Source: Polaromonas sp. 39-63-25
GTDB lineage: Bacteria > Pseudomonadota > Gammaproteobacteria > Burkholderiales > Burkholderiaceae_C
Length of the DNA: 64,000 nucleotides
Reading direction: 5' to 3'
Assembly (NCBI RefSeq): GCF_002278925.1
Contig: NZ_NCJH01000005.1
Location: forward strand, 62,001 to 126,000
Both the position numbers and the translations under genes were made by a program. Each line of letters starts with the position of its first letter. Positions within the stretch are counted from its first letter, which is position 1. This document shows positions 1 to 64,000 of this stretch, piece after piece. Below the pieces are notes generated by a model. It made no database searches and was not told the origin of the DNA. It was given only the letters and a program-made list of their open reading frames with translations.

Positions 1-591
1 GGCCAGGTAGGGCGTGTCGGCCCTTGCGCCGAAGCGGTGCTGCCCGCGCCCCTGGGCATTGGCCCGGGTGACCGGCACCAGCCGGTCCCGGGCCAGCGTC
101 AGGTGCGCGTACTCGCGCGCACTGAGGCGCACGGCCAGCAGCGGGTGATGGTAAATCAGCATGAAGTCGACCTCGCCGCGTTCCAGCATCTGCGCGGTGT
201 CGGTCAGGGAACGGGTCAGGATACGCAGCTCGCCCTCCCCCAGCAGCGGCCTGAAACGCAGCAGCAGATCGGCCGCCAGGGTGCGCGCCAGCGTGCGCCC
301 GGTGGCGAGCGCGACCAGGTTCTCGTGGCGTCCGGCGGCATTGAGCAGCTCGTCGTGCGCGGACTTCAGGTTGCCCACCATCTGCTGCGCGTTGTCCAAC
401 AGGCTGGTGCCGGCGGCAGTGAGTGTCAGCGGGGTTTTCTCGCGCTCGATCAGCGTCGTGCCGGCCCAGGCCTCCAGCGCCTTGATGCGGCGCCCGAAGG
501 CTGGGTGCGTGACGTGGCGCAACTCGGCCGCGCGGCTGAAGCTGCGGGTTTGCGCCAACGCCACGAAGTCTTCCAGCCATTTGAGTTGCAT
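1..591 (-). CDS. LysR-family regulator, HypT/YjiE-like (partial)
   Basis: N-terminal 197 residues of a LysR-type transcriptional regulator; the gene runs off the left edge. The protein starts MQLKWLEDFVALAQ and has a winged helix-turn-helix over about residues 5-60, followed by the start of the effector-binding domain. The segment LKWLEDF...RSFSRAAELRHVTHPAFGRRIKALE resembles E. coli HypT (YjiE), a hypochlorite-responsive LysR factor, more than typical LysR proteins, as far as I recall that sequence. The ATG at 591 is the first start that includes the whole HTH. It is 39 bp from the stop of pyrF and on the same strand, downstream of it. The family is certain; the HypT link is inference. Confidence 0.85.
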   Translation of the reverse strand, partial: MQLKWLEDFVALAQTRSFSRAAELRHVTHPAFGRRIKALEAWAGTTLIEREKTPLTLTAAGTSLLDNAQQMVGNLKSAHDELLNAAGRHENLVALATGRTLARTLAADLLLRFRPLLGEGELRILTRSLTDTAQMLERGEVDFMLIYHHPLLAVRLSAREYAHLTLARDRLVPVTRANAQGRGQHRFGARADTPYLA

Positions 592-630
592 CGCTGACCC
601 GGGAGTGGTGGCTGGGCTGCTACCAGAAGC

Positions 631-1455
631 TCAGCTTCGCGCGGCCTGCAGCACGTCCCGCGTCCGGAGGGCTTCACGCCGCGCGGCCTCGGCAAAGTCG
701 TCACCCGACGAGGCGTAAATGATGGCGCGTGAGGAGTTCACGATGATGGGCGCGCCGGGTCGCCAGCCGGCTTTCACGGTCGCCACGGCGTCGCCGCCCT
801 GTGCACCGACACCGGGAATCAGCAGCGGCAAGGTCGGCGCCACCGCGCGCACACGTTCGATCTCTGCCGGGTAGGTGGCGCCCACCACCAGGCCCAGCTG
901 GCCGTTGAGGTTCCACGGGCCCTGCGCGAGCCGGGCCACGTGTTCGTAAAGCAACGGCTGCCCTTCGATGGAGGCCAGGCGCTGGTTCTGCAGGTCGTCC
1001 CCGCCGGGGTTGGAGGTGCGGCACAGCAAAAATGCGCCCTTGCCGGCGTGCTTGAGATAGGGCGCGACCGAGTCAAACCCCATGAAGGGCGAGAGGGTCA
1101 CCGCGTCGGCGCCGTAACGCTCGAAGGCCTCGACCGCGTACTGCTCGGCGGTGCTGCCGATGTCACCGCGTTTGGCGTCCAGGATGATGGGCACCTGCGG
1201 TGCCACGCGGCGCATGTGTTCCATCAGGCGTTCGAGCTGGCCTTCGGCGCGGTGCGCGGCAAAGTAGGCGATCTGCGGCTTGAAGGCGATGGCCAGATCG
1301 GCCGTGGCGTCCACAATGGCCGCGCAGAAGTCGTAGATCTTGTTGGAGTCGCCCTTGAGCTTGCCCGGGAACTTCGTGGGCTCCGGGTCCAGGCCCACAC
1401 ACAGCATCGATTGGTTCTGGCGCTCAGCCGCGCCCAGCATCTCGAGGAAAGTCAT
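631..1455 (-). CDS. pyrF: Orotidine 5'-phosphate decarboxylase
   Basis: Decarboxylates OMP to UMP, the last step of de novo pyrimidine synthesis, in the cytosol. The 274-residue protein has the catalytic D-x-K-x-x-D signature in [12 protein letters not shown] (D93, K95, D98) and a C-terminal phosphate-binding stretch PGVGAQGGD. Its length and the LCVGLDPEP start fit the longer PyrF subfamily (about 270-280 residues) common in Burkholderiales and actinobacteria. The ATG at 1455 is preferred to an upstream in-frame start at 1476 because family proteins begin MTFxxxL. Its upstream region is occupied from 1466 by GC-rich repeats, so its promoter lies in or beyond them. Confidence 0.96.
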
Positions 1456-1465
1456 GCAGTATTTT

Positions 1466-1560
1466 AGAGCCCCCACGGTCGCTCACTTCGTGTAGCTCCC
1501 TGCCCCCCGAGGGGGCCGCTGCGCCTGCGGGCCGGCAAAGCCGGACCCGCGGCCCCGGCT
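1466..1560 (-). repeat. GC-rich dispersed repeat, ~90 bp family, copy R1
   Basis: Reverse-orientation copy of a repeat also seen at 1580-1670, 2669-2759 and 14350-14442. It contains the block CCCCCGAGGGGGCCGC, then GCGCCTGCGGGCCGGC and CCGGACCCGCGGCCCC, and it begins GAGCCCCCACG next to pyrF. The internal inverted repeats (GGCCGGC/GCCGGAC and CCCCCGAGGGGG) would form hairpins. It starts 11 bp upstream of the pyrF ATG. Confidence 0.9.
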
Positions 1561-1579
1561 TGAACAGACATGCCTCCTA

Positions 1580-1670
1580 CTGCCGCTCACAACGCGCAAG
1601 TTCCCTGCCCCCGAGGGGGCCGCTGCGCCTGCGGGCCGGCGAAGCCGGACCCGCGGCCCCTGCTGGTTAA
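1580..1670 (-). repeat. GC-rich dispersed repeat, ~90 bp family, copy R2
   Basis: Second reverse-orientation copy, in tandem with R1 at a period of about 105 bp. From CTGCCCCCGAGGGGGCCGC to CCGCGGCCCC it is almost identical to R1, with one GGCGAAGCC/GGCAAAGCC difference in the hairpin loop. The outer part, CTCAC-CGCAAGTTCC, is more diverged. R1, R2 and the 45-bp spacer between them fill most of the 301 bp between pyrF and the EamA gene. After R2 the remaining 86 bp hold a promoter-like ACAATAG at 1719-1725. Confidence 0.88.
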
Positions 1671-1756
1671 GCCGGGGAGCCTCATAGCTGTCCACTGCAG
1701 GATTTCCTCGCCGCCCGGACAATAGCGGCACCCATCACCTTCCACCCCAGCCGCCC

Positions 1757-2638
1757 ATGCAACTCTCACGCCGCCAGCTCATCCTCCTCGTCCTGCTGAC
1801 CTTGGCCTGGGGCATCAACTGGCCCATCATGAAAGTCGGCGTCGCCGACTTTCCGCCACTCACTTTTCGCGCCCTGTCGATCTGGCTGGGCATTCCGGTG
1901 CTGGGCGCGGCGATGCTGCTGATGAAGGTGCCGTTTTTTGTGCCGCGCGAGAAATACCGCGAGCTGTTCTGGCTGGCGTTTGCCAACATGTTTGTCTGGC
2001 ACGGGCTGATCATCCTGGCGGTCAAAAACCTCAGCAGCGGGCGCGCCGCCATCCTGGGCTACACCATGCCGATTTTTTCGGCGCTGTTTGGCGCCTGGTT
2101 CTTCGGCAACCAGCTGCAGCGCCGCAGCTGGCTGGGTGTGGCCGCAGCCGCGCTGGGCGTGTCGCTGCTGCTGTGGCACGAGTTGACCAACCTGTCGGGC
2201 CGGCCCATCGGGGTGCTCTGCGCGCTGGCGGCCGCGGCCACCTGGGCCGTCGGCACGCAGAAGCTGCGCAACACCACGATGCCGGTGGCCACCCTGACGA
2301 TTTCCTTCTGGATGACGGTGATGACGGCGGTGGTGATGACCGGGCTGAGCGCGGCCTTCGAGATGCCGCAGTGGAAGGCGCCCCCGGCCGTGAGCTGGGC
2401 CTCGATTCTCTACAACGCTGTGATCATTTTCGGTTTTGCCCACGCGGCCTGGTTTTTCCTGGCGCGCAGCCTGCCGCCGATTGCCTCCACCCTGAGCGTG
2501 ATGATGATTCCCATCCTGGGCGTGTTCTCGGGCGCGCTGGGCCTGGGCGAGGTCCTGCACTGGCAGGACTGGGCCGCCGTGGTGCTGATGGTGGTGGCGA
2601 TTGCCTCGGTGCTGGCGCCGCAGCGGACAGCCAAGTGA
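1757..2638 (+). CDS. EamA-family (DMT superfamily) transporter
   Basis: Integral membrane permease of 293 residues with about ten hydrophobic helices arranged as two EamA repeats (about residues 8-140 and 150-285), the usual drug/metabolite exporter plan. The first helix carries the typical LTLAWGINWPIMKVG motif and repeat 1 ends with GYTMPIFSALFGAWFFG. The substrate cannot be told from sequence; EamA relatives export amino acids and other small metabolites. The gene stands alone and is bracketed by GC-rich repeats, two inverted copies upstream (1466-1670) and one direct copy downstream (2669-2759). The ATG at 1757 lies 32 bp after an ACAATAG element that could be a -10 box. Confidence 0.9.
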   Translation: MQLSRRQLILLVLLTLAWGINWPIMKVGVADFPPLTFRALSIWLGIPVLGAAMLLMKVPFFVPREKYRELFWLAFANMFVWHGLIILAVKNLSSGRAAILGYTMPIFSALFGAWFFGNQLQRRSWLGVAAAALGVSLLLWHELTNLSGRPIGVLCALAAAATWAVGTQKLRNTTMPVATLTISFWMTVMTAVVMTGLSAAFEMPQWKAPPAVSWASILYNAVIIFGFAHAAWFFLARSLPPIASTLSVMMIPILGVFSGALGLGEVLHWQDWAAVVLMVVAIASVLAPQRTAK

Positions 2639-2668
2639 CGGGCTAGCACAGAGGATCTCTTCATACCA

Positions 2669-2759
2669 GCAGGGGCCGCGGGTCCGGCTTCGCCGGCCCG
2701 CAGGCGCAGCGCCCCCTCGGGGGGCAGCGCAGTACGCGAAGCGACAAGCGTGGGGGCTA
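2669..2759 (+). repeat. GC-rich dispersed repeat, ~90 bp family, copy R3
   Basis: Forward copy of the repeat found inverted at 1466-1670. It runs from GGGGCCGCGGGTCCGGC to GCGTGGGGGCTAT, and its last bases form the stop codon of the uracil-DNA glycosylase gene (2757-2759). With R1 and R2 it places the EamA transporter gene between inverted repeats about 1 kb apart. Confidence 0.9.
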
Positions 2760-3650
2760 TAGCTGCGCCTGCGCAAGGCACAGGTCGTCCCAGGCCTTGG
2801 CCTTGTCGCCCAGGCTGCGCAGCAGGTAGGCCGGGTGGTAACTGACGACCACCGGCACGCCGAGGTAGCGAAACACCTGGCCACGCAGCTTGCCGAGCGG
2901 GATTTTCTGCACCTCGGGCACGCTGTCCTGCAGCAGCGACTGGGCGGCAAATTTGCCCAGCGCCAGGATCATTTTCGGCTGCAGCAGTTCGACCTGGCGT
3001 TTCAGGTAAGGCTCGCACTGCGCCACTTCCGCCGGGTCGGGGTTGCGGTTGGCCGGCGGGCGGCACTTGAGCACATTGGTGATGAAAACGCTGGTCGAGA
3101 GACCGGCCCGCGGCGCGGCAGCGTCATGGCCGCGCTGCAGGCCGATGGCCAGCAGCATGTTGTCGAGCAGCTTGCCGGCCTGGCCGACAAAGGGTTCACC
3201 GGCGAGGTCTTCGTTTTCGCCGGGCGCCTCGCCGACGATGAGCCAGTCGACCTGCGGCGCGGCGCCGTCGGCGGCCACTGGCCCGATGCCAAACACCGTG
3301 TTTTTGCGGCTTTCGCAGAGGGCGCAGGCGCGGCAGCCGGCCACCGCGGCCTGCAGGGCGGGCCAGTCCATCAGCTCCACGCCGGCAGGACGCGGCTGCA
3401 GGCCGGTGGCCGGCCGCGCCACGGGCACTTGGGCCGGCGGTCGCACCGCCGGTGCGGCGGCGGGTGCGAGCGCACGTGCCGGTTCGGCCTCAACATCAAA
3501 TCGGCCTTCAGCCCTTTTCGGAGGGGCGTCAACAGCTACTGTATTGATAGCAGCATCCGCTGCCACCGGCGGTGGCGATGGCGGCTGCCAGAGGCGCACG
3601 CCCATTTCACGCAGCATGGCGCGCTGGCGTTTGTCCAGGTCCAGGCTCAC
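2757..3650 (-). CDS. udg: Uracil-DNA glycosylase, family 4 (iron-sulfur)
   Basis: Removes uracil from DNA in base excision repair. Four cysteines (C106, C109, C196, C212) fit the 4Fe-4S ligands of family 4 UDGs. Active-site motifs are GEAPGENED (140-148), NVLKCRPPANRNP (192-204) and SYHPAYLLR (270-278). A Pro/Ala-rich linker of about 90 residues precedes the catalytic domain; 18 of its residues (34-51) are encoded by a 54-bp dispersed repeat. The start is GTG at 3650, giving the family-like MSLDLDKRQRAML; no good ribosome site is visible. It is last in the leftward set EamA-tsaB-rimI-udg (10 bp after rimI). Its stop codon is made by repeat R3. Confidence 0.94.
   Translation of the reverse strand: MSLDLDKRQRAMLREMGVRLWQPPSPPPVAADAAINTVAVDAPPKRAEGRFDVEAEPARALAPAAAPAVRPPAQVPVARPATGLQPRPAGVELMDWPALQAAVAGCRACALCESRKNTVFGIGPVAADGAAPQVDWLIVGEAPGENEDLAGEPFVGQAGKLLDNMLLAIGLQRGHDAAAPRAGLSTSVFITNVLKCRPPANRNPDPAEVAQCEPYLKRQVELLQPKMILALGKFAAQSLLQDSVPEVQKIPLGKLRGQVFRYLGVPVVVSYHPAYLLRSLGDKAKAWDDLCLAQAQL
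3498..3551 (+). repeat. 54-bp dispersed repeat, copy 1 (inside udg)
   Basis: Full 54-bp unit from AAATCGGCC to TTGATAGC, with CAGCTAC at position 36 of the unit. Read on the udg strand it is open and encodes udg residues 34-51 (AINTVAVDAPPKRAEGRF), part of the variable linker before the catalytic domain. Confidence 0.92.
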
Positions 3651-3660
3651 GGCAGCACTT

Positions 3661-4161
3661 TCATGGCTCGCTGTGTCCGGCTTGCAGTGCCATGCTCATG
3701 ACCACGGCGTCTTCGCGGGTGGCATTCGCCGCGGGGTAGTACTGGCGCCGGGTTCCGACGTGACGAAAGCCGTAACGCTCGTACACCGCCCTGGCCCGGC
3801 CGTTGCTCACGCGCACTTCCAGCCACAGCCACTGCGCGCCCTGGCCGCGCGACCAGAGTGCCAGCGCATCGAGCATCACGCGGGCCCAGCCCTGGCGCTG
3901 GTGGGCAGGCGCCACTGTGATGTTGAGCAGATGCACCTCGTCCACACCTTTCATGGCCACAAAATAGCCCAGCAGCTCCGCGCCCGGCCCGCTGCCGCCG
4001 GTGAGCACCAGCGCCTGGTAACCGGCCTTGAGCGAATCGCTGAAATTGCCGCGCGTCCACGGGTGCGCATAAGCACTTTGCTCGGCCCGCAGCACCGCAT
4101 CGAACCACGACTCGGTCATGGGTTCGAACTGGGCTTCGAGGGGTTCGAGAACGGCGCTCAT
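3661..4161 (-). CDS. rimI: Ribosomal protein bS18 alanine N-acetyltransferase
   Basis: GNAT-fold acetyltransferase of 166 residues that by family acetylates the N-terminal alanine of ribosomal protein S18. The RimI-type HPWTRGNFSDSL lies at residues 33-44. The acetyl-CoA loop Q-R-Q-G-W-A (88-93) follows the strand LLNITVAPAH, and the C-terminal VYERYGFRHVGTRRQYYP is typical. The stop of tsaB lies 6 bp upstream and udg follows 10 bp downstream. The tsaB-rimI pairing is a common bacterial arrangement and supports the assignment. Confidence 0.94.
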   Translation of the reverse strand: MSAVLEPLEAQFEPMTESWFDAVLRAEQSAYAHPWTRGNFSDSLKAGYQALVLTGGSGPGAELLGYFVAMKGVDEVHLLNITVAPAHQRQGWARVMLDALALWSRGQGAQWLWLEVRVSNGRARAVYERYGFRHVGTRRQYYPAANATREDAVVMSMALQAGHSEP

Positions 4162-4167
4162 GGCTCA

Positions 4168-4896
4168 TTATCGGCCGGCCGCCGCGGCGATGCCGGCCTT
4201 GACGCGGGCGCGCTCTTCGGTGGTCAGCGCCACCTTGTCACGCACGTACAGCGGCAGCGCCTGGCTGGCCGGCACGCCGTGGCCGGCGGCCAGCAGCGCA
4301 GGCGCCAGCCGCAGCATGGCCACAGCCGTGGGCAGGGCGGTGAGGCGCGGCAGGCTGTCCGGAAACACCGGCAGGCGCGCCGCGTAGACGCCGAACACAT
4401 TGCCGGCCAGCAGGTCGTCCGCCGGATCGAGCGGCAGGTTTTCCGGGCGTATCAGGGCGCAGTCGGCCAGCGAGGTCCAGCGCCCGGCGTCGCAGGCAAA
4501 ACGCTGCACATACATCTCGTCCATGCGTGCATCGAGCAGCGCCGTCACCTGCAGGCGGGTCGCGGCCTGCGGACCTTCGTGCTGGAAGCGGGCCTCTTCG
4601 GCCACCGCCATCAGTGTGTCCAGCGGCAGCACCGGCAGGCGCGCCCCCAGCGCCAGGCCCTGCGCCACGGAGCACGCCGTGCGCAGGCCGGTGAAGGAGC
4701 CGGGGCCGCGGCCGAACACCAGTGCGTCCAGATCGGCCAGCGCCAGCCCGGCCTGGCCCAGCAGTTCGAGAATCGCCGGAATCAGCGTGCTCGACGCCTG
4801 CGCGCCGCCGGGGCCGGTGTGCTGCCAGATGCGCTGACCGTCGGTGAGGGCCAGCGACATGCTGTCGGTGCTGGTGTCAAAAGCCAGGAGTTTCAT
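4168..4896 (-). CDS. tsaB: tRNA t6A synthesis protein TsaB
   Basis: Actin-like ASKHA protein (YeaZ) of 242 residues, partner of TsaD and TsaE in placing the threonylcarbamoyl group on A37 of ANN-reading tRNAs. The phosphate-1 motif FDTSTDSMSLAL is near the N-terminus and GRGPGSFTGLR is at 62-72. I chose the ATG at 4896, which gives MKLLAFDTST, over an upstream TTG at 4911. The short upstream region, 16 bp after the EamA stop, lies partly in a 54-bp repeat. The carbamoyl-AMP synthase of the same pathway (Sua5-type) is also in this window, at 10768-11763. Confidence 0.95.
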   Translation of the reverse strand: MKLLAFDTSTDSMSLALTDGQRIWQHTGPGGAQASSTLIPAILELLGQAGLALADLDALVFGRGPGSFTGLRTACSVAQGLALGARLPVLPLDTLMAVAEEARFQHEGPQAATRLQVTALLDARMDEMYVQRFACDAGRWTSLADCALIRPENLPLDPADDLLAGNVFGVYAARLPVFPDSLPRLTALPTAVAMLRLAPALLAAGHGVPASQALPLYVRDKVALTTEERARVKAGIAAAAGR

Positions 4897-4909
4897 GGGT
4901 TGATGAGTC

Positions 4910-4963
4910 AAATCAGGCCTTGGCCCTTGTGGAGTCTGCGCTAGCAGCTATCAAATCAGGAGT
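4910..4963 (+). repeat. 54-bp dispersed repeat, copy 2 (EamA 3' end)
   Basis: 54-bp unit starting AAATCAGGCC with CAGCTAT exactly at position 36; the last five bases (GGAGT) are degenerate compared with ATAGC. On the minus strand it encodes the last 16 residues of the EamA gene (TPDLIAASADSTRAKA) and its TGA stop at 4913-4915, so the repeat sets the C-terminus of that protein. Confidence 0.85.
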
Positions 4964-5932
4964 GGTTGTCGTGATGCGTTGGGCCTGCACACGCACGCCG
5001 AACACAATGCCCAGGGTCACCAGCGCCAAGCCGGCGAGCAGGTTCCAGTGCAGCGGCTCGCCGAGGAAGATCACCGCGCCCAGCGCCGACAGGCCGGGCA
5101 CCACCGCGGTGATCATGGTCGAGCGCACCGGGCCGAAGGACTGAACCATCTTGGTGAAGGTGATGCCGGAGATCACCACCGAGCCCACGCCCTGGAACAC
5201 CATCTGGAAAACAATCTCACTCCAGGGCGCGCTGGCCAGCCGGGTGGCGATGACGCCCGAATACGCCAGCAGGCTGTAGACCGGCACATAGGTCATGAAG
5301 GCAAACACGCTGATGGCAATGGTGGCAGACACCGCCTGCAGCGCATGTTTGCGCACCAGCACCGAATAAACCGCCCAGCAGGTGGAGGCGCAGAGAAACA
5401 GCAGATCGCCCTTCCAGACCTGGCTGCCGGCCTGCGTCCAGGCCTGCAGCAGGCTGGCGCCGCCCACCATCACGTCGCCCAGGAAAATCAGGCCCAGGCC
5501 GATGGCGCGTACCCGCGTCACGCGGTCTTTCAGGATCAGCACGGCCATCAGGGTGGTGCTCAGCGGCAGGGTGCCGGGCAGCAGCACCGAGGCATGGGCC
5601 GCCGGGGCGAAATAAAAGCCGCTGTAGGCCAGGCAGGCGTAACCGACACCGCCGACCAGGCCGATCAGCGCGGTGAGCCGGAAACCCAGTGGCGACAGGC
5701 CCAGCCAGCTGGGCGGCGCCAGAGCGGGGCGGCTGTCGCGCGCGCGGCGCCAGACCAGCCAGGCACCCCAAGGCAGCAGCACCATCGCCGCACCGATGAA
5801 ACGCAACAGGCTGATGTCCAGCGGCGTGAGGCTGCGGTGCGCCGTGGCGCGTGCAATCACGATGAAGGAGGTCCAGATGGCGACGGTCACGATGGCGGCA
5901 AGCACACCGACCGTCTTGGGAGAAAAACGCAT
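4913..5932 (-). CDS. EamA/DMT-family transporter
   Basis: Inner-membrane permease of 339 residues with about ten helices in two EamA repeats. The N-terminal helix reads VGVLAAIVTVAIWTSFIVIA and the second repeat begins LLFLCASTCWAVYSVLVRK. The start is the ATG at 5932 (MRFSPKTVG); an in-frame upstream start adds only hydrophilic residues. The last 16 residues and the stop codon lie in a 54-bp dispersed repeat, so the native tail has probably been replaced. It precedes tsaB by 16 bp and is divergent from dacB, with only 54 bp between the two start codons. Substrate unknown. Confidence 0.9.
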   Translation of the reverse strand: MRFSPKTVGVLAAIVTVAIWTSFIVIARATAHRSLTPLDISLLRFIGAAMVLLPWGAWLVWRRARDSRPALAPPSWLGLSPLGFRLTALIGLVGGVGYACLAYSGFYFAPAAHASVLLPGTLPLSTTLMAVLILKDRVTRVRAIGLGLIFLGDVMVGGASLLQAWTQAGSQVWKGDLLFLCASTCWAVYSVLVRKHALQAVSATIAISVFAFMTYVPVYSLLAYSGVIATRLASAPWSEIVFQMVFQGVGSVVISGITFTKMVQSFGPVRSTMITAVVPGLSALGAVIFLGEPLHWNLLAGLALVTLGIVFGVRVQAQRITTTTPDLIAASADSTRAKA

Positions 5933-5986
5933 GGCTTGATTATCCGGGCAAGCGGCCGCTTCGCAGGGCAAGGCCGATAATCAGCC

Positions 5987-7483
5987 ATGCTCCCCTCTCC
6001 CCTGTTGCTCTGCCGGCTGGCTGCCGCGCTCGCCCTGGGCCTGGCCCCCGGCTGGGCGCTGGCCCAGAAAGCCGTGCGCGCCCCCAGGCTGGCGCTGCCG
6101 CCGGCCATCGCCAAGGCCCTGGTGCGTGCGCGGGTTCCGCCCGACGCCGTCACGCTGCTGGTGATGGATGCCTCGGGACGGCAGCCGCCGCGCCTGGAAC
6201 ACCGCAGCACGGTGCCCATGAACCCGGCCTCGGTCATGAAACTGGTGACCACCTACGCCGCACTCGACGTGCTCGGGCCCGACTACACCTGGAACACCCG
6301 CCTGACGATGGACGGCAGCCTGTCGGAGGGACTCCTGCACGGCAATCTGGTGGTGCGCGGCGGCGGCGACCCCAAGCTGGTGGTCGAACGCCTGCAGGCA
6401 CTGCTGGGGCAGGTGCAGGCCAGCGGCGTGAAGGTGATACGCGGCGACATCGTGCTGGACCGCAGCGCCTTCCTGGTGCCGGCGCTGGACGCCGGCGAGT
6501 TCGACGGCGAACCGCTGCGGCCCTACAACGCGCGCCCCGATGCCTTGCTGATCAACTTCAAGTCACTGGTGATGCGCTTCACGCCCGACCTGGCCAATGG
6601 CCACGCACGGGTGCAGACCGAGCCGCCCATGGCCGGCCTGCTGGTCGACGACACGGTGCCGCTGGCACGTGTGAGCCGCTGCGGCGACTGGCGCAGCGAG
6701 CTGCGCGCCAGCGTGCACAGTCCCGACCGCATCCAGTTCGCCGGCAGCTACTCGTCGGCCTGCGGCGAACGTCTCTGGCCGACGGCCTATGCCGAGCCCG
6801 CCACCTTTGCGGCGCGCGCCATCGAAGGCTCGTGGCGCGCGCTGGGCGGGCTGCTGACCGGCAGCGCACGCGACGCCACACCGGCCGAGCTGGCCATGTT
6901 GCGCGCACGCGGCACGCTGTCCGGTGAAAAAGCGCCGCTGCGCCTGGACGCGCCCTCGCTGCCGCTGCGCGACATCGTGCGCGACGTCAACAAGTTCTCC
7001 AACAACGTGATGGCCCAGCACCTCTTCCTCACGCTGGGGCGCAGCGCCCAGCCGGGCGAACACCCCCAGGGCACGCCGGAAACCGGCCGTGCCGCGCTGG
7101 CAGCCTGGTGGAAAAAAATCCTGCCGCGGCAGGAGGCCCCGGTGATGGACAACGGCTCGGGCCTGAGCCGCGTCGAACGCATCAGCGCCGCCAGCCTGGC
7201 GGCCATGCTGCAGGTCGCCGCGCAGGGCCGCGTGGCGCAGGACCTGCTCGACTCCCTGCCGATCGCCGGTGTGGACGCCACCATGCGAACACGCGCCACC
7301 GCGGTCACCGGGCAGGCCTTCATGAAAACCGGCTCGCTGCGCGACGTGACGGCCGTGGCCGGCTATGCCAACGGCGCGAGCGGTGCGCGTTACATCGTGG
7401 TCGGCATGGTCAACCACCCGAATGCGATCGCGGCGCGACCGGCGCTGGATGCGCTGATTCAGTGGGCGGTGCAGGAACGGTAA
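5987..7483 (+). CDS. dacB: D-alanyl-D-alanine carboxypeptidase/endopeptidase (PBP4 class)
   Basis: Periplasmic class C penicillin-binding protein of the DacB type (peptidase family S13), 498 residues. It trims or cleaves peptide cross-links in peptidoglycan. A signal peptide covers residues 1-26 (cleavage after ALA). The three active-site motifs are all present: S82-V-M-K85 (SxxK), S338-N-N340 (SxN) and K447-T-G449 (KTG). The inserted domain between SxxK and SxN is of normal size for the family. It is monocistronic and divergent from the EamA gene; downstream is a long repeat-rich gap. Confidence 0.95.
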   Translation: MLPSPLLLCRLAAALALGLAPGWALAQKAVRAPRLALPPAIAKALVRARVPPDAVTLLVMDASGRQPPRLEHRSTVPMNPASVMKLVTTYAALDVLGPDYTWNTRLTMDGSLSEGLLHGNLVVRGGGDPKLVVERLQALLGQVQASGVKVIRGDIVLDRSAFLVPALDAGEFDGEPLRPYNARPDALLINFKSLVMRFTPDLANGHARVQTEPPMAGLLVDDTVPLARVSRCGDWRSELRASVHSPDRIQFAGSYSSACGERLWPTAYAEPATFAARAIEGSWRALGGLLTGSARDATPAELAMLRARGTLSGEKAPLRLDAPSLPLRDIVRDVNKFSNNVMAQHLFLTLGRSAQPGEHPQGTPETGRAALAAWWKKILPRQEAPVMDNGSGLSRVERISAASLAAMLQVAAQGRVAQDLLDSLPIAGVDATMRTRATAVTGQAFMKTGSLRDVTAVAGYANGASGARYIVVGMVNHPNAIAARPALDALIQWAVQER

Positions 7484-7500
7484 TGCCGCGTTGGGTTGTT

Positions 7501-7560
7501 GCATCACGCTGCGGCTTGGGTTCGCTATGGACAGTAGGCGCAACTCCCCACTCCCACCCC
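7501..7560 (+). repeat. 60-bp repeat shared with 13076-13138
   Basis: Begins GCATCACGCT and ends with ACAGTAGGCGCAACTCCCCA followed by CTCCCAC. The copy at 13076 has the same ends at exactly the same offset (29 bases to GACAGTAGG), with a diverged middle. Both lie just downstream of a plus-strand gene end. Confidence 0.85.
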
Positions 7561-7871
7561 TAGCCCCTGCCCTCGCCCCGCTGGGCGATGGAGGGGGACT
7601 TCATTTGGCTGCGTGTGCTGCGCTCGCGTGCAACCATGACGGCCACTTGACTCCGACATGACGCGCTACGCGCGTCATGTCTCCCCGCACCCGAACCCGT
7701 ATTTGTTTCCCCCACCCGTCGGGCTGGGCCGAGGAGTGCAGGCAAAAGCGGATCAGGGCTCGCGATTGTTTGAGACGGGAGAGTGCTAGCGAGACCCCGC
7801 TTTTACCGAGCACCGGAGGTTGCCCGCAGCGAAGCGAAGGGACCCAGACCATCGGGTCGCTTTTTTCTTTG

Positions 7872-7907
7872 CTTACTTTCTTTTTGGCGACGCAAAAAGA
7901 AAGTGAG
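7872..7907. terminator. Long hairpin, possible bidirectional terminator
   Basis: CTTACTTTCTTTTTG (7872-7886), a 6-base loop GCGACG, then CAAAAAGAAAGTGAG (7893-7907): a 15-bp stem with one G-T type mismatch. It lies between convergent dacB and cnoX. The stem is AT-rich on both arms, unlike a classic GC-stem terminator, and is preceded by TTTTTTCTTT. A role in termination is inference. Confidence 0.55.
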
Positions 7908-7981
7908 TTGCCGCCGGGCAACCCCCGGCTTGCCGGCGAACTACAAAAGACCGCACAGTGCGAGGACGGCGGCCCCGCGAA

Positions 7982-8881
7982 TCAGCTCAGCACCACACTG
8001 CTCAAGCGCCGGCGGTAAGTGGCCACGGTCGGATCATCCGGCGGGATCTGGCCGTCGGCGACCTTGACTTTGGGCGGCTCGATGATTTCGAGGATGGACA
8101 CAAAGGTCTTGCGTGCCAGTTCCCCGTTCCAGGCCTTGTCGCGCATCAGAATTTCCAGCAGCTCGTCCATGGCCGGCACCCAGCGCTGCTGGCTCATGTG
8201 CAACTGCGCCAGCGCGTAACGGGTGTCGAAATCCCGCTTGTTGGCTGCAAGCTTTGCATCAAATCCGGCTTGAGCCCCCGCTGCATCTGCGTGAGCAGCT
8301 CCTGATTCGATAGCATTGAACCAGTGCTGCAGGGCTTCGAACTTGCGCACGGTCGGCGCCTTGCTGGCCACCGGCGCAAAAGCGGCCTTGGCGTGTTCCA
8401 CCTGACCATGCTGCAGCAGCAGGCGGATGTAGTCGAAACGGGCGTTGTCGTTGGCCGGGTCGCTGGCGACGGCGGCCTGCAGTTTTTCCAGCACGGCGGC
8501 CGGGCTGGTGTCTTCCGGCTCGGCGATGTCTTCCTCGGCGGGTGGCAGCTCTTCGGCCGGCGGCAGGTGTTTGTCGAGAAACTCCTTGACCTTGCCTTCG
8601 GGCAGTGCCCCCTGGAAGCCGTCCACCGGCTGGCCGTTCATCATCAGGATGCAGGTCGGGATGCTGCGGATGCCGAAGGCGGCGCCGAGTTGCTGCTCCT
8701 GGTCGGAGTCGATCTTGGCCAGCTTGAAGCGTCCGCCGTAGGCGATCTCGACCTTCTCCAGAATCGGGCCGAGTGATTTGCAGGGCCCGCACCAGGGCGC
8801 CCAGAAATCAATCAGCACGGGGATGGTCATGGAAGCCGCAACGACTTCCTCTTCGAAATTGGCAATGGTGACGTCGATCAT
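7982..8881 (-). CDS. Thioredoxin-fold, TPR co-chaperone-like protein (CnoX/YbbN family)
   Basis: 299-residue protein with an N-terminal thioredoxin domain (1-110, active site W-C31-G-P-C34), an acidic linker (PAEELPPAEEDIAEPED) and a C-terminal tetratricopeptide-like region (130-299). This is the layout of YbbN/CnoX, a chaperone-redox protein that works with GroEL in E. coli. Unlike E. coli YbbN, whose motif lacks one cysteine, this one keeps both, so oxidoreductase activity is possible. Residues 190-207 are encoded by a 54-bp dispersed repeat. The start is the ATG at 8881; longer upstream reading has no family similarity. Divergent from purE. Confidence 0.9.
   Translation of the reverse strand: MIDVTIANFEEEVVAASMTIPVLIDFWAPWCGPCKSLGPILEKVEIAYGGRFKLAKIDSDQEQQLGAAFGIRSIPTCILMMNGQPVDGFQGALPEGKVKEFLDKHLPPAEELPPAEEDIAEPEDTSPAAVLEKLQAAVASDPANDNARFDYIRLLLQHGQVEHAKAAFAPVASKAPTVRKFEALQHWFNAIESGAAHADAAGAQAGFDAKLAANKRDFDTRYALAQLHMSQQRWVPAMDELLEILMRDKAWNGELARKTFVSILEIIEPPKVKVADGQIPPDDPTVATYRRRLSSVVLS
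8261..8314 (+). repeat. 54-bp dispersed repeat, copy 3 (inside cnoX-like gene)
   Basis: 54 bp from AAATCCGGCT to TTCGATAGC, with CAGCTCC at position 36. On the gene strand it encodes residues 190-207 (AIESGAAHADAAGAQAGF) in the same frame used in udg and the acetoacetyl-CoA synthetase gene. Confidence 0.9.
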
Positions 8882-9041
8882 GGTGCTGGACAAATAGGGG
8901 TGGGTGAAGGGGTTTTCAACAGGCACAGCGGTGCCGCGCTGGCACGATAGCATGCGGCGGCCGGCCCGGCTGGCCCACCAGCCCGTAAAATCAGCGCTGG
9001 CAGCCAACGATTGACCGCACAGCAGGCCCGGAAAGCAACAC

Positions 9042-9551
9042 ATGACAACAACGCAAGATCTCAAGCCGCCCCTCGTGGGTGTGGTGATGGGTTCCAGCAG
9101 CGACTGGACCACCATGCAGCATGCCGTGCAGATTCTCCAGCAGTTCGGCGTGGCGCACGAAGCGCGCGTGGTCTCGGCCCATCGCATGCCCGACGAGCTG
9201 TTCGCCTATGCCGAACAGGCCGGCGGGCGCGGCCTGCAGGCCATCATTGCCGGTGCCGGCGGTGCCGCCCACCTGCCGGGCATGCTGGCCGCCAAGACCG
9301 CGGTGCCGATTCTCGGTGTGCCGGTCGCCAGCAACCACCTGCAGGGCGTCGATTCGCTGCACAGCATCGTGCAGATGCCCAAGGGCGTGCCGGTCGCGAC
9401 CTTTGCCATCGGCAACGCCGGTGCGGCCAACGCGGCCCTGTTTGCGGTGGCCATGCTGGCCCTGCACGACAAAACCCTGGCCGACAAGTTGCAGGCCTTC
9501 CGCGCCGAGCAGACCGCCGCAGCGCGCGCCATGACCTTGCCGCCCGCATGA
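9042..9551 (+). CDS. purE: N5-carboxyaminoimidazole ribonucleotide mutase
   Basis: Class I PurE of 169 residues. It converts N5-CAIR to CAIR in purine synthesis, after PurK. Motifs include [11 protein letters not shown] (12-22), the catalytic SAHRMP (45-50), the [12 protein letters not shown] loop and [20 protein letters not shown]. The stop codon overlaps the purK start (ATGA at 9548-9551), so translation is coupled. Divergent from the thioredoxin-TPR gene. Confidence 0.97.
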
Positions 9552-10771
9552 GTTTTTCGCCGATTTTCCCGGGCACCGTCGATGCCGCGGGCCAGCCCGC
9601 GACCCTGGGCGTGATGGGTGGCGGCCAGCTCGGCCGCATGTTTGTGCATGCGGCGCAGCGGCTCGGGTATTTCACCGCGGTGCTCGACCCCGACCCGACC
9701 AGCCCGGCCGGCCGCGTCAGCCACTACCACATCCAGACCGCTTACCGGGACGAGAACGGCCTGGCGCAGCTGGCTTCACTGTGCGCCGCCATCACCACCG
9801 AATTTGAAAACGTTCCCGCCGACGCGCTGCAAACCCTGGCCGTGGACCGGCCGGTGGCGCCCGGCGCGGCGGCCGTCGCCATTGCGCAAAACCGCATCGA
9901 GGAAAAAGCCCACTTCACCGCCAGCGCCGGCATGGCGGGTGTGACCTGCGCGCCTTATGCCGTGATCGAAACGTCGGCGCAGCTCGCCGCCGTGCCGGCC
10001 GACTTGCTGCCCGGCATCCTGAAAACGGCACGCATGGGTTATGACGGCAAGGGCCAGGTGCGCGTCAAAACCGCTGCTGAACTTGCCGCCGCCTGGGCCG
10101 ATTTGAAGCAGGTGCCCTGCGTGCTGGAAAAGCTGCTGCCGCTGAAGGCCGAATGTTCGGTCATCGTCGCGCGCGGCTGGGACGGCACCATCACCGGTTT
10201 TGCGCCGCAGTACAACGTGCACGTTGATGGCATCCTCGCCGTTACCGCGGCTTATGAGGGAAACATGCCTGCAGCCCTTGCACAGCGGGCGCGAGCAGCT
10301 ACTGAATCCATAGCTAATCACATCGCTTATGTGGGCGTGTTGTGCGTGGAGTTTTTTGTGATCGACGACGGCAGTGCCGATGGCGCGCTGGTGGTCAACG
10401 AAATGGCGCCGCGGCCGCACAACAGCGGCCACTACACGATGGACGCCTGCGACGTTTCGCAGTTCGACCTGCAGGTCCATGCCATGGCCGGCTTGCCGCT
10501 GCCGCAGCCGCGCCAGCATTCGCCGGCCATCATGCTCAACCTGCTCGGTGACCTGTGGTTTGACGCCGCCGACCAGTTGCGCACGCCCGACTGGCAGGCC
10601 GTGCTGGCCTTGCCGGGCACGCATTTGCACCTGTACGGCAAGCTCGAAGCGCGCGCCGGCCGCAAGATGGGCCACCTCACCGTCACCGGCGCCGACGTGG
10701 CCAGCGTCACCGCGGTCGCACGCCAGGCCGCGCAGCTGCTGGGGCTGCCCGGCCTGGACGCCTTGCGATGA
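9548..10771 (+). CDS. purK: N5-carboxyaminoimidazole ribonucleotide synthase
   Basis: ATP-grasp enzyme of 407 residues that makes N5-CAIR from AIR, bicarbonate and ATP; its product goes directly to PurE. The N-terminal nucleotide fold [12 protein letters not shown] (22-33) and the ATP-grasp core with [19 protein letters not shown] are diagnostic. The ATG at 9548 overlaps the purE stop, and its own TGA overlaps the next ATG at 10768. Residues 239-256, just before the conserved [11 protein letters not shown] strand, are encoded by a 54-bp repeat unit, yet the protein length seems normal, which suggests replacement rather than insertion. Confidence 0.96.
10261..10314 (+). repeat. 54-bp dispersed repeat, copy 4 (inside purK)
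   Basis: 54 bp from AAACATGCCT to CCATAGC, with GCAGCCCTT, GCGGGCGCGAG and CAGCTAC at the expected offsets. It is read on the plus strand here and encodes PurK residues [18 protein letters not shown]. This is the only copy fully inside a gene that is read in the forward direction. Confidence 0.85.
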
Positions 10772-11763
10772 TTCGGGGCGGCACCGACCCGGCGGCCATT
10801 CTGGAAGCCGCACGCGTGATCCGCGCCGGCGGGCTGGTCGGTTTTCCCACAGAGACGGTGTATGGCCTGGGCGCCGATGCGGCCAGTGACACCGCCGTGG
10901 CCGGCATCTTCGCCGCCAAGGGCCGGCCCAGCGATCACCCGCTGATCGTGCATGTGGCGGATGCCGCGCAGGTGAGCGACTACGCGAGCAGCGTGCCGCC
11001 GTTTGCCGCACGCCTGATGCAGGCCTTCTGGCCCGGGCCGCTGACCGTGATCCTGCCGCGCAAGCCGGGCGTGGCCGCCGCCGCCGCCGGCGGGCAGGAC
11101 TCCATCGGCCTGCGCTGTCCCGCGCACCCGGTAGCACTGGCCTTTCTGAAGGCCTGCGCCACCGGTGTGGCCGGGCCCAGCGCCAACCGTTTTGGCCGCG
11201 TCAGCCCGACCACCGCCCGGCATGTTGCTGAAGAATTCGACGACACGCTGCTGGTGCTCGACGGCGGACCCTGTGAGGTCGGCATCGAGTCCAGCATCGT
11301 GGACTGCACGCGCGGCCGTCCGGTGCTGCTGCGCCCCGGTTTGCTCACACGCGCGCAGCTCGAAGCCGCCTGTGGCGAGCCGGTGTTCGACAAGGACGAT
11401 TGGCAGCAGGAAGAGGCAGCACTCGGAGAAGCACCGCGCGCATCCGGCACGCTGGCATCGCACTACGCGCCCAACGCCCGGGTGCGCCTGATGGACGCCA
11501 GCGCGATCCAGACCGCACTCGACGTACTCGGCGCGGAGGCCGCGCACATCGCCGTGTATGCCCGCAGCATCGTGCGCATCAAGTCGGCGCAGGTGCTGTA
11601 CCGCCGCATGCCCGACGATGCCGCCGCCACCGCGCAGCAGTTGTTCGCCGTGATGCGCGACTTCGATAGCCAGGGCGTCAAGCTGATCTGGATTGAAAAC
11701 CTGCCGGCCGACCCGGCATGGGATGGTGTGCGCGACCGGCTGCAGCGGGCCGCCGCGAGTTGA
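10768..11763 (+). CDS. L-threonylcarbamoyladenylate synthase, Sua5 type
   Basis: 331 residues: an N-terminal YrdC domain (about 10-205) and a C-terminal Sua5 domain (about 215-325). It forms threonylcarbamoyl-AMP from threonine, bicarbonate and ATP, the first step of tRNA t6A37 synthesis; TsaB is encoded at 4168-4896. Visible motifs are GFPTETVYGLGADA, KGRPSDHPLIVH, PGPLTVIL and GPSANRFGRVSPTTA. It overlaps purK by four bases (ATGA), so purE-purK-sua5 forms one translationally coupled unit. The Sua5 domain distinguishes it from short TsaC. Confidence 0.93.
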   Translation: MIRGGTDPAAILEAARVIRAGGLVGFPTETVYGLGADAASDTAVAGIFAAKGRPSDHPLIVHVADAAQVSDYASSVPPFAARLMQAFWPGPLTVILPRKPGVAAAAAGGQDSIGLRCPAHPVALAFLKACATGVAGPSANRFGRVSPTTARHVAEEFDDTLLVLDGGPCEVGIESSIVDCTRGRPVLLRPGLLTRAQLEAACGEPVFDKDDWQQEEAALGEAPRASGTLASHYAPNARVRLMDASAIQTALDVLGAEAAHIAVYARSIVRIKSAQVLYRRMPDDAAATAQQLFAVMRDFDSQGVKLIWIENLPADPAWDGVRDRLQRAAAS

Positions 11764-11791
11764 GGCGCGTTGAAGTGAGCAAGGCTGTTCC

Positions 11792-12022
11792 ATGTCCGCA
11801 TCGCGAAACCTCAAAACCCGCCTGGCCTGGTTTCTGGCGTGCCTGTCGGCAGGCACCGCTGCCGGCATGGCGGGTGCCTGGCTCACCGGCAACCCGTATT
11901 GGTTCCTCGCCATTCCGGCGGCGCTGGCTGTCGGGTGGCTCTTCGTGGCCAACCCGGACGAGTGCACCCCGCCCTCCACGCACCGTGCCGGCAGGGAACC
12001 GGACGACGAAGGTGCCCCCTGA
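11792..12022 (+). CDS. Small hypothetical membrane protein
   Basis: 76 residues with a basic start (MSASRNLKTR), two hydrophobic segments (about 11-30 and 35-54, the second WFLAIPAALAVGWLFVANP) and a charged, disordered tail. It begins 28 bp after the Sua5-type gene on the same strand, so it may be read from the purE operon. No strong ribosome site is visible and I do not recognise a family. Codon use matches the neighbours. Probably real, but the short length leaves doubt. Confidence 0.55.
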   Translation: MSASRNLKTRLAWFLACLSAGTAAGMAGAWLTGNPYWFLAIPAALAVGWLFVANPDECTPPSTHRAGREPDDEGAP

Positions 12023-12195
12023 GCCGGCGCCGGCTTCCCGTCGCCTTCGCGAGCCCGCGGCTTGACGCCCGGGCCCCGCACCATGCATAGTGACCCATTC
12101 ACCCGCTGTTATCCAGGGACACCGATGACATTCTCACTCTCAACACCGCGCACCCATCGCCCCAACACAGCGACCCCTCCAGCGCAAGGCCTGTC

Positions 12196-13041
12196 ATGAC
12201 CCAACCTCCCGGACCCGTCGCCGTGAGCGCCGTGCCTGCCGTTTCGGTCCTGCTGCAGCAACTGCGTGACGGCAGCGACCGCGCCGCGGCCGAGCAGGAA
12301 ATCCTGCGCATCACGGCCCATCTGGAGGAGCAGCTGCGCCAGCGCGGCGCCGAGGTGGCCGCCGCCAACAAGGAACTCGAAAACTTTTCCTATTCGGTCT
12401 CGCACGACCTGCGCGCGCCGTTGAGCACGATCGACGGTTTCAGCCGGCTGCTCGAGGGCGCTGTCGCCAAGGGCAATGCGGAACGCAGCACGCACTACCT
12501 GCAGCGCATACGCCTGGGCGTGGGCAACATCAATGAGCTGATCGCCGCGCTGCTGGCCGTCTCGCGCCTGCTGCGCGCACCGCTGGCGCCGCAGGCGGTG
12601 GACCTGGGCGCGCTGGCCCAGGCCGCGTTTGCCGCGCTGCAGGAAGCCGACCCCGCGCGGGTAGCCGACATTACGGTGCAGCCGGCACTTGCCGCGCACG
12701 GTGATCCGGCGATGCTCAAGCAGCTGGTCGATCACCTGGCCGGCAACGCGTGGAAGTTCACCTCGAAAAAGGAACGCGCCGACATCGTGGTGGGCAGCCA
12801 ATCGGGGCAGGACGGTGAAACCGTTTACTTCTTCAAGGACAACGGCGCGGGGTTCGACATGGCCTACGCCGAGAAACTTTTCGGGATTTTCCAGCGCATG
12901 CATGTGAGTTCGGATTTCCCCGGCATCGGCGCCGGGCTGAGCACGGTGCAGCGCATTGTGATGCGGCATGGCGGGCGAATCTGGGCGGAGGCCGCGCCTG
13001 AGCAAGGCGCGACGATCTACTTCACCTTGCCAGGGGCCTGA
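12196..13041 (+). CDS. Small soluble sensor histidine kinase
   Basis: 281-residue histidine kinase with only a short N-terminus (about 55 residues, coiled-coil LRITAHLEEQLRQRGAEVAAANKELENF) before the HisKA box SYSVSHDLRAPL (phospho-acceptor H70). The HATPase domain has the N box HLAGNAWKFTS, the G1 box DNGAGFDM and a GIGAGLSTVQRIVMRHGG tail. There is no membrane segment and no PAS, GAF or CHASE domain, so the signal input is unknown. No response regulator is adjacent. Its kinase core is close to those of the two large kinases at 30093 and 33873. It converges on the metH-like gene. Confidence 0.9.
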   Translation: MTQPPGPVAVSAVPAVSVLLQQLRDGSDRAAAEQEILRITAHLEEQLRQRGAEVAAANKELENFSYSVSHDLRAPLSTIDGFSRLLEGAVAKGNAERSTHYLQRIRLGVGNINELIAALLAVSRLLRAPLAPQAVDLGALAQAAFAALQEADPARVADITVQPALAAHGDPAMLKQLVDHLAGNAWKFTSKKERADIVVGSQSGQDGETVYFFKDNGAGFDMAYAEKLFGIFQRMHVSSDFPGIGAGLSTVQRIVMRHGGRIWAEAAPEQGATIYFTLPGA

Positions 13042-13075
13042 TCGCCGCTGTTGCGACAGGGATGCATGTGCGCAT

Positions 13076-13159
13076 GCATCACGCTCCGATCCCGTTTCAC
13101 CCAGGACAGTAGGCGCAACTCCCCACTCCCACTCCCACGCCGGGCAACCCCCCGCTTGC
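13076..13159 (+). repeat. Mosaic repeat block (partner of 7501-7560 and 7913-7933)
   Basis: 13076-13138 matches 7501-7560 (GCATCACGCT start, ACAGTAGGCGCAACTCCCCA core). 13139-13159 (GCCGGGCAAC...CGCTTGC) matches 7913-7933. In this locus the two modules are adjacent, whereas near dacB they are about 350 bp apart. It is followed by CACACCACAA-CCAAACCAACG, also partly shared with 63618-63645. Confidence 0.8.
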
Positions 13160-13206
13160 TGGCACACCACAACAGCCAAACCAACGCAGGTGGCTGGCAA
13201 ACATGG

Positions 13207-13227
13207 ATCCCGGATCAAGTCCGGGAT
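13207..13227. terminator. ATCCCGGA/TCCGGGAT hairpin at convergent gene ends
   Basis: Perfect 8-bp stem ATCCCGGA (13207-13214), 5-base loop TCAAG, TCCGGGAT (13220-13227). It lies 9 bp from the stop of the metH-like gene and between it and the convergent kinase gene. An almost identical element lies at 63669-63689, also at a convergent junction. There is no T-run, so termination is inferred from position. Confidence 0.55.
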
Positions 13228-13236
13228 GACAACACC

Positions 13237-14283
13237 TCAGGCCGCTTCCTTGTAGAAGTAGTCGCGTTTGATGCCGCGCGGCGCCAGCGGCTCGACCGCC
13301 TGGTGAATCGCCCCGATGTGCTCCGGCGTCGTGCCGCAGCAACCACCCACGATGTTGACCAGGCCTTCGTCGGCAAACTCGCGCAGCAGGCGCGAAGTCA
13401 CCTCGGGTGTCTCGTCAAACCCGGTGTCGCTCATCGGGTTGGGCAGGCCGGCATTGGGGTAGCAACTGATGAAGGTGTCGCCGGCCACACGCGCCAGTTC
13501 CTGGATGTAGGGGCGCATCAGCGTCGCACCGAGCGCGCAGTTCAGGCCCACAGCCAGCGGCCGCGCATGGCGGATGCTGTGCCAGAAGGCGGTGACCGTC
13601 TGGCCGCTCAGGATGCGGCCCGAGGCATCGGTGACCGTGCCGCTGATGATCAGGGGCAGGCGTTCGCCGGAGTTCTCGAAATACTCGTCAATCGCAAACA
13701 GCGCAGCCTTGGCATTGAGCGTGTCGAAAATGGTCTCGACCAGCAGCACATCGGCGCCGCCTTTGACCAGGGCTTCGGTCTGCTCGTAATACGCCTTGCG
13801 CAATTCCTCGAAGCTGGTGTTGCGCGCGCCCGGGTCGTTGACGTCGGGGCTGATGCTGGCAGTCTTGGGGGTGGGGCCGAGAGCGCCGACCACAAACCGC
13901 GGCCTCTCTGGTGTGGAAAATTTGTCGCAGGCAGCGCGGGCAATGCGGGCCGATTCGTAGTTCATCTCGACCGCGAGGTCAGCCATGTCGTAATCGGCCT
14001 GGGCCACGGTGGTGGCGCCAAAGGTGTTGGTCTCTATCATGTCGGCGCCGGCGGCCAGGTAGCCTTCGTGGATGTCCTGGATCACGTCGGGCCGTGTCAG
14101 GCTCAGCAACTCGTTGTTGCCCTTGACGTCCTTGGGGAAGTCCTTGAAGCGCTCGCCGCGGTACTGCGCCTCGTTCAGCTTGAAGCGCTGGATCATGGTG
14201 CCCATCGCCCCGTCGAGGATGGCGATGCGTTTTTCCAGAATGGCAGGGAGCGCAGCTCCGCGGGTGTAGATGACTTGCTTCAT
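13237..14283 (-). CDS. metH: Cobalamin-dependent methionine synthase, homocysteine-binding module (split MetH)
   Basis: 348-residue homocysteine S-methyltransferase domain, equal to the first domain of E. coli MetH. It should bind homocysteine through zinc held by a cysteine in GLNCALG and by C315-C316 in [10 protein letters not shown]. The start MKQVIYTRG...[11 protein letters not shown] is typical. The protein ends at the domain boundary, so the pterin, B12 and activation domains must be on another protein; none is encoded in this window. Split MetH is known in Burkholderiales, where I would expect the second part next door, but here the neighbours are a kinase and a rhodanese. The cobalamin adenosyltransferase at 49591 shows that the cell handles B12. 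Confidence 0.9.
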
Positions 14284-14349
14284 ACCCCGATTTTAGGACG
14301 CCGGCCGAACGTGTACCCACCAAGGGCCAATTTTCCGCAGGTCCGCGCC

Positions 14350-14442
14350 AGCCGGGGCCGCGGATCTGGCTTCGCCAGTCCGCAGGCGCAGCGCCCCCTC
14401 GGGGGGCAGCGTATTACACGAAGTGAAAAGCGTGGGGGCTCT
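14350..14442 (+). repeat. GC-rich dispersed repeat, ~90 bp family, copy R4
   Basis: Forward copy, from GCCGGGGCCGCGG to GCGTGGGGGCT. It has the compensated change GGATCTGGC-TTC-GCCAGTCC in the first hairpin compared with GGTCCGGC-TTC-GCCGGCCC in R3, so the stem is kept. It lies between the divergent metH-like gene and the rhodanese gene. Confidence 0.88.
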
Positions 14443-14482
14443 ATTTTCCCCTGACAATAGCGCCTACATCCGAGCCCGACCC

Positions 14483-14875
14483 ATGAAACACCTCCAACCC
14501 AAAGAAGCCTGGGACTACCTGCAGCAGCACCCCGACGCCCTGTTTGTCGACGTGCGCATGGAAATCGAGTCGCTGTATGTGGGCCGGCCGCCCGGCGTGG
14601 TCAACGTGCCCTGGTACGAATACCCCGACCTGCAGCCCGACCCAACGCGGTTCGCCGAAGCAGTTGAACGCGAGGCCAGCGGCAAGGAGCAGCCGGTCTT
14701 GCTGATCTGCCGCTCGGGCCAGCGCACGCTGGCCGCCGGCCAGGCGCTGGAGGTAGCGGGTTTTGCCGAAGTCATCAACGTGGTGCACGGCTTCGAAGGT
14801 GAGCTCGATGAGCAGTTCCAGCGCTCCACCCTGAGCGGCTGGCGTTTTGACGGTTTGCCCTGGGAGCAGATGTAG
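14483..14875 (+). CDS. Rhodanese-like sulfurtransferase
   Basis: Single-domain rhodanese of 130 residues. The active-site loop is C-R-S-G-Q-R (in LLICRSGQRTLAAG), with the cysteine as the persulfide carrier, and the N-terminal CH2A-like motif is ALFVDVRMEIE. The loop length fits sulfurtransferases rather than Cdc25-like enzymes. The start is the ATG at 14483 (MKHLQPKEAWDYL); an earlier in-frame GTG/ATG lies in repeat R4. A promoter-like ACAATAG is at 14454-14460. A 54-bp repeat separates it from recQ. Physiological partner unknown. Confidence 0.9.
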   Translation: MKHLQPKEAWDYLQQHPDALFVDVRMEIESLYVGRPPGVVNVPWYEYPDLQPDPTRFAEAVEREASGKEQPVLLICRSGQRTLAAGQALEVAGFAEVINVVHGFEGELDEQFQRSTLSGWRFDGLPWEQM

Positions 14876-14891
14876 CCACGGATTTTTGATC

Positions 14892-14945
14892 AGATCCGGC
14901 CCCGGCCCTTGTCCCACTTGCGCAAATAGCTCCTTTTTCGATAGC
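14892..14945 (+). repeat. 54-bp dispersed repeat, copy 5 (recQ leader)
   Basis: 54 bp from AGATCCGGCC to TTCGATAGC; the internal GCGCAAATAGCTCC aligns with GCGCAAACAGCTAT of copy 10. It ends 19 bp before the TTG start of recQ, in the position where a leader and ribosome site would be expected. Confidence 0.88.
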
Positions 14946-14964
14946 ACTTTTAACCTCCTCCGCC

Positions 14965-16854
14965 TTGTCCCTGCCGCACCCCACGCCCCCTCTTTCCCCG
15001 CTGGACATCCTGGGCCAGGTCTTCGGCTATTCGGATTTCCGCGGCCCGCAGCAGGCCATCGTCGAGCATGTGGTCCAGGGCGGCGACGCGCTGGTGCTGA
15101 TGCCCACCGGCGGCGGCAAGTCGCTGTGTTACCAGATCCCGGCCATAGTCCGGCAAAACGCCGGCCATGGCGTGACGGTGGTGATCTCGCCGCTGATTGC
15201 GCTGATGCATGACCAGGTCGGCGCCCTGCACGAGGCCGGCGTATCCGCCGCTTTCCTCAATTCGACGCAGACGCAGGAAGAAAGCAGCGCGCTGGAAAAG
15301 CAGCTGCTGCGCAACGAGCTGACCCTGCTCTACGCCGCGCCCGAGCGCATCAACACGCCGCGCATGAAAGGCCTGCTGGGCTCGCTGCACGAACGCGGCC
15401 TGCTGAGCCTGTTTGCGATCGACGAAGCGCATTGCGTGAGCCAGTGGGGTCATGATTTCCGGCCGGAGTACCGCTCGCTGAGCCTGCTGCATGAAACCTT
15501 TCCCGACGTGCCGCGCATTGCGCTGACGGCCACCGCCGACGCGCTGACACGCCAGGACATGATCGAGCGGCTCAAGCTCGAGGACGCGCGTGAATTCGTC
15601 AGCAGCTTCGACCGGCCCAACATCCGCTACACCATCGTCGAAAAAACCGACGCGACGCGCCAGTTGCTGCGTTTCATCGAGAGCGAACACGCGGGCGAAG
15701 CCGGCATTGTGTATTGCCAGTCGCGCAAACGCGTGGAAGAAGTGGCCGGCATGCTGGAAGACGCCGGCCTCAAGGCCATGGCCTACCATGCGGGCCTGGA
15801 CAGCAGCCTGCGCCAGCAACGCCAGGACCGCTTCCTGCGCGAGGAGGGCATGGTGATGGTCGCGACGATTGCCTTCGGCATGGGCATCGACAAGCCCGAC
15901 GTGCGGTTTGTCGCGCACCTGGACATGCCGAAGAACATTGAAGGCTACTACCAGGAAACCGGCCGCGCCGGCCGCGACGGCCTGCCGGCCAACGCCTGGA
16001 TGGCCTACGGCCTGCAGGACGTGGTGAACCAGCGCCGCATGATAGACACCAGTGAGGCGGCCAGCGAGGAGTTCAAGCAGGTGATGCGCGGCAAGCTCGA
16101 CGCGCTCCTGAGCCTGGCCGAAGACACACGTTGCCGGCGCGTGAGCCTGCTGCATTATTTCGGTGAAGACAGCCAGCCTTGCGGCAACTGCGACAACTGC
16201 CTGGCCCCGCCCAAAGTCTGGGACGCGACCGAAGCGGCGCGCAAGATGCTCAGCTGCATCTACCGCGTGCAGCAGGCCAGCGGCATCAGCTTCGGCGCCG
16301 GCCACCTGATGGACATCCTGCGCGGCAAGGCGACCGAAAAAGTGCTGCAGCACAGCCACGACAAGCTCAGCACCTTTGGCATCGGTGCCGACCTGGCCGA
16401 GGTGCAGTGGCGCGGCGTGTTGCGCCAGCTGATCGCCAAGGGCATGGTGCGGGTCGACCCCGACGCCTTCAACACCCTGCAGCTGCTGCCCGACGCGCGC
16501 CAGGTGCTCAAGGGCGAAGTCAGCGTGATGCTGCGCGAACAGGCGTTGGGCGGCTCGGCCGACCGCCGCAAGGGCAGCAAAAAGGGCACCAAGACCTCGG
16601 CCAGGGGCCTGGCCGAGGCGTCGCTCAACGCCGGCGCGCTGGAGCGCCTGGCCCGGCTCAAGGCCTGGCGCGCCGAGGTGGCGCGCGAGCACAACCTGCC
16701 GGCCTTCGTCATCTTCCACGACGCGACCCTGCGCGCGATTGCCGAGCGGGCGCCGCAAAGCACGGCGGACCTGGAGGGCATCAGCGGCATCGGGGTGAAA
16801 AAGCTCGAAGCCTATGGCAGCGAGGTATTGCGCGTCTGCACCACTGAAGCCTGA
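14965..16854 (+). CDS. recQ: ATP-dependent DNA helicase RecQ
   Basis: 3'-5' superfamily 2 helicase for recombination and fork repair, 629 residues. Walker A MPTGGGKS is at 46-53, DEAH at 153-156 followed by [13 protein letters not shown], then the helicase C domain ([10 protein letters not shown]...[10 protein letters not shown]), the RecQ zinc-binding cysteines (CRR...CGNCDNC) and an HRDC domain (about 540-625). The start is a TTG at 14965 giving [17 protein letters not shown]; no ATG or GTG lies in frame between it and the helicase core, and no good ribosome site is visible. A 54-bp repeat ends 19 bp upstream, so the native start region may have been disturbed. Confidence 0.95.
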
Positions 16855-16911
16855 CCGGCCGGCGCCGCAGCTGCAGCGAACCGCCGGTCAAGCCAGCGAC
16901 CCCGACAGTCC

Positions 16912-18714
16912 ATGTCAACACCCTCTGCTGCAGGGCTTGCTGCACAATACCGGCCTGTGGGAGCCAGGAAAAACTTCACTGCCGCAGGAGTGCTGACCGC
17001 CTTTGTCCGGGCGTTGCTGGCCTTTGTCTGCCTGCAATCTGCCCTGCTGGCCGGCCCTGTGGGGGCAGGCGAGTTGCTGACACTGGACCAGCAGCGCGCC
17101 CCGCTCAACACGCTGCAGGCGCTGGAGTTCTGGCTCGATGTGAAAGCCCAGGCCTCGGTGGAACAAGTCGAGGCCGGTGCCCACACCCTCGAGTTTGCGC
17201 CGGTTCAGCGCGGCCGGCCCTACGAGCTTGACAACGCGGCGCTTTGGCTGCGTTTTAACGCCGTGGTCCAGAATCCGCTGACACACTGGAAACTGGAGTT
17301 GCCCATGTCCGGTGTCGACAAGGTCACTCTGTATTACCGCGACAGTCTGGGCAGATGGGTGGTTCAACAAGCCGGCGACAGCCTGCCCATGAGCGCATGG
17401 CCGCAGCCGGGGCGCTATCCGGTGTTCTCGCTGAGCCATGAGGTCGGGCAGCTCGTCACTTATTACCTTCGCGTCGAGCATGCCCGCATCCCCTTCTCCG
17501 CGCTGCCGCGCGTGACAAGCGACGCGCAGGTCACCACGGCGCGTCAGCTGGAACACCTGCTGCTGGGCGCCTATTTTGGCCTGGCGGCGCTGGTCACCGT
17601 ATTGGCCCTGATCAATGCCACGGCCTATCGGGATTGGGGGTTTGCCACGTATGCACTGTATGTGGCAACCTTTGCGGGCTCACAGGGCGCCTTCTCCGGC
17701 GTGGCTGGCCTGTACTTGTGGCCGGAGCTGCCGAAGCTGAACAATATTTCCATTGTGCTGCTGCCATTGACGGCCGCCGCCGCAGCCCTCTGGTTTGTCC
17801 GGACCGTCACCACCCCCAAGCGCTTTTCGCGGGCGCTGGACTGGTTCATCGTGGCACTGATGGGATTGCTGCCGGCGGTCGCACTCATCGATGCGGCCTT
17901 TCCGACCATCGAAAGTTTTGCCCTCCTCAATATCCTGGTCAGCGCCGGCATGGTGGTTGTGTTGATGGTGGTCGGGGTGTCACTGCTTGAAGGCGATCGC
18001 CATGCACGCTGGATAGCCCTGGGGTTTTTGCCCATCATTTTGGCCACCCTTTTCCCCTTGTTGCGCAATTACGGCGTGCTCGCGTCCAGTTTTCTCACCC
18101 AGAACGCGCTGATGCTGGGCTCCGCCGTGGAAGCGCCCATCCTGTTTTACGGCCTGTTGCGCCGCGTCACATTGCGGCGCGAGTCCGAAACGCGTGCAAC
18201 GGCCTTGCCCACGACCGACCCCCTGACCGGGCTGGGTACGGCCAGGCTGCTGCTCGGCAGGCTGCGCCAGGCCCTGCGCACTGCCGAGCGTTACAAGCAA
18301 CCCTGCGCGCTGCTGATTGTCAACCTGAGCAACCTCCCCAGCCTGCAGCAGCAGCACGGCCGCGAGACGGGCGACCGCGCCATGGTGATGGCGGCCGCAC
18401 GCCTACGCGCCGCCGCCCAGCCCGCGGACACGGTGGCGCGGGTCGGCGACAGCCTGTTCGCCTTGCTGATGGAAGGCCCCATGAGCAGCGATTCGGTGAC
18501 CCAGGTGGCCACCAAGATCCTGGCCAGCGGCCTGCGGCCCTCCAGAAAGCTGCCCGAGGCCGACCCGCTGCTTTTCCATATCGCCATCGGTTATGTGGCC
18601 GAGTCGGCACGGCTGGGGCCGGATCAGGCCCAGGCTTGCCTCAATCGCATGCTGCAGGCGGTCAAGGAGATGAACGACGGGTCGCGCAAGGCGATCCGCC
18701 TGATCCATCTCTGA
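16912..18714 (+). CDS. 7TMR-DISM membrane protein with degenerate GGDEF domain
   Basis: 600-residue membrane sensor. It has an N-terminal hydrophobic segment (about 27-50), a periplasmic 7TMR-DISM extracellular domain (about 60-205, with ALWLRFNAVVQNP and PVFSLSHEVGQLVTYYLRV), seven membrane helices (about 220-420), and a cytoplasmic domain of diguanylate cyclase fold starting DPLTGLGTARLLL. The expected R-x-GGDEF is RVGDSLFALL, so the metal and nucleotide motif is lost; c-di-GMP synthesis is unlikely. It may act as a c-di-GMP-independent or GTP-sensing regulator (inference). The start is uncertain: ATG 16912 has no ribosome site, and a GTG at 16990 is an alternative. Confidence 0.88.
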   Translation: MSTPSAAGLAAQYRPVGARKNFTAAGVLTAFVRALLAFVCLQSALLAGPVGAGELLTLDQQRAPLNTLQALEFWLDVKAQASVEQVEAGAHTLEFAPVQRGRPYELDNAALWLRFNAVVQNPLTHWKLELPMSGVDKVTLYYRDSLGRWVVQQAGDSLPMSAWPQPGRYPVFSLSHEVGQLVTYYLRVEHARIPFSALPRVTSDAQVTTARQLEHLLLGAYFGLAALVTVLALINATAYRDWGFATYALYVATFAGSQGAFSGVAGLYLWPELPKLNNISIVLLPLTAAAAALWFVRTVTTPKRFSRALDWFIVALMGLLPAVALIDAAFPTIESFALLNILVSAGMVVVLMVVGVSLLEGDRHARWIALGFLPIILATLFPLLRNYGVLASSFLTQNALMLGSAVEAPILFYGLLRRVTLRRESETRATALPTTDPLTGLGTARLLLGRLRQALRTAERYKQPCALLIVNLSNLPSLQQQHGRETGDRAMVMAAARLRAAAQPADTVARVGDSLFALLMEGPMSSDSVTQVATKILASGLRPSRKLPEADPLLFHIAIGYVAESARLGPDQAQACLNRMLQAVKEMNDGSRKAIRLIHL

Positions 18715-18728
18715 TTTACCTTGCGGAG

Positions 18729-18782
18729 AAATCGGCCGTTAGCGCGCGCCCATGTTGCGTGAGCAGCTATCCATTTCGCAGC
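18729..18782 (+). repeat. 54-bp dispersed repeat, copy 6
   Basis: Starts AAATCGGCCG and has CAGCTAT exactly at position 36; the last six bases are CGCAGC instead of GATAGC. It fills the 77-bp gap between the convergent DISM gene and the AAA ATPase gene, 9 bp before the latter's stop. Confidence 0.8.
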
Positions 18783-18791
18783 ATTCGCAAC

Positions 18792-21152
18792 TCACTGAAT
18801 GAACCCCATGCCGCGAGCGTCACGCACGTCGGGCTTGATGCGGTGCTCGGCTTCGAGCTGCTCCAGGAATTCTTCCACGCTGAACTCGACCGACAAAATA
18901 TCGGTCTGGCGCTTGACGGCGGCAAAGTCACCCGGGCAGAGCTGGTTCAGGCGGGCCAGCCGTTCGCGCAAGGCAGCGGTCAGCGCCGCAGTGTCACCGG
19001 CCAGCGCTTCCGTGACGAACATCTGCTCGCGCTGGAGCGGCGTCAGCGGCATGAACTTGATCTTGAAGGTAAAACGCCGCAGCGCCGCCTGATCCAGGCT
19101 CTCGAGCAGGTTGGTGGTGCAGACAAAAATGCCGCTGAAGCGCTCCATGCCCTGCAGCATCTCGTTGACCTCGGTGACCTCGTAGGTGCGTTGCGCGCCG
19201 CGCCTGTCCTGCAGGAAGCTGTCGGCTTCGTCGAGCAGCAGCACGGCTTTCTCCTGCTCGGCCTCGGCAAACATGGCGGCCATGTTCTGCTCGGTCTCGC
19301 CCACGTACTTGCTCATCAGGTCGCTGGCCTGCTTGATGATCAGCGGGCAGTCCAGCGCCCGGGCCATGTGTTCGGCCAGGGCCGTCTTGCCGGTGCCCGG
19401 TGCGCCATAAAAACACAGCGTCCCGTGACCGCGCGCCTTGAGGGCCTCGACGATGCGCGGGACGTCGAAGCGCGACTCCACATGAAGCATGGACAGGTCG
19501 TAGGTGGTCACGCTATGCCGTCCGCCGGCGCCTGCCCTGTTGCCCAGCGCCTGGTCGGCGTTTTTGAGCTGGCGCTCGATCAGGGATTCCATGAGCGCCG
19601 TGTGGCCGCCGGACAGGACGGCCGCCATGCCGGCGGCATCGGTGCTGGCACCCGGGCTGCTTGCCAGCTTGGCAAAACGCACCGCCGTGCGGATCTGCGC
19701 CGGCGTCAGGCCCTTGCGGCCGGTCAGCCTGGCCACCAAGGCGTCGCTGACGGGCACGCCTTCGAGCGTCTTGCGCACCAGGATCTCGCGTGCGCCCGGC
19801 GGCGGCGACTTGAGTTCCAGGTGGTAGGCAAAGCGGCGCCGGAAGGCGGGGTCGATCTGCTCGATGCGGTTGGTCACCCACAGGGTGGGCACCGTGTTGG
19901 ACTCCAGAATCTGGTTAACCCAGGCCTTGCCGTTGACTGACGTGGCCGCCGGCGCGGACAGCTGCTCGGAGCGCGCCATCAGCTGCGCCGCTTCGCTGGA
20001 GATCGGCGGGAACACATCCTCAACCTCGTCAAACAGCAGGGCGGCATGGGCACTGCCCTTGAGGAAGACCTGGGCGATCTGCAGCGAGCGGTAGCGGTCG
20101 CGCCCGCTTAGCGAGTTGCCGTCCCGGTCGGCATATTCAACTTCGAACAGATCCAGGCCGGCCGCCTGCGCGACCACCTTGGTCAGCTCGGTCTTGCCCG
20201 TGCCCGGCGGCCCGTAAAGCAGCACGTTGACCCCCAGCTCCTTGCCGGCCACGGCATTGCGCAGCAACGCGACGAGCACCTGGACATCCTCCAGCGCGAA
20301 GGAGAAATCGGCCAGCCCCAGGCTGCTGCGCTCCACCGGCCGGGTGAACACCGCCATCAACTCATTCTGGTCGCGGTACTCGCGCATCAACACCGGTGGG
20401 AGTTTTTCACTGACCTTCATGAGGTCGGCCAGGTCGGTGATGTTGTGCTCGGAAATCAGGTTTTCGACCATGCCGATGCGCTCGAGCCGAGAGCCGGCGC
20501 GCAGGGCCTCGGCCACCTCGTTGGCTTTCACGCCGGCCACCTCGGCCAGCGCGGCATAGGCTTCAGGCGCATTGCTGACCTTGAACTCCACCAGCATGGA
20601 GCGCAGGTCGCGCTGGTAACGCGCCAGCGTGCCATACAGCAGCAAGGCGCGTTCGGCCTGGTTCAGCTGCAGCAGATTGGCCAGGGCGTCGATGTTTTTC
20701 TCGACCAGCGTGGACTGCTTTTTGAGCGCGTGGGTCAGCCAGTCGCCAGTGGCCGACAGCACCGACAGCAGGTCCTTGGGCTGGTCCTTGGCGTATTCGT
20801 CGAGGTAGAAGAACAGCGTGCCTTCCTCATACGGTCCGCGCCATGCGCCATGGCGACTCATGAACGCGGCATCACCCAGAGCCTCGTGGCCCTGCCAGAA
20901 CTCGTTGCCCCTGCAGCGGCGGCCCAGGAATTCACGCAGGCGCTGCAAGGCCGGCAAGGGCCACACCAGGTGCCGGCCCGACAGCGACAGAAGACTGTTG
21001 AGGTCGCGCCGCACATTGAACTTGGCACCCTGCCGGGCCGCCAGCGTCAGCACAAAATGCGAACACATCAGGTCCAGCACCGGCGCCTCTTTCAGGCCGG
21101 GAGAAAGCAGCAGCGGACCATGCCTGTCAGCACTACCCGAACGCTTGCTCAT
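18792..21152 (-). CDS. Double AAA+ ATPase of unknown function
   Basis: 786-residue cytoplasmic protein with a helical N-terminal region (about 1-280) and two AAA+ modules. Walker A1 GPPGTGKTE is at about 314-322 with Walker B LLFDEVED at about 371; Walker A2 GAPGTGKTA is at about 583-591 with Walker B VLLLDEAD at about 637. Both modules have arginine-rich sensor segments (DPAFRRRFAYHLEL; LDQAALRRFTFKIKF). It lacks the Clp N-domain, the FtsH protease and zinc motifs, and I do not recognise a named family. The start ATG 21152 has a GGAGGT ribosome site; reading further upstream is unsupported. It stands alone, divergent from ilvA. A remodelling ATPase is likely; the substrate is unknown. Confidence 0.9.
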   Translation of the reverse strand: MSKRSGSADRHGPLLLSPGLKEAPVLDLMCSHFVLTLAARQGAKFNVRRDLNSLLSLSGRHLVWPLPALQRLREFLGRRCRGNEFWQGHEALGDAAFMSRHGAWRGPYEEGTLFFYLDEYAKDQPKDLLSVLSATGDWLTHALKKQSTLVEKNIDALANLLQLNQAERALLLYGTLARYQRDLRSMLVEFKVSNAPEAYAALAEVAGVKANEVAEALRAGSRLERIGMVENLISEHNITDLADLMKVSEKLPPVLMREYRDQNELMAVFTRPVERSSLGLADFSFALEDVQVLVALLRNAVAGKELGVNVLLYGPPGTGKTELTKVVAQAAGLDLFEVEYADRDGNSLSGRDRYRSLQIAQVFLKGSAHAALLFDEVEDVFPPISSEAAQLMARSEQLSAPAATSVNGKAWVNQILESNTVPTLWVTNRIEQIDPAFRRRFAYHLELKSPPPGAREILVRKTLEGVPVSDALVARLTGRKGLTPAQIRTAVRFAKLASSPGASTDAAGMAAVLSGGHTALMESLIERQLKNADQALGNRAGAGGRHSVTTYDLSMLHVESRFDVPRIVEALKARGHGTLCFYGAPGTGKTALAEHMARALDCPLIIKQASDLMSKYVGETEQNMAAMFAEAEQEKAVLLLDEADSFLQDRRGAQRTYEVTEVNEMLQGMERFSGIFVCTTNLLESLDQAALRRFTFKIKFMPLTPLQREQMFVTEALAGDTAALTAALRERLARLNQLCPGDFAAVKRQTDILSVEFSVEEFLEQLEAEHRIKPDVRDARGMGFIQ

Positions 21153-21324
21153 TGAGACACCTCCGGCCTGGAAGAAGGCCACAGCAGTTACACATGCACC
21201 CTGATGACGTATGCCTAACCATAACGCAGCTTCATGCCCGATGGAAGACGCTAATTGAATACCCCCGTGTGAATTGCGCCACAAAACCGCGCCACAATCG
21301 ACGCTTCTCCCGGAGGCCTTTCCC

Positions 21325-22527
21325 ATGCTTGCTTTGACCGATATTGAGGCTGCGGCGCTTCGCCTGCAAGGCCAGTTGCTTGATACGCCCTGCGTGGCGT
21401 CCAAAACCCTGTCGCAAATCACCGGGGCGGACGTTTTCCTGAAGTTCGAGAACCTGCAATACACCGCCTCCTTCAAGGAGCGCGGCGCCTGCAACAAGCT
21501 GGTGCAGCTCTCGGGCGAAGAAGGCCGCCGCGGCGTGGTGGCGATGAGCGCGGGCAACCATGCCCAGGGCGTCGCCTACCATGCGCAGCGCCTCGGCCTG
21601 CGCGCTGTGATCGTGATGCCGCGTTTCACGCCCGGTGTCAAGATCGAGCGCACGCGCGGCTTTGGCGCTGAAGTCGTGCTGCACGGCGACACGCTGGAGG
21701 AGTCGCGCAGCCACGCCCTGGCCCTGGCCGAACGCGAAGGCCTGGTGTTCATCCACCCCTATGACGACGAAGCCATCATTGCCGGCCAGGGCACGGTGGG
21801 CCTGGAGATGCTGCACGCCGTCCCCGACCTCGATACGCTGATCGTGGCCGTCGGCGGCGGCGGCCTGATCGCTGGCATGGCAACGGCCGCCAAGGCGATC
21901 AGGCCCGGTATCGAAGTCATCGGCGTGCAGACCTCGCGCTTCCCGGCGATGGTCAATGCGATCAAGGGCACACACTACCCCCAGGGCAGCAGCACGATTG
22001 CCGAGGGCATTGCCGTTGGCACGCCCGGCGTGATCACGCAAGCCATCATTGCGCGCCTGGTGGACGACCTCGTTCTGGTGGAAGAAGGCGACATCGAGCA
22101 GGCCATCGTCATGCTGCTCGAAATCGAAAAAACCCTGGTCGAAGGGGCGGGCGCGGCCGGTCTCGCGGCCTTGCTGAAATACCCGGAGCGTTTCATGGGG
22201 AAAAAGGTCGGCCTGGTGCTGTGCGGAGGCAACATCGATCCGCTGCTGCTGGCAGCCATCATCGAGCGCGGCATGGTGCGCGCCGGCCGGCTGGCGCGCA
22301 TCCGCGTGAGCGCGCGCGACGTGCCCGGCTCACTGGCCAGAATCACCGCCACGGTCGCCGATGCCGGTGCCAACATCGACGAGGTGCATCACCAGCGGGC
22401 ATTTACCATGCTGGCCGCGCAGAACGTCGACATTGAACTGGTGATCCAGACGCGCGGGCGCGCGCATATTGCGCAAGTGCTGGACGTGCTGAAAACCGCC
22501 GGCTTTGAAGCCATGGAGCAACAATGA
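21325..22527 (+). CDS. ilvA: Threonine ammonia-lyase with C-terminal ACT domain
   Basis: PLP enzyme of 400 residues that deaminates threonine to 2-oxobutanoate. The Schiff-base lysine is K51 in YTASFKERGACNKL; the phosphate loop is AVGGGGLIAGMA. A single ACT-like domain occupies about residues 325-400 (VSARDVPGSLARITATVADAG). At about 400 residues it is of the shorter type, with one regulatory domain, and may serve isoleucine synthesis or catabolism. Start ATG 21325 follows a GGAGG site at 21312. The next gene's ATG overlaps its stop, so the two are co-transcribed. Confidence 0.93.
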   Translation: MLALTDIEAAALRLQGQLLDTPCVASKTLSQITGADVFLKFENLQYTASFKERGACNKLVQLSGEEGRRGVVAMSAGNHAQGVAYHAQRLGLRAVIVMPRFTPGVKIERTRGFGAEVVLHGDTLEESRSHALALAEREGLVFIHPYDDEAIIAGQGTVGLEMLHAVPDLDTLIVAVGGGGLIAGMATAAKAIRPGIEVIGVQTSRFPAMVNAIKGTHYPQGSSTIAEGIAVGTPGVITQAIIARLVDDLVLVEEGDIEQAIVMLLEIEKTLVEGAGAAGLAALLKYPERFMGKKVGLVLCGGNIDPLLLAAIIERGMVRAGRLARIRVSARDVPGSLARITATVADAGANIDEVHHQRAFTMLAAQNVDIELVIQTRGRAHIAQVLDVLKTAGFEAMEQQ

Positions 22528-22931
22528 TGAGTATCGAAACCCTGCAAGCCTCCCTGCCCGACTATTTTGCACCCTGGGTACAGGCCCTGGGCCTGCAAGT
22601 CGCCTCGTTTGACAGCCAGGGCGTAACCTTGCGCCTCCCGCAGAACCCGCAACTCTCGCGGGTCGGTGGCATGCTTTGCGGCCAGGCCATGATGGCCGCC
22701 GCCGACACGGCCATGGTGCTGGCGCTGATCAACCATTTTGGCGCGTTCAAACCCTGCACCACGGTCCAGATGAACAGCAGTTTTCTCAAACCCCTGTCGA
22801 ACCAGGACGCCCTGATCGAAGCGCGCGTGATACGCGCCGGCAAATCGCTGGCCTTTGGGGAGATCGACATTCGCGGCGCCGACGACGGCAAAAGTGTCTG
22901 CCGCGCCACGACAACCTACGCTTTGCTCTAG
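22524..22931 (+). CDS. PaaI-family hotdog thioesterase
   Basis: 135-residue hotdog-fold protein (MaoC/PaaI-like). The segment SRVGGMLCGQAMMAAADTAMVLAL holds the positions used as the catalytic helix in PaaI-type acyl-CoA thioesterases, followed by the strand TTVQMNSSFLKPL. The substrate cannot be assigned. Two start codons are adjacent (ATG 22524 and 22527) and overlap the ilvA stop, which implies coupling with ilvA. It converges on the MOSC gene with a 9-bp gap. Confidence 0.85.
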   Translation: MMSIETLQASLPDYFAPWVQALGLQVASFDSQGVTLRLPQNPQLSRVGGMLCGQAMMAAADTAMVLALINHFGAFKPCTTVQMNSSFLKPLSNQDALIEARVIRAGKSLAFGEIDIRGADDGKSVCRATTTYALL

Positions 22932-22940
22932 GGGCGTCTT

Positions 22941-23528
22941 CTAGCGCAGATGTTTGCCCATTTTGGCGGCAAACAGCTGGGTGATGCTCACGCTGCGCCG
23001 GCCCGGCACAAGTTCGAAGCCTTCCCCCGCGCTCAGGGTGCCTGGCGTCAGGACCGACAGGTAAAAGCCGCAAAAGCCGCTCTGCGCCATCAGCCTGGAA
23101 GCCCGCGCAAAACCCATGGCGGCATTGAATTTGTAGCAGGGCTCGCGCGGAATACGCACCTGAAGTTCGCAGTGTGGGAACCTCAGCACGTCCCCGGCCC
23201 ACACCTCGCTTTCCAGCAGCCCCTGGAGCGTGAGGTTTTCACCCAGACTGCCAAAAGGCAGGCTGTCGTCCATCTGGTCCAGGCCCTGTTCGCGGCGCGC
23301 AGCCTGCCAGAAGGGGTAGTGTTCTGCCGGGTAGGCATAAACGGCTTTTTCGAGCCCGCCATGCACCGAAAGATCGGCCTGCTCATCACCGAGCAGGCCC
23401 AGGGGCAACACAGGCACCGGGCCGGTCAAGGCCTGCTTGCCCATGGCCGTGAGCACTTGGCGCCCGCCCATGCTGACGCGCCGGGCGGCGGCAAGTTGCA
23501 CGGATAGCACCTGGAGCGAGAGGGCCAA
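22941..23528 (-). CDS. MOSC-domain protein, YiiM-like
   Basis: 195-residue molybdenum-cofactor sulfurase C-terminal (MOSC) domain protein. The motifs GLLGDEQADLSVHGGLEKAV, SLGENLTLQGL and the conserved cysteine in RIPREPCYKFN match E. coli YiiM, a Moco enzyme that reduces N-hydroxylated bases such as 6-hydroxyaminopurine; the role here is inferred. The start is taken as the TTG at 23528, directly after the upstream lipoprotein gene's stop (23531), because no ATG lies before the conserved N-terminal strand. A GTG a few codons later is an alternative. Confidence 0.85.
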   Translation of the reverse strand: MALSLQVLSVQLAAARRVSMGGRQVLTAMGKQALTGPVPVLPLGLLGDEQADLSVHGGLEKAVYAYPAEHYPFWQAARREQGLDQMDDSLPFGSLGENLTLQGLLESEVWAGDVLRFPHCELQVRIPREPCYKFNAAMGFARASRLMAQSGFCGFYLSVLTPGTLSAGEGFELVPGRRSVSITQLFAAKMGKHLR

Positions 23529-23530
23529 GT

Positions 23531-23998
23531 TCAGTTCCAGCCAATCACATCGAACCCCTTGTCGGCCAGGCAGCGCTGCACATAGGTGCGGTAGGTACTG
23601 CTGGGCCGGTCGTTTCGGAAAGCGCCCTGAACCGCACCGGCCGAACCGCCAACGGCGGCGCCGCCTGCACCGGCACGGAGCACCCCTTCCGTGCCCCTTC
23701 CGGTGATCAGGGCACCGATAGCGGCGGCCACGCCGCCAGTGGCCGCGCCGACCCCGGCGCCCCGCGCCACCGCATTGGTGTTCTCGGCGGGTGTCAATCC
23801 TGCTGCTGCTGCCCGGGCCATGCAGGCATCGGCCTCGGCACGGCCCTGCGCGTCACCTACGCGATGGAGCGTGGCGTTGGGATACAGGACGGGCCGCGCA
23901 GACGGGCTGGCCGAGCCGGTGCTGGCGCAGCCCGGCAAGATGCCCAGCATCAGCGCAAGAACAAAACCGCCGCCCCGGCGCGTCAGATCACATTGCAT
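23531..23998 (-). CDS. Glycine-zipper lipoprotein, hypothetical
   Basis: 155-residue secreted protein with a signal sequence ending in a lipobox-like ILPGC. The mature part contains a long glycine-zipper segment (GAGVGAATGGVAAAIGALI, then GAGGAAVGGSAGAVQGA) and a C-terminal YVQRCLADKGFDVIGW stretch typical of small outer-membrane-associated lipoproteins. Two cysteines (MAR...C and QRC) may form a disulfide. It lies 2 bp from the MOSC gene on the same strand. Function unknown; a membrane-associated structural role is inference. Confidence 0.8.
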   Translation of the reverse strand: MQCDLTRRGGGFVLALMLGILPGCASTGSASPSARPVLYPNATLHRVGDAQGRAEADACMARAAAAGLTPAENTNAVARGAGVGAATGGVAAAIGALITGRGTEGVLRAGAGGAAVGGSAGAVQGAFRNDRPSSTYRTYVQRCLADKGFDVIGWN

Positions 23999-24103
23999 GC
24001 TTCATAACTCCAGAGTAGAACTGCAATAACGCTGCCCGAATGCCACCGGACGACTGGAGAACGGCTTTCCGTCCGCTATGCGGACCGCGTCCATCCGGGC
24101 GGC

Positions 24104-24133
24104 TTGCGGCCGTCCGGGCCAAAAAGGTAAAAT
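24104..24133 (+). promoter_or_regulatory. Putative sigma-70 promoter for the 55-residue protein gene
   Basis: TTGCGG (24104-24109), an 18-base spacer and TAAAAT (24128-24133), in an AT-rich patch unlike the surrounding DNA. It would start transcription near 24140, about 30 bases before the ATG at 24170. Confidence 0.45.
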
Positions 24134-24169
24134 CATCCAACTTACTTTCCCCCGTTTGCAGGAACCACC

Positions 24170-24337
24170 ATGTCAAGCCCAGCCGATCGCTCCACCAACG
24201 CCGCCCACAGCAGCCCCACGCCAGCCCAGGAACAGGACGCCGTAGAAGCCATTGTGCCGCTGATGCCCATCGTGCTGCCGGTCGCTGGCGGTGTCTTGAT
24301 GTTCCTGCTGGCCTTCATCGCCATTTACATGGCTTGA
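24170..24337 (+). CDS. Small single-pass membrane protein, hypothetical
   Basis: 55 residues: a hydrophilic N-terminus (MSSPADRSTNAAHSSPTPAQ, residues 1-20), an acidic patch EQDAVEAI, and one membrane helix with the sequence IVLPVAGGVLMFLLAFIAIY (about 34-53). A ribosome site (AGGAA) lies at 24160-24164 and a plausible promoter lies upstream. No family is recognised. The codon choices are GC-rich in third positions as in neighbouring genes. It could be a small membrane-complex subunit; this is speculation. Confidence 0.65.
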   Translation: MSSPADRSTNAAHSSPTPAQEQDAVEAIVPLMPIVLPVAGGVLMFLLAFIAIYMA

Positions 24338-25060
24338 GGCGATTCGCGGCCAGGCGCGCATTGTTAAACCTGCGCACCTCGGAGCACTTGGCCAATACCG
24401 AAGCTCTTGTCAGACTTCAGTTCACCGCACTGAATCAAGAAAATTGATCCCGATGTCGAGGCTTTCGGCGTAAGCGCGACCTACAGCGCCTCGCCTGTAT
24501 ACATGCGGTTCAGGTCTACGCCTCCGCCTCCGCGGCAAACTTACCCACCCTAACACCTGCCAACCCAACGCCACTGGGTTCGGCCTGATGGCTTCGACCA
24601 GGCAGCAACGGCGTCCCAGGACCAGCGGCCACACCGTCGAGAGCCACGTAACAGCGCCCGCTTTAGGCGCGCATCGCGTATTTCATCCCTCCAGGTCACG
24701 ACTGCCCGAACCCTTCCGTCCTATATGCATAAAGTCATGCAAGTTCTGCATATCTTTTGCCTGTAACGTCCATGTAACCCGTGCCGATGTTCTTAAAATG
24801 GCTTTTCCGGCAGGCCGTGGAAGCCTGAAAGGCATGCCACAAACTGCTTTTTCGACTTTGACCCCACGGCACATCCAGACTGTGGCCCGCCTGCAGACCA
24901 GGACTTGCCGATCGCAGGCCGTGCCTTTTGTCCGGCTGGTCGAAGCCTTGTGTGATGCGCGCCCGCAAGCCTTATTTCGACAAACGCCTCGCGGCCACAG
25001 CCCTGCTGTCTGCGGGCCGGCGTTTTCCGAAATGACGCTTTTTAACTTTGGAGCTTTTCG
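24338..25060. other. 723-bp gap upstream of pckG, no gene recognised
   Basis: The stretch is less GC-rich than its surroundings. I see no tRNA, SRP RNA, 6S RNA, tmRNA or RNase P signature. The part at 24720-24800 has features of a regulatory region for pckG: clustered ATGCAT/TGCAT words (24725-24751), a direct repeat TGTAAC/TGTAAC (24763-24778) and TAAAAT at 24794-24799 as a possible -10. An open frame from 24588 to 25064 has no family features. Confidence 0.6.
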
Positions 25061-26923
25061 ATGAACCACCCCGCGATGCAAGGGCTGAACCTGAACACAC
25101 CCGGTTATGTCAAGAACGCCAGGCTCATTGCCTGGGTAGCCGACATGGCTGCGCTGTGCAAACCGGACAATGTGTACTGGTGCGACGGCAGCGACGCCGA
25201 GTACCAGCGCCTGTGCCAGCAACTGGTCGACGCCGGCACCTTCAAAAAGCTCAACGAAGCCAAGCGGCCCAACAGCTTCCTGGCCTGTTCCGACCCGAGC
25301 GACGTCGCACGCGTGGAAGACCGCACCTACATCTGCTCGGCCGACAAGGAAAACGCCGGCCCGACCAACAACTGGATGGCACCGGCCGAAATGCGCAGCA
25401 CCCTGCAGCCGCTGTTTGACGGCTGCATGCAGGGCCGCACCATGTACGTGGTGCCCTTCAGCATGGGTCCGCTGGGATCGCACATCGCCCACATCGGCAT
25501 TGAACTGACCGACAGCGCCTATGTGGCGGTGAACCAGAAGATCATGACGCGTATGGGCAAGGCGGTGTTCGACGTGCTCGGCGTCGACGGCGCGTTCGTG
25601 CCCTGCGTGCACACCGTGGGCGCACCGCTGGCCGAAGGGCAGAAGGACGTGACCTGGCCCTGCAACAAGACCAAGTACATCGTGCATTACCCCGAGACGC
25701 GGGAAATCTGGTCTTATGGCTCGGGCTACGGCGGCAACGCGCTGCTGGGCAAGAAATGTTTTGCGCTGCGGATTGCCTCGAACATGGGCCGCGACCAGGG
25801 CTGGCTGGCCGAGCACATGCTGATCCTGGGCGTGACCAACCCCCAGGGCAAGAAATACCACGTGGCAGCGGCCTTCCCGAGCGCCTGCGGCAAGACCAAC
25901 TTCTCGATGCTGGTGCCGCCAGCCGGCTTTGACGGCTGGAAGGTCACCACGATTGGCGACGACATCGCCTGGATCAAGCCCCATGCCGACGGCAAGATGT
26001 ACGCCATCAATCCGGAAGCGGGCTACTTTGGCGTAGCCCCCGGAACCAACTTCCACACCAACCCGAACTGCATGGCGAGCCTGGACAAGAACGTCATCTT
26101 CACCAATGTGGCGCTGACGGACGACGGCGACGTGTGGTGGGAAGGCATGGAAAAAGACGGCGGCAGTCTGCCGGCCCACCTGATCGACTGGCAGGGCAAG
26201 GACTGGACGCCGCAGATCGCGAAAGAAACCGGTGCCAAGGCCGCGCACCCCAATGCCCGTTTCACGGTGGCGGCGGTCAACAACCCGGCACTTGACCCGG
26301 AATGGGACAACCCGGACGGCGTGGCGATTGACGCCTTCATCTTCGGTGGCCGCCGCTCCACCACCGTGCCGCTGGTCACCGAGGCCCGCAGCTGGATGGA
26401 AGGGGTTTACATGGCCGCCACGATGGGCTCGGAAACCACGGCCGCCGCCGTCGGCCAGATGGGTGTCGTGCGCCGCGACCCGTTTGCCATGCTGCCTTTC
26501 TGCGGCTACAACATGAGCGACTACTTCCAGCACTGGCTGGACATGGAGCACAAGCTCGAAAGCCTGGGCCACACCCTGCCCAAGATCTTCTGCGTGAACT
26601 GGTTCCGCAAGGACGAGGCCGGCAAGTTTGTCTGGCCGGGGTATGGCGAGAACATGCGTGTGCTCAAGTGGATGATCGACCGCCTCGAAAACCAGGCCAA
26701 GGGCCAGGACACCATTTTCGGCATTGCACCGCAATACGCCGAAATCAACTGGACCGGCCTGGACTTCAGCGCCCAGCAGTTCAACACCGTGACCAGCATC
26801 GACAAGGCCGCCTGGACTGAAGAGCTGAAACTGCACACCGACCTGTTCAAACAACTCGAACATCACCTGCCGAAAGAGCTGGGGGAGACCAAAGCCGCGA
26901 TTGAGCGCCGTCTGGCGGCCTGA
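25061..26923 (+). CDS. pckG: Phosphoenolpyruvate carboxykinase (GTP)
   Basis: GTP-dependent PEPCK of 620 residues, interconverting oxaloacetate and PEP for gluconeogenesis or anaplerosis. The P-loop is PSACGKTN (273-280), containing the reactive cysteine C276. Metal and nucleotide motifs [11 protein letters not shown] and [13 protein letters not shown] are intact, as are the substrate segment [17 protein letters not shown] and [14 protein letters not shown]. The length is normal for the GTP class. It is monocistronic with a long upstream region and a strong terminator at 27004-27034. The start ATG 25061 is preceded by GGAG at 25050-25053. Confidence 0.97.
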
Positions 26924-27003
26924 CCGGCCCCCGGACGAGTCCGGGCGCGGCGCATGATCTGCGTTGCGCCCCCAAGAGCCTGTCGGGCAAGCCGCCCGGA
27001 CGC

Positions 27004-27034
27004 AAAAAAGCCACCCGACCGGGTGGCTTTTTTT
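27004..27034. terminator. Bidirectional rho-independent terminator
   Basis: AAAAAA, stem GCCACCC, loop GACC, stem GGGTGGC, then TTTTTTT. It is symmetric, so it can serve both pckG (+) and the convergent membrane protein gene (-) that ends at 27070. Confidence 0.92.
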
Positions 27035-27069
27035 GTGACAACGCAGGCGCGGTAAGCGCGCCCGGCAAC

Positions 27070-27606
27070 TCAGATGTAGTAGCTGGGGTATGCGCGCAAC
27101 ACGCGGCTACCCAAGTCGATGGGTTTGTCTTCCCGCGCCTTGGCCGCTGCCACGGCAACCACAGGCGGCACGCCAGCCACTTCTTCCGAGACTTCCTGGC
27201 GCGCCATGGCGACCTGCAGGTCGGCCATCACACGGGGGTCCGCCTTGGCGGCTTCCCACAGCCGGACATCGGCACGCGCCTGGGCAATGGCGCTGGACCA
27301 GGCGTCCAGTGCCGCGAGCACACGCGCCGCCAAGTGGCGGGCCGTCCCGGCAAAAAGGGCGATCACGGAGAAGGCAACCGCCCACATGGCAACCCAAGCC
27401 ACCAGCAAATGGCCTTCGGCCCAGTTCTCGACGAGCTGGTCAGCCACCACCACCATGGCCGCAACGATGGCTGCCAGCAGCAGACCCGCCAAGCCCCGGG
27501 TGCTGTCAAAGCCGTTGCGCAGTTGGCGAGCCGCACCCACGGCCGACTCAAAACGTGCCACACCGGGATGTTCGGCGGGATATTTGATGTTGACAAAACT
27601 GGTCAT
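27070..27606 (-). CDS. Hypothetical two-helix membrane protein
   Basis: 178 residues, starting MTSFVNIKYPAEHPGVARF. Two membrane helices are adjacent (about 42-62, GLLLAAIVAAMVVVADQL, and 69-92, VAWVAMWAVAFSVIALFAG), followed by a basic/acidic helical region and a C-terminus rich in Val/Ala ending LRAYPSYYI. The start ATG 27606 has an AGGGGA ribosome site; the upstream extension lacks one. It is divergent from a LysR regulator (142 bp between starts), which suggests, without proof, that the regulator controls it. No family recognised. Confidence 0.75.
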   Translation of the reverse strand: MTSFVNIKYPAEHPGVARFESAVGAARQLRNGFDSTRGLAGLLLAAIVAAMVVVADQLVENWAEGHLLVAWVAMWAVAFSVIALFAGTARHLAARVLAALDAWSSAIAQARADVRLWEAAKADPRVMADLQVAMARQEVSEEVAGVPPVVAVAAAKAREDKPIDLGSRVLRAYPSYYI

Positions 27607-27748
27607 GATGGTTCCCCTGATGAGTGCCACCACCGGTATTGGTTTGGGCACAGACGGATATTAGGGTTAACGCTAATGTTATTCAACTTTATCTTTATGA
27701 TGCAATCTATTCACAACAGTGATAACTCGCGCTGAATCAGGAAAAATC

Positions 27749-28705
27749 GTGACTCCACCGAACTTCCGTACCCTGGACCTGAACCTGCTTCGCGTGTTTG
27801 ACGAGGTCATGGCCGAGCGCAGCCTCACGCGGGCGGCGCGCAACCTGTCGCTGACCCAGCCCGCCGTCAGCAATGCGCTGCGCCGCCTGCGCGAGACGCT
27901 GGGCGACGAGCTGGTGCAGCGCAGCGGCCAGGGCATGGCGCCCACGCCGCGCGCACTCGCGATCTGGCCGGCCGTGCGCGAGGCGCTGCAACAGTTGCAG
28001 GAGTCGCTGATTCCCAGCACGTTTGTGCCCGGCGAAGCCCATTCCACGTTTGTGCTGGCGATGGCCGACGCAACGGCCGCCGAGTTGATACCGGGGCTGG
28101 TGGACATCATGGAGCATGAGGCGCCGGGGGTGTCCATCCGCGTGGTGCCGCTGACAACGCGCGATCCGCGCAAACTCCTTGACGAGGAAGCCTGCGACCT
28201 GGCGATCGGCTACTTCCCCTCCGTGCTGGCGGACCTGACGGCCCGCGCCCAGAGCGGCGAGGTCATGCCTTTTTTGCACCAGCGGCTGTATGACGGCGAA
28301 TATGTGTGTGTGATGCGCGCCGGCCATCCGCTGGCTAGCGGCCCTTTCACGCTGAACCGGTATTGCGCTGCGCGCCACATGCTGGTGAGTTTTTCCGGCC
28401 GCCCTTACGGGTTTATCGACGAATCACTGGCGTCGCTGGGCCGCGAACGCAAGGTGGTGCTGACAGTCAACCAGTTCTTCACGGCCGGCCGGGTGGTCGC
28501 CAACTCCAACCTCCTCACCGTGCTGCCCCGCCACTTTGTGCGGGTCACGGGCATCGCCGAACAGCTGGTGTTGCGACCCCTGCCCTTTGACGTGTCGCCG
28601 GTGCATGTCGATGCCATATGGCACCGCCGCGCCCAGCAGCACGGCGCCCATGTCTGGCTGCGCCAGGCCCTGGTGCGCGCCGCCGACAAGGCCTTTTCAG
28701 GCTGA
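27749..28705 (+). CDS. LysR-family transcriptional regulator
   Basis: 318 residues. The start TLDLNLLRVFDEVMAERSLTRA and the helix-turn-helix SLTQPAVSNALRRLRETLGDELVQR are of the NodD/NahR-like LysR branch, whose members often respond to aromatic or related small molecules. The periplasmic-binding-type effector domain covers about 90-310. The GTG at 27749 is chosen because AGGA lies at 27739-27742; an upstream GTG at 27719 would add ten residues without support. Divergent from the membrane protein gene at 27070, its likely target by position only. Confidence 0.9.
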   Translation: MTPPNFRTLDLNLLRVFDEVMAERSLTRAARNLSLTQPAVSNALRRLRETLGDELVQRSGQGMAPTPRALAIWPAVREALQQLQESLIPSTFVPGEAHSTFVLAMADATAAELIPGLVDIMEHEAPGVSIRVVPLTTRDPRKLLDEEACDLAIGYFPSVLADLTARAQSGEVMPFLHQRLYDGEYVCVMRAGHPLASGPFTLNRYCAARHMLVSFSGRPYGFIDESLASLGRERKVVLTVNQFFTAGRVVANSNLLTVLPRHFVRVTGIAEQLVLRPLPFDVSPVHVDAIWHRRAQQHGAHVWLRQALVRAADKAFSG

Positions 28706-28778
28706 CGCTGCCGGACGGGGCATCACCCGGCCAAACCTGCGGCCACAACGGGTCGCCGGCGTGAACCTTCAGGGCGTA

Positions 28779-28955
28779 TCAGCGGACCACGCTGAGATAA
28801 GCGCGCGCCGCACGGCGCAGTTCCTGGGCCTGCTGCGGGTTGCGGCCGGCCCGGGCTTCGGCACGTTCCATCAGGTTGTGTGCCACGCCGTGAACCGGCG
28901 CCACGGCGCGGGGAAATGGAAGAAAACGGAAAACCTGCGAAAGAAGGGTGTACAT
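28779..28955 (-). CDS. Small hypothetical basic protein
   Basis: 58 residues, starting MYTLLSQVFRFLPFPRA and ending in a basic helix (QQAQELRRAARAYLSVVR). It may form an amphipathic helix pair. It lies in a 474-bp gap between the LysR gene and the metallophosphoesterase gene, and is convergent with the former. The ribosome site is weak (GGGATGG 8 bases upstream). I have the impression that such short proteins occur in related genomes, but cannot verify it. Confidence 0.5.
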   Translation of the reverse strand: MYTLLSQVFRFLPFPRAVAPVHGVAHNLMERAEARAGRNPQQAQELRRAARAYLSVVR

Positions 28956-29179
28956 GTCTTGGCGCCATCCCGTGGCGAAAAATTGCGATACCTCTACATT
29001 AAGGGTTTTCCCTAGGGCTGCAAGCCCAAAACAGGCCGATACCCATGCATAAGGCGCATAGTTGGCCTGCCAGTCGGCATAGACGGGCGTTTCCGCTCTC
29101 CGGGGGCTCCCTGACCTCTTCCCGGGTTGGAAAATGCCGCCAACCGTTGGCGAAACAGGCTTCCTGCACAATCGGCAGG

Positions 29180-30034
29180 GTGAATATCCAGCTTCTGTCC
29201 GACCTGCACCTTGAATCCAATCCGCATTTCGTGGCCCAGCCCGTCCCGGGGGCGGACCTGCTGGTGCTGGCAGGCGATATCGGTTCCTACCAGCCGGGAT
29301 CACTGCTGACCGACATGCTGGATGACGACGACTTCGGACTCGCCCGCTTTTCTCCCCTGCCGGTGGCGCAGGGCGGCGCGGCCTGGCCGACGCCGGCTTT
29401 TTTCCTGCCCGGCAACCACGAGTACGACGGGCAGGACTTCGAGGCCACGCACACGCGCCTGCGCGAGACCTGCGAGCGGCTGGGCCTGGTCTGGCTGGAA
29501 CGCGAGACTGTGCAGTGGCGGGGCGTCCGTTTTGTCGGCTGCACCTTGTGGACCGACTTTGATGCGCTGACCGCCACACAGGCGGCCGACGGCAGCCTGA
29601 CCACGGGCGATGTCCTCAAGGCGCGTGACAAGGCCTTTCGCGCCGCCAATTTTTACCTCCGCAAAAACCACGCCTTCAGGGATGGCCAGCCCATGCTGGC
29701 GGACGCCGTGCGCGAACTGGGCCTGCAAAGCCAGGCCTGGCTAAGGCAGGCGCTGGCGATCCCCTTTGACGGCCCGACCGTGGTCGTCACGCACTTTGCA
29801 CCCAGCCTGCTCAGCGGCGACCCGCGCTACGGCCTGGCGCCCGGTACGGCGGGGTTCTGCAATGCGCTGGACGATCTGCTGGCGCAGGCGCAGCTGTGGC
29901 TGCACGGCCACCTGCACTGCCCCAACGACTATGTCAGCAACGGCTGCCGGGTGGTGGCCAATCCGCTCGGTTATGCCCGCAAGGGTGAACAGGATGGATT
30001 CAAACCCGATTTGTTGATCAAAATCGGGGTATAG
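29180..30034 (+). CDS. Metallophosphoesterase
   Basis: Calcineurin-like phosphoesterase of 284 residues. Metal-ligand motifs appear in order: D-x-H (SDLHLES, residues 7-13), GDI, GNHE (in PGNHEYDG), THFAPS and GHLHCPND. The natural substrate cannot be told. The GTG at 29180 is chosen since family members start within a few residues of the SDLH strand; an upstream ATG at 29045 adds 45 unrelated residues. The last codons and the TAG stop (30032-30034) lie inside a 54-bp dispersed repeat. Confidence 0.88.
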   Translation: MNIQLLSDLHLESNPHFVAQPVPGADLLVLAGDIGSYQPGSLLTDMLDDDDFGLARFSPLPVAQGGAAWPTPAFFLPGNHEYDGQDFEATHTRLRETCERLGLVWLERETVQWRGVRFVGCTLWTDFDALTATQAADGSLTTGDVLKARDKAFRAANFYLRKNHAFRDGQPMLADAVRELGLQSQAWLRQALAIPFDGPTVVVTHFAPSLLSGDPRYGLAPGTAGFCNALDDLLAQAQLWLHGHLHCPNDYVSNGCRVVANPLGYARKGEQDGFKPDLLIKIGV

Positions 30035-30074
30035 CCCATATCTGGCGGGCGCAAACAGCTATCAAAACAATAGC
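30021..30074 (+). repeat. 54-bp dispersed repeat, copy 7 (stop of phosphoesterase)
   Basis: 54 bp from AAATCGGGGT to ACAATAGC, with GGCGGGCGCAAACAGCTAT inside, almost identical to copy 10 over the second half. It encodes the final residues KIGV and the TAG stop of the metallophosphoesterase and ends 18 bp before the stop of the convergent kinase gene. Confidence 0.93.
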
Positions 30075-30092
30075 GATGCCCCAAAAAAAAAC

Positions 30093-32708
30093 TCACATCC
30101 CGGGGCTGCCCAGCGTGAAAAAGAAGCGGGCCCCCGCGCCGCGGGCCGACTCTGCCCAGATCTGCCCGCCGTGGCGCGCAATGATGCGCTGGATGTTGGC
30201 CAGCCCCACCCCCGCGCCGGGGAAGTCCTGCGGGGCGTGCAGGCGCTGGAAGCTGCGGAACAGTTTGTCGACATGGGCCATGTCGAAGCCCTCGCCGTTG
30301 TCGCTGACCACGTAGACGGCTTGCGTGCCTGTTGCCGGCGCCGGCTGCAGGCCAAAACTGACCTCGGTGTGTGTCTGCCGCGACGTGAATTTCCAGGCAT
30401 TGCCGAGCAGCTCCTGCATCACCAGCCGCAGCAGCATCGCGTCGGCCTGCACCACCAGGCCCTCCTGGATGCGGATGCAGCGCGCGCGCGCGGGCTCCTC
30501 CAGCTGCAGGGTGTCCATCACACTGTGCGCAATGGCACTGAGGTCCACCGCCTGCACGCGCAGCTGCACGCGCGACAGGTTGGCCAGCGCCAGCAGGGCT
30601 TCTGTCAGCTCCCCGGCCTGCCTCACGCCGGCCTTGATGCGGTTGATGTAATGCCTGGCGCGGTCGTCCGTCACCCGGCGCTCAAGCAAACCGCTGAAGC
30701 CGCCAATCGCAATAAAGGGCTGGCGCAGGTCATGGGCCACCGAGTGGGCAAACTCCTGCAAATCCCGGTTGGACGCTTCGAGCTGGGCGGTCCGCCGCCC
30801 CACCCGTTGCTCCAGCTCGGCGTTGACCAGTGCGATGCGCGCTTCCGAACGCTTGCGCTCGCTGATGTCGCGCAAGATAATGTTGGCGCAGGGCGCGTTG
30901 TTCGAATCCAGGAAGATCGACGACGACAGCTCGCACTCGAAGGCGGTTCCGTCACCGCGCAACATGCGCAGCTCGCCGCGCGTTTTTCCTTCACGCTGGC
31001 GTTCGTCGAGCAGGGCCTGCAAGCGTGTGTCGCCGGGGTCGACCAGCCCGCCCCGGCCGCGCTCGCGCAACTCCCCCACACTCATGCCAAACAGCTCACA
31101 GGCGGCGGCGTTGGCGTTGAGCACCTGTCCATCCGGCCGGGTTTGCAAAATGCACTCCAGGCTGGTTTCAAACAGCTGGCGAAAATGCTCCTCGCTGTTG
31201 CGCAGAGCCAGCTGGGCGGTCTGGCGTTCGGTGATGTCCATCAGGGTACCCGCCATCAGCGCCGGCTGGCGGTCGCCGCCCCATGCACAGACGCGGCCGC
31301 GCGACAGCACCCAGATCCAGCGGCCGTCCTTGTGGCGCAGCCGCAGCTCGCAGTCAAAGTAAGGCGTCCTGCCGGCAAAATGCTGCTTGAGCAGTCCATC
31401 GGCGTGGAGCAGGTCCCCGGGATGAGTCAGGTCGCGCCAGGTCTGGATGTTCAGGGGCCGCATCCCATCGAGCGTGTGGCCGGTGATGGCAGCCCAGCGT
31501 TCGTCGAAGCGGGTTTCCCCGGTCTGCACATTCCACTCCCAGGTGCCGACATTGGTCCCCTCCACGATGCTGAGCAGGCGCTGCTGCTCGTGCGCCAGGT
31601 CCAGCGTCATGCGCTGGGCCACGGACAGCGCCCGGGCCCGGCTGCTGCCGAGCAGCCAGAGGCACAAGGCCAGCAGCAGGCTCAGCAGGCCCCCGCTCAG
31701 TCCGAGCAAGGCCGGCATGAGGCTGGTCGCCTCGGCTTCAAACGCAGGCGTGGTGCTGACACGCAGGGTCAGGGTGCGGCCACCGGCCAAAACCGGCCGG
31801 GAAGTAGAAAAACGATGCTGGGCGGCGTGGTCCGACACGGGGTCCCTCCGGCCCGCCGCCAGATGCCCGTCGAGACCGTACACCAGCGTCTGTGCGTTCA
31901 GCGATTCGCCATCAAAAAGCTCGAAATCTGCCTGCCCCTGGGTGGCCTCGGCCGCCCCCTGCAAGACCTCGCTGACCAGCATGGGCGCAAACAGCACCCC
32001 GGTCAGGAGCGCCTGGCGTTGCACTGGCGTGCTGGGGTCCTCCCCCGTGCGGTAAACCGGCAACAGGTAAACCCACCCCGGGCTTTGCTGCTGGTCCTGC
32101 AGCAGGGTGGTTTTTCGGGTCAGGGTAGGCTCGCCCGTCGCCACCGCACGTTCGATGGCCTCGCGGCGTACCGGGTCTGCCCCGACGTCCAGGCCCAGCG
32201 CCGACTGGTTCCGGGCCTGGGGTTCCATGAACTTCACCACATACAGGTCGGGCGCACTGCTGGTGGTCGGCGAGCCGGGCATCGCGGTGACGGCAAAGGC
32301 GGGCTCCTCGTCGGCACGTTCGGCGGCCACGAAACGATCCAGATCCTCCCGCAGGACCCGCGCCATGAAACCGAATCCGCGCACGCCCGGGAAATCGCGC
32401 CCCACCTGGCTGAACTGCACATAGGCGCGAAACTCGGCCCGCTCGACCGAGTTGCTGGCCGCATACACACCGGCGGCGCCGCGCAGACCGAGCAACGGGG
32501 CGTTCAGGCGGTCCTGCACATCGGCCTGGACACGGTCGGCCAGCCGGTCGAAATGCTCCATGGCCTGGCTCTGAAACGTGTTGTTCACCCAGAAAACGCC
32601 AGCCCCGGTAAAAAGCAGGCCAAGCACCAGGGCCAGTCCCGCCATAGCCATCGCCAGGCGCCGGCTTCGGATGGACTGGGAATCCGAAGACGCCAGCTGA
32701 CGGGTCAT
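30093..32708 (-). CDS. CHASE-PAS sensor histidine kinase
   Basis: Membrane kinase of 871 residues. It has a membrane helix near the N-terminus (about 17-40), a periplasmic CHASE domain (about 70-290, with RDFPGVRGFGFMARV), a second helix (about 320-345), a PAS_3-type domain with PAC (about 375-500), a second PAS (about 505-625), HisKA with AHSVAHDLRQPF (phospho-acceptor near H656) and HATPase (LLGNAWKFTS, DNGEGFDM, GAGVGLANI). The start is the ATG at 32708; a GTG at 32723 is possible. No response regulator is adjacent. It shares its kinase core with the genes at 12196 and 33873. Confidence 0.92.
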   Translation of the reverse strand: MTRQLASSDSQSIRSRRLAMAMAGLALVLGLLFTGAGVFWVNNTFQSQAMEHFDRLADRVQADVQDRLNAPLLGLRGAAGVYAASNSVERAEFRAYVQFSQVGRDFPGVRGFGFMARVLREDLDRFVAAERADEEPAFAVTAMPGSPTTSSAPDLYVVKFMEPQARNQSALGLDVGADPVRREAIERAVATGEPTLTRKTTLLQDQQQSPGWVYLLPVYRTGEDPSTPVQRQALLTGVLFAPMLVSEVLQGAAEATQGQADFELFDGESLNAQTLVYGLDGHLAAGRRDPVSDHAAQHRFSTSRPVLAGGRTLTLRVSTTPAFEAEATSLMPALLGLSGGLLSLLLALCLWLLGSSRARALSVAQRMTLDLAHEQQRLLSIVEGTNVGTWEWNVQTGETRFDERWAAITGHTLDGMRPLNIQTWRDLTHPGDLLHADGLLKQHFAGRTPYFDCELRLRHKDGRWIWVLSRGRVCAWGGDRQPALMAGTLMDITERQTAQLALRNSEEHFRQLFETSLECILQTRPDGQVLNANAAACELFGMSVGELRERGRGGLVDPGDTRLQALLDERQREGKTRGELRMLRGDGTAFECELSSSIFLDSNNAPCANIILRDISERKRSEARIALVNAELEQRVGRRTAQLEASNRDLQEFAHSVAHDLRQPFIAIGGFSGLLERRVTDDRARHYINRIKAGVRQAGELTEALLALANLSRVQLRVQAVDLSAIAHSVMDTLQLEEPARARCIRIQEGLVVQADAMLLRLVMQELLGNAWKFTSRQTHTEVSFGLQPAPATGTQAVYVVSDNGEGFDMAHVDKLFRSFQRLHAPQDFPGAGVGLANIQRIIARHGGQIWAESARGAGARFFFTLGSPGM

Positions 32709-32929
32709 GGCCGGTCCGGCCACACCCGCGAGGCGCGGGCGCCCAGGAGCCTGTCGGACGCCGATCTGGCCGGGTTCATGCGCAAAGCGGGCGACTTCAT
32801 GGGTTGGAACGGGGTTTCCCCCGGCAGGAAGGCTGACCCACGGGGAGCAACAGACACAAAAGAGTTACACAATGTAATGCAAATCCCGGCTTTTGCGAAT
32901 ACTGCCAGGACAGTCGGATTTGCAGGTTT

Positions 32930-33589
32930 TTAACGCGCGCAAAGCCCCTCGAAGCACGAGCGAATCACCAGCTCAATGATCTCTTCATCGCTGTGCTGGC
33001 CGCCGGCCCGCAGAAACTCCAGCACCGGGTCGCAGGCGCGGGCGTACAAGGTGTAGAGCACCATGATCGGTGGAATGTCGGCGCTCAGGGATCCGTCTTT
33101 TTGCGCACGTTCTATCCAGCCGCCGATCTGGTCGCTGACAAGCACCAGTCCGTCGAGGTAGGCCTTGTTGTTCATCAGCGTGGTACGCAGGCTGGAGTTC
33201 TGGTGCGGCAGCGAAGGCATTTCGCCGGCCAGCTGCAATTGAAGCATCCAGCGCACCATCGCCTTGAGCTGCGCCAGGGGCTGGGCGTCCGGGGGCAAGC
33301 TGGCCAGAAAGGCCTGCGCCAGCCCCACCACACGTACCATGGCCGCCGCGGCCAGGTCTTCCTTGCTGGGGAAATGCTTGTAAAGACTGGCCTTGGCAAT
33401 GCCCACATCGGCCGCCACCTCGTCCACCGTCATCAGGTCAAAGCCTTTTTCCGCCAGCAGCCGGTTGACCGCCTGCACAATGGCGTCCTCCCGGGCGGCC
33501 AGCATTTGCGCCTTGAAAGAGATTTTGGGGCCGCCATGCACGGCGGGTCTGGCCTTGAGGGCCGGCGCGGTAGAAGGGGTGGTGCTCAT
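32930..33589 (-). CDS. TetR/AcrR-family transcriptional regulator
   Basis: 219 residues with a TetR-type helix-turn-helix at about 35-80 (FDLMTVDEVAADVGIAKASLYKHFPSKEDL) and a C-terminal ligand and dimer domain. The basic N-terminal arm (LKARPAVHGGPKISFKAQ) is longer than usual. No efflux pump or other obvious target gene is adjacent; upstream is a 283-bp gap with an ACAATAG element at 33653-33659. Target and ligand unknown. Confidence 0.9.
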   Translation of the reverse strand: MSTTPSTAPALKARPAVHGGPKISFKAQMLAAREDAIVQAVNRLLAEKGFDLMTVDEVAADVGIAKASLYKHFPSKEDLAAAAMVRVVGLAQAFLASLPPDAQPLAQLKAMVRWMLQLQLAGEMPSLPHQNSSLRTTLMNNKAYLDGLVLVSDQIGGWIERAQKDGSLSADIPPIMVLYTLYARACDPVLEFLRAGGQHSDEEIIELVIRSCFEGLCAR

Positions 33590-33872
33590 GCCGATATTTT
33601 AGCCGCTCGCGTCTGAATCGGTAGTAGCCGCTTTATTTTCTACCTCACGGTCACAATAGAACCTTCAGGTCTCGGATGGTTTGTTCCCAATGGCCGTGCC
33701 TTGCCTGGTGGCGTCATGTCTCTTGCGCAGTTCGGATCCTGTTTGTTCTTGATGGAGCACGAGACTCGCAGTAGTGATCAACCGGCAGGGCCGACGTGCT
33801 GGCCCGCACCGAAGACGCATTTGACGCCGGCAAGGCGGACAAGCTGCGTGAAGCCTTGCAGCCGCAGGACGC
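33590..33872. other. 283-bp gap between TetR and the large kinase
   Basis: AT-richer patch at 33630-33660 (CTTTATTTTCTACC...CACAATAGAA), probably the tetR promoter or operator region. From 33783 a short open stretch on the plus strand reads RADVLARTEDAFDAGKADK and continues into the kinase 3' end to 33921; it looks protein-like but lacks a start and may be a gene remnant or chance. Confidence 0.5.
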
Positions 33873-36800
33873 TCAGGAGGCGTCCAAGCCCCCGGCCGGA
33901 GCGTCACCCAGGGTGAAATAGAACGCGGCCCCGTGCCCCGGCGCGGACTCGGCCCACACCCGCCCGCCGTGCCGCGTGATGATTCTGTGCACCGTCGCCA
34001 GGCCAATGCCGGTTCCGGCAAACTCCGAGACGTCGTGCAGCCGCTCGAAAGCGCCGAACAGCTTCTCGGAATAGGCCATGTCAAACCCCACCCCATTGTC
34101 CCGCACCACATACACCGCCTCACCGCCAGCGCTTTGCTCTCGCCTGAACGCGATCAGGGATTGCGGCTGCTGGCTGCTGAACTTCCAGGCATTGCCCAGC
34201 AGGTTGTCCAGCACCTGCAGCAGCAGGCGCGCATCGCCCTGGGCCAGCAGTTCCGGCTGGATGTCGAGCAGGGCCGCGCGGCCGGGGTCCCTCTCGCGGT
34301 AACCCTCCAGTATCTTTTGCGCCAGGGCGCTCAGGTCAACGGTCTCCCAGCGCAGGCTGGTGCGCGAGACCTGGGCCAGCGACAGCAGGGCGTCGATCAG
34401 CTCACCCATCTGCACCACGCCGGCCCGGATGCGGGCCAGGTAATGCCTGCTGCGTTCGCTTGCTGCGCCGCCCTCCAGTTCCCGCACGAGCAGGGTGCTG
34501 AATCCACCAATGGAGCTGAGCGGTGTGCGCAGGTCGTGCGACACCGAATAGGAAAAGGCCGCGAGCTGCTTGTTGGCAAACTCCAGTTGCCCGGTGCGCT
34601 GCTGCACCCGGTCTTCCAGACTGGCATTGAGTTGCAGGATTTCCTCGCGCGCCCGCTTGCGCTCGCGGATGTCGGTGTTGATGCCCAGCACGCCGTTGAC
34701 CCGGCCTTGCGCATCACGCACCACGGTCCAGCGCGCCTCGATGCTGATGGGTGAGCCGTCCCTCGCCACCTGCTCGAGCTCACCGCTCCAGTCGCCGTCG
34801 TTGGCCAATGTCTGGTTCATGGCGTCGATCAGCACCTGGGGGCTGCGGTACATGTATTCGTCCATGGTTTTGCCGAGCACCTCGTCGGAGGTCCAGCCGT
34901 AGAGGCGCTCGGCGCCCTTGTTCCAGAAACGCAGGGTTCTGTCCAGGTTGCGCACCATGATGGCGTCCTGCGCACGGTCGAGCAGCGAGGCCTGCTCGCG
35001 CACCTGGGCCGCCGCCAGGCGCGCCGCCTCCTGGCTGCGCTGACGCTCCAGCCGGGCGCGCAGGCTGCCGATGCCAAACGCCAGGTTGTCAGCCATGTCC
35101 TGCAACAGCTTGATTTCATCGCCAGCGAGTTTTTCCACCGAATCCGAGTACAGGCCCAGCAATCCGAAAGTATGGTTGGCGTCGCGCAGGGGCAGGAACA
35201 CCGCACTGCGATAGCCGCACGCGGAGGCAATATCGCTCCAGAAAAACTGGTTGGCACCCTGCGTGATGTCTTCACTGACGCGGGGCTGTCCACTGCGTAT
35301 GGTCTGGCCGGCCGGCCCGCGCCCGGTCTGTTGCTCCTCGTCCCAGGTCAGCTTGATGGCCGACAGATAGCCCTCTTCATGGCCCGCATGGGCCATGGGC
35401 TCGATGCTGCAGGCCGCATCGTCCCGCGCGTAACCGACCCACGCCATGCGGTAGCCACCCACCTCCACCGCCAGCCGGCACACCTGCAGCAACAGATCGG
35501 CTTCGTCGTCGATGCGGGTCAGCGCCTGGTTGCAGCGGCTGAGCATCTGCAGCGCCCGGTTGGTCCGCGCCAGTTCGCGGTCCGCCCGTTTGCGGCCGGT
35601 CACGTCACGCGCGGTGCCGACAATGCGCTCCACCGAGCCGGCTTCATTGAGGACCGGGTAGGAACGGTCGCGAACCCAGCGGACCTCACCATCGGGCCGG
35701 ACAATCCGGTATTCCACATCCGTGACAGCACCCGTCCCCTGCCGGTGTTTGGTCTGCGCTTCCGCATCCCGGTCGTCGGGATGGATGGACTCGCGGTAGG
35801 AGTCGGGTGCCGCGTACAGTTCTTCCGGGCGACGATGCCACAAGGTCTCATAGGCCGGGCTGATGTAGAGAAAGCGTCCGCTGGCAAAGTCGCGGTTGTA
35901 AAACACGTCCTGGATGTTTTCCGCAAGCTCCCGAAAGCGCGCCTCGCTGCCCAGCAGCGCCGCCTCGGCGCGCGCGCGCTCGATCGCAATGCGGGCCAGC
36001 CGCACGGCCGTGTCCACCAGGTCCTGGTCGGCAGGCTGGGGGGTGTACGGCGTGTGATGGTAGATGGCGAAGGTGGCCAGGACATCCCCCGCTGCAGAAA
36101 GAACCGGCGTGGACCAGCAGGACTGCAGGTCGAATTCGCGTCCGAGTTCGCGGTAGTTGCGCATCAGCGGATCAGCGGCCCAGTGCTCCACCACGACCGG
36201 CTTTTTGCGGAACGCCGCCGTCCCGCAGGCGCCAACACCTTCACTGATCTCCAGCCCGTCGATCTGCCGGCTGAAGGCGGCCGGCAGGCTGAGCGCCGCG
36301 CCATGGCGCAGGTGAGTGCCCTCGCGCAGCAAAATCGAACACAGGCTGTCGGCGGAACGGCCCTCGATCAGGCCCACGATGGCCTCCAGGGACTGCGACA
36401 AGGGCACGCCGTAGGCAATCAGCTCCAGCACCTGCTCCTGGTCATGGACCAGCTGTTCGGAGAACTTGCGCTCGGTGATGTCGGTAAACACCACCAGCCC
36501 ACCCACCAGCTGCCCCGCCTCGTCGTGCAGGGGCCGGACATTGTTGCGCAGTACATGGTCCCTGGCGCCGGGCCGGCGCAGCAGGACATCCCAGTTGTCG
36601 ACGCTCTCGCCGCGAATGGCCCGGCTCAGCGGCCGGTTCTGCGGCGCACACACCGTCTTGCCGTCCAGCAGCAGCACCTCGTGGTCGGCCCGCAATTGGG
36701 CCAGCGTTTTGCCTGCCACATAGCCTGGAAAATACTTTCTCGCGGCCGCGTTGAACAGCAGGAAGCGACCTTCGACATCGATGGCCAGCACCCCTTCACT

Positions 36801-37943
36801 CATGCTGTTGATGATCAAGTCCAGCATGCCGCGCTCCTTGCCGATGCGCGCCAGCGATCCGTCACCCTGCTGGCGACTCAACTCCAGCGATTCGGCCATG
36901 CGGTTGAAGGTTCGTGCGAGATGTCCGAGCTCTCCCTGGTAAAGCGGACTGAGCTCAACCCGGGCCGCGAGGTTGCCGCTGGCCAGTTCGTCGGCTTCAT
37001 GCACCATGGCGTTGACCGGGTTGACGATCAGGCGTTTGCCCATGCCCCAGGCGCAGGCCATGCCGAACAGGCCGACGACCAGCAGGACACCCAGTTCCAG
37101 CGCCAGCGCTTTCGCCGGTTCAGCGGCGATCAGCGCGCGCGTCATGCTCACGGCCACAAACAGCGCACCGTCCGCCGTGCCGCTCACCGGGGCAAAGGCG
37201 TATACACGCTGCTCCCCGCCGGCATCCGGCGCCTCCTCGACGCCTACGCGCGGGGCTTGCAAAAAGGCCCGGATGGTTGCATCGGTCTGCAGGCTGCCGA
37301 CCGCGCCGGCAGTTGCAGGCTGAGCGGCCAGGATGGTGCCTTTGCGGTCGGTCAACACCACGCTGGCCCCTGCCGTCGGCGCCACCTGCTCCAGCAGGGA
37401 CGCAAAGGCCTGCACGCTGAGCGCGACAAAAACCACCCCGCTCAGCACACCGGCGTTGTCATGCACGGGCGCCGCAAAACCGATGCCCGGCTGGCCGCTG
37501 CGCCTGCCCACGCCATATTCGCCGATTGAAAACTGGCGGCTGGCCATGACCCGCTTGAAAAAAGGCCGGGCGCTGGCATCGGTGCCCACCAGTGCCGCTT
37601 CGGAGTGACACAGCACGGTGCCGTCGAGCGCCACCACCCCCAGATCGGCGTACTGCGGATGCATCCCCTGCAGGTTGCGCAGGTATTCGTTGCACAGGCC
37701 CTGCAGCCGGCCCTTGACCGAGGGCGCACTGGCCAGATCGCCCAGAAGCTGTTTGATCGCTTCGATTTGCGGCTGCTGGCTGGCGGCTGTCAGCAGCGCC
37801 TGGGACCGCAGTGTGGAGCGCGCCAGCTTCAGGGCATCGCTCTGCTTGCTGGTTGCCGTCCAGGCAAACAGGCCAAGCACCGGCAGCAGCGCCACCACGA
37901 CCAACAACACCAGACGGGCGCGAAGCCCCAACGAACTGACCAT
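33873..37943 (-). CDS. Multi-sensor membrane histidine kinase
   Basis: 1356-residue sensor kinase. From the N-terminus: membrane helix (about 8-30), periplasmic Cache-like sensor (about 40-285, CNEYLRNLQGMHPQYADLGV), second helix (about 290-315), HAMP (NPVNAMVHEADELASGNLA), PAS, GAF (about 540-700), PAS_3 (FYNRDFASGRFLYISPAYE), a second GAF (about 835-1000, YRMAWVGYARDD), another PAS (DAIMVRNLDRTLRFWNKGAE), HisKA SYSVSHDLRTPLSS (H near 1134) and HATPase (LLGNAWKFSS, DNGVGFDMAY). The start ATG 37943 has AAGGAATGGA upstream; 73 further upstream residues are rejected. No partner regulator is nearby. Confidence 0.93.
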   Translation of the reverse strand: MVSSLGLRARLVLLVVVALLPVLGLFAWTATSKQSDALKLARSTLRSQALLTAASQQPQIEAIKQLLGDLASAPSVKGRLQGLCNEYLRNLQGMHPQYADLGVVALDGTVLCHSEAALVGTDASARPFFKRVMASRQFSIGEYGVGRRSGQPGIGFAAPVHDNAGVLSGVVFVALSVQAFASLLEQVAPTAGASVVLTDRKGTILAAQPATAGAVGSLQTDATIRAFLQAPRVGVEEAPDAGGEQRVYAFAPVSGTADGALFVAVSMTRALIAAEPAKALALELGVLLVVGLFGMACAWGMGKRLIVNPVNAMVHEADELASGNLAARVELSPLYQGELGHLARTFNRMAESLELSRQQGDGSLARIGKERGMLDLIINSMSEGVLAIDVEGRFLLFNAAARKYFPGYVAGKTLAQLRADHEVLLLDGKTVCAPQNRPLSRAIRGESVDNWDVLLRRPGARDHVLRNNVRPLHDEAGQLVGGLVVFTDITERKFSEQLVHDQEQVLELIAYGVPLSQSLEAIVGLIEGRSADSLCSILLREGTHLRHGAALSLPAAFSRQIDGLEISEGVGACGTAAFRKKPVVVEHWAADPLMRNYRELGREFDLQSCWSTPVLSAAGDVLATFAIYHHTPYTPQPADQDLVDTAVRLARIAIERARAEAALLGSEARFRELAENIQDVFYNRDFASGRFLYISPAYETLWHRRPEELYAAPDSYRESIHPDDRDAEAQTKHRQGTGAVTDVEYRIVRPDGEVRWVRDRSYPVLNEAGSVERIVGTARDVTGRKRADRELARTNRALQMLSRCNQALTRIDDEADLLLQVCRLAVEVGGYRMAWVGYARDDAACSIEPMAHAGHEEGYLSAIKLTWDEEQQTGRGPAGQTIRSGQPRVSEDITQGANQFFWSDIASACGYRSAVFLPLRDANHTFGLLGLYSDSVEKLAGDEIKLLQDMADNLAFGIGSLRARLERQRSQEAARLAAAQVREQASLLDRAQDAIMVRNLDRTLRFWNKGAERLYGWTSDEVLGKTMDEYMYRSPQVLIDAMNQTLANDGDWSGELEQVARDGSPISIEARWTVVRDAQGRVNGVLGINTDIRERKRAREEILQLNASLEDRVQQRTGQLEFANKQLAAFSYSVSHDLRTPLSSIGGFSTLLVRELEGGAASERSRHYLARIRAGVVQMGELIDALLSLAQVSRTSLRWETVDLSALAQKILEGYRERDPGRAALLDIQPELLAQGDARLLLQVLDNLLGNAWKFSSQQPQSLIAFRREQSAGGEAVYVVRDNGVGFDMAYSEKLFGAFERLHDVSEFAGTGIGLATVHRIITRHGGRVWAESAPGHGAAFYFTLGDAPAGGLDAS

Positions 37944-38202
37944 TCCATTCCTTTGCGCCTTCCGCTGGCCCGGAGCCCTTGCGGGCCATTCTTCACTGCA
38001 GACCCTGGCCCCGTGCTGCGAAGCCGGCACTTTGAGCCCTGTGTACTTTGTACCATCGTAGTACTTTGGCTTGCGCATGGCCACCCGCTGGTCACCCGCC
38101 CGCCGTCCTCCTACACCCGGACGCAGAACAGGCTGACAAAACGCCTGCGGGTGAAGCAGCAAAGTGGTCGCTCAATCCCTTGTTGCAACAGAAAGAACGC
38201 CT

Positions 38203-38526
38203 GTGGCCAGCCCGCTTCCTGATCCGTCCAAACAGCCCAGCCCGTCCGCGCGGAAGCAGGCCACCGACCAGCCCGGCCAGAGTGAGGGCATGCCCGTCAA
38301 GACACCGGCGGCAGGACGCCCGCGGCCCGGGCGCACAGAAACGCCTGCCGATGCATCGGACGAAGCCAGTCTCGCACTGCCGCATGAGCGCGACCAGTCC
38401 ATCGACATGACCGATGCACAGGCCGATCCGCAAGTGCAGCAAGCCAGTCGCGACCTGCGCCGGGGCCTGCAGGACACCGGCAAAAGCGTTCCCATGGACA
38501 AGGCCTATGACCGGCTCAAGCGCTGA
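38203..38526 (+). CDS. Hypothetical disordered hydrophilic protein
   Basis: About 107 residues from the GTG at 38203 (a GTG at 38164 would add 13). Rich in Pro, Ala, Asp, Glu and Arg with no hydrophobic core: PADASDEASLALPHERDQSI is the most ordered part, and the tail QASRDLRRGLQDTGKS is likely helical. Divergent from the large kinase gene. I think similar short proteins occur in other Comamonadaceae, but their function is not known to me. Confidence 0.68.
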   Translation: MASPLPDPSKQPSPSARKQATDQPGQSEGMPVKTPAAGRPRPGRTETPADASDEASLALPHERDQSIDMTDAQADPQVQQASRDLRRGLQDTGKSVPMDKAYDRLKR

Positions 38527-38552
38527 AGACAGGCATTCTGGCGCGGGTCACT

Positions 38553-38606
38553 GCTACTGATTTCATAGCTATATACGCCCATTGCAAAAGGGCTGCAGCC
38601 CGTTTT
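38553..38606 (-). repeat. 54-bp dispersed repeat, copy 8
   Basis: Reverse copy: GCTACTGATTTCATAGCTAT at one end and GGGCTGCAGCCCGTTTT at the other, where the 5' dyad GGGCT-GC-AGCCC is perfect. It lies in the gap between the disordered protein gene and the convergent M14 peptidase gene. Confidence 0.92.
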
Positions 38607-38657
38607 CATCATAAACAGAGAGGCGAAGGCACGGGCGGCGAGGCCCGGCGCAGGGCG

Positions 38658-39509
38658 TCAGGGCGTGCGCGACGACACCTCGGGCGCGCCCACCGGCACA
38701 CGCTCGGTCATCCAGCGCAGCAGGTCCAGCCACATCTGGCGCATCTCGGCGTCCAGCGGTGTGCGCATCGCATTGGGCAGTTCAATGGTGACCACCGGCA
38801 CCCCTTTGTGCACACCACCGTAATTGCCCAGCGAGCCCGGGAAAATACCGACCTGGTCCAGGTACAGCCGCCCCAGTTTGGAGGGCGGAACCGACGGCCC
38901 GTCGAAGTCGAGCACACCGTAGGGCGCATGAATGCTGACGATCAGGTGGGGCTTGAAGCGCTGCATCTCCTGATGCAGAAAGCGCGACTCCGGCTCGGAC
39001 AGGGGCTTGGTGCCCGGCCAGCGGCGCGGATCCTTGCGGGTGCGTTTTTCCCAGTACACCTTGGCGTCACGCTCCCAGAACGGCGTCGGAAAGTTGCGGT
39101 TCAGATCAACGCCGTTGGCGTTGACGCGGCGTGGCGGGCTGGCCAGCAGCCCGTCGGGATTGAGGGCCGGTATGAAACGCCAGTGAATGGCTTGCGACCA
39201 GGGCGCCGCGGCTTCCTCGGCCAGGCGGATCCAGTGCAGGGCCACCGAGGCTGACGACAACTCGTCGCCATGAATCGCGCCCAGCACCAGCACACGCTGG
39301 CGCACATCCTCGGGCTTGATATCGCGCATCCACAGGGTCTGCCCCTTGACCGAACGGGCGGCCGTGGGCTGCAGCTGGGCGGCCTCGCAGAGGTTGCGCC
39401 TGAGATTCGGAAGCTTGCGAACAAAATCATCGCAAGGCCCCGCAGCCTGTGCGCCAGTCGCTATCAATAATGAAGCTGCCAGAAGGGCCGCGGTGCAGGT
39501 TAAACGCAT
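38658..39509 (-). CDS. M14-family zinc carboxypeptidase (murein peptide amidase-like)
   Basis: Secreted 283-residue metallopeptidase with signal peptide 1-22 (cleavage after GAQA). Zinc ligands H80 and E83 (GAIHGDE) and H194 (SIHAPYG); substrate residues N137-R138 in NANGVDLNRNFP; catalytic glutamate E243 in VTIELPNAM. The size and motif spacing suit the MpaA-like branch, which cleaves murein tripeptides, so a role in cell-wall peptide turnover is likely but unproven. A mature cysteine pair (C26, C41) could form a disulfide. Divergent from a flavin reductase gene (39 bp apart). The signal-peptide codons contain GCTATCAATAATGAAGCTG, which resembles part of the 54-bp repeat. Confidence 0.88.
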   Translation of the reverse strand: MRLTCTAALLAASLLIATGAQAAGPCDDFVRKLPNLRRNLCEAAQLQPTAARSVKGQTLWMRDIKPEDVRQRVLVLGAIHGDELSSASVALHWIRLAEEAAAPWSQAIHWRFIPALNPDGLLASPPRRVNANGVDLNRNFPTPFWERDAKVYWEKRTRKDPRRWPGTKPLSEPESRFLHQEMQRFKPHLIVSIHAPYGVLDFDGPSVPPSKLGRLYLDQVGIFPGSLGNYGGVHKGVPVVTIELPNAMRTPLDAEMRQMWLDLLRWMTERVPVGAPEVSSRTP

Positions 39510-39548
39510 GCCGTGATTTTACGCGGGGCATTGGGGTAAATTAGCCCC

Positions 39549-40067
39549 ATGACGCCTCCCACTGCCTTGCGCCGGGCCAGCCACCCCAGTTTTTCAACGC
39601 GCGAGTTCCGTGCCTGCCTGGGCATGTTTGCCACCGGTGTCACGATCGTCACCGCGCGCACAGCCGGCGGCGAGCTGGTCGGGCTGACGGCGAACTCCTT
39701 CAACTCGGTCTCGCTGGAGCCGCCGCTGGTGCTCTGGAGCCTGGCGCAGGCGGCCGGCTCCATGCCGGCGCTGAGTACCGGCTCGCACTACGCCATCAAC
39801 ATCCTGGCGGCCGACCAGAAAGGACTGGCCGAGCGTTTTGCGGCCAAACGCGAAGGCCGCTGGGAGGGTGTCGCCTGGACCGAAGGTGCCGGCGGCTCGC
39901 CCTTGCTGGCCGGTGCTGCGGCCACCTTTGAATGTTTCAACCGCAGTCGTTATGAAGAAGGCGACCACGTGATTTTTGTCGGCGAGGTCGAACGTTGCAG
40001 CCACCGCGCCGGCGCGGCGCCGCTGCTGTTTCACGGCGGCCGCTTCTACACCGAGCATCCGCTCTGA
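39549..40067 (+). CDS. Flavin reductase domain protein
   Basis: 172-residue FMN-binding split-barrel protein of the flavin reductase (DIM6/NtaB) family. It is typically the NAD(P)H:flavin oxidoreductase partner of a two-component monooxygenase. Motifs are MFATGVTIVTART, GLTANSFNSVSLEPPLVLWSL and HVIFVGEVERC. No monooxygenase gene is close by; the next gene, 28 bp downstream, encodes an EamA transporter. The partner enzyme is unknown. Confidence 0.9.
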   Translation: MTPPTALRRASHPSFSTREFRACLGMFATGVTIVTARTAGGELVGLTANSFNSVSLEPPLVLWSLAQAAGSMPALSTGSHYAINILAADQKGLAERFAAKREGRWEGVAWTEGAGGSPLLAGAAATFECFNRSRYEEGDHVIFVGEVERCSHRAGAAPLLFHGGRFYTEHPL

Positions 40068-40095
40068 CAGCACCTGCTGCAACCCACCGCCACGC

Positions 40096-40989
40096 ATGAC
40101 GTCACGCAAGACCCATCTCGACACCCTCGCCATCTCCCTGCTGCTGGCCTGCTGCCTGTTCTGGGGCTTCCAGCAAGTGCTGGTCAAGGCAACGCTGCCC
40201 GAAGTGGCGCCGGCCTTCCAGGCCGCCATCCGTTTTGCCGGCGCCACCGTGCTGCTCGGGCTGTGGTGCGCCTGGCGCGGCGTCAAGCTGTTCAGCGCGG
40301 ATGGTTCGCTGCGCGCGGGGCTGCTGGCGGGCTCGCTGTTCGCGGGCGAGTTTGCCTGCCTGTATCTGGGCCTGCAGTACACCAGCGCGTCGCGGCTCAC
40401 GGTGTTTCTCTACACCTCGCCGTTCTGGGTGGCGGCCTTGCTGCCGATCTGGGTGAAGTCCGAAACGCTGCGGCCGTTGCAGTGGGTGGGCCTGGCCTGC
40501 GCTTTTGCGGCAGTGGCCTTTGCGTTGCGCGAGGGTTTCAGTGCCGCCGGTGCGCCGACCTGGGTCGGTGACGTGATGGCGCTGGTGGCCGGCATGTTGT
40601 GGGGCCTGACCACGGTGGTCATCCGCGCCTCGTCGCTGGCCAGGGTCTCGCCGGAAAAACTGCTGTTCTACCAGGTGGCCGTCAGCACCGTCACCCTGCC
40701 GCTGCTGTCGCTGGCACTGGGCGAGCGCTGGTCCTGGAGCTTCAGCCCGTTTGCCCTCACCTCGCTGGTGCTGCAGACGGTGGTCGGCGCGTTCGCCAGC
40801 TACCTCGCCTGGATGTGGATGCTGGGCCGTTATCCGGCGACCAAAATTTCCGTCTTCGTGTTTTTGACGCCGCTGTTTGCGCTGCTGTTCGGTGCGCTGT
40901 GGCTGCACGAATCCGCCACGCCCAGCCTGCTGGCGGCGCTGGTGCTGGTGGCGCTCGGCATCGTGCTCGTCAACCGCAAGCCGGCCTGA
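40096..40989 (+). CDS. EamA/DMT-family transporter
   Basis: 297-residue permease with about ten helices in two EamA repeats (first: ISLLLACCLFWGFQQVLVKA; second: VGDVMALVAGMLWGLTTVVI). The third EamA transporter in this window. The start ATG 40096 (MTSRKTHLDTLAI) is chosen because the longer frame from 39976 overlaps the flavin reductase gene. Likely co-transcribed with the flavin reductase. Converges on the acetoacetyl-CoA synthetase gene. Substrate unknown. Confidence 0.9.
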   Translation: MTSRKTHLDTLAISLLLACCLFWGFQQVLVKATLPEVAPAFQAAIRFAGATVLLGLWCAWRGVKLFSADGSLRAGLLAGSLFAGEFACLYLGLQYTSASRLTVFLYTSPFWVAALLPIWVKSETLRPLQWVGLACAFAAVAFALREGFSAAGAPTWVGDVMALVAGMLWGLTTVVIRASSLARVSPEKLLFYQVAVSTVTLPLLSLALGERWSWSFSPFALTSLVLQTVVGAFASYLAWMWMLGRYPATKISVFVFLTPLFALLFGALWLHESATPSLLAALVLVALGIVLVNRKPA

Positions 40990-41013
40990 GCCGACCTGCG
41001 CTCGCAGCAAGCC

Positions 41014-43038
41014 TCAGGCGGCGTTGGCGCGCTGCTCTGCAAACGCAACGTACCAGTCCAGGCAACCGGGGTTGGCCATCGCGTCACGATTGACCACCTT
41101 GTCGATCGGCTGGCCCAGCAGCAGCTTCTTGATCGGCAACTCCTGCTTCTTGCCCGACAGCGTGCGCGGGATCTCCGGCACCTGGAAAATTTCGTTGGGC
41201 ACAAAACGCGGGGACAGCGCTGTCTTGATCGCGTTGTTGAGCCTGGCCTTCATCGCATCGTCCAGGGCCACGCCCTCGCGCAACACCACAAACAGCGGCA
41301 TGTAACTTTCGCGCCCCAGGTATTCCAGGTCCACCACCATGGAGTCGATCACCTCCGGCAGCGCCTCGACCGCGCTGTACAGCTCGCTGGTGCCCATGCG
41401 CAGGCCGTGGCGGTTGATGGTGGCGTCGGAGCGGCCGTAGATGATGCAACTGCCCGAGGGCGTGATCTTGAGCCAGTCGCCGTGGCGCCAGACATTGGGG
41501 TACATGTCGAAATAACTCGAGATATAACGCGCGTTGCCGGTATCGCCCCAGAAGTACAACGGCATCGAGGGAATCGGCTGGCTGCAGACCAGCTCGCCAA
41601 CCTCGCCGATCACCGGCTGGCCCTGCTCGTTCCAGGCCTCGACCGCGCAGCCGAGCAGGCGGCACTGCATCTCGCCAGGCACCTGCGGCAGCTCGCGGTT
41701 GCCGCCTATGAAGGCGCCTGCGAAGTCTGTGCCGCCGGAAATATTGCACCACCAGATGTCCTGTTGCGCTTCGGTTTTGGCAATGCGCCTGAACTGCTCC
41801 GTGCCCCAGGTCTGCGCCTCGGGCGACAGCGGTGAGCCGGTGGTGCCCAGCGCGCGCACGGACGACAGGTCGCCGCAGGTCGACAGGTCCACGCCGGCCT
41901 TCAGGCAGTTGGCAAAAAAGGCCGCGCCGGCGCCGAAGAAGGTCACGCCCAGTTTCGCGCCGAAGCGCCACAAGGTGGTCCAGTCCGGCTTGTCCTTGCC
42001 GCCACCGGGGTTGCCGTCGTAAATGCAGCAGGTCGTGCCGTTGAGCAGGCCGCTGACCTGGGCGTTCCACATCACCCAGCCGGTGGAGCTGTACCAGTGG
42101 TAACGCTCACCGAAAGAGTTTGCTTCGTAGCTGCAGCCGATGTCGTTGTGCAGGGTCTTGAGCGCCAGCGCCACCAGCACGGTGCCGCCATGGCCGTGCA
42201 CGATGGGTTTGGGCAGGCCGGTGGTGCCGCTGGAATAGACGATCCACAGCGGATGGTCGAACGGCAGCCAGAGCGGTTCAAACGCCGAAGTTTCGGCATC
42301 ATTTCGGGCTGTAGCGCTTTCAAACCGTGCGCTGTCAGCTATGGAATTAGTAGCATCGAGGTTGTAGTGGACGATCACGTGCTGCAGCGAAGGCAGGGCC
42401 GCACGGATCTCCGCCACCACCGCCGTGCGGTCGATGTCGCGCCCGCCGTAAGTGACGCCGTCGCAGGCAATCAGCACCTTGGGTTCGATCTGCCGGAAGC
42501 GGTCCAGCACGGCATTCGTGCCCATGTCGGGCGCGCAGATGCTCCACACGCCGCCTATGCTGACCACCGCGAGGAAAGCCACCATGGCCTCGGGAATGTT
42601 GGGCAGGTAAGCGGCCACGCGGTCGCCCGGCAACACACCCTGGGCTTGCAGGTGCAGCGCCAGCGACGCCACCTGGCGGCGCAACTCGGGCCAGCTCAGC
42701 TCGCGCGGCGGCGCGCTGTCGAGGCTTTTTTCGTTGTGGCTGAGCAGCGCGGGAAAGCCCGCCGCATGGGCGCGATCAACGTGCCGGAACACTTGCTGCG
42801 CGTAGTTGAATTGCACCCCGGGAAACCAGCGGGTCCCGGGCATTTTTGCCTCGACCAGCACGTCGGTAGCGGGCGTGGGCGATTGCAGATCAAAGTAGTC
42901 CCAGATGCTTTGCCAGAAAGCGTCCAGGTCCGTCACCGACCAGCGCCACAAGGCGTCGTAATTGTCAAAAGACAGCTGGCGCGTGTCGCGCAGCCAGTTC
43001 TGGTACAGGCGGATTTGGGGGATGTAGGGGGCGCTCAT
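41014..43038 (-). CDS. Acetoacetyl-CoA synthetase
   Basis: Adenylate-forming enzyme of 674 residues (acetoacetate-CoA ligase). It activates acetoacetate for use in PHB turnover, ketone use or leucine catabolism. Motifs: P-loop YSSGTTGLPKP (near 264-274), GTTGSPLSPEAQ, the A5/A7 region YGRSDATINRHGLRMGTSEL and the C-terminal lysine segment RTLSGKKQELPIKKLL. The N-terminal ACAS-like cap (NYDALWRWSVTDLDAFW) is typical. The start is the ATG at 43038 (MSAPYIPQI). Residues 229-246, in the variable linker before the P-loop, are encoded by a 54-bp repeat. Gene name aacS would fit. Confidence 0.94.
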   Translation of the reverse strand: MSAPYIPQIRLYQNWLRDTRQLSFDNYDALWRWSVTDLDAFWQSIWDYFDLQSPTPATDVLVEAKMPGTRWFPGVQFNYAQQVFRHVDRAHAAGFPALLSHNEKSLDSAPPRELSWPELRRQVASLALHLQAQGVLPGDRVAAYLPNIPEAMVAFLAVVSIGGVWSICAPDMGTNAVLDRFRQIEPKVLIACDGVTYGGRDIDRTAVVAEIRAALPSLQHVIVHYNLDATNSIADSARFESATARNDAETSAFEPLWLPFDHPLWIVYSSGTTGLPKPIVHGHGGTVLVALALKTLHNDIGCSYEANSFGERYHWYSSTGWVMWNAQVSGLLNGTTCCIYDGNPGGGKDKPDWTTLWRFGAKLGVTFFGAGAAFFANCLKAGVDLSTCGDLSSVRALGTTGSPLSPEAQTWGTEQFRRIAKTEAQQDIWWCNISGGTDFAGAFIGGNRELPQVPGEMQCRLLGCAVEAWNEQGQPVIGEVGELVCSQPIPSMPLYFWGDTGNARYISSYFDMYPNVWRHGDWLKITPSGSCIIYGRSDATINRHGLRMGTSELYSAVEALPEVIDSMVVDLEYLGRESYMPLFVVLREGVALDDAMKARLNNAIKTALSPRFVPNEIFQVPEIPRTLSGKKQELPIKKLLLGQPIDKVVNRDAMANPGCLDWYVAFAEQRANAA
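42301..42354 (+). repeat. 54-bp dispersed repeat, copy 9 (inside acetoacetyl-CoA synthetase gene)
   Basis: 54 bp from ATTTCGGGCT to TTAGTAGC, with CAGCTAT at position 36. On the gene strand it encodes ATNSIADSARFESATARN (residues 229-246), in the same frame as copies 1, 2 and 3. Confidence 0.88.
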
Positions 43039-43116
43039 GGGGCGAAAGCTTAGCAGGCCACCCCTCGCGCAAGCATCCACCTTGGCGACAGGCGCGGGGG
43101 GTACCGCCGTCGCAAA

Positions 43117-43143
43117 AGCAAAAGGCCGCCCGCAGGCAGCCTT
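43117..43143 (-). terminator. Rho-independent terminator of the EF-hand gene
   Basis: On the minus strand AAGGCTGCC, loop TGCGG-like, GGCGGCCTT then TTGCTTTTG: a 9-bp stem with one mismatch followed by a T-rich run. It lies about 75 bp after the stop of the EF-hand protein gene (43220) and before the acetoacetyl-CoA synthetase start. Confidence 0.7.
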
Positions 43144-43219
43144 GGGGCGGGTCAGGACCCGCTACAGGGCCGCATCAGGCGTGCGTGACGCCCGATGCAA
43201 CCGCCGCAAGACACCTCCC

Positions 43220-43816
43220 TTACTTGGGCGTGCCCATCATCATTTCGACGTCGGTCATGGGCACCATGCCGTTTTTGGCCGGCTTCATGCTTTTCCACAT
43301 GGCGGTTTGATAGCGGTTCCACTCCCTCGAGGAAACCATGCCGTCGCCGTTGGTGTCCATGCTGTTCATGGCGGTGTTGTTGAGCTTGGCGTCCACCTTC
43401 ATCTCGGCCTTGGCGGCGGGCGTGCCACCGGCGGCGGAGGGGTTGATCTGCGCATTGGCAGCAGCGCCGCCGGAACCGGCCACGGGGTTTTGGGCGGACA
43501 GCGTGGAACCATTGGCCTTCTTGGTGTCGACGTTCATCTCGGCCTTGGCCGCAGCTTTGCCGCCCGATGCGGACGGGTTGATCTGCGCGTTGGCAGCAGC
43601 GCCGCCGGAACCGGCCACGGGGTTTTGTGCAGACAGGGTGGAACCATTGGCCTTTTTGGCGTCAACGTTCATCTCGGCCTTGGCCGCAGGTGTGCCGCCG
43701 GAAGTGGTCGGGCTGGCTTGTGCGGAAGGCGTGGCAACCACGCCAGCGGGTGCCTGGGCAAAGGCAGCGGTACAGGCCAGGGCGGCCAGGGTCAGGACAA
43801 GGGATTGCTTTTTCAT
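43220..43816 (-). CDS. Secreted EF-hand protein with internal 45-residue repeats
   Basis: 198 residues with signal peptide 1-21 (cleavage near AFAQA). The middle part consists of about 2.3 copies of a 45-residue unit containing AKAEMNVDAKKANGSTLSAQ and a GSGGAAANAQINPSA tail; it looks extended and of low complexity. A C-terminal canonical EF-hand loop, DTNGDGMVSSREW, should bind calcium. The DNA repeats are almost identical, so unit number may vary between strains. A second secreted EF-hand protein is at 50304. Role unknown; calcium-responsive envelope protein is inference. Confidence 0.85.
   Translation of the reverse strand: MKKQSLVLTLAALACTAAFAQAPAGVVATPSAQASPTTSGGTPAAKAEMNVDAKKANGSTLSAQNPVAGSGGAAANAQINPSASGGKAAAKAEMNVDTKKANGSTLSAQNPVAGSGGAAANAQINPSAAGGTPAAKAEMKVDAKLNNTAMNSMDTNGDGMVSSREWNRYQTAMWKSMKPAKNGMVPMTDVEMMMGTPK
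43391..43700 (-). repeat. 135-bp tandem repeat in the EF-hand gene
   Basis: The word ATCTCGGCCT recurs at 43401, 43536 and 43671, exactly 135 bp (45 codons) apart, and the intervening sequence is nearly identical. About 2.3 units. Confidence 0.9.
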
Positions 43817-43968
43817 GGGGGCTCCAAAAATGTAAGAGCGATGTGCTCAAAGTCATCTTTGTCTGGCCGGCATACCCCCGCTGTAGGATGAACACCGTGG
43901 TGACCGTCAGGGTCTGTCGGCTCCCGGGCGTCGCGAATCAGTCAAAAATGTGCTCGGCAACATAAATC

Positions 43969-43986
43969 GCACAGTCGTGCTAATAT
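43969..43986 (+). promoter_or_regulatory. Dyad and -10 box before tetR
   Basis: GCAC-AGTC-GTGC (43969-43980), a perfect dyad, directly followed by TAATAT (43981-43986), which fits a sigma-70 -10 box. The ATG of the TetR gene is at 43994, 7 bases after the -10 box, with no ribosome site between. This suggests an autoregulated, leaderless transcript. Confidence 0.45.
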
Positions 43987-43993
43987 TTGCGCC

Positions 43994-44596
43994 ATGGACG
44001 CCAAAACCCAGAAAAGCGAGATGACCCGCGCCGCCATTGTCGGTGCGGCGCTGGACCTCGCGTCCGCAGAGGGACTGGAGGCCATCACGCTCCAGGCTGT
44101 GGCCGACCGCCTTGGTCTGTCCAAGAGCGGGGTGTTTTCACGCATCGGTTCGCGCGAGGCCCTGCAGAAAGCGGTGATCGACGAGTTCGGAAGACGATTT
44201 CTGGCCGATGTGTTTGTCCCCGCCGTGCAGCAGCCCAAAGGCCTGCCGCGGCTGAATGCCATTGTGCAGCGCTGGATTGTGCGCACGCGGGACGTGGAGG
44301 CGCATACCGGCTGCGTGTACAGCGCCGGTGCCTTTGAGCTGGACGACCGCGAAGGCCCGCTGCGCGACCACCTGCACGGCGAGATCACGCGCTGGCGCGC
44401 CGCCCTGCGCCGCACCATCGTGCAGGCCGTCGAGAAGGGCGACCTCCGGTCCGATACCGACCCCGAGCAGCTCGTGGCCGAAATCTACGCCCTGATGCTG
44501 GGCCTGATCCACGACACGCGCTTCCTGCGCGACTCCCGCGCCGCAGAACGTGCGCAGGCCAGTTGGCAGCGCCTGGCCAGAAGTTACCAGCCATGA
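43994..44596 (+). CDS. TetR-family transcriptional regulator
   Basis: 200 residues. N-terminal helix-turn-helix at about 28-55 (ITLQAVADRLGLSKSGVFSRIGSREAL) and a C-terminal effector domain with DPEQLVAEIYALMLGLIHD. It is followed on the same strand by a 37-residue protein and an alpha/beta hydrolase gene, which it probably regulates. No Shine-Dalgarno sequence precedes the ATG; see the -10/dyad entry upstream. Confidence 0.9.
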   Translation: MDAKTQKSEMTRAAIVGAALDLASAEGLEAITLQAVADRLGLSKSGVFSRIGSREALQKAVIDEFGRRFLADVFVPAVQQPKGLPRLNAIVQRWIVRTRDVEAHTGCVYSAGAFELDDREGPLRDHLHGEITRWRAALRRTIVQAVEKGDLRSDTDPEQLVAEIYALMLGLIHDTRFLRDSRAAERAQASWQRLARSYQP

Positions 44597-44667
44597 GTTT
44601 TGTCAGCCCCACAAGGGCTTTTTGTTGGTCAATGTTTCGCACAACCGTGCGAAGAAAGGGAAATGCC

Positions 44668-44781
44668 ATGTTCTTCCTGTTTGCAGTCATCGCCGTGTTT
44701 GCCGGCGCCCATGCGGTTCGCACCGCCCTCGCCTCGCTGCGCTCCCTGCCGCGCAGCAATGAAGACTGGATCTGGTACTGA
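44668..44781 (+). CDS. Very small hydrophobic protein between TetR and hydrolase
   Basis: 37 residues: one hydrophobic N-terminal helix (MFFLFAVIAVFAGAHAV) and a tail of charged and aromatic residues, LRSLPRSNEDWIWY. A ribosome site AAAGGG lies 9 bases before the ATG at 44668; a longer frame from 44632 has no site. It sits 71 bp after tetR and 26 bp before the hydrolase gene, so it is probably part of the same operon. The SNEDWIWY ending is distinctive. No family name known to me. Confidence 0.62.
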   Translation: MFFLFAVIAVFAGAHAVRTALASLRSLPRSNEDWIWY

Positions 44782-44807
44782 TCCGGTAAAGCACCAAGGA
44801 GCCTTTC

Positions 44808-45692
44808 ATGACACGTACATCACTTGAAGCCACTGCCGCCTACTACAACGCCAGTCCCGTGACCCGGCTGTTCCGCTGGGGCCTGGGCGCCTCGCAGCGC
44901 CTCTGGCCGGCGCTGGCCGTGCGCGCCGCCTACCGCCTGTTCGGCACGCCGCTGCCGCCCCGCTGGCTGGGCCGCCGGCGCGCCTGGGCGCCGGACTGGC
45001 GCATCAGCAGCTGGTCCTTCGAAAACGCCAGCCTGACGATTTATGAACGCCCGGCGGCACCGCATGGCCCGCTGGTGCTGCTGGTGCATGGCTGGGGCGG
45101 GCACGCCGGCCAGATGCTGGCACTGGCCGACACACTGCAGGCGCAGGGCCTGCGGCCGGTGATTCTTGAAATGCCGGCCCATGGCCGCAGTAGCGGATCG
45201 ACCAGCAACCTGCCGCAGTTCGCGCGCGCCATCGACTACACCGTGGCGCGCCTGCAGCAGGCGGGGCACCAGGTGCAGGCGCTGGTCGCGCATTCGCTGG
45301 CCGCCAATGCCGGCGCCTACGCGGCCAGCCGCGGCCTGCCGGTCGGCAAGCTGGTGCTGCTGGCGCCCCCGGCCTCGCCGCATGAATACACGCGGCTGTT
45401 TGCACATGTGTTCGGCCTGCGCGAGTCCACACGTGCGGCCATGCAGCGGCGCATTGAAGCGCGCGAAGGCATCCTGATGCCGCAGTTCGAACCCGCCGCC
45501 GTCGGCCCGCGCATCGCACAGCCCACGCTGGTGGTGCATGACCGCAATGACAGCATCAACCGCTTTGCCGACGGCGTGGCCTACAGCCAGGCCATCACCG
45601 GCGCCCGGCTGCTGGCCACGCAGGATCTCGGGCACCGGCACATCCTGAAAGACGCCGGCGTGCTGCGCGAACTCGCCGCCTTTCTGGTCTGA
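44808..45692 (+). CDS. Alpha/beta-fold hydrolase
   Basis: 294-residue hydrolase. The oxyanion strand is VLLVHGWGGHAGQM, the nucleophile elbow is A-H-S-L-A (in ALVAHSLAANAG) rather than G-x-S-x-G, the acid is probably in VVHDRNDSI and the histidine in DLGHRHIL. Glycine loss at the elbow is unusual but is tolerated in some families. The N-terminus (LFRWGLGASQRLWPALAVRAAYRLF) could lie on the membrane. Start ATG 44808 follows AAGGAG. Probably in one operon with tetR and the 37-residue protein. Substrate unknown. Confidence 0.87.
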   Translation: MTRTSLEATAAYYNASPVTRLFRWGLGASQRLWPALAVRAAYRLFGTPLPPRWLGRRRAWAPDWRISSWSFENASLTIYERPAAPHGPLVLLVHGWGGHAGQMLALADTLQAQGLRPVILEMPAHGRSSGSTSNLPQFARAIDYTVARLQQAGHQVQALVAHSLAANAGAYAASRGLPVGKLVLLAPPASPHEYTRLFAHVFGLRESTRAAMQRRIEAREGILMPQFEPAAVGPRIAQPTLVVHDRNDSINRFADGVAYSQAITGARLLATQDLGHRHILKDAGVLRELAAFLV

Positions 45693-45771
45693 AACGCGCG
45701 ACTGCGCCGCAACACCCCTTGTGCGGCATGCCCATTGCTTCTAGGATGGCGCCACTTACAAGGAGCGGTTG

Positions 45772-47070
45772 ATGGGAAATTCAAAAGGGTTGTTCAGCTG
45801 GACAGAAAAAAGCAGCGCGGTATTGCAACAGGGCGGCGTGATCGGCCCCGATGAACGCCTGCCCTGGCCGCAAACGGCGGTGATGGGCGTGCAGCACGTG
45901 ATTGCGATGTTCGGCGCCACGGTGCTGGCACCCATCCTGATGGGGTTCGATCCGAACATCGCCATCCTGATGAGCGGCATCGGCACGCTGATCTTTTTCC
46001 TGATCACCGGCGGCAAGGTGCCGAGTTACCTCGGCTCGAGTTTTGCCTTCATCGGCGTGGTGATCGCCGCCACCGCCTACGCCGGCAAGGGGCCCAACCC
46101 CAACATCGGCGTGGCACTCGGCGGCATCATTGCCTGCGGCGTGTTGTACACGGTTATTGGCGCCATCGTGCAGGCCGTCGGCACCGGCTGGATCGAACGT
46201 TTCATGCCGCCGGTGGTCACCGGCGCCGTGGTGGCGGTGATCGGCCTGAATCTGGCCGGCATCCCGATCAAGAACATGGCCGCCAGCAACTTTGATTCGT
46301 GGATGCAGGTCGTGACCTTTGTCAGTGTGGCACTGGTCGCAGTGATGACACGCGGCATGGTGCAGCGCCTCTTGATCCTGGTCGGCCTGATCGTCGCGAC
46401 GCTCATTTATGCGGCGCTCACCAACGGCATGGGGCTGGGCAAGCCGGTGGATCTGTCGCCGATTGCCAATGCCGCCTGGTTCGGCCTGCCCGGCTTTGCC
46501 GCCCCGGTGTTCAGCGCCAATGCCATGCTGCTGATTGCGCCGGTGGCCATCATCCTGGTCGCGGAAAACCTCGGTCACATCAAAGCGGTGACGGCCATGA
46601 CCGGCAAGAACCTCGACCAGTACATGGGGCGCGCCTTCATCGGCGACGGCGTGGCCACCATGGTCTCGGGCGCTTCGGGCGGCACCGGTGTCACCACCTA
46701 TGCCGAAAACATCGGCGTGATGGCCGCGACCAAGATCTATTCGACGGCGGTGTTTGTGGTCGCCGGCCTGATCGCGGTGGTGCTGGGCTTCAGCCCCAAG
46801 TTCGGCGCGCTGATCCAGGCGATTCCGCTGCCGGTGATGGGCGGCGTCAGCATCGTGGTGTTCGGCCTGATTGCGGTGGCCGGCGCCAAGATCTGGGTCG
46901 ACAACAAGGTCGACTTTTCCGACAACAAGAACCTGCTGGTGGCGGCCATCACGCTGGTGCTGGGCACCGGCGACTTCACGCTGAAGTTCGGCCAGTTTGC
47001 GCTGGGCGGCATAGGCACCGCCACCTTTGGCGCCATCCTGCTGTACGCCCTGCTCAATCGCAGGAAGTAA
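45772..47070 (+). CDS. NCS2-family uracil/pyrimidine permease (RutG/UraA-like)
   Basis: Inner-membrane nucleobase:cation symporter of 432 residues with about 14 helices. Family signatures are VPSYLGSSFAFIGVV, the helix MPPVVTGAVVAVIGLNLAG, AENLGHIKAV with the substrate-binding glutamate, and the loop SGASGGTGVTTYAENIG. The last fits uracil or pyrimidine carriers rather than xanthine/urate ones. The ATG at 45772 has AGGAG at 45761. Gene is isolated; no rut or pyrimidine-catabolism genes are adjacent. Confidence 0.9.
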   Translation: MGNSKGLFSWTEKSSAVLQQGGVIGPDERLPWPQTAVMGVQHVIAMFGATVLAPILMGFDPNIAILMSGIGTLIFFLITGGKVPSYLGSSFAFIGVVIAATAYAGKGPNPNIGVALGGIIACGVLYTVIGAIVQAVGTGWIERFMPPVVTGAVVAVIGLNLAGIPIKNMAASNFDSWMQVVTFVSVALVAVMTRGMVQRLLILVGLIVATLIYAALTNGMGLGKPVDLSPIANAAWFGLPGFAAPVFSANAMLLIAPVAIILVAENLGHIKAVTAMTGKNLDQYMGRAFIGDGVATMVSGASGGTGVTTYAENIGVMAATKIYSTAVFVVAGLIAVVLGFSPKFGALIQAIPLPVMGGVSIVVFGLIAVAGAKIWVDNKVDFSDNKNLLVAAITLVLGTGDFTLKFGQFALGGIGTATFGAILLYALLNRRK

Positions 47071-47103
47071 AACCAGGCAGCCCGTGCCCCGCCTGCGCGG
47101 GGC

Positions 47104-47451
47104 CTATTTCGCCTGCGCCTTGGCCAGCGCGGCCTTGGTGGTGGCCAGCTCGCGTTCCACATCGGCACGTTCGCCGATTTCCTGCTCCAGCAGCTCGTTG
47201 ACATGCGCGAGGTCGGCGGCGGACTCCTGGATCTTGCCCTCCAGCTCGCCTGTTTTCTCCAGCGCCTGCGCCACATCGCCGGTCTGGATATGGTCGGGGA
47301 TTTCCTGCTTGAGTACCGCGTTGATCACAAACAGCTCGGCGCTGGACTGTTTCACGGTTTCCTCGACAGTTTCGTTCCGGTCCAGCGCACGTGCCAGTGG
47401 CGTGTCTGCGGAAGGGGCGGACTGCGGGGACGGCTGGGATGGCTTGGACAT
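47104..47451 (-). CDS. Hypothetical coiled-coil protein
   Basis: 115 residues: a disordered Ser/Pro N-terminus (MSKPSQPSPQSAPSADTPLA) and a long acidic heptad-like helix from about 30 to the end (TVEETVKQSSAELFVINAVL; VNELLEQEIGERADVERELATTKAALAKAQAK in part). No signal peptide or enzymatic motif. The ATG at 47451 is preceded by AGGTG. It converges on the permease gene. Function unknown; perhaps an oligomerising accessory protein. Confidence 0.75.
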   Translation of the reverse strand: MSKPSQPSPQSAPSADTPLARALDRNETVEETVKQSSAELFVINAVLKQEIPDHIQTGDVAQALEKTGELEGKIQESAADLAHVNELLEQEIGERADVERELATTKAALAKAQAK

Positions 47452-47634
47452 GGTGAGCACCTGGAGGGAAACGGGAATGATCTGGCGACAAACGGCGCCC
47501 GGGGGCACGCAAGGCCGCCCGACCCCTGAAGCCCCTATGGTAACCAAGTGCCCTTCCCGGGGCCAGCGATGTCCCCACCGCCATCAGGCCTCAGGGCAAG
47601 CTGGAAAAGGCGGGCCGGTTCGGGAGGATGGCGC

Positions 47635-48990
47635 TCAGGGCGCCGTTCCCGGCGTTGCGGGTGCGGGCGTACCGGGCTGGCGGTCCGGCCCGGAATTGAA
47701 AATCCTGCCCAGGGTGGCGCCCAGACGCGCACCGATGGCCGTGCCGATGCCGGGCAGCACCGCCGTGCCCAGCAGCGCGCCGGCCACAGCACCCTTCGGC
47801 ACCGACACGGCCACCTTGTCCACCGGCCCGCTGAGCACCAGCGGCACCCCGACGATGCCGTCCACCAGATCCACCGCAAATTCGGCCTCGATCTGCCGGT
47901 TGGCCAGCCGGGCCTGGCCGGACGCACTCAGGGCGCCCGAGCTGGCCTTGATCCCGGTGAATTGGGTCACCATGCCGCGCGGCGTGTTCTGGGTGTCGAG
48001 CTGGCCGGACACCGCGTCGAGCGGCGTCTGCCCCGCATGTTCCTTGCCGAGGCTGCGCACGGCCCGGTCCAGATCGAAGCGCAGCAGGGTTGAAGCGCCC
48101 ATGGTGAACACGGTTTTTGTATGCAGCGACTGCGCCAGTCCGACCAGGCTGTCCCCCTGGGCCGACAGCACGGTGTTTCCCGTGGCCTTGCCGGCAATGA
48201 CCGGCTTGCGGTTGAAGGCGGCCACCGCGCTCGCCACGTCAACCCCGCTGGGCTGCAATTGACCGGCCAGCACCAGGCGGCCGTCGGCACGGGCCTGCAA
48301 CTGAACCTCGCCATGGGCCGTGCCGCCGCCGACGTTGATACGTGTGGCCCAGCGGTCTTCCTGTCCTTGCCGGGTCAGGGTCAGATCGGTGGCCGGCGTG
48401 AAGCCGGGGCGCCGCAACACGGCCTGGCGGGGTCGCCAGCCCGGGTCAAAGTCGATCTCGCCGTCGTACACCACCGCCACGCCATGGCGCGACAGCCAGG
48501 TCAGGTCGCGAAACACAAAACGCGCCAGCGGTATGGCCACAGCTTCCACGGTTTCCACAGCTTCCGCAGGGACGCCGCGTGACGTCGCGTCCAGCACCCG
48601 CAAGGACAGTTGCGGCACGACCGCACCATCGAGTTCCACGCGGTCCAGGATCACACGCCGCTGCAGCAGGGCCAGCAGGTCCGGATAGGCGGCGAGCTTT
48701 TTGACCGTGATGGCCTGCGGCTGGTCGGTCGCCACGTCCTCCAGCACGATGGCCGGTACCGGCAACAGACGCCAGTGCAGTGCGCCCAGCCGCACCGGCA
48801 CGCCAAGCCGGGCCTGCAGCTCACCGGCGGCGTGGGCGGCCAGATCCTCGTCACTGGGGATGAACCACAGCAGCGCCAGCCACACCGCGCCCAGCAGCAG
48901 CACCAGGCCACCTGCGGCCACCATCCATGTTTGTCTGCGTGCCATGCTGCCTTCCGCCGTTGTTGCACCGTCTGCCATCTGCATCTGCAT
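47635..48990 (-). CDS. AsmA-family protein
   Basis: 451 residues with one N-terminal membrane helix (about 22-44, MVAAGGLVLLLGAVWLALLW) and a long periplasmic beta-rich region. It starts with LARLGVPVRLGALHWRLLPVPAIVLEDV, typical of AsmA-like proteins, and ends with an AsmA_2-like segment and a Pro-rich tail. AsmA relatives (such as YhdP, TamB) span the periplasm and help phospholipid or outer-membrane protein traffic; this one is short. Three in-frame ATGs lie at 48990, 48984 and 48978; AGGAAGGTGG upstream favours the first. Monocistronic. Confidence 0.82.
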   Translation of the reverse strand: MQMQMADGATTAEGSMARRQTWMVAAGGLVLLLGAVWLALLWFIPSDEDLAAHAAGELQARLGVPVRLGALHWRLLPVPAIVLEDVATDQPQAITVKKLAAYPDLLALLQRRVILDRVELDGAVVPQLSLRVLDATSRGVPAEAVETVEAVAIPLARFVFRDLTWLSRHGVAVVYDGEIDFDPGWRPRQAVLRRPGFTPATDLTLTRQGQEDRWATRINVGGGTAHGEVQLQARADGRLVLAGQLQPSGVDVASAVAAFNRKPVIAGKATGNTVLSAQGDSLVGLAQSLHTKTVFTMGASTLLRFDLDRAVRSLGKEHAGQTPLDAVSGQLDTQNTPRGMVTQFTGIKASSGALSASGQARLANRQIEAEFAVDLVDGIVGVPLVLSGPVDKVAVSVPKGAVAGALLGTAVLPGIGTAIGARLGATLGRIFNSGPDRQPGTPAPATPGTAP

Positions 48991-49097
48991 CTGCCATCCA
49001 CCTTCCTGAGCTTAAGAGGCTGGCCGCGCGGCACTTGTAGGCCGCAATCTCTTTATAGTCTGGGTTGCATACCCTTTTGACGCCCTGTGGAACCACG

Positions 49098-49526
49098 ATG
49101 CCTATCTGGAAACAACCGATTTCTGTCGAACTGCTGACCCTCAACAACGCCAACAGCGCCGTGACGCACCTGGGCATCGAATTCCTGGAGGTCGGCGACG
49201 ATTTCATCCGGGCCCGCGTGCCGGTCGATGAACGCACGCGCCAGCCCTATGGCCTGCTGCACGGCGGGGTGTCGGTGGTGCTGGCTGAAACGCTGGGCTC
49301 CTGCGGCGCCGCCTTTGCAGCGCCCGAAGGCCACCGCACGGTGGGCCTGGACATCAACGCCAACCATCTCAAGGGCGTCACCAGCGGCTGGGTCATCGGG
49401 ACCACCCGACCGGTGCACATCGGCCGCAGCACCCAGGTCTGGGCCATCGAGTTGACCAACGAGGCCGGGGAGCTGACCTGCGTCTCGCGGATCACGATGG
49501 CGATGCTGGCCCCGCGTCAAGAGTAA
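49098..49526 (+). CDS. Hotdog-fold acyl-CoA thioesterase (YdiI/MenI-like)
   Basis: 142 residues. The motif PYGLLHGGVSVVLAETLGSCG holds the catalytic glutamate (E in AET) and the HGG typical of the 4-hydroxybenzoyl-CoA thioesterase/YdiI branch. In E. coli, YdiI hydrolyses DHNA-CoA. The preceding EFLEVGDDFIRARVPVDERT also fits. The true acyl-CoA substrate is unknown. Start ATG 49098 (MPIWKQPISVELL). Its TAA stop overlaps the first base of a 54-bp repeat. Confidence 0.9.
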   Translation: MPIWKQPISVELLTLNNANSAVTHLGIEFLEVGDDFIRARVPVDERTRQPYGLLHGGVSVVLAETLGSCGAAFAAPEGHRTVGLDINANHLKGVTSGWVIGTTRPVHIGRSTQVWAIELTNEAGELTCVSRITMAMLAPRQE

Positions 49527-49579
49527 AATCGGGCTCCAGCCCTTATCGGACGGGCGCAAACAGCTATTAATACGATAGC
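49526..49579 (+). repeat. 54-bp dispersed repeat, copy 10 (reference copy)
   Basis: The cleanest copy, used here as the reference. It begins AAATCGGGCTCCAGCCCTTA, has GGGCGCAAACAGCTATTAAT in the second half and ends CGATAGC. Dyads: GGGCT-CC-AGCCC at positions 6-17 and GCTAT-N7-ATAGC at positions 38-54. It fills the gap between the thioesterase stop and the convergent cobalamin adenosyltransferase stop. Confidence 0.95.
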
Positions 49580-49590
49580 AAATGAGCGTT

Positions 49591-50157
49591 TCAGTCCGCG
49601 GCCGTCCGGGCCATGCGTTCGCTCTTCCAGTACACGTCGTCGCCGCCGTTCATGCGGTTGAGCACGCGCGACAGCACGAACAGCAGGTCGCTCAGACGGT
49701 TCAGGTACTGGCGTGGCGACTCGTTCAGCGTCTCGGCCTTGTCCAGGGCCACCACCGCGCGTTCGGCGCGCCTGGCCACGGTACGGCACACATGCGCCAG
49801 CGAGGCAGCACGCGAACCGGCCGGCAGGATGAACTCCTGCAGGCGCGGCAGGGTCGCGTTGTATTTTTCGAGCGCCGCATCAAGCAGCGCCACCGCTTCG
49901 GGCTTGAGCAGTTCAAAACCGGGAATCGACAGCTCACCGCCCAGGTTGAAGAGCTGGTGCTGCACCTCGACCAGCAGTTCGCGCACGTCGGCCGGCATCT
50001 CTTCACACAGCAACACGCCGATCTGCGAGTTCAGTTCGTCGACCTCGCCCATCGCATGTATGCGCAGGCTGTCCTTGGACACGCGGGTGTTGTCACCGAG
50101 CCCGGTCGTGCCGTTGTCGCCGGTGCGGGTGGCGATCTGAGTGAGTCGGTTGGCCAT
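49591..50157 (-). CDS. Cob(I)alamin adenosyltransferase, PduO type
   Basis: 188-residue trimeric ATP:corrinoid adenosyltransferase that attaches the 5'-deoxyadenosyl group to cob(I)alamin. The N-terminal ATP loop TRTGDNGTTGLGD and the helix CRTVARRAERAVVAL are PduO signatures; the C-terminal NRLSDLLFVLSRVLN closes the active site. With the MetH module at 13237 this shows that the organism handles cobalamin. The gene is alone, convergent to the thioesterase gene. Confidence 0.94.
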   Translation of the reverse strand: MANRLTQIATRTGDNGTTGLGDNTRVSKDSLRIHAMGEVDELNSQIGVLLCEEMPADVRELLVEVQHQLFNLGGELSIPGFELLKPEAVALLDAALEKYNATLPRLQEFILPAGSRAASLAHVCRTVARRAERAVVALDKAETLNESPRQYLNRLSDLLFVLSRVLNRMNGGDDVYWKSERMARTAAD

Positions 50158-50303
50158 GGTAAATATCCGGCAGGTTACGCCGGGAAAGAAGATGTTGTGG
50201 AGCGACCGATGATGTCAATGAGGCAACAGCGTGCAAGAGTGCTGGCCGGCGCGGGCTCCCTGCGCTGCAATGACAGCTTCTTCAACTTCAAGGACCTGTC
50301 TCG

Positions 50304-50657
50304 ATGACGTCTGCTTTTCATTTTATTCCCAACTTCGAAATCCGCAGTGTTGCGCTGCTCGCCGCGCTGACCGTCGGCGCCGCGCTGGGTGCGCATGCCC
50401 AGGGCGCCGACAGCGGCGGCATGAAAACACCCCGTGGCGCGGGGACGCCCGCCACCCAGGGCACACCCTCGCCGTCCGGCCCCACCAACCAGGAGGTGGG
50501 CGCTGCCTTCATCCGTGCCGACGCCAACAAGGACGGCAAGCTCAGCCGGCAGGAGGCTGTGCGTTTTCCAGCCGTGGAACAGCGTTTTGACAAGATCGAC
50601 ACCAACAAGGACAAACTGGTGTCGCGCGAAGAGTTTGAAATCGCGCTGAAGTCCTGA
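50304..50657 (+). CDS. Secreted protein with two EF-hands
   Basis: 117 residues with a hydrophobic signal region (VALLAALTVGAALGAHAQ, about residues 15-32). A Gly/Pro/Thr-rich linker is followed by two EF-hand loops, DANKDGKLSRQE and DTNKDKLVSREE, as in small periplasmic calcium-binding proteins. The second loop has Lys instead of Gly at the sixth position and may bind calcium more weakly. ATG 50304 has AGGA about 11 bases before it. Function unknown. A GC-rich dyad (AGCCCGTGGGG/CCCCATGGGCT, 50677-50705) follows. Confidence 0.85.
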   Translation: MTSAFHFIPNFEIRSVALLAALTVGAALGAHAQGADSGGMKTPRGAGTPATQGTPSPSGPTNQEVGAAFIRADANKDGKLSRQEAVRFPAVEQRFDKIDTNKDKLVSREEFEIALKS

Positions 50658-50746
50658 CGGAGGTGGCCAGAGAGCCCGTGGGGCGCCGGATGGCCCCCCA
50701 TGGGCTAGTGACTCGTCGTAAACTGGGGCTTCCGACCGGAGACACC

Positions 50747-52171
50747 ATGAACGCCCCCACCCATCCCGACCACCTGCTGCCCCAACTCAATCTGCGCGCT
50801 GTGCCGCAGGCCCTGATCGAGGCCCTGAAAGAACGGTTTGCCGAGCGCTGCTCCACCGCCCTCGTGGTACGTGAGCAGCACGGCCGCGACGAGTCCTCGT
50901 TTGCGGCGCCGCCGCCAGCGGCCGTGGTGTTTGCCGAAAGCACGGCCGACGTGGCCGATGCGGTCAAGCTGGCCGCCCAGTACCAGGTGCCGGTCATTCC
51001 CTTTGGTGTCGGCACCTCGCTCGAAGGCCATCTGCTGGCCGTGCAGGGCGGCATCAGCATTGACGTGAGCCGCATGAACAAGGTGTTGTCCATCAATGCC
51101 GAGGACCTGACCGTGACCGTGCAGGCCGGTGTCACGCGCAAACAACTCAACGAAGAGGTCAAGAGCACCGGCCTGTTCTTCCCCATTGACCCCGGCGCCG
51201 ACGCCACGATAGGCGGCATGAGCGCGACGCGCGCCAGCGGCACCAACGCCGTGCGTTACGGCACCATGCGCGAAAACGTGCTGGCGCTGGAAGTGGTCAC
51301 CGCCAGCGGCGACATCATCCGCACCGGCACCCGCGCCAAGAAGTCATCGGCCGGCTACGACCTCACGCGCCTGATGGTGGGCAGCGAAGGCACGCTGGGT
51401 GTGATTACCGAAATCACCGTCAAGCTCTATCCGCTGCCTGAGGCGATCTCGGCCGCGATCTGCTCCTTCCCGAGCATCGAGGCGGCGGTGCGCACCACCA
51501 TCCAGATCATCCAGCTCGGTGTTCCGATTGCACGTGTCGAGCTGATCGACGCCAACACTGTGCGCATGGTCAACGCCTACGCCAAGCTCGGCCTGCGCGA
51601 GGAACCCATGCTGCTGATGGAATTCCACGGCTCGCCCAACAGCGTCAAGGAGCAGGCCGAGACCGTGCAGGAAATTGCGACCGACATGGGCGGCAATGCC
51701 TTTGAATGGGCCAGCACGCCCGAGGAACGCACCCGCCTGTGGACCGCGCGGCACAACGCCTACTTTGCGGCGATCCAGTCCAAGCCAGGTTGCCGCGCGA
51801 TCTCGACCGACACCTGCGTGCCGATCTCGCGCCTGGCCGACTGCCTGCTCGACTCGGTCAGCGAAGCCGATGCCAGCGGCATCCCCTACTTCCTGGTGGG
51901 CCATGTGGGCGACGGCAACTTCCACTTCGGCTACCTGATCGATCCGGACAAACCGGAGGAACGCGTGGCCGCCGAAGCGCTGAACCACACGCTGGTGGCA
52001 CGCGCCCTGCGCCTGGAAGGCACCTGCACCGGCGAACACGGCGTCGGTCTGCACAAGATGGACTTTCTGGTGACCGAGGCCGGCAACGGCGCGGTGGACA
52101 TGATGCGCACCATCAAGCGCGCACTGGACCCGCACAACATCATGAACCCGGGCAAGATCTTCACGCTGTGA
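50747..52171 (+). CDS. FAD-binding oxidase, D-lactate dehydrogenase (cytochrome)/glycolate oxidase type
   Basis: 474 residues: an FAD-binding PCMH domain (about 50-230, PVIPFGVGTSLEGHLLAV, PGADATIGGMSATRASGTNAVRYG) and an FAD-oxidase C-terminal domain with VGHVGDGNFHFG and EGTCTGEHGVGLHK, the substrate and metal region of the 2-hydroxyacid:acceptor oxidoreductase group. The EGH loop is more like D-lactate dehydrogenase (LDHD/Dld type) than GlcD. Start ATG 50747 (MNAPTHPDHLL) follows GGAG. Likely feeds electrons to cytochrome c or quinone. Confidence 0.9.
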   Translation: MNAPTHPDHLLPQLNLRAVPQALIEALKERFAERCSTALVVREQHGRDESSFAAPPPAAVVFAESTADVADAVKLAAQYQVPVIPFGVGTSLEGHLLAVQGGISIDVSRMNKVLSINAEDLTVTVQAGVTRKQLNEEVKSTGLFFPIDPGADATIGGMSATRASGTNAVRYGTMRENVLALEVVTASGDIIRTGTRAKKSSAGYDLTRLMVGSEGTLGVITEITVKLYPLPEAISAAICSFPSIEAAVRTTIQIIQLGVPIARVELIDANTVRMVNAYAKLGLREEPMLLMEFHGSPNSVKEQAETVQEIATDMGGNAFEWASTPEERTRLWTARHNAYFAAIQSKPGCRAISTDTCVPISRLADCLLDSVSEADASGIPYFLVGHVGDGNFHFGYLIDPDKPEERVAAEALNHTLVARALRLEGTCTGEHGVGLHKMDFLVTEAGNGAVDMMRTIKRALDPHNIMNPGKIFTL

Positions 52172-52233
52172 AAGCCGCGGTGGCCTGACAGCGTCACCGT
52201 GCCTGCGACGCGCCCTCCAGGCAACCTCAAGTC

Positions 52234-52287
52234 GCTATTAAATTCATAGCTGCGTGCGCCCGATCACCGGGGGCCGGATGCCATTCC
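52234..52287 (-). repeat. 54-bp dispersed repeat, copy 11
   Basis: Reverse copy: GCTATTAAATTCATAGCTG at one end, GTGCGCCCG in the middle, and a diverged 5' dyad at the other end. It lies between the FAD oxidase stop and the glycine-zipper lipoprotein gene. Confidence 0.8.
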
Positions 52288-52353
52288 GGCTTGAAATAAA
52301 TGGCCCGTCGCGGTAATCTAGGGTCTCCTCATGTTTCCAACACGGGAGCCCGC

Positions 52354-52761
52354 ATGAAAACCCTGTCCGCCCTTTCCCTGCTTCTTGCCGCTGGCCTGCT
52401 GGCCGGTTGTGCCGCGCCCCGGCAGCCCCTGGTCAACTACGGCCATCCGGCGCTGAACCAGGTGGCGGCCCAACAGGCCGCGCCCGCACTTCAGAACGAT
52501 GCGGGTCGCGTTGCGACCGGTGCGGTGATCGGCGGCCTGGTGGGCAGCCGTTTCGGCCAGGGCAACGGGCAGGTCGCTGGTGCCGCCATCGGTGCGGCAG
52601 CGGGCGCCATGGCGGCACAGGGCGGCTACAGCAACGAGGCGGCCGGCGGCGCGCTGATCGGCGGGCTGGTGGGCTCGCGTTTTGGCGGCGGCAACGGCCG
52701 CACTGCCGCGGCGGCCCTGGGTGCCGGGCTGGGCGCCTGGCTCGCCGTGCCGCGGGAATAA
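52354..52761 (+). CDS. Glycine-zipper 2TM lipoprotein
   Basis: 135 residues. Signal peptide with lipobox L-L-A-G-C (Cys about residue 20), then a mature part of two near-duplicate glycine-zipper units (GAVIGGLVGSRFGQGNGQVA and GALIGGLVGSRFGGGNGRTA). This resembles SlyB/17-kDa-antigen type outer-membrane lipoproteins, where the zipper packs in the membrane. ATG 52354 has GGAG upstream. The structure strongly suggests an envelope role. A terminator follows at 52795. Confidence 0.88.
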   Translation: MKTLSALSLLLAAGLLAGCAAPRQPLVNYGHPALNQVAAQQAAPALQNDAGRVATGAVIGGLVGSRFGQGNGQVAGAAIGAAAGAMAAQGGYSNEAAGGALIGGLVGSRFGGGNGRTAAAALGAGLGAWLAVPRE

Positions 52762-52794
52762 GGAACAGGAACAGAAATCAAGCCTCCCCGCCCG

Positions 52795-52824
52795 AAAAAA
52801 AGGCCAGCGACGCTGGCCTTTTTT
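52795..52824. terminator. Bidirectional rho-independent terminator
   Basis: A7, stem GGCCAGC, loop GAC, stem GCTGGCC, T6. It serves the glycine-zipper lipoprotein gene (+) and the convergent TPR gene (-). Confidence 0.93.
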
Positions 52825-52839
52825 GATGATTTCAACCCT

Positions 52840-54285
52840 TCAACCGGCAAAGGCCGCTTCCACTTCGCGGCGGAACACCGGGTCGCGCGGGTGGGCACCG
52901 GGCTCCATCGGACCGGCCTCACCAAGCAGTGACAGCGGCGCCAGCGAGCGGCCCCAGTAGAGCTGGCACGACGGGGTATTGACCAGCCGCGTGGCGGCGC
53001 CCTCGGTGGTGCTGCCGCCGCTGTCGAGCGCCACCTTCAGGGTGCCCGCCGTGGATTTCTGCGCTCCGGTGCCCAGCCAGACCGTCGCCGGCAGTTGCTC
53101 CCACTCGCGGATGTCGGCCTGGGCCTGCGTGGCATTGGCCACGCCCTGCGCCACCAGGCCGGCGAACAGCCCGATCATGCCGATGCCAGCGGCGTCGCGG
53201 TTGCCGGTGCTCGCCGCCGCAAGCAGCCCGATATCACCTACCGCACTGGCCACCGTCGCCACGCCTTGCGCGCCCTCCTTGAACGAGGCCTTGCCGTTGA
53301 GCACACCGTCGATGGGCCGGCCGCCGCGCGTGGTCGCCTGGAAGCCGAGGTCGGCACCCATCACAAAGCTGCCGACGGCGCAGTCCGAACCGCCGGCGGC
53401 GGTGCAGGCGTTTTTTGCGGTCTGCACCGGCAGCTCATGGGACTGCCACTTGAGGATCTCGCCCGACTTGCCGCTGCCGTATTTGTAGGGCGAGCGGCCG
53501 CTTTCAAACAGCACCAGCACCGGCTGGTCGACACGAACCGTGCTGTAGTTGCTGTCGCCCTTGATGGCCTGCTGCAGGAAGTCCTGGGCCATGCCGGTGT
53601 TGCCGTCGCAGTAGCTGGCCCAGCCGGCCATGAAAGGCATCAGGCCGAAATCGCCGGCGTACTGCTCGGCTTCGGCCACCGTGTCCTGGTAGTCGGCCTG
53701 CTTGAACAGGGCCCGGGCGTTCTGGAAGTCGCCCCTGGCCGCATACACCAGGCCGCGGTAGAAATGCGCCATGGCGCGTTCATAAGGCTCGCCCTTGTAG
53801 TCCTTGATTTTCTCGGCCGTCCAGAGCGACTTGGCTTTTTGCGCCTCGGGATTGTCGGCGTAAATCATCTCGATGCGGGTGACGGCGGCGTCGAACGCCT
53901 TTTCCGCCAGTTCGATGTCGCCCAGCGACAGGGCCGCCATGCCGATGCGCTGGAAGTTCAGCGTGGCGTTGCGCTCGCCTTCGATGTACAGGCGCTGGAA
54001 CAGCGGCCGCAGTTCGGCGCTGGGCATTTTTTCGGCAAACACACTGGCCGCGGCCAGTGTGTCGGGCGGCACCGGCGCGGCCGGCGCCCAGCGCTTGGCG
54101 GGTTTGGCGCCCCCTTGGGCGGCGGCCTGCGCCGCCGCCTGTTGCTGGGCCGGCTGCAGCGGTGCCTGCATCAGGCTCTGGAACATGCCGCCAAACTGGG
54201 CGTGCGCCGGAGGTACCAGTGCCGCCGCCAGCAGCGCGGCAGCGGCAGCGCCACGGTGGGTCCTGAAGAACGAACGCTTCATCAT
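52840..54285 (-). CDS. Secreted TPR-containing protein of the lpoB operon
   Basis: 481 residues with signal peptide 1-29 (PAHAQ). A Gln/Ala-rich stretch is followed by TPR-like helices (about 100-240: YERAMAHFYRGLVYAARGDF, NARALFKQADYQD) and a C-terminal region including SVVMGADLG-like strands and a Gly/Ala-rich segment near GIGMIGLFAGLVAQG. It resembles the uncharacterised COG3014 group which, as I recall, lies next to ycfL and lpoB in other proteobacteria. It is the last gene of the leftward operon, 21 bp after the CsgG-like gene. Role unknown; an accessory to cell-wall synthesis is inference. Confidence 0.78.
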   Translation of the reverse strand: MMKRSFFRTHRGAAAAALLAAALVPPAHAQFGGMFQSLMQAPLQPAQQQAAAQAAAQGGAKPAKRWAPAAPVPPDTLAAASVFAEKMPSAELRPLFQRLYIEGERNATLNFQRIGMAALSLGDIELAEKAFDAAVTRIEMIYADNPEAQKAKSLWTAEKIKDYKGEPYERAMAHFYRGLVYAARGDFQNARALFKQADYQDTVAEAEQYAGDFGLMPFMAGWASYCDGNTGMAQDFLQQAIKGDSNYSTVRVDQPVLVLFESGRSPYKYGSGKSGEILKWQSHELPVQTAKNACTAAGGSDCAVGSFVMGADLGFQATTRGGRPIDGVLNGKASFKEGAQGVATVASAVGDIGLLAAASTGNRDAAGIGMIGLFAGLVAQGVANATQAQADIREWEQLPATVWLGTGAQKSTAGTLKVALDSGGSTTEGAATRLVNTPSCQLYWGRSLAPLSLLGEAGPMEPGAHPRDPVFRREVEAAFAG

Positions 54286-54306
54286 GAAACTCCCCTGCGG
54301 GTGCGG

Positions 54307-55167
54307 TTATCGGGCCAATGCCTCGCCAAGCCGGGCCAGGGTCTGTTCGGCCACCAGCTTGCCGGTGTCGCCCACGGTGACGGGTTTGACGATTTCGCGG
54401 AATCCGCCGCGCGGGTCGGCCTCGAAGCGGGGCGCGGGCTTGGGCGCGTCTTCGGTCGGGCGGCCGTTCATGTAGCCCTCCGCCAGCACCACACCGTCGG
54501 CCAGGCGCTTGATCGACACATAGGTGGCCCAACCGGTCGGCGACGCTGCATCGCGCGTGTTGAGCACTTCCATCAGCAGCCTGGCGTTTTGTGTCAGCGC
54601 ATCGGTTTCCACCTGCTGCGTGTCGAGGCTGCCGCCTTTTTGTCTGGCCGCGGTGGTGCGCATGACCACGTTGCGGTCCACCAGCCTGACGCCCGACGAC
54701 GCGATAGTCTGCATGAAGGCGCTGCGCATCTGCAGGTCCACCCGCTCGACGGGGCCGCTGCGTTGCGCCTGCTGGCTCCTGACCTCCTGCGAGGTGATGG
54801 TAGTGTTGCCGACCACCGCGCCGCTGACCTGCGCCGCGGCATAACCGGGCACCCGCACCGCCTCCGCGCTGGAAACGCCGGCGCGCAGCGTGTCTATGCT
54901 GACCTGCGACGCGCTGCCCTGCTGCAGTACGTCGGTGAACTCACGGTTCCACAACACCGCAATCGTCGGGCGGCCCGCGCGCGCGTAAGCGCTGCTGAAA
55001 GCCGCGCGGTTGAACTGCGGCCCGGTGGTAACGACCACCGGGGGCGGCGTGAGCGTGTCGGGCATGTCCCGGCGGTAAGCGCTTTCAGGAATGACGGGGG
55101 CCGGGGCCTGCGCAAACGCAGCGGCAGCCAGCACGGCCAAGCCAAGGGACAGGGCGGGACGCTTCAT
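54307..55167 (-). CDS. Secreted CsgG/LpoB-fold-like protein, hypothetical
   Basis: 286 residues with signal peptide 1-20 (AAFAQ). The pattern of strands and helices, PTIAVLWNREFTD early, AFMQTIASSGVRLVDRN in the middle and YVSIKRLADGVVLAEGYM late, follows the layout of CsgG/LpoB-type domains (strand-helix-VDR-strand-DGxVxAxG). No lipobox is visible, so it is periplasmic rather than a lipoprotein. It lies between ycfL and the TPR gene, 39 bp and 21 bp apart. No named family. Confidence 0.7.
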   Translation of the reverse strand: MKRPALSLGLAVLAAAAFAQAPAPVIPESAYRRDMPDTLTPPPVVVTTGPQFNRAAFSSAYARAGRPTIAVLWNREFTDVLQQGSASQVSIDTLRAGVSSAEAVRVPGYAAAQVSGAVVGNTTITSQEVRSQQAQRSGPVERVDLQMRSAFMQTIASSGVRLVDRNVVMRTTAARQKGGSLDTQQVETDALTQNARLLMEVLNTRDAASPTGWATYVSIKRLADGVVLAEGYMNGRPTEDAPKPAPRFEADPRGGFREIVKPVTVGDTGKLVAEQTLARLGEALAR

Positions 55168-55206
55168 GGAGAGCCTCTTGAGGTGGAGCGACGGTCAGCC
55201 GGCTTT

Positions 55207-55677
55207 TTATTTGAGCGGCACCTGGTAGGTCTGGCCCGGCGCAAACTGCGACTGGCCGCGGTTGCCGTCGTTGATGTCCACCGCCACCTTGTCGGTGGCC
55301 TGCGAGATGGCCGACTCGCCGTAGGTGGCCTGGCCACGCGGCGCCAGGAACACGGTTTTCCAGGCGCTGGGGGGCTCGCTCTGGCCGCGGTTGCCGGTAA
55401 AACGCGTGCGCATGGTCAGCACCACATCGACATCGGAGCAGTTGTAGACCGTGGTCTGCACGGCGGCCAAGCCGGTGCCGGTGCGCGAGGTGGAAATCTC
55501 CTGCACGCCGATGACCTTGGCGAGTTCGGGCGAAAGCACGGCCACCGACACCAGGTGCGGCGCACCGGCCTGCTGCTCCCAGGTCCGGCAGCCGGAAAAG
55601 GTCGGAGGGGTGGACTGGGTCGCGGCGCAGCCGGCCAGCACGGCCGCGGTCACACCTGCAAGAAGAAGACGGATCAT
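55207..55677 (-). CDS. ycfL: YcfL-like (DUF1425) lipoprotein
   Basis: 156-residue lipoprotein with lipobox V-L-A-G-C. The core SRTGTGLAAVQTTVYNCSDVDV-type strand (residues split here for brevity) and RTRFTGNRGQ match the YcfL/DUF1425 beta-sandwich family. The gene is directly downstream of lpoB, as in E. coli where ycfL and lpoB are neighbours. The ATG at 55677 with GGGAG upstream is chosen over a TTG two codons earlier. Biochemical role not established. Confidence 0.78.
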   Translation of the reverse strand: MIRLLLAGVTAAVLAGCAATQSTPPTFSGCRTWEQQAGAPHLVSVAVLSPELAKVIGVQEISTSRTGTGLAAVQTTVYNCSDVDVVLTMRTRFTGNRGQSEPPSAWKTVFLAPRGQATYGESAISQATDKVAVDINDGNRGQSQFAPGQTYQVPLK

Positions 55678-55701
55678 GCGCAAAGCTCCCTGTGGTTCTG
55701 G

Positions 55702-56343
55702 TCAGCGGTAAATCACGTCGTCGGCTGCGGCACGGGCAAATTCGTAAATGCCGCTCCAGACGATTTCGCCGGACTCCAGGTCCGTCATTTCAAAGGCGAT
55801 CTGCGTGTAGCGCTGGATCATTCCGGTCTTGGTGTTGCGGCTGTCGAGCGAGCCGATTTTTCCGGAGAGCCGGTAATCGGCGCCGAGCTGCGCCTTGGTC
55901 AGGCCGGTGGTACCGACATCGGTGGTGCCGCTGCGCTTGAGCGCGCGCTCCTGCTCGATCATGGCCGTGTTCTGGCGGTTGATGAACTGCATGCGCGAAC
56001 GCGCGGCGCGGTTCAGGTTGACCATCAGGCGCTGGGTGATCAGGTTCTTGTTGATCGCCTGCGAGCTTTCATTGACGAAGTACTGGCTGTCGATGATGAC
56101 GCGCGGGCGCTTGCCGGTCTCGGCAAAAATCTGCTCGGCCAGCATGTCGCGCATCATCTGGTCGGTCATGGCCAGGATGTCCTGGCTTTCCACGCCAACG
56201 CCGGACACCGGCCCCTTGCGACCCGGGTCCACATCCATCGACGACACGCCGGTGGCGTTTTGCAGCGGCGGGTTGGTCTGGCAGGCGGCGAGGCTGCACA
56301 CCAGCAGCAACAGCGAGGCGGTTTTGGCGGTGGTTCTGGTCAT
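55702..56343 (-). CDS. lpoB: Penicillin-binding protein activator LpoB-like lipoprotein
   Basis: 213-residue outer-membrane lipoprotein: signal peptide with lipobox S-L-A-A-C and a C-terminal CsgG-like domain (ILAMTDQMMRDMLAEQIF; RPRVIIDSQYFVNESSQ; LGADYRLSGKIGSL; LESGEIVWSGIYEF). In E. coli LpoB reaches through the cell wall to stimulate PBP1B. It heads the leftward operon lpoB-ycfL-(CsgG-like)-(TPR). The start ATG 56343 gives a proper signal peptide; the promoter-like pair at 56405-56433 lies about 70 bp upstream. A dacB endopeptidase is also in the window. Confidence 0.85.
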   Translation of the reverse strand: MTRTTAKTASLLLLVCSLAACQTNPPLQNATGVSSMDVDPGRKGPVSGVGVESQDILAMTDQMMRDMLAEQIFAETGKRPRVIIDSQYFVNESSQAINKNLITQRLMVNLNRAARSRMQFINRQNTAMIEQERALKRSGTTDVGTTGLTKAQLGADYRLSGKIGSLDSRNTKTGMIQRYTQIAFEMTDLESGEIVWSGIYEFARAAADDVIYR

Positions 56344-56404
56344 GTCCGGCTTCTTTCCTGGCAACGGCGCGCGGCGCCGGGTATGGCAACCAAACGCAAA
56401 CAAT

Positions 56405-56433
56405 TTTGTACAAAAGGAGGCTCTTGTTTACAA
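56405..56433 (-). promoter_or_regulatory. Putative sigma-70 promoter of the lpoB operon
   Basis: On the minus strand TTGTAA (complement of 56428-56433), a 17-base spacer, TACAAA (complement of 56405-56410). The AT-rich segment includes the palindrome TTTTGTACAAAA (56404-56415), which may be an operator. Confidence 0.5.
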
Positions 56434-56561
56434 AATTAGTATCGCTATCACCGAAAGCCGGCACCATCCCATAAATTGGGGGCAGGTAGCCCTCGCCCCG
56501 CGCTGCAGGGCAATACCGGAGAAGACGCTAAAAAGGGGCAGCCTGCCGCCGCCGGGCCGGC

Positions 56562-57497
56562 TTATTTGTTGCCGCGCAGGCGCTCGATCAGCCCGTTGAG
56601 CTCGTCCATGGAGGCGAACTGGATGGCGACTTCGCCGGTGTCCTCGCGCCGGCCATTGCGTTTGACCTGCTTCTTGACGCGGACTTCGACGTCGGCCATC
56701 AGCAGGTCGGCCAGCTCTTCTTCCACGCGGCGGGTGTCGCGCGACTTTTCCTTGGTGTTTTTCTGCGGCTTGAGCGAAAACTCGGCGCTGAGCTTCTTGA
56801 CCAGGCTTTCGGCCTCGCGCACCGACATTTTTTTGGCTGCAATCTGGTTGCCGGCGGTGATCTGCGCGGCCCGGTCCAGCGCTAGCAGCGCGCGCGCATG
56901 GCCCATGTCGATGTCGCCGGCCATCAGCATCGTCTGCACCGGCTCGGCCAGGTTCAGCAGGCGCAGCAGGTTGGAGGCGGCGCTGCGCGAGCGGCCTACG
57001 GCCTGTGCAGCCAGTTCGTGAGTGAGCCCAAACTCCTTGATTAACCTTTGCAAACCCTGGGCTTCTTCCAGTGGGTTGAGGTCTTCGCGCTGGATGTTTT
57101 CAATCAGCGCCATGGCCGCGGCGGACTCGTCGGGCACGTCGCGCACCAGCACCGGCACGCTGTCCAGGCCGGCGATTTTGGCCGCACGGAAACGGCGCTC
57201 GCCGGCAATGATTTCGTACTTGCCGTCGTTGGCGCCGCTGGTCAGGCGCCGCACCAGAATCGGCTGCATGATGCCCTGCACCTTGATGGACTCAGCCAGT
57301 TCGTAGAGCGCGCCCTCGTCCATGCGGGTGCGCGGCTGGTACTGGCCGGCGACCAGGTCGGTCAGCAGCAGCGAGGCCGGCTGGCCGGGGCTGGTGGCGC
57401 TGCTGTTGCCCTTGTCGGCGTCCCCGGCTTCGCTGACCTTGGGGCCCAGCAGGGCTTCGAGTCCGCGGCCCAGGCCTTTGGGTTTTTTGGTGACCAT
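56562..57497 (-). CDS. parB: Chromosome partitioning protein ParB
   Basis: 311-residue ParB/Spo0J CTPase and DNA-binding protein. N-terminal KGLGRGLEALLG for ParA contact, the CTP-binding segment with GERRFRAAK (about 95-103), ENIQREDLNPLEEA (about 128-141), the parS-reading helix-turn-helix (LAAQAVGRSRSAASNLLRLL) and a C-terminal dimerisation domain. Its likely binding sites are the three parS copies at 59775, 60697 and 60907, only 2-4 kb away. Unusually, a hydrolase gene lies between it and parA. Confidence 0.96.
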   Translation of the reverse strand: MVTKKPKGLGRGLEALLGPKVSEAGDADKGNSSATSPGQPASLLLTDLVAGQYQPRTRMDEGALYELAESIKVQGIMQPILVRRLTSGANDGKYEIIAGERRFRAAKIAGLDSVPVLVRDVPDESAAAMALIENIQREDLNPLEEAQGLQRLIKEFGLTHELAAQAVGRSRSAASNLLRLLNLAEPVQTMLMAGDIDMGHARALLALDRAAQITAGNQIAAKKMSVREAESLVKKLSAEFSLKPQKNTKEKSRDTRRVEEELADLLMADVEVRVKKQVKRNGRREDTGEVAIQFASMDELNGLIERLRGNK

Positions 57498-57538
57498 GGT
57501 GTCTTGTCTTTCTCTGGTTCAGATAGGGTGGCGAAGCG

Positions 57539-58078
57539 TCAGAGACGTATCAGCCGCATGAGTTGTTCGTGGGCCTCGGGCCAGTCGGCCAGGCCGCTGG
57601 CGGCATTGAGGTGGCCGCGTGCACCGGCGTCGATGGGCCTGGCGCCCCAGGCGGCGGTGAACTGCGCCGCCCGCGCGGGCGCGCAAAACGGGTCGTCACT
57701 GCTGGCAAACACCACGGCCGGAAAAGGCAGCGGCTGCAGCGGCACCGGCGCCCAGCTGCTGAGCATGGGGCGGATGTCCTCGCGCTCCACGTCGGGCGGT
57801 GCAACCAGCAGCGCGCCCTTGACGCGCTGCGTGTTTTTCGAATGGGTGGCCCAGGCCGCCGTGTGTATGCAGCCCAGGCTGTGCGCCACCAGCACGGCAG
57901 GCTCGTCGCAGGACAGCAGCACCTCTTCGAGCCGTGCGATCCAGTCGCCGCGCAGCGGGTGCATCCAGTCGTGTTGCTCCACACGCTGGTAGCCGTGCGC
58001 CCGCTCCCAGCGGCTTTGCCAGTGGTCGGGGCCGCTGTTTTGCCAGCCGGGGAGGATCAGGACGTTCGAGGACTTCAT
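57539..58078 (-). CDS. RBBP9/YdeN-family alpha/beta hydrolase
   Basis: 179-residue serine hydrolase. Start SNVLILPGWQNSGPDHWQSRWE is the family signature; nucleophile elbow A-H-S-L-G-C; acid in SSDDPFCA; histidine in GARGHLNAASGLADWP. The substrate is unknown for nearly all members. It lies between parA and parB on the same strand and is probably co-transcribed with them. A 54-bp repeat lies between it and parA. Confidence 0.9.
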   Translation of the reverse strand: MKSSNVLILPGWQNSGPDHWQSRWERAHGYQRVEQHDWMHPLRGDWIARLEEVLLSCDEPAVLVAHSLGCIHTAAWATHSKNTQRVKGALLVAPPDVEREDIRPMLSSWAPVPLQPLPFPAVVFASSDDPFCAPARAAQFTAAWGARPIDAGARGHLNAASGLADWPEAHEQLMRLIRL

Positions 58079-58096
58079 GCCGGGAAAAGCAGGTTT

Positions 58097-58150
58097 ACTA
58101 TGGTTTTGATAGCTGTCAGCGCACGTCGCACCTGGGCTGGAGGCCGATTT
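58097..58150 (-). repeat. 54-bp dispersed repeat, copy 12 (between parA and hydrolase)
   Basis: Reverse copy: ACTATGGTTTTGATAGCTG at one end and GGGCTGGAGGCCGATTT at the other; exactly 54 bp. It occupies most of the 90 bp between the parA stop and the hydrolase start, so it is transcribed within the par operon. Confidence 0.9.
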
Positions 58151-58168
58151 GGCTTGAAACCCGGGCCA

Positions 58169-58939
58169 TCACATGGCCTTGATGCGCTGCACCATCTCTT
58201 CGGCGAAGGTGACGAAAGCCTGCGCGCCTTTGGACGACGGGTCAAACACCACGCCGGGGAGGCCGTAACTCGGCGCTTCGGCCAGGCGCACATTGCGCGG
58301 GATCACGGTGTTGAACACCTTGTCGCCGAAATGCTCTTTCAGCTGGTCGCTGACCTGCTGCTGCAGGGTGATGCGCGGGTCGAACATGACACGCAGCAGG
58401 CCGATGATGGCCAGGTCCTTGTTGAGGTTGGCGTGCACCTGCTTGATGGTGTTGACCAGATCCGTCAGGCCTTCGAGCGCAAAGTACTCGCACTGCATGG
58501 GCACGATCACGCCGTGGGCGCAGCACAGGCCGTTGAGCGTCAGCATCGAGAGCGAGGGCGGGCAATCGATGAGCACGAAATCATAGTGCTCGCCGACATC
58601 CGCCAGCGCCAGCTTGAGCCGCTTTTCGCGGCGCTCGACATCGACCAGCTCGACCTCGGCGCCGGCCAGCTCGCGGTTGGCACCCAGCACGTCGTAGCCG
58701 CATTTCTCGCTGCGCACCCGCGCCTCCAGCACCGACGCGGATTCGAGCAGCACGTCGTATACCGTGAGTTCGAGCTTGCGCTTGTCCACGCCCGAACCCA
58801 TGGTGGCGTTGCCCTGTGGGTCCAGGTCGATCATCAGCACGCGCTGCCCGACCTTGGCCAGCCCCGCCGCCAGATTGACCGTGGTGGTGGTTTTGCCCAC
58901 CCCGCCCTTTTGGTTGGCAACGCAGAATATTTTGGCCAT
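58169..58939 (-). CDS. parA: Chromosome partitioning ATPase ParA (Soj)
   Basis: 256-residue deviant-Walker ATPase: KGGVGKTTTTVNLAAGLA (residues 11-28) with the signature lysine, DLDPQGNATMG (Walker A') and VLIDCPPSLSMLTLNGL (Walker B). The short N-terminus shows a chromosomal type without an N-terminal DNA-binding domain. It works with ParB to move origin regions apart. It is upstream of the hydrolase and parB genes on the same strand. Confidence 0.97.
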   Translation of the reverse strand: MAKIFCVANQKGGVGKTTTTVNLAAGLAKVGQRVLMIDLDPQGNATMGSGVDKRKLELTVYDVLLESASVLEARVRSEKCGYDVLGANRELAGAEVELVDVERREKRLKLALADVGEHYDFVLIDCPPSLSMLTLNGLCCAHGVIVPMQCEYFALEGLTDLVNTIKQVHANLNKDLAIIGLLRVMFDPRITLQQQVSDQLKEHFGDKVFNTVIPRNVRLAEAPSYGLPGVVFDPSSKGAQAFVTFAEEMVQRIKAM

Positions 58940-58970
58940 GTTCTTCTTTGGGTTCTGGGGATCGGAAGGT

Positions 58971-59597
58971 TTACTTGGAGATGGCCAGCTTGATGCCGAA
59001 GCCGATGAGGAACACGCCGGCCGCCTTGTTCAGCACCGCGGAAATTTTCGGGTTGGCGCGGATGCGTGCAGCCAGAAAGTAGGTGATCAGCACCGAGGTC
59101 AGGCCGTACAGAAAGGTGAGTCCCGCAATGGTGGCGGCCATGACGGCAAAGGTCTTCAGGCCCTGGTGCCGGGCCGGATCGACAAACAGGGGAAAGAAGG
59201 CCATGTAGAAAACGATGGCCTTGGGGTTGAGCAGGGTGATCAGGAGGGCCTGGCGGAAATAGTGGCGCGGCTTGATCTGCAGGATAGGGGCATCGCCGGG
59301 CTTGGCCAGCAGCATCTTGAACCCGAGCCAGGCCAGGTAAACCGCACCGGCCCACTGCACCGCATGAAAGGCGGTCGGGTAGGCGGCCATCACGGCCGAC
59401 ACGCCGGCCACCGCGGCCCAGAGCAGCACCTGATCGCCGGCGATCACGCCCAGGGTTGCGCCCAAGCCGCCGGCGATGCCGCCCTTGCTGGTCGAGGTGA
59501 TCAGCGCCAGGTTGCCGGGGCCGGGAATCAGCAGAAAAACAATGATGGCGACCACAAAAGCGCCGTAGTCGGCAACGCCGGCAAATGAACCCAACAT
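58971..59597 (-). CDS. LysE/RhtB-family amino-acid exporter
   Basis: 208-residue inner-membrane protein with about six helices. The family motif is IIVFLLIPGPGNLALITSTSKGG-like near residue 18-40 (start VAIIVFLLIPGPGNLAL) and NPKAIVFYMAFFPLFVDP at about 123-140. These export amino acids such as threonine or homoserine; the substrate here is unknown. It lies between rsmG and parA on the same strand, but a hairpin at 59648 separates it from rsmG. Confidence 0.92.
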   Translation of the reverse strand: MLGSFAGVADYGAFVVAIIVFLLIPGPGNLALITSTSKGGIAGGLGATLGVIAGDQVLLWAAVAGVSAVMAAYPTAFHAVQWAGAVYLAWLGFKMLLAKPGDAPILQIKPRHYFRQALLITLLNPKAIVFYMAFFPLFVDPARHQGLKTFAVMAATIAGLTFLYGLTSVLITYFLAARIRANPKISAVLNKAAGVFLIGFGIKLAISK

Positions 59598-59647
59598 GGA
59601 AAACCTCCGAAAAACAGAGTTTTGAGTTTACGTCAGCGCACAGGCTG

Positions 59648-59693
59648 AAAATCTGCCCGCCTCCGTGATCCGCGGCGGATGTGCAGATTTTTT
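59648..59693 (-). terminator. Hairpin after rsmG, likely terminator of mnmG-rsmG
   Basis: AAATCTGC (59649-59656) pairs with GCAGATTT (59683-59690), with an inner CCGCC/GGCGG stem. On the minus strand it is followed by TTTTC, and on the plus strand by TTTTTT. It lies 15 bp after the rsmG stop. Confidence 0.65.
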
Positions 59694-59707
59694 GCCCGGG
59701 CTGTGGG

Positions 59708-60367
59708 CTAAACCGCGGTTTTGGGTCGCAGCCAGAGCAGACAACGCTCGGCGGCCAGCCCGGGTACGGCCAGTTGTTCCACGTGAAACACTTCCACCGT
59801 AGCCGGCAGGGCAGCGATTTCGTCCGCCGGGTGTTTGCCCTTCATGGCCATCCATACGCCGTGCGGCGCCAGCGCCCCGGCCGACCATTGCGTGAAGTCA
59901 ACCAGCGACGCAAAGGCGCGCGAGCAGATCACGTCAAAAGGCTGGCTTATCGTTTCCACCCGCGCGTGCAGGCCGGTCAGCTTGGGCAGCTTCAGGGCCA
60001 GCGCCGCCTGTTTGATGAACGCTGCTTTCTTGGCCACGGTATCCACACAGGTCACGGCCACGGCCGGGCAACAGATGGCAATAACCACGCCCGGCAAACC
60101 GGCGCCCGAACCAACGTCCAGCAGACTGGCCCCCTGCGCCAACCCGGCTTTCTGCAGATGTCGAAGCAGTGGCCAGATGGCCGCCAGGCTGTCGAGCAGG
60201 TGATGCGTCATCATTTCCGCCGGATCACGCACCGCCGTCAGGTTGTAGACCTTGGTCCATTTGGCAATCAGATCCAGGTAGTCCAGCAACTGCCCCACTT
60301 GTTGATCATCCAGGTCCAGCTGAAGCGCCTTCAGTCCGGCGCGCAAATCCTGTTCACCGCTGCGCAT
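59708..60367 (-). CDS. rsmG: 16S rRNA m7G527 methyltransferase RsmG
   Basis: 219-residue SAM-dependent methyltransferase (GidB) that methylates G527 in 16S rRNA; its loss gives low-level streptomycin resistance in other bacteria. SAM motif LLDVGSGAGLPGVVIAI (about 92-108), NLTAVRDPAEMMTHHLLDS near the N-terminus and CSRAFASLVDF. The start overlaps the mnmG stop by one base, so the two are coupled. A parS site lies in its 3' part (59775-59790), encoding VFHVEQ. Confidence 0.96.
   Translation of the reverse strand: MRSGEQDLRAGLKALQLDLDDQQVGQLLDYLDLIAKWTKVYNLTAVRDPAEMMTHHLLDSLAAIWPLLRHLQKAGLAQGASLLDVGSGAGLPGVVIAICCPAVAVTCVDTVAKKAAFIKQAALALKLPKLTGLHARVETISQPFDVICSRAFASLVDFTQWSAGALAPHGVWMAMKGKHPADEIAALPATVEVFHVEQLAVPGLAAERCLLWLRPKTAV
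59775..59790. promoter_or_regulatory. parS site 1 (in rsmG)
   Basis: TGTTCCACGTGAAACA matches the 16-bp parS consensus TGTTNCACGTGAAACA in full. It is part of the rsmG coding sequence (EVFHVEQ). Confidence 0.92.
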
Positions 60368-62370
60368 CAGGCTTCGGCTTGTTCGGCAGGTTTCAGGGGA
60401 ACCGTGTTTTTCCAGAGGTTCTTCTTCAGGTGCACCAGCAGCAGCGACACCGTCGCCGGCGTGATGCCGGAGATGCGCGAGGCCAGGCCCAGGGTTTCGG
60501 GCCGGTGTTTGGCCAGGGTTTGTCGCGCCTCGAAACTCAGCGCCGAGACCTGCAGGTAATCCAGGTCGGCCGGCAGCTTGAGGTTTTCGTAGTGCGAGGC
60601 ACGCTCCACTTCCGTCTTCTGCAGGTCGATGTAGCCGGCGTATTTGACGGCAATCTCGATCTGCTCGATGACGCCGGCCGCCATGTCGGCGGCCTCTGTT
60701 TCACGTGAAACACCCTCCGCGGGCGATGCCAGTTCGGGGTTCGCATACTTGCCGCCGTCCAACGACATCAGCGCCGCGTAGTTCACGTCGGGGCGGCGCA
60801 GCAAATCAAGCAAGGTGTACTCGCGTTCGATGGCCTTGCCCAAGACACGTTCAGCCTCGGCCAGCGGCAGGTTGCGCGGGTTGACCCAGACGGAGCGCAG
60901 GCGTTCTGTTTCACGTGAAACAGCGTCGCGCTTGCGGTTGAAGGCATCCCAGCGGGCATCGTCCACCAGCCCCAGCTCCCTGCCCTTTTCGGTCAGGCGC
61001 ATGTCGGCATTGTCTTCGCGCAGCATCAGGCGGAACTCGGCCCGGCTGGTGAACATGCGGTAGGGCTCGGTCACCCCCTTGGTGATCAGGTCATCCACCA
61101 GCACGCCCAGATAAGCCTCGTCGCGCCGCGGCAGCCAGGCCTCTTTACCCTGACACTGCAGCGCGGCATTGATGCCGGCAAACATGCCCTGGGCCGCTGC
61201 TTCCTCGTAACCCGTGGTCCCGTTGATCTGCCCGGCGAAAAACAGCCCGCCGATGGACCGGGTTTCAAAGCTGGTTTTCAGCGCGCGCGGGTCGAAGTAG
61301 TCGTATTCGATCGCGTAGCCCGGGCGCAGGATGTGGGCATTCTCCATGCCGGCCATGGAGCGCACGAGGTCGTACTGGATGTCAAACGGCAGGCTGGTCG
61401 AGATGCCGTTGGGGTAGATCTCGTGGGTGCTCAGGCCTTCGGGCTCCAGGAAAATCTGGTGGCTTTCCTTGCCGGCAAAACGGTTGATCTTGTCCTCGAC
61501 ACTCGGGCAGTAGCGCGGGCCCACGCCGTCGATCTTGCCGGTGAACATGGGGCTGCGGTCAAACCCCGAGCGGATGATCTCGTGGGTGCGCTCGTTGGTA
61601 TGGGTGATCCAGCAAGGCATCTGCCTCGGGTGCTGGATGCGCCCGCCCATGAAGCTGAACACCGGCACCGGCCCGGGCGTGCCACCCGGCATGCCGTCGC
61701 CCGGCTGCACCGTGCACTTGCTGAAGTCGATGCTGCGCCCGTCGATGCGCGGCGGTGTGCCGGTTTTCAGGCGGCCTTGCGGCAGCTTGAGCTCTTTCAG
61801 ACGCGCGCTCAGCGACACCGCCGGCGGATCCCCCGCCCTGCCCGCCGCATAGTTGTTGAGCCCGACATGGATCTTGCCGTCCAGAAATGTCCCTGCCGTC
61901 AGCACCACGGTGCGCGAACGGAAGCGGATACCGACCTGCGTGACTGCCCCGACGACCCGGTCGCCCTCGACCATCAGGTCGTCGACGGCCTGCTGGAACA
62001 GCCAGAGATTGGGCTGGTTTTCGATCATGCGGCGGATCGCCGCCTTGTACAGAATGCGGTCGGCCTGCGCCCGGGTGGCACGCACAGCCGGACCCTTGGA
62101 GCTGTTGAGGATGCGGAACTGGATGCCGCCTTCGTCGGTGGCCAGCGCCATCGCGCCACCCATGGCATCGACTTCCTTGACCAGGTGGCCCTTGCCGATG
62201 CCGCCAATCGAGGGGTTGCAGCTCATCTGGCCCAGGGTCTCGATGTTGTGCGTCAGCAGCAGGGTCTTGCAGCCCATGCGGGCAGCGGCCAGCGCGGCCT
62301 CGGTGCCGGCATGGCCGCCACCGACCACGATCACGTCAAATTCTTGCGGATATACATAAGGCGAGTGCAT
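60367..62370 (-). CDS. mnmG: tRNA uridine-5-carboxymethylaminomethyl modification enzyme MnmG
   Basis: 667-residue FAD enzyme (GidA) that with MnmE modifies the wobble uridine of tRNAs. FAD motif [20 protein letters not shown] near residue 12, the [19 protein letters not shown] signature, [11 protein letters not shown], and [16 protein letters not shown]. The ATG at 62370 has AGGAGG 5 bases upstream; a GTG at 62373 is too close to that site. It carries two perfect parS sites in its 3' part. mnmG-rsmG-par is a classical origin-proximal gene set. Confidence 0.97.
60697..60712. promoter_or_regulatory. parS site 2 (in mnmG)
   Basis: TGTTTCACGTGAAACA, a perfect palindromic parS. In the mnmG frame it encodes VSRET (in [10 protein letters not shown]). 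Confidence 0.96.
60907..60922. promoter_or_regulatory. parS site 3 (in mnmG)
   Basis: TGTTTCACGTGAAACA again, 210 bp from site 2, in the same frame and encoding VSRET (in [10 protein letters not shown]). Confidence 0.96.
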
Positions 62371-62689
62371 CACGCCTCCTTCAATAAAGCAGTCGTCAGG
62401 CGAGGTGCCTGCACGCCCTGGAAAAGACCGGCCGGGCCGGAGAAGTCAGCAAACAGCTTGCCGCTTTCACAGGACGAAAAGCATGATTTTATCAGGGTGC
62501 CTCTTTTTTGTGCGGCCGGCCCCCAACAAGGCCAATGCCATTCCTTCTACCGGCAAGGCAAACTGATCGCTATGATTTTAATAGCTATTCGCGCTTACCT
62601 CATAAGGGCTAAACGCCTAAATCCTTGATGGCGCAGGCGGACAGCAGCGTTCCGGCCCGCCAGGCGCGGCACGCAAGCACAATAGAGGG
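62371..62689. other. Divergent gap between mnmG and FMN reductase
   Basis: 319 bp. It holds a 54-bp repeat (62569-62622), an AT-richer patch near 62480-62510 with TAAAAT on the minus strand that may be the mnmG promoter, and ACAATAG at 62679-62685 just before the FMN reductase start. I see no DnaA-box cluster, so oriC itself is probably not here. Confidence 0.6.
62569..62622 (-). repeat. 54-bp dispersed repeat, copy 13
   Basis: Reverse copy: GCTATGATTTTAATAGCTAT at one end, CATAAGGGCT in the middle and CGCCTAAAT at the other end; exactly 54 bp, in the mnmG/FMN reductase intergenic region. Confidence 0.92.
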
Positions 62690-63268
62690 ATGAAACTTCT
62701 GATCTTCGCCGGCAGCACCCGGCTCGCCTCCTTCAACCGCAAACTCGCCCATGCAGCCGCCGATCTGGCGCGCGCCAGCGGCGCCGACGTGACCCACCTC
62801 GAACTGGCGGACTTTGACATCCCGATGTACAACGCCGACCTGGAAGCCAAGGGAACACCAGCCGACGTCATGAAGCTCAAGCAGCTGATGTTCGAGCACC
62901 CGGCCTGGATCATCTGCTCACCCGAATACAACGGCAGTTACACCGCCCTGCTCAAGAACACCATCGACTGGGTTTCCAGTCCGGTCAAGGCCGACCCGGC
63001 CTGGCAGGAAGGTTTCAAGTCCTTCAGCGGCAAGGTCGTGGGCATGCTCAGCGCCTCGCCGGGCGCGCTGGGCGGACTGCGTTCGCAAAGCCACCTGGTG
63101 CCGCTGCTGCTCAACGCGCAATGCTGGGTCGCGCCCCAAGCCTTTGCGCTGGGCCATGCGGGTGATGCGTTTGACGCCGATGGCAAGCTGGTCAACGAAA
63201 CCCATCGCAAAAACGTACAGGCGGTGATCGACCAGGTTCTCTTTGCGAGCAGCCGACTCCATGCTTGA
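62690..63268 (+). CDS. NADPH-dependent FMN reductase
   Basis: 192-residue flavodoxin-fold reductase (NAD(P)H:FMN/azoreductase/chromate-reductase-like). FMN-binding start LLIFAGSTRLASFNRKLA (3-20) and the loop CSPEYNGSYTALLKNTIDW (about 81-99) are typical; GKVVGMLSASPGALGG also binds the cofactor. Physiological substrate unknown: quinones and flavins are common. The ATG at 62690 directly follows AGAGGG and lies only 6 bases after a CACAAT -10-like box, so the transcript may be leaderless. Its TGA stop overlaps a 54-bp repeat. Confidence 0.93.
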   Translation: MKLLIFAGSTRLASFNRKLAHAAADLARASGADVTHLELADFDIPMYNADLEAKGTPADVMKLKQLMFEHPAWIICSPEYNGSYTALLKNTIDWVSSPVKADPAWQEGFKSFSGKVVGMLSASPGALGGLRSQSHLVPLLLNAQCWVAPQAFALGHAGDAFDADGKLVNETHRKNVQAVIDQVLFASSRLHA

Positions 63269-63320
63269 ATTGGCGTTCAGCCCTTATTCCACGGGCGCCA
63301 ACAGCTTCCTTATTAATAGC
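63267..63320 (+). repeat. 54-bp dispersed repeat, copy 14 (between FMN reductase and ykgJ)
   Basis: 54 bp from GAATTGGCGTTCAGCCCTTA to TTAATAGC with ACGGGCGCCAACAGC inside. It starts within the TGA stop of the FMN reductase and ends 11 bp before the GTG start of the next gene, so the latter's leader lies at the repeat edge. Confidence 0.93.
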
Positions 63321-63331
63321 AAAAGGCATTT

Positions 63332-63625
63332 GTGAACTGCCGTCCTGGCTGCGGTGCCTGCTGCATCGCCCCCTCCATCAGCTCCCCGATTCCCGGCATG
63401 CCGCAGGGAAAGCCGGCGGGGGTACGCTGCGTGCAGCTGGACGAGGCCAATGCCTGCCGCATCTTCGGCCAGCCCGACCGGCCGGCCGTGTGTGGGCAGC
63501 TGATGCCATCTGAGGAGATGTGCGGGGACAGTGCCATTGTTGCGATGGCGTGGCTGACGTCACTGGAGCGGGCGACGGCACCGAGCCTGGCATCGGTGGC
63601 AAGCCCCGGCGAAATGGCTTGCTAG
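63332..63625 (+). CDS. YkgJ-family cysteine-cluster protein
   Basis: 97 residues with the CxxxCxxCC-type N-terminus (C3, C7, C10, C11 in [13 protein letters not shown]), two further cysteines ([15 protein letters not shown]) and [12 protein letters not shown]: the YkgJ/Zn-Fe-cluster type (UPF0153-like). Such proteins probably bind iron-sulfur or zinc; their function is unknown. The start is GTG at 63332 with AAAGG 8 bases upstream, just beyond the 54-bp repeat. Its C-terminal codons and TAG stop lie in a CTTGCTAGCGAACTACAAA block shared with the repeat region near 7929. Confidence 0.85.
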
Positions 63626-63668
63626 CGAACTACAAACCAACGAAGCACGAAGCAGTAAGCAAACATGG

Positions 63669-63689
63669 ATCCCGGATCAATTCCGGGAT
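63669..63689. terminator. ATCCCGGA/TCCGGGAT hairpin at convergent gene ends
   Basis: ATCCCGGA, loop TCAAT, TCCGGGAT, preceded by AAACATGG. It is the same element as at 13207-13227. It lies 6 bp from the stop of the aldehyde dehydrogenase gene and is convergent with the ykgJ-like gene. Confidence 0.55.
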
Positions 63690-63695
63690 GACGGA

Positions 63696-64000
63696 TCAGA
63701 ACGGATAGTGCCGCGGCGTCGTCTGTATCGTGATCCAGCGCAGCTCGGTGAACTCGGCCACACCCGCCTTGCCGCCGAAGCGCCCGATGCCGCTGCCCTT
63801 GACGCCGCCAAACGGCATCTGCGCCTCGTCATGCACCGTCGGGCCGTTGACGTGGCAGATGCCGGAGTCGATGCGCCTGGCCACGTTGAAGGCGCGCGCG
63901 ATGTCGCCGCCGAACACCGCGGCTGACAGGCCGTAGGCGTTGTCATTGGCACAGGCCACGGCCTCCTCGACGCCGCTGACACGCACCACACACTTGACCG
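63696..64000 (-). CDS. NAD-dependent aldehyde dehydrogenase, vanillin/salicylaldehyde type (partial)
   Basis: C-terminal 100 residues or so; the gene continues beyond the right edge. Segments ANDNAYGLSAAVFGGDIARA, RIDSGICHVNGPTVHDEAQM, PFGGVKGSGIGRFGGKAG and FTELRWITIQ are typical of aldehyde dehydrogenases, and the CHVNGPTVHDEAQMPFGG/RFGGKAG combination is that of vanillin or salicylaldehyde dehydrogenases used in aromatic degradation. The catalytic cysteine and glutamate are outside the window, so activity cannot be judged. Confidence 0.88.
   Translation of the reverse strand, partial: VKCVVRVSGVEEAVACANDNAYGLSAAVFGGDIARAFNVARRIDSGICHVNGPTVHDEAQMPFGGVKGSGIGRFGGKAGVAEFTELRWITIQTTPRHYPF

Follow-up and report, generated by a model that had tools for sequence, protein, structure and literature searches.

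A dispersed 54-bp unit of Comamonadaceae genomes, probably a double-stranded DNA signal maintained in place

Why does a single stretch of bacterial DNA of 64,000 nt, hereafter the window, carry fourteen units of the same length, in both orientations and in part within protein-coding genes? The original prediction had located 14 copies by eye, and all of them are confirmed: each is 54 nt long, with 10 on the plus strand and 4 on the minus strand. A sequence-only model trained on the 14 units recovers 14/14 in the window (E <= 2.5e-11), that is, its own training sequences; the next matches in the window have E = 0.15 and 0.19. The units are single copies of 41-61% GC, with no tandem arrays, and 5/14 are inside open reading frames (ORFs) with Pfam or PDB support. 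Their positions, together with a weak candidate for a fifteenth unit, are as follows.

3498..3551, plus: overlies the N-terminal region of a uracil-DNA-glycosylase ORF (2757-3650, minus), with its reverse frame open
4910..4963, plus: the last codons and stop of an EamA-transporter ORF (4913-5971, minus)
8261..8314, plus: within a thioredoxin/TPR (CnoX/YbbN-like) ORF (7982-9187, minus), antisense, in frame
10261..10314, plus: within purK, sense; codons start at unit position 2
14892..14945, plus: between tandem genes
18729..18782, plus: between convergent genes
30021..30074, plus: overlaps the 3' end of a metallophosphoesterase ORF (29045-30034, plus)
38553..38606, minus: between convergent genes
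39423..39476, plus: weak candidate 15th unit, between divergent genes; 22 bits, by weight matrix only
42301..42354, plus: within an acetoacetyl-CoA-ligase ORF (41014-43080, minus), antisense, in frame
49526..49579, plus: fills a convergent intergenic space; top score among the 150 genome matches listed
52234..52287, minus: between tandem genes
58097..58150, minus: between tandem genes; orthologous unit in genome G014, half-decayed in G019
62569..62622, minus: between divergent genes
63267..63320, plus: between tandem genes

The candidate at 39423 is not among the matches of the sequence-only model in the window. Gene calling left unit 3498 intergenic; in the ORF at 2757-3650, the UDG domain comprises residues 131-290.

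Spacing and constraint

Over the 54 nt, the 14 units share a mean pairwise identity of 61% (48-83%). It had been claimed that all copies keep a set of words at fixed spacing. The spacing is indeed fixed, but the exact words are found in only 2 to 9 of the 14 units: GGGCT-N2-AGCCC in 2/14, GGGCGC at positions 27-32 in 5/14, CAGCTAT at positions 36-42 in 7/14, and ATAGC at positions 50-54 in 9/14. In 1.19 Mb, AGCTA(N)8ATAGC occurs 85 times, and any other gap of 0-24 at most 3 times; AGCCC(N)19AGCTA occurs 70 times, and any other gap of 5-39 at most 3 times. This rigidity bears out the constraint on length that had been proposed. Conservation extends past the 54 bp, to about -8 and +58, with T at -8 to -6, A/G at -3 and -2, and A/G at 55.

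Individual bases are constrained as well. In orthologous copies, motif columns substitute about threefold more slowly than filler columns, with rates in high-IC versus low-IC columns of.107 and.284 in G004 (p 1e-6),.096 and.337 in G032 (p 4e-12), and.139 and.438 in G017 (p 1e-10). Within coding units, ATA provides 15/30 isoleucine codons, versus 234/5938 in all called genes. Synonymous constraint on purK among carriers is weak (20/80 vs 1026/2999, p = 0.09).

Number, placement and dialects

From samples of this 4.83 Mb genome (G000), we estimate 760-810 copies. Scanning 534,378 bases of it with a weight matrix of 54 columns yields 109 units, whereas a single order-2 Markov control yields 0 at >= 8 bits, in agreement with the predicted genome-wide enrichment. 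A chance origin of the family is excluded. The motif carries about 51 bits, far above what about 800 sites need. In a sample of 78 units from G000, 22 are in coding sequence (13 sense, 9 antisense), 20 in convergent spaces and 4 in divergent spaces. Copies thus occur in and between genes, in both orientations, and several come as close as 1-4 nt to the end of a called gene.

A blastn search of plasmids and phages with a single copy gave no match; because this query is degenerate and was run with no positive control, the result is uninformative, and plasmid stretches were therefore scanned with the weight matrix, which found 0 units in 150 kb of plasmid DNA. An exact long pattern is present in 12 stretches of viral_contigs, with one match in each.

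In the complete genome G149, units occur in 19/20 stretches (dispersion 0.48, p = 0.03), whereas the units of G000 follow a Poisson spread (dispersion 1.05). In a polar replication signal of the KOPS kind, orientation would follow replication; each half of G149 has 14 plus and 11 minus units, with no polarity between the halves when the origin is assumed at the record start. In 20 stretches of G000 there are 17 plus and 46 minus units. Neighbouring units of G000 are on the same strand in 39/56 pairs (coin-flip p = 0.0025), and the strand differs by contig among the matches listed (12 contigs, p = 0.02). No such coherence between neighbours is seen in six other genomes.

Carriers are scattered patchily through a single family, which most record names give as Comamonadaceae; the original prediction had pointed to similar words in other genomes of this family, and units do occur there. 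Some close relatives have few or no units, and outside the family the order sample contains one single match. The spelling depends on the lineage: the inner repeats are GCCC/GGGC, AGCCCA/TGGGCT, CTAGCGCTTG/CAAGCGCTAG or GCGCCCG/CGGGCGC. ComEC, of the DNA-uptake machinery, was considered as a gene separating carriers from other genomes and was rejected as nearly universal: it is found in 146/150 family genomes, carriers and others alike, and therefore does not tell carriers from the rest. Two of the 4 genomes with no ComEC match are carriers, namely G098 (21/35 scored matches) and G094 (1 match).

Origin of the copies

In purK, the unit is located at identical codons in 24/52 loci, according to the model, and ATA is found at unit positions 50-52 in 27/59 aligned loci. 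In relatives that have few units or none, a stretch of the same length is made of GC-rich codons instead; the length of the site is equal in 4/4 relatives (G003, G005, G013 and G022). Position 16 of the purK unit agrees with the dialect of its own genome in 4/4 genomes tested. A mobile element as the source of the purK copy was rejected on this equal length together with the following of dialect. The 8261 locus has no length change in G003 and 9 additional nt in three others, and 49526 was counted as in place in G013 and G022 (+6 nt). Where tested inside genes, there is no insertion. Copies also get lost. At the 49526 site, G017 has only a degraded version; at the 62569 site, G014, G017 and G019 have other genes. 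Near 58097, the spacer is 0 nt in G003 and 19 nt in G005, versus 100 and 95 expected with a unit, and intergenic copies such as this one may have originated by insertion.

A repeat of the mobile or REP/RAYT type, which a transposase would spread and whose old copies would decay, would fit the high copy number, the information beyond what recognition needs and the spacer-length differences at 58097. Y1 transposases are also commoner among carriers (48/58, vs 54/91 genomes with no unit match, among 149 other family genomes), in raw counts uncorrected for phylogeny. This explanation is, however, contradicted at purK, by unchanged length and by local dialect, and the unchanged length at 8261 in G003 and the constraint on columns at fixed sites also argue against it. 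Moreover, Y1 is absent from 4/36 strong carriers, and the 3.3 kb locus around the one Y1-transposase match in G000 contains no unit. The copying of a full unit that had been proposed is accordingly not what we find at purK or at 8261 in G003, nor does the sole Y1 locus of G000 provide the RAYT-like partner that had been suggested. We consider a mobile repeat improbable as the explanation of the family.

Could the unit act in RNA instead? A structured RNA element would fit the pair of inverted repeats that the consensus shows in several lineages. The compensatory changes once envisaged in these dyads do not show up, however, when copies from the same genome are compared. In 13 sets, observed pairing departs from column independence by no more than 0.075, with the inner pairing of G000 slightly above it in raw figures (.664 vs.611). 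Column dependences are strongest for adjacent positions (2-3 as AA/TT, 18-19, 27-28), and the top 30 include no pair from either inverted repeat. Because there is no clear copy-by-copy covariation, RNA or hairpins are not supported. Folds are weak (mean z of -0.6/-0.7 on 60 units), Rfam gives no match at any window copy, and copies in coding sequence are both sense and antisense. A structured RNA is the least probable reading, and an RNA hairpin or riboregulator was rejected on the absence of a window Rfam match, the lack of clear covariation and the weak folds. A transcription terminator, or another mRNA 3'-end element, would agree with the 20/78 units in convergent spaces and with those 1-4 nt from a called gene end. 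Yet T-rich tracts (5 of 6) flank just 3/78 and 2/78 units, folding and covariation are as described, and 22/78 units are within coding sequence. An intrinsic terminator was rejected, as there are hardly any T tracts; a protein roadblock form may be envisaged. As a whole this reading is, if anything, slightly less probable than the mobile repeat.

A putative reader and its purpose

The explanation we favor, with a probability of about 70%, is that the unit is a double-stranded DNA signal maintained in place and read by a putative co-evolving protein. The recognition signal would be genome-wide and about 66 bp long, with a core of 54 bp, and at the tested sites base substitutions would keep it and re-spell it in place. 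It would settle where the DNA tolerates it, in short gene-end spaces first, and also in some protein segments whose amino acids suit its two open frames. The lineage-dependent spelling points to a putative protein that reads the unit; this protein would act in trans and evolve together with its signal, and in lineages that have an inner inverted repeat it may bind there as a dimer. The dimer step is weakened by 5/13 sets in which the consensus inner repeat is shorter than 4 bp or missing (G017, G032, G062, G123 and Rhodoferax). The near-universal ComEC, the information in excess of need and the weak synonymous constraint on purK also count against the favored explanation.

By analogy with the uptake sequences DUS and USS in natural transformation, the signal might mark chromosomal DNA as kin, with biased uptake and recombination spreading and restoring good copies. 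We propose this purpose tentatively, at somewhat less than even odds. The placement of the sampled units, with 22/78 in coding sequence and 20 in convergent but 4 in divergent spaces, resembles that of uptake sequences. One member of the family, Verminephrobacter eiseniae, is described as naturally transformable, with some indication that its uptake is limited by sequence (PMC4212676). Chromosome architecture ranks close behind. It implies the same physical reading for another purpose, with a lineage-specific structural or nucleoid protein binding the units along the whole chromosome. The even spread in G149, the plasmid DNA free of weight-matrix matches, the length of the motif, with its pair of inverted repeats in several lineages, and the strand coherence of G000 are consistent with such a role; the Poisson spread in G000, the six genomes without coherence and the lack of polarity between the halves of G149 argue against it, and repeated dialect change at hundreds of sites would, we infer, be harder without drive. 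Architecture is possible but rather unlikely. Between the two in our estimate, and still doubtful, is the specific proposal that the unit is a Comamonadaceae watermark of kin DNA, the third to have evolved independently beside DUS and USS, with a length of 54-66 bp, clear dialects, a putative receptor and set-wise loss in some relatives.

On the favored reading, genomes of Comamonadaceae, a family of soil and water bacteria, would contain hundreds of copies of one long signal, some running through working genes at unchanged length. For a DNA signal overlaid genome-wide, it would be unusual in its length and its richness in information. The dialects and the coordinated losses across the family should make the reader findable by genome comparison. 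A kin mark, if true, would explain what restricts recombination to relatives in a large environmental family; an architectural role would reveal an undescribed nucleoid protein.

Extended USS are about 30 bp long, and the density of DUS and USS is about one per 1 kb. To our knowledge, the unit is both longer (54-66 bp) and rarer (one per 6-8 kb) than the known DUS and USS, and differs from them also in being known here from sequence alone. HIP1 of cyanobacteria overlays coding sequence. Rickettsia palindromic elements are likewise repeats in frame within proteins, but they are insertions that lengthen the protein, whereas the purK copy is no insertion. REP/REPIN elements are short, dispersed, lineage-specific units with inverted repeats, extragenic and copied by a transposase (RAYT); in contrast, the unit is in place at purK and partly intragenic, with no adjoining RAYT at the one Y1 locus of G000.

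For DUS (Neisseriaceae) and USS (Pasteurellaceae), one account describes thousands of copies, some intragenic, an association with terminators and the ends of genes, dialects by lineage and dyad arrangements (PMC3630211), and another gives a length of 9-11 bp (PMC4212676). The unit resembles them in its many copies, in both orientations and in and between genes, in being spelled in place at sites such as purK and in its lineage dialects. HIP1 is also a frequent genome-wide signal, but is described as a perfect palindrome of 8 bp linked to methyltransferases (PMC4390886), versus 54 bp here.

Among the papers listed in searches of the open PMC library for the unit family, two seemed pertinent. 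The first describes BRE of Bordetella and Comamonadaceae, a dispersed repeat of Betaproteobacteria that also has some copies in genes (PMC3110155). As described there, rather than by its letters, BRE is set apart from the unit by its length (about 90 bp vs 54 bp), its GC content (69% vs 41-61%) and its often tandem arrangement, versus single copies. The second, by Tong, Schliekelman and Mrazek (2017), lists two "potential novel motifs" as unrelated pairs; its motif section contains no 54-bp unit, dialects or in-place evolution (PMC5217627). We compared these motifs, as printed letters, with units of other genomes. The Acidovorax ebreus motif GCTTAT(N)5AAGCG corresponds to unit positions 16-31 in the Acidovorax/G175 dialect, and the Polaromonas naphthalenivorans motif ATAGCT(N)22CAAAAG to the complement of unit positions 9-14 and 37-42 in the L279 dialect. 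Both appear, by their letters, to be fragments of the 54-bp unit, which would thus join two orphan motifs already in print.

Abundance, spacing and gene context of the unit

All 14 units of the original prediction are present in the window, each 54 nt long, ten on the plus and four on the minus strand, and a sequence-only model built from their alignment recovers every one (E <= 2.5e-11; the same 14 are its training set). Four words had been said to be kept by all copies; these are exact in 2, 5, 7 and 9 of the 14, but their fixed spacing stands. Conserved columns reach beyond the 54-bp core, to about -8 and +58. Spacing was measured over 1.19 Mb, consisting of the window, stretches of its own genome (G000) and of the genomes G004, G017, G032 and G149, and three stretches of G014 and G019. 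AGCTA(N)gATAGC is found there 85 times with g = 8, and no other g from 0 to 24 gives more than 3 occurrences. For AGCCC(N)gAGCTA, 70 occurrences have g = 19, no other g from 5 to 39 exceeding 3.

G000 comprises 4.83 Mb in 54 contigs and gives at least 150 matches to the model, the weakest of those listed scoring 33.6 bits. A gapless weight matrix of 54 columns picked out 109 units across 534,378 bases of this genome, namely the window, 20 stretches of 20 kb picked by place, and 23 three-kb loci that are themselves top matches (7 more such loci were dropped as duplicates). One order-2 Markov control gave no unit at >= 8 bits with this matrix; the predicted family is thus enriched genome-wide. 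The unbiased sample contains 63 units in the stretches (400 kb) and a further 15 in the window, from which we extrapolate to about 760-810 copies per genome.

Gene context of 78 units from the window and 20 stretches of G000 (own gene caller, coding fraction 0.87)
Inside a coding sequence: 22/78
Overlapping a gene end: 8/78
Between convergent genes: 20/78
Between tandem genes: 22/78 (12 with, 10 against gene direction)
Between divergent genes: 4/78
At stretch edges: 2/78

Copies in or beside genes of the window, by start coordinate
3498: N-terminal region of uracil-DNA-glycosylase (intergenic by our gene caller)
4910: end of an EamA transporter
8261: CnoX/YbbN-like thioredoxin-TPR protein
10261: PurK
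42301: acetoacetyl-CoA ligase

Inside coding sequences, one frame is used by 11 of 13 sense copies and one by 8 of 9 antisense copies. In the coding copies translated here, the frames are open and encode Ala-rich peptides; ATA makes up 15/30 Ile codons of coding units, versus 234/5938 in all called genes. The strands are 17 plus and 46 minus in the 20 stretches, and 11 and 4 in the window. G149, a complete genome sampled over 400 kb (50 units), has 14 plus and 11 minus units in each half, the origin being assumed to lie at the record start. Adjacent units of G000 share a strand in 39/56 pairs (stretches L031-L050 and window; p = 0.0025), and unit strand differs between its contigs (p = 0.02); neighbouring units show no such coherence in G149, G073, G068, G004, G017 or G032.

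Distribution and lineage dialects

The original prediction mentioned similar words in other Comamonadaceae, and unit matches indeed occur in 59/150 genomes of the family (52/126 genera), in 28/61 genomes of a set of relatives (27/36 congeners, 0/24 from other families) and in 6/250 genomes of the order, with one single match outside the family; all three counts include G000 and come from a model in its dialect, so that other dialects may be missed. The named records among the matches listed are mostly Polaromonas, Rhodoferax, Acidovorax, Simplicispira, Xenophilus, Curvibacter, Ottowia, Giesbergeria and Comamonas. A few records are labelled otherwise (Undibacterium, Rubrivivax, Gamma- and Alphaproteobacteria MAGs, and a Kluyvera record, whose locus L221 holds no weight-matrix match of 15 bits). 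Carrier genomes, the hosts of the plasmids below not among them, have 12-35 units per 100 kb. The weight matrix found none in 150 kb of plasmid, 50 kb each of pPNAP01 and of two plasmids that we take to be pPol360 and pPol338; two instances of the short pattern GCTAY-N7-RTAGC lie in this plasmid DNA, versus 16-19 per 100 kb for G000 and G149.

When units were collected by their outer columns only (reversed-sequence controls gave none in eight sets and one in G149), the inner parts proved lineage-specific.

Consensus inner repeat by genome or genus set
G000, G004: GCCC/GGGC
G149: AGCCCA/TGGGCT
Acidovorax set, G068 (G175 one base shorter): CTAGCGCTTG/CAAGCGCTAG
G073: GCGCTTG/CAAGCGC
Xenophilus (6 units): GCGCCCG/CGGGCGC

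An inner repeat of at least 4 bp is absent from the consensus of five sets (G017, G032, G062, G123 and Rhodoferax), and the final ATAGC is often missing in G175 (20 chosen matches). As predicted before the DNA was scanned, position 16 of the purK copy follows the genome's dialect in 4/4 genomes: it is G in G073 and G068, where 34/42 and 14/20 units have G, and C in G062 and G123, where 9/10 and 16/16 units have C. A spelling common within a genome and shifting as a whole between genomes would fit a protein of changing specificity.

Two motifs appear in PMC5217627, which we take to be the 2017 report of Tong and colleagues. The available text of that source treats GCTTAT(N)5AAGCG of Acidovorax ebreus (114 copies, of which 44 are convergent and 4 divergent) and ATAGCT(N)22CAAAAG of Polaromonas naphthalenivorans (125 copies, 18 of them within genes) as distinct potential novel motifs (PMC5217627). 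As given there, both map to exact unit positions and match dialects of related records, other than those two genomes.

Origin and constraint of individual copies

The unit-bearing PurK aligns without gaps over the unit segment to a PurK of known structure, presumably the Burkholderia protein. Among 59 aligned loci the 18-codon segment is gap-free in 58 (L132 is one codon short), with indels adjoining it in some, and ATA stands at unit positions 50-52 in 27; the model places a unit there in 24 of 52 loci searched. Copying of a full unit, one of two readings originally offered, is not supported inside purK: in four relatives with few or no units (G003, 7 model matches; G005, G013 and G022, none, one unit being found in 32 kb of G005 nonetheless), the purK segment has equal length and GC-rich codons, 4/4. 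Copy 8261 keeps its length in G003, and the wider segment compared in the other three is 9 nt longer there, and at intergenic 49526 G013 and G022 have unrelated sequence of near-equal length (+6). The space of 58097 is absent from G003 (0 nt, expected 100), shortened to 19 nt in G005 (expected 95) and 152 nt long in G018 (expected 81); therefore, indels happen between genes. For the remaining ten window copies, a two-sided match is absent from the sampled stretches of those relatives. Judged by these alignments, the unit inside genes appears to have evolved in place and not to have been inserted; intergenic 58097 does not fit an exclusively in-place history.

For window copies whose two flanks could both be mapped in a relative, 40-400 nt apart, the unit (placed by best motif score) is present in 34/34 cases (11 in G004, 13 in G032, 9 in G017, 1 in G014). 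Losses lie outside this filter: at 62569 other genes intervene in G014, G017 and G019, and 49526 is degraded in G017, with extra bases. Substitutions are fewer in the 28 high-information than in the 16 low-information columns (Fisher): 33/308 vs 50/176 in G004 (p 1e-6), 35/364 vs 70/208 in G032 (p 4e-12) and 35/252 vs 63/144 in G017 (p 1e-10). Synonymous change in purK is weakly reduced at motif codons in ten carriers (20/80 vs 1026/2999, p = 0.09), and near complete there in five unit-poor or unit-free relatives (34/37 vs 499/1351, p = 8e-12).

Candidate functions and other repeats

The unit would be read as double-stranded DNA. Copy-by-copy covariation would be expected of a hairpin, which is therefore disfavoured: the compensatory changes sought in both dyads did not clearly appear, no inverted-repeat partner columns being among the top 30 column dependences of G000, and inner and outer pairing lying within 0.075 of column independence in 13 genome or genus sets (G000 inner repeat slightly above,.664 vs.611). 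The loop-closing pair 42/50 looks independent in G000 (TA 54, TG 26, CA 18, CG 11). RNA folds of the 60 best units gain little over shuffled sequence (z averaging -0.6 and -0.7), T-rich tracts lie beside 3 and 2 of 78 units, and Rfam has no match at the window copies. The strongest dependences in G000 are neighbours swapping jointly (2-3 AA/TT; 18-19 TT/AA/AG/CC; 27-28 GG/AA/TT/CT), as DNA-shape readout might produce; distant pairs such as 6-42, 44-47, 32-37, 37-51 and 7-13 are also among the top 30.

By analogy, we tentatively propose (probability about 0.4) that the unit may be a kin-DNA signal resembling the uptake sequences of Neisseriaceae (DUS) and Pasteurellaceae (USS). The proposal rests on features that agree with DUS: evolution in place, dialects, a preference for gene ends, the lack of units in the plasmid stretches and their loss as a set. 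Dialects and placement of DUS are described in the available text of PMC3630211, and that of PMC4212676 reports natural transformation, with a hint of sequence-limited uptake, in Verminephrobacter eiseniae. Against a kin-DNA signal, ComEC presence does not separate carriers from other genomes (no match in carriers G098 and G094), and the unit exceeds in length and information the uptake signals known to us. It is nearly as likely that the units are nucleoid or architecture sites; they are more even than Poisson in G149 (dispersion 0.48, p = 0.03) but not in G000 (1.05). G098 has an intermediate count of unit matches, possibly a case of decay after competence loss.

Y1 transposase is commoner in carriers (48/58 vs 54/91, p = 0.004) and in strong carriers (32/36, p = 0.001), both with phylogeny ignored; the link seems weak and is perhaps phylogenetic. 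The suggested check for a RAYT-like gene gave a single Y1/RAYT-like match in G000 (L061:1171-1884, minus strand), whose 3.3 kb locus lacks the unit as well as the GC-rich repeat listed below.

Other repeats in the window
1465-1668, 2661-2771, 14337-14453: GC-rich repeat, ~90-100 bp, strong inverted repeats
7501-7945: separate interspersed repeat, ~440 bp
43385-43715: 135-bp sequence repeated head to tail, twice in full and a third time in part
12296-13029 vs 33909-34645: long diverged inverted similarity, 70-75%

The GC-rich repeat, also in 9/20 G000 stretches, is perhaps the published BRE of Bordetella and Comamonadaceae, known here by description and not by sequence. As described in the available text of PMC3110155, BRE is unlike the unit in its length, its GC content and its tandem form. 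Neither of two ORFs tested in the ~440-bp repeat has a Pfam match; this repeat occurs in 5/20 G000 stretches and has dozens of listed matches at 73-93% identity in G004, G017 and G032, some being head-to-head inverted pairs. The 12296-13029 and 33909-34645 segments are probably paralogous genes.
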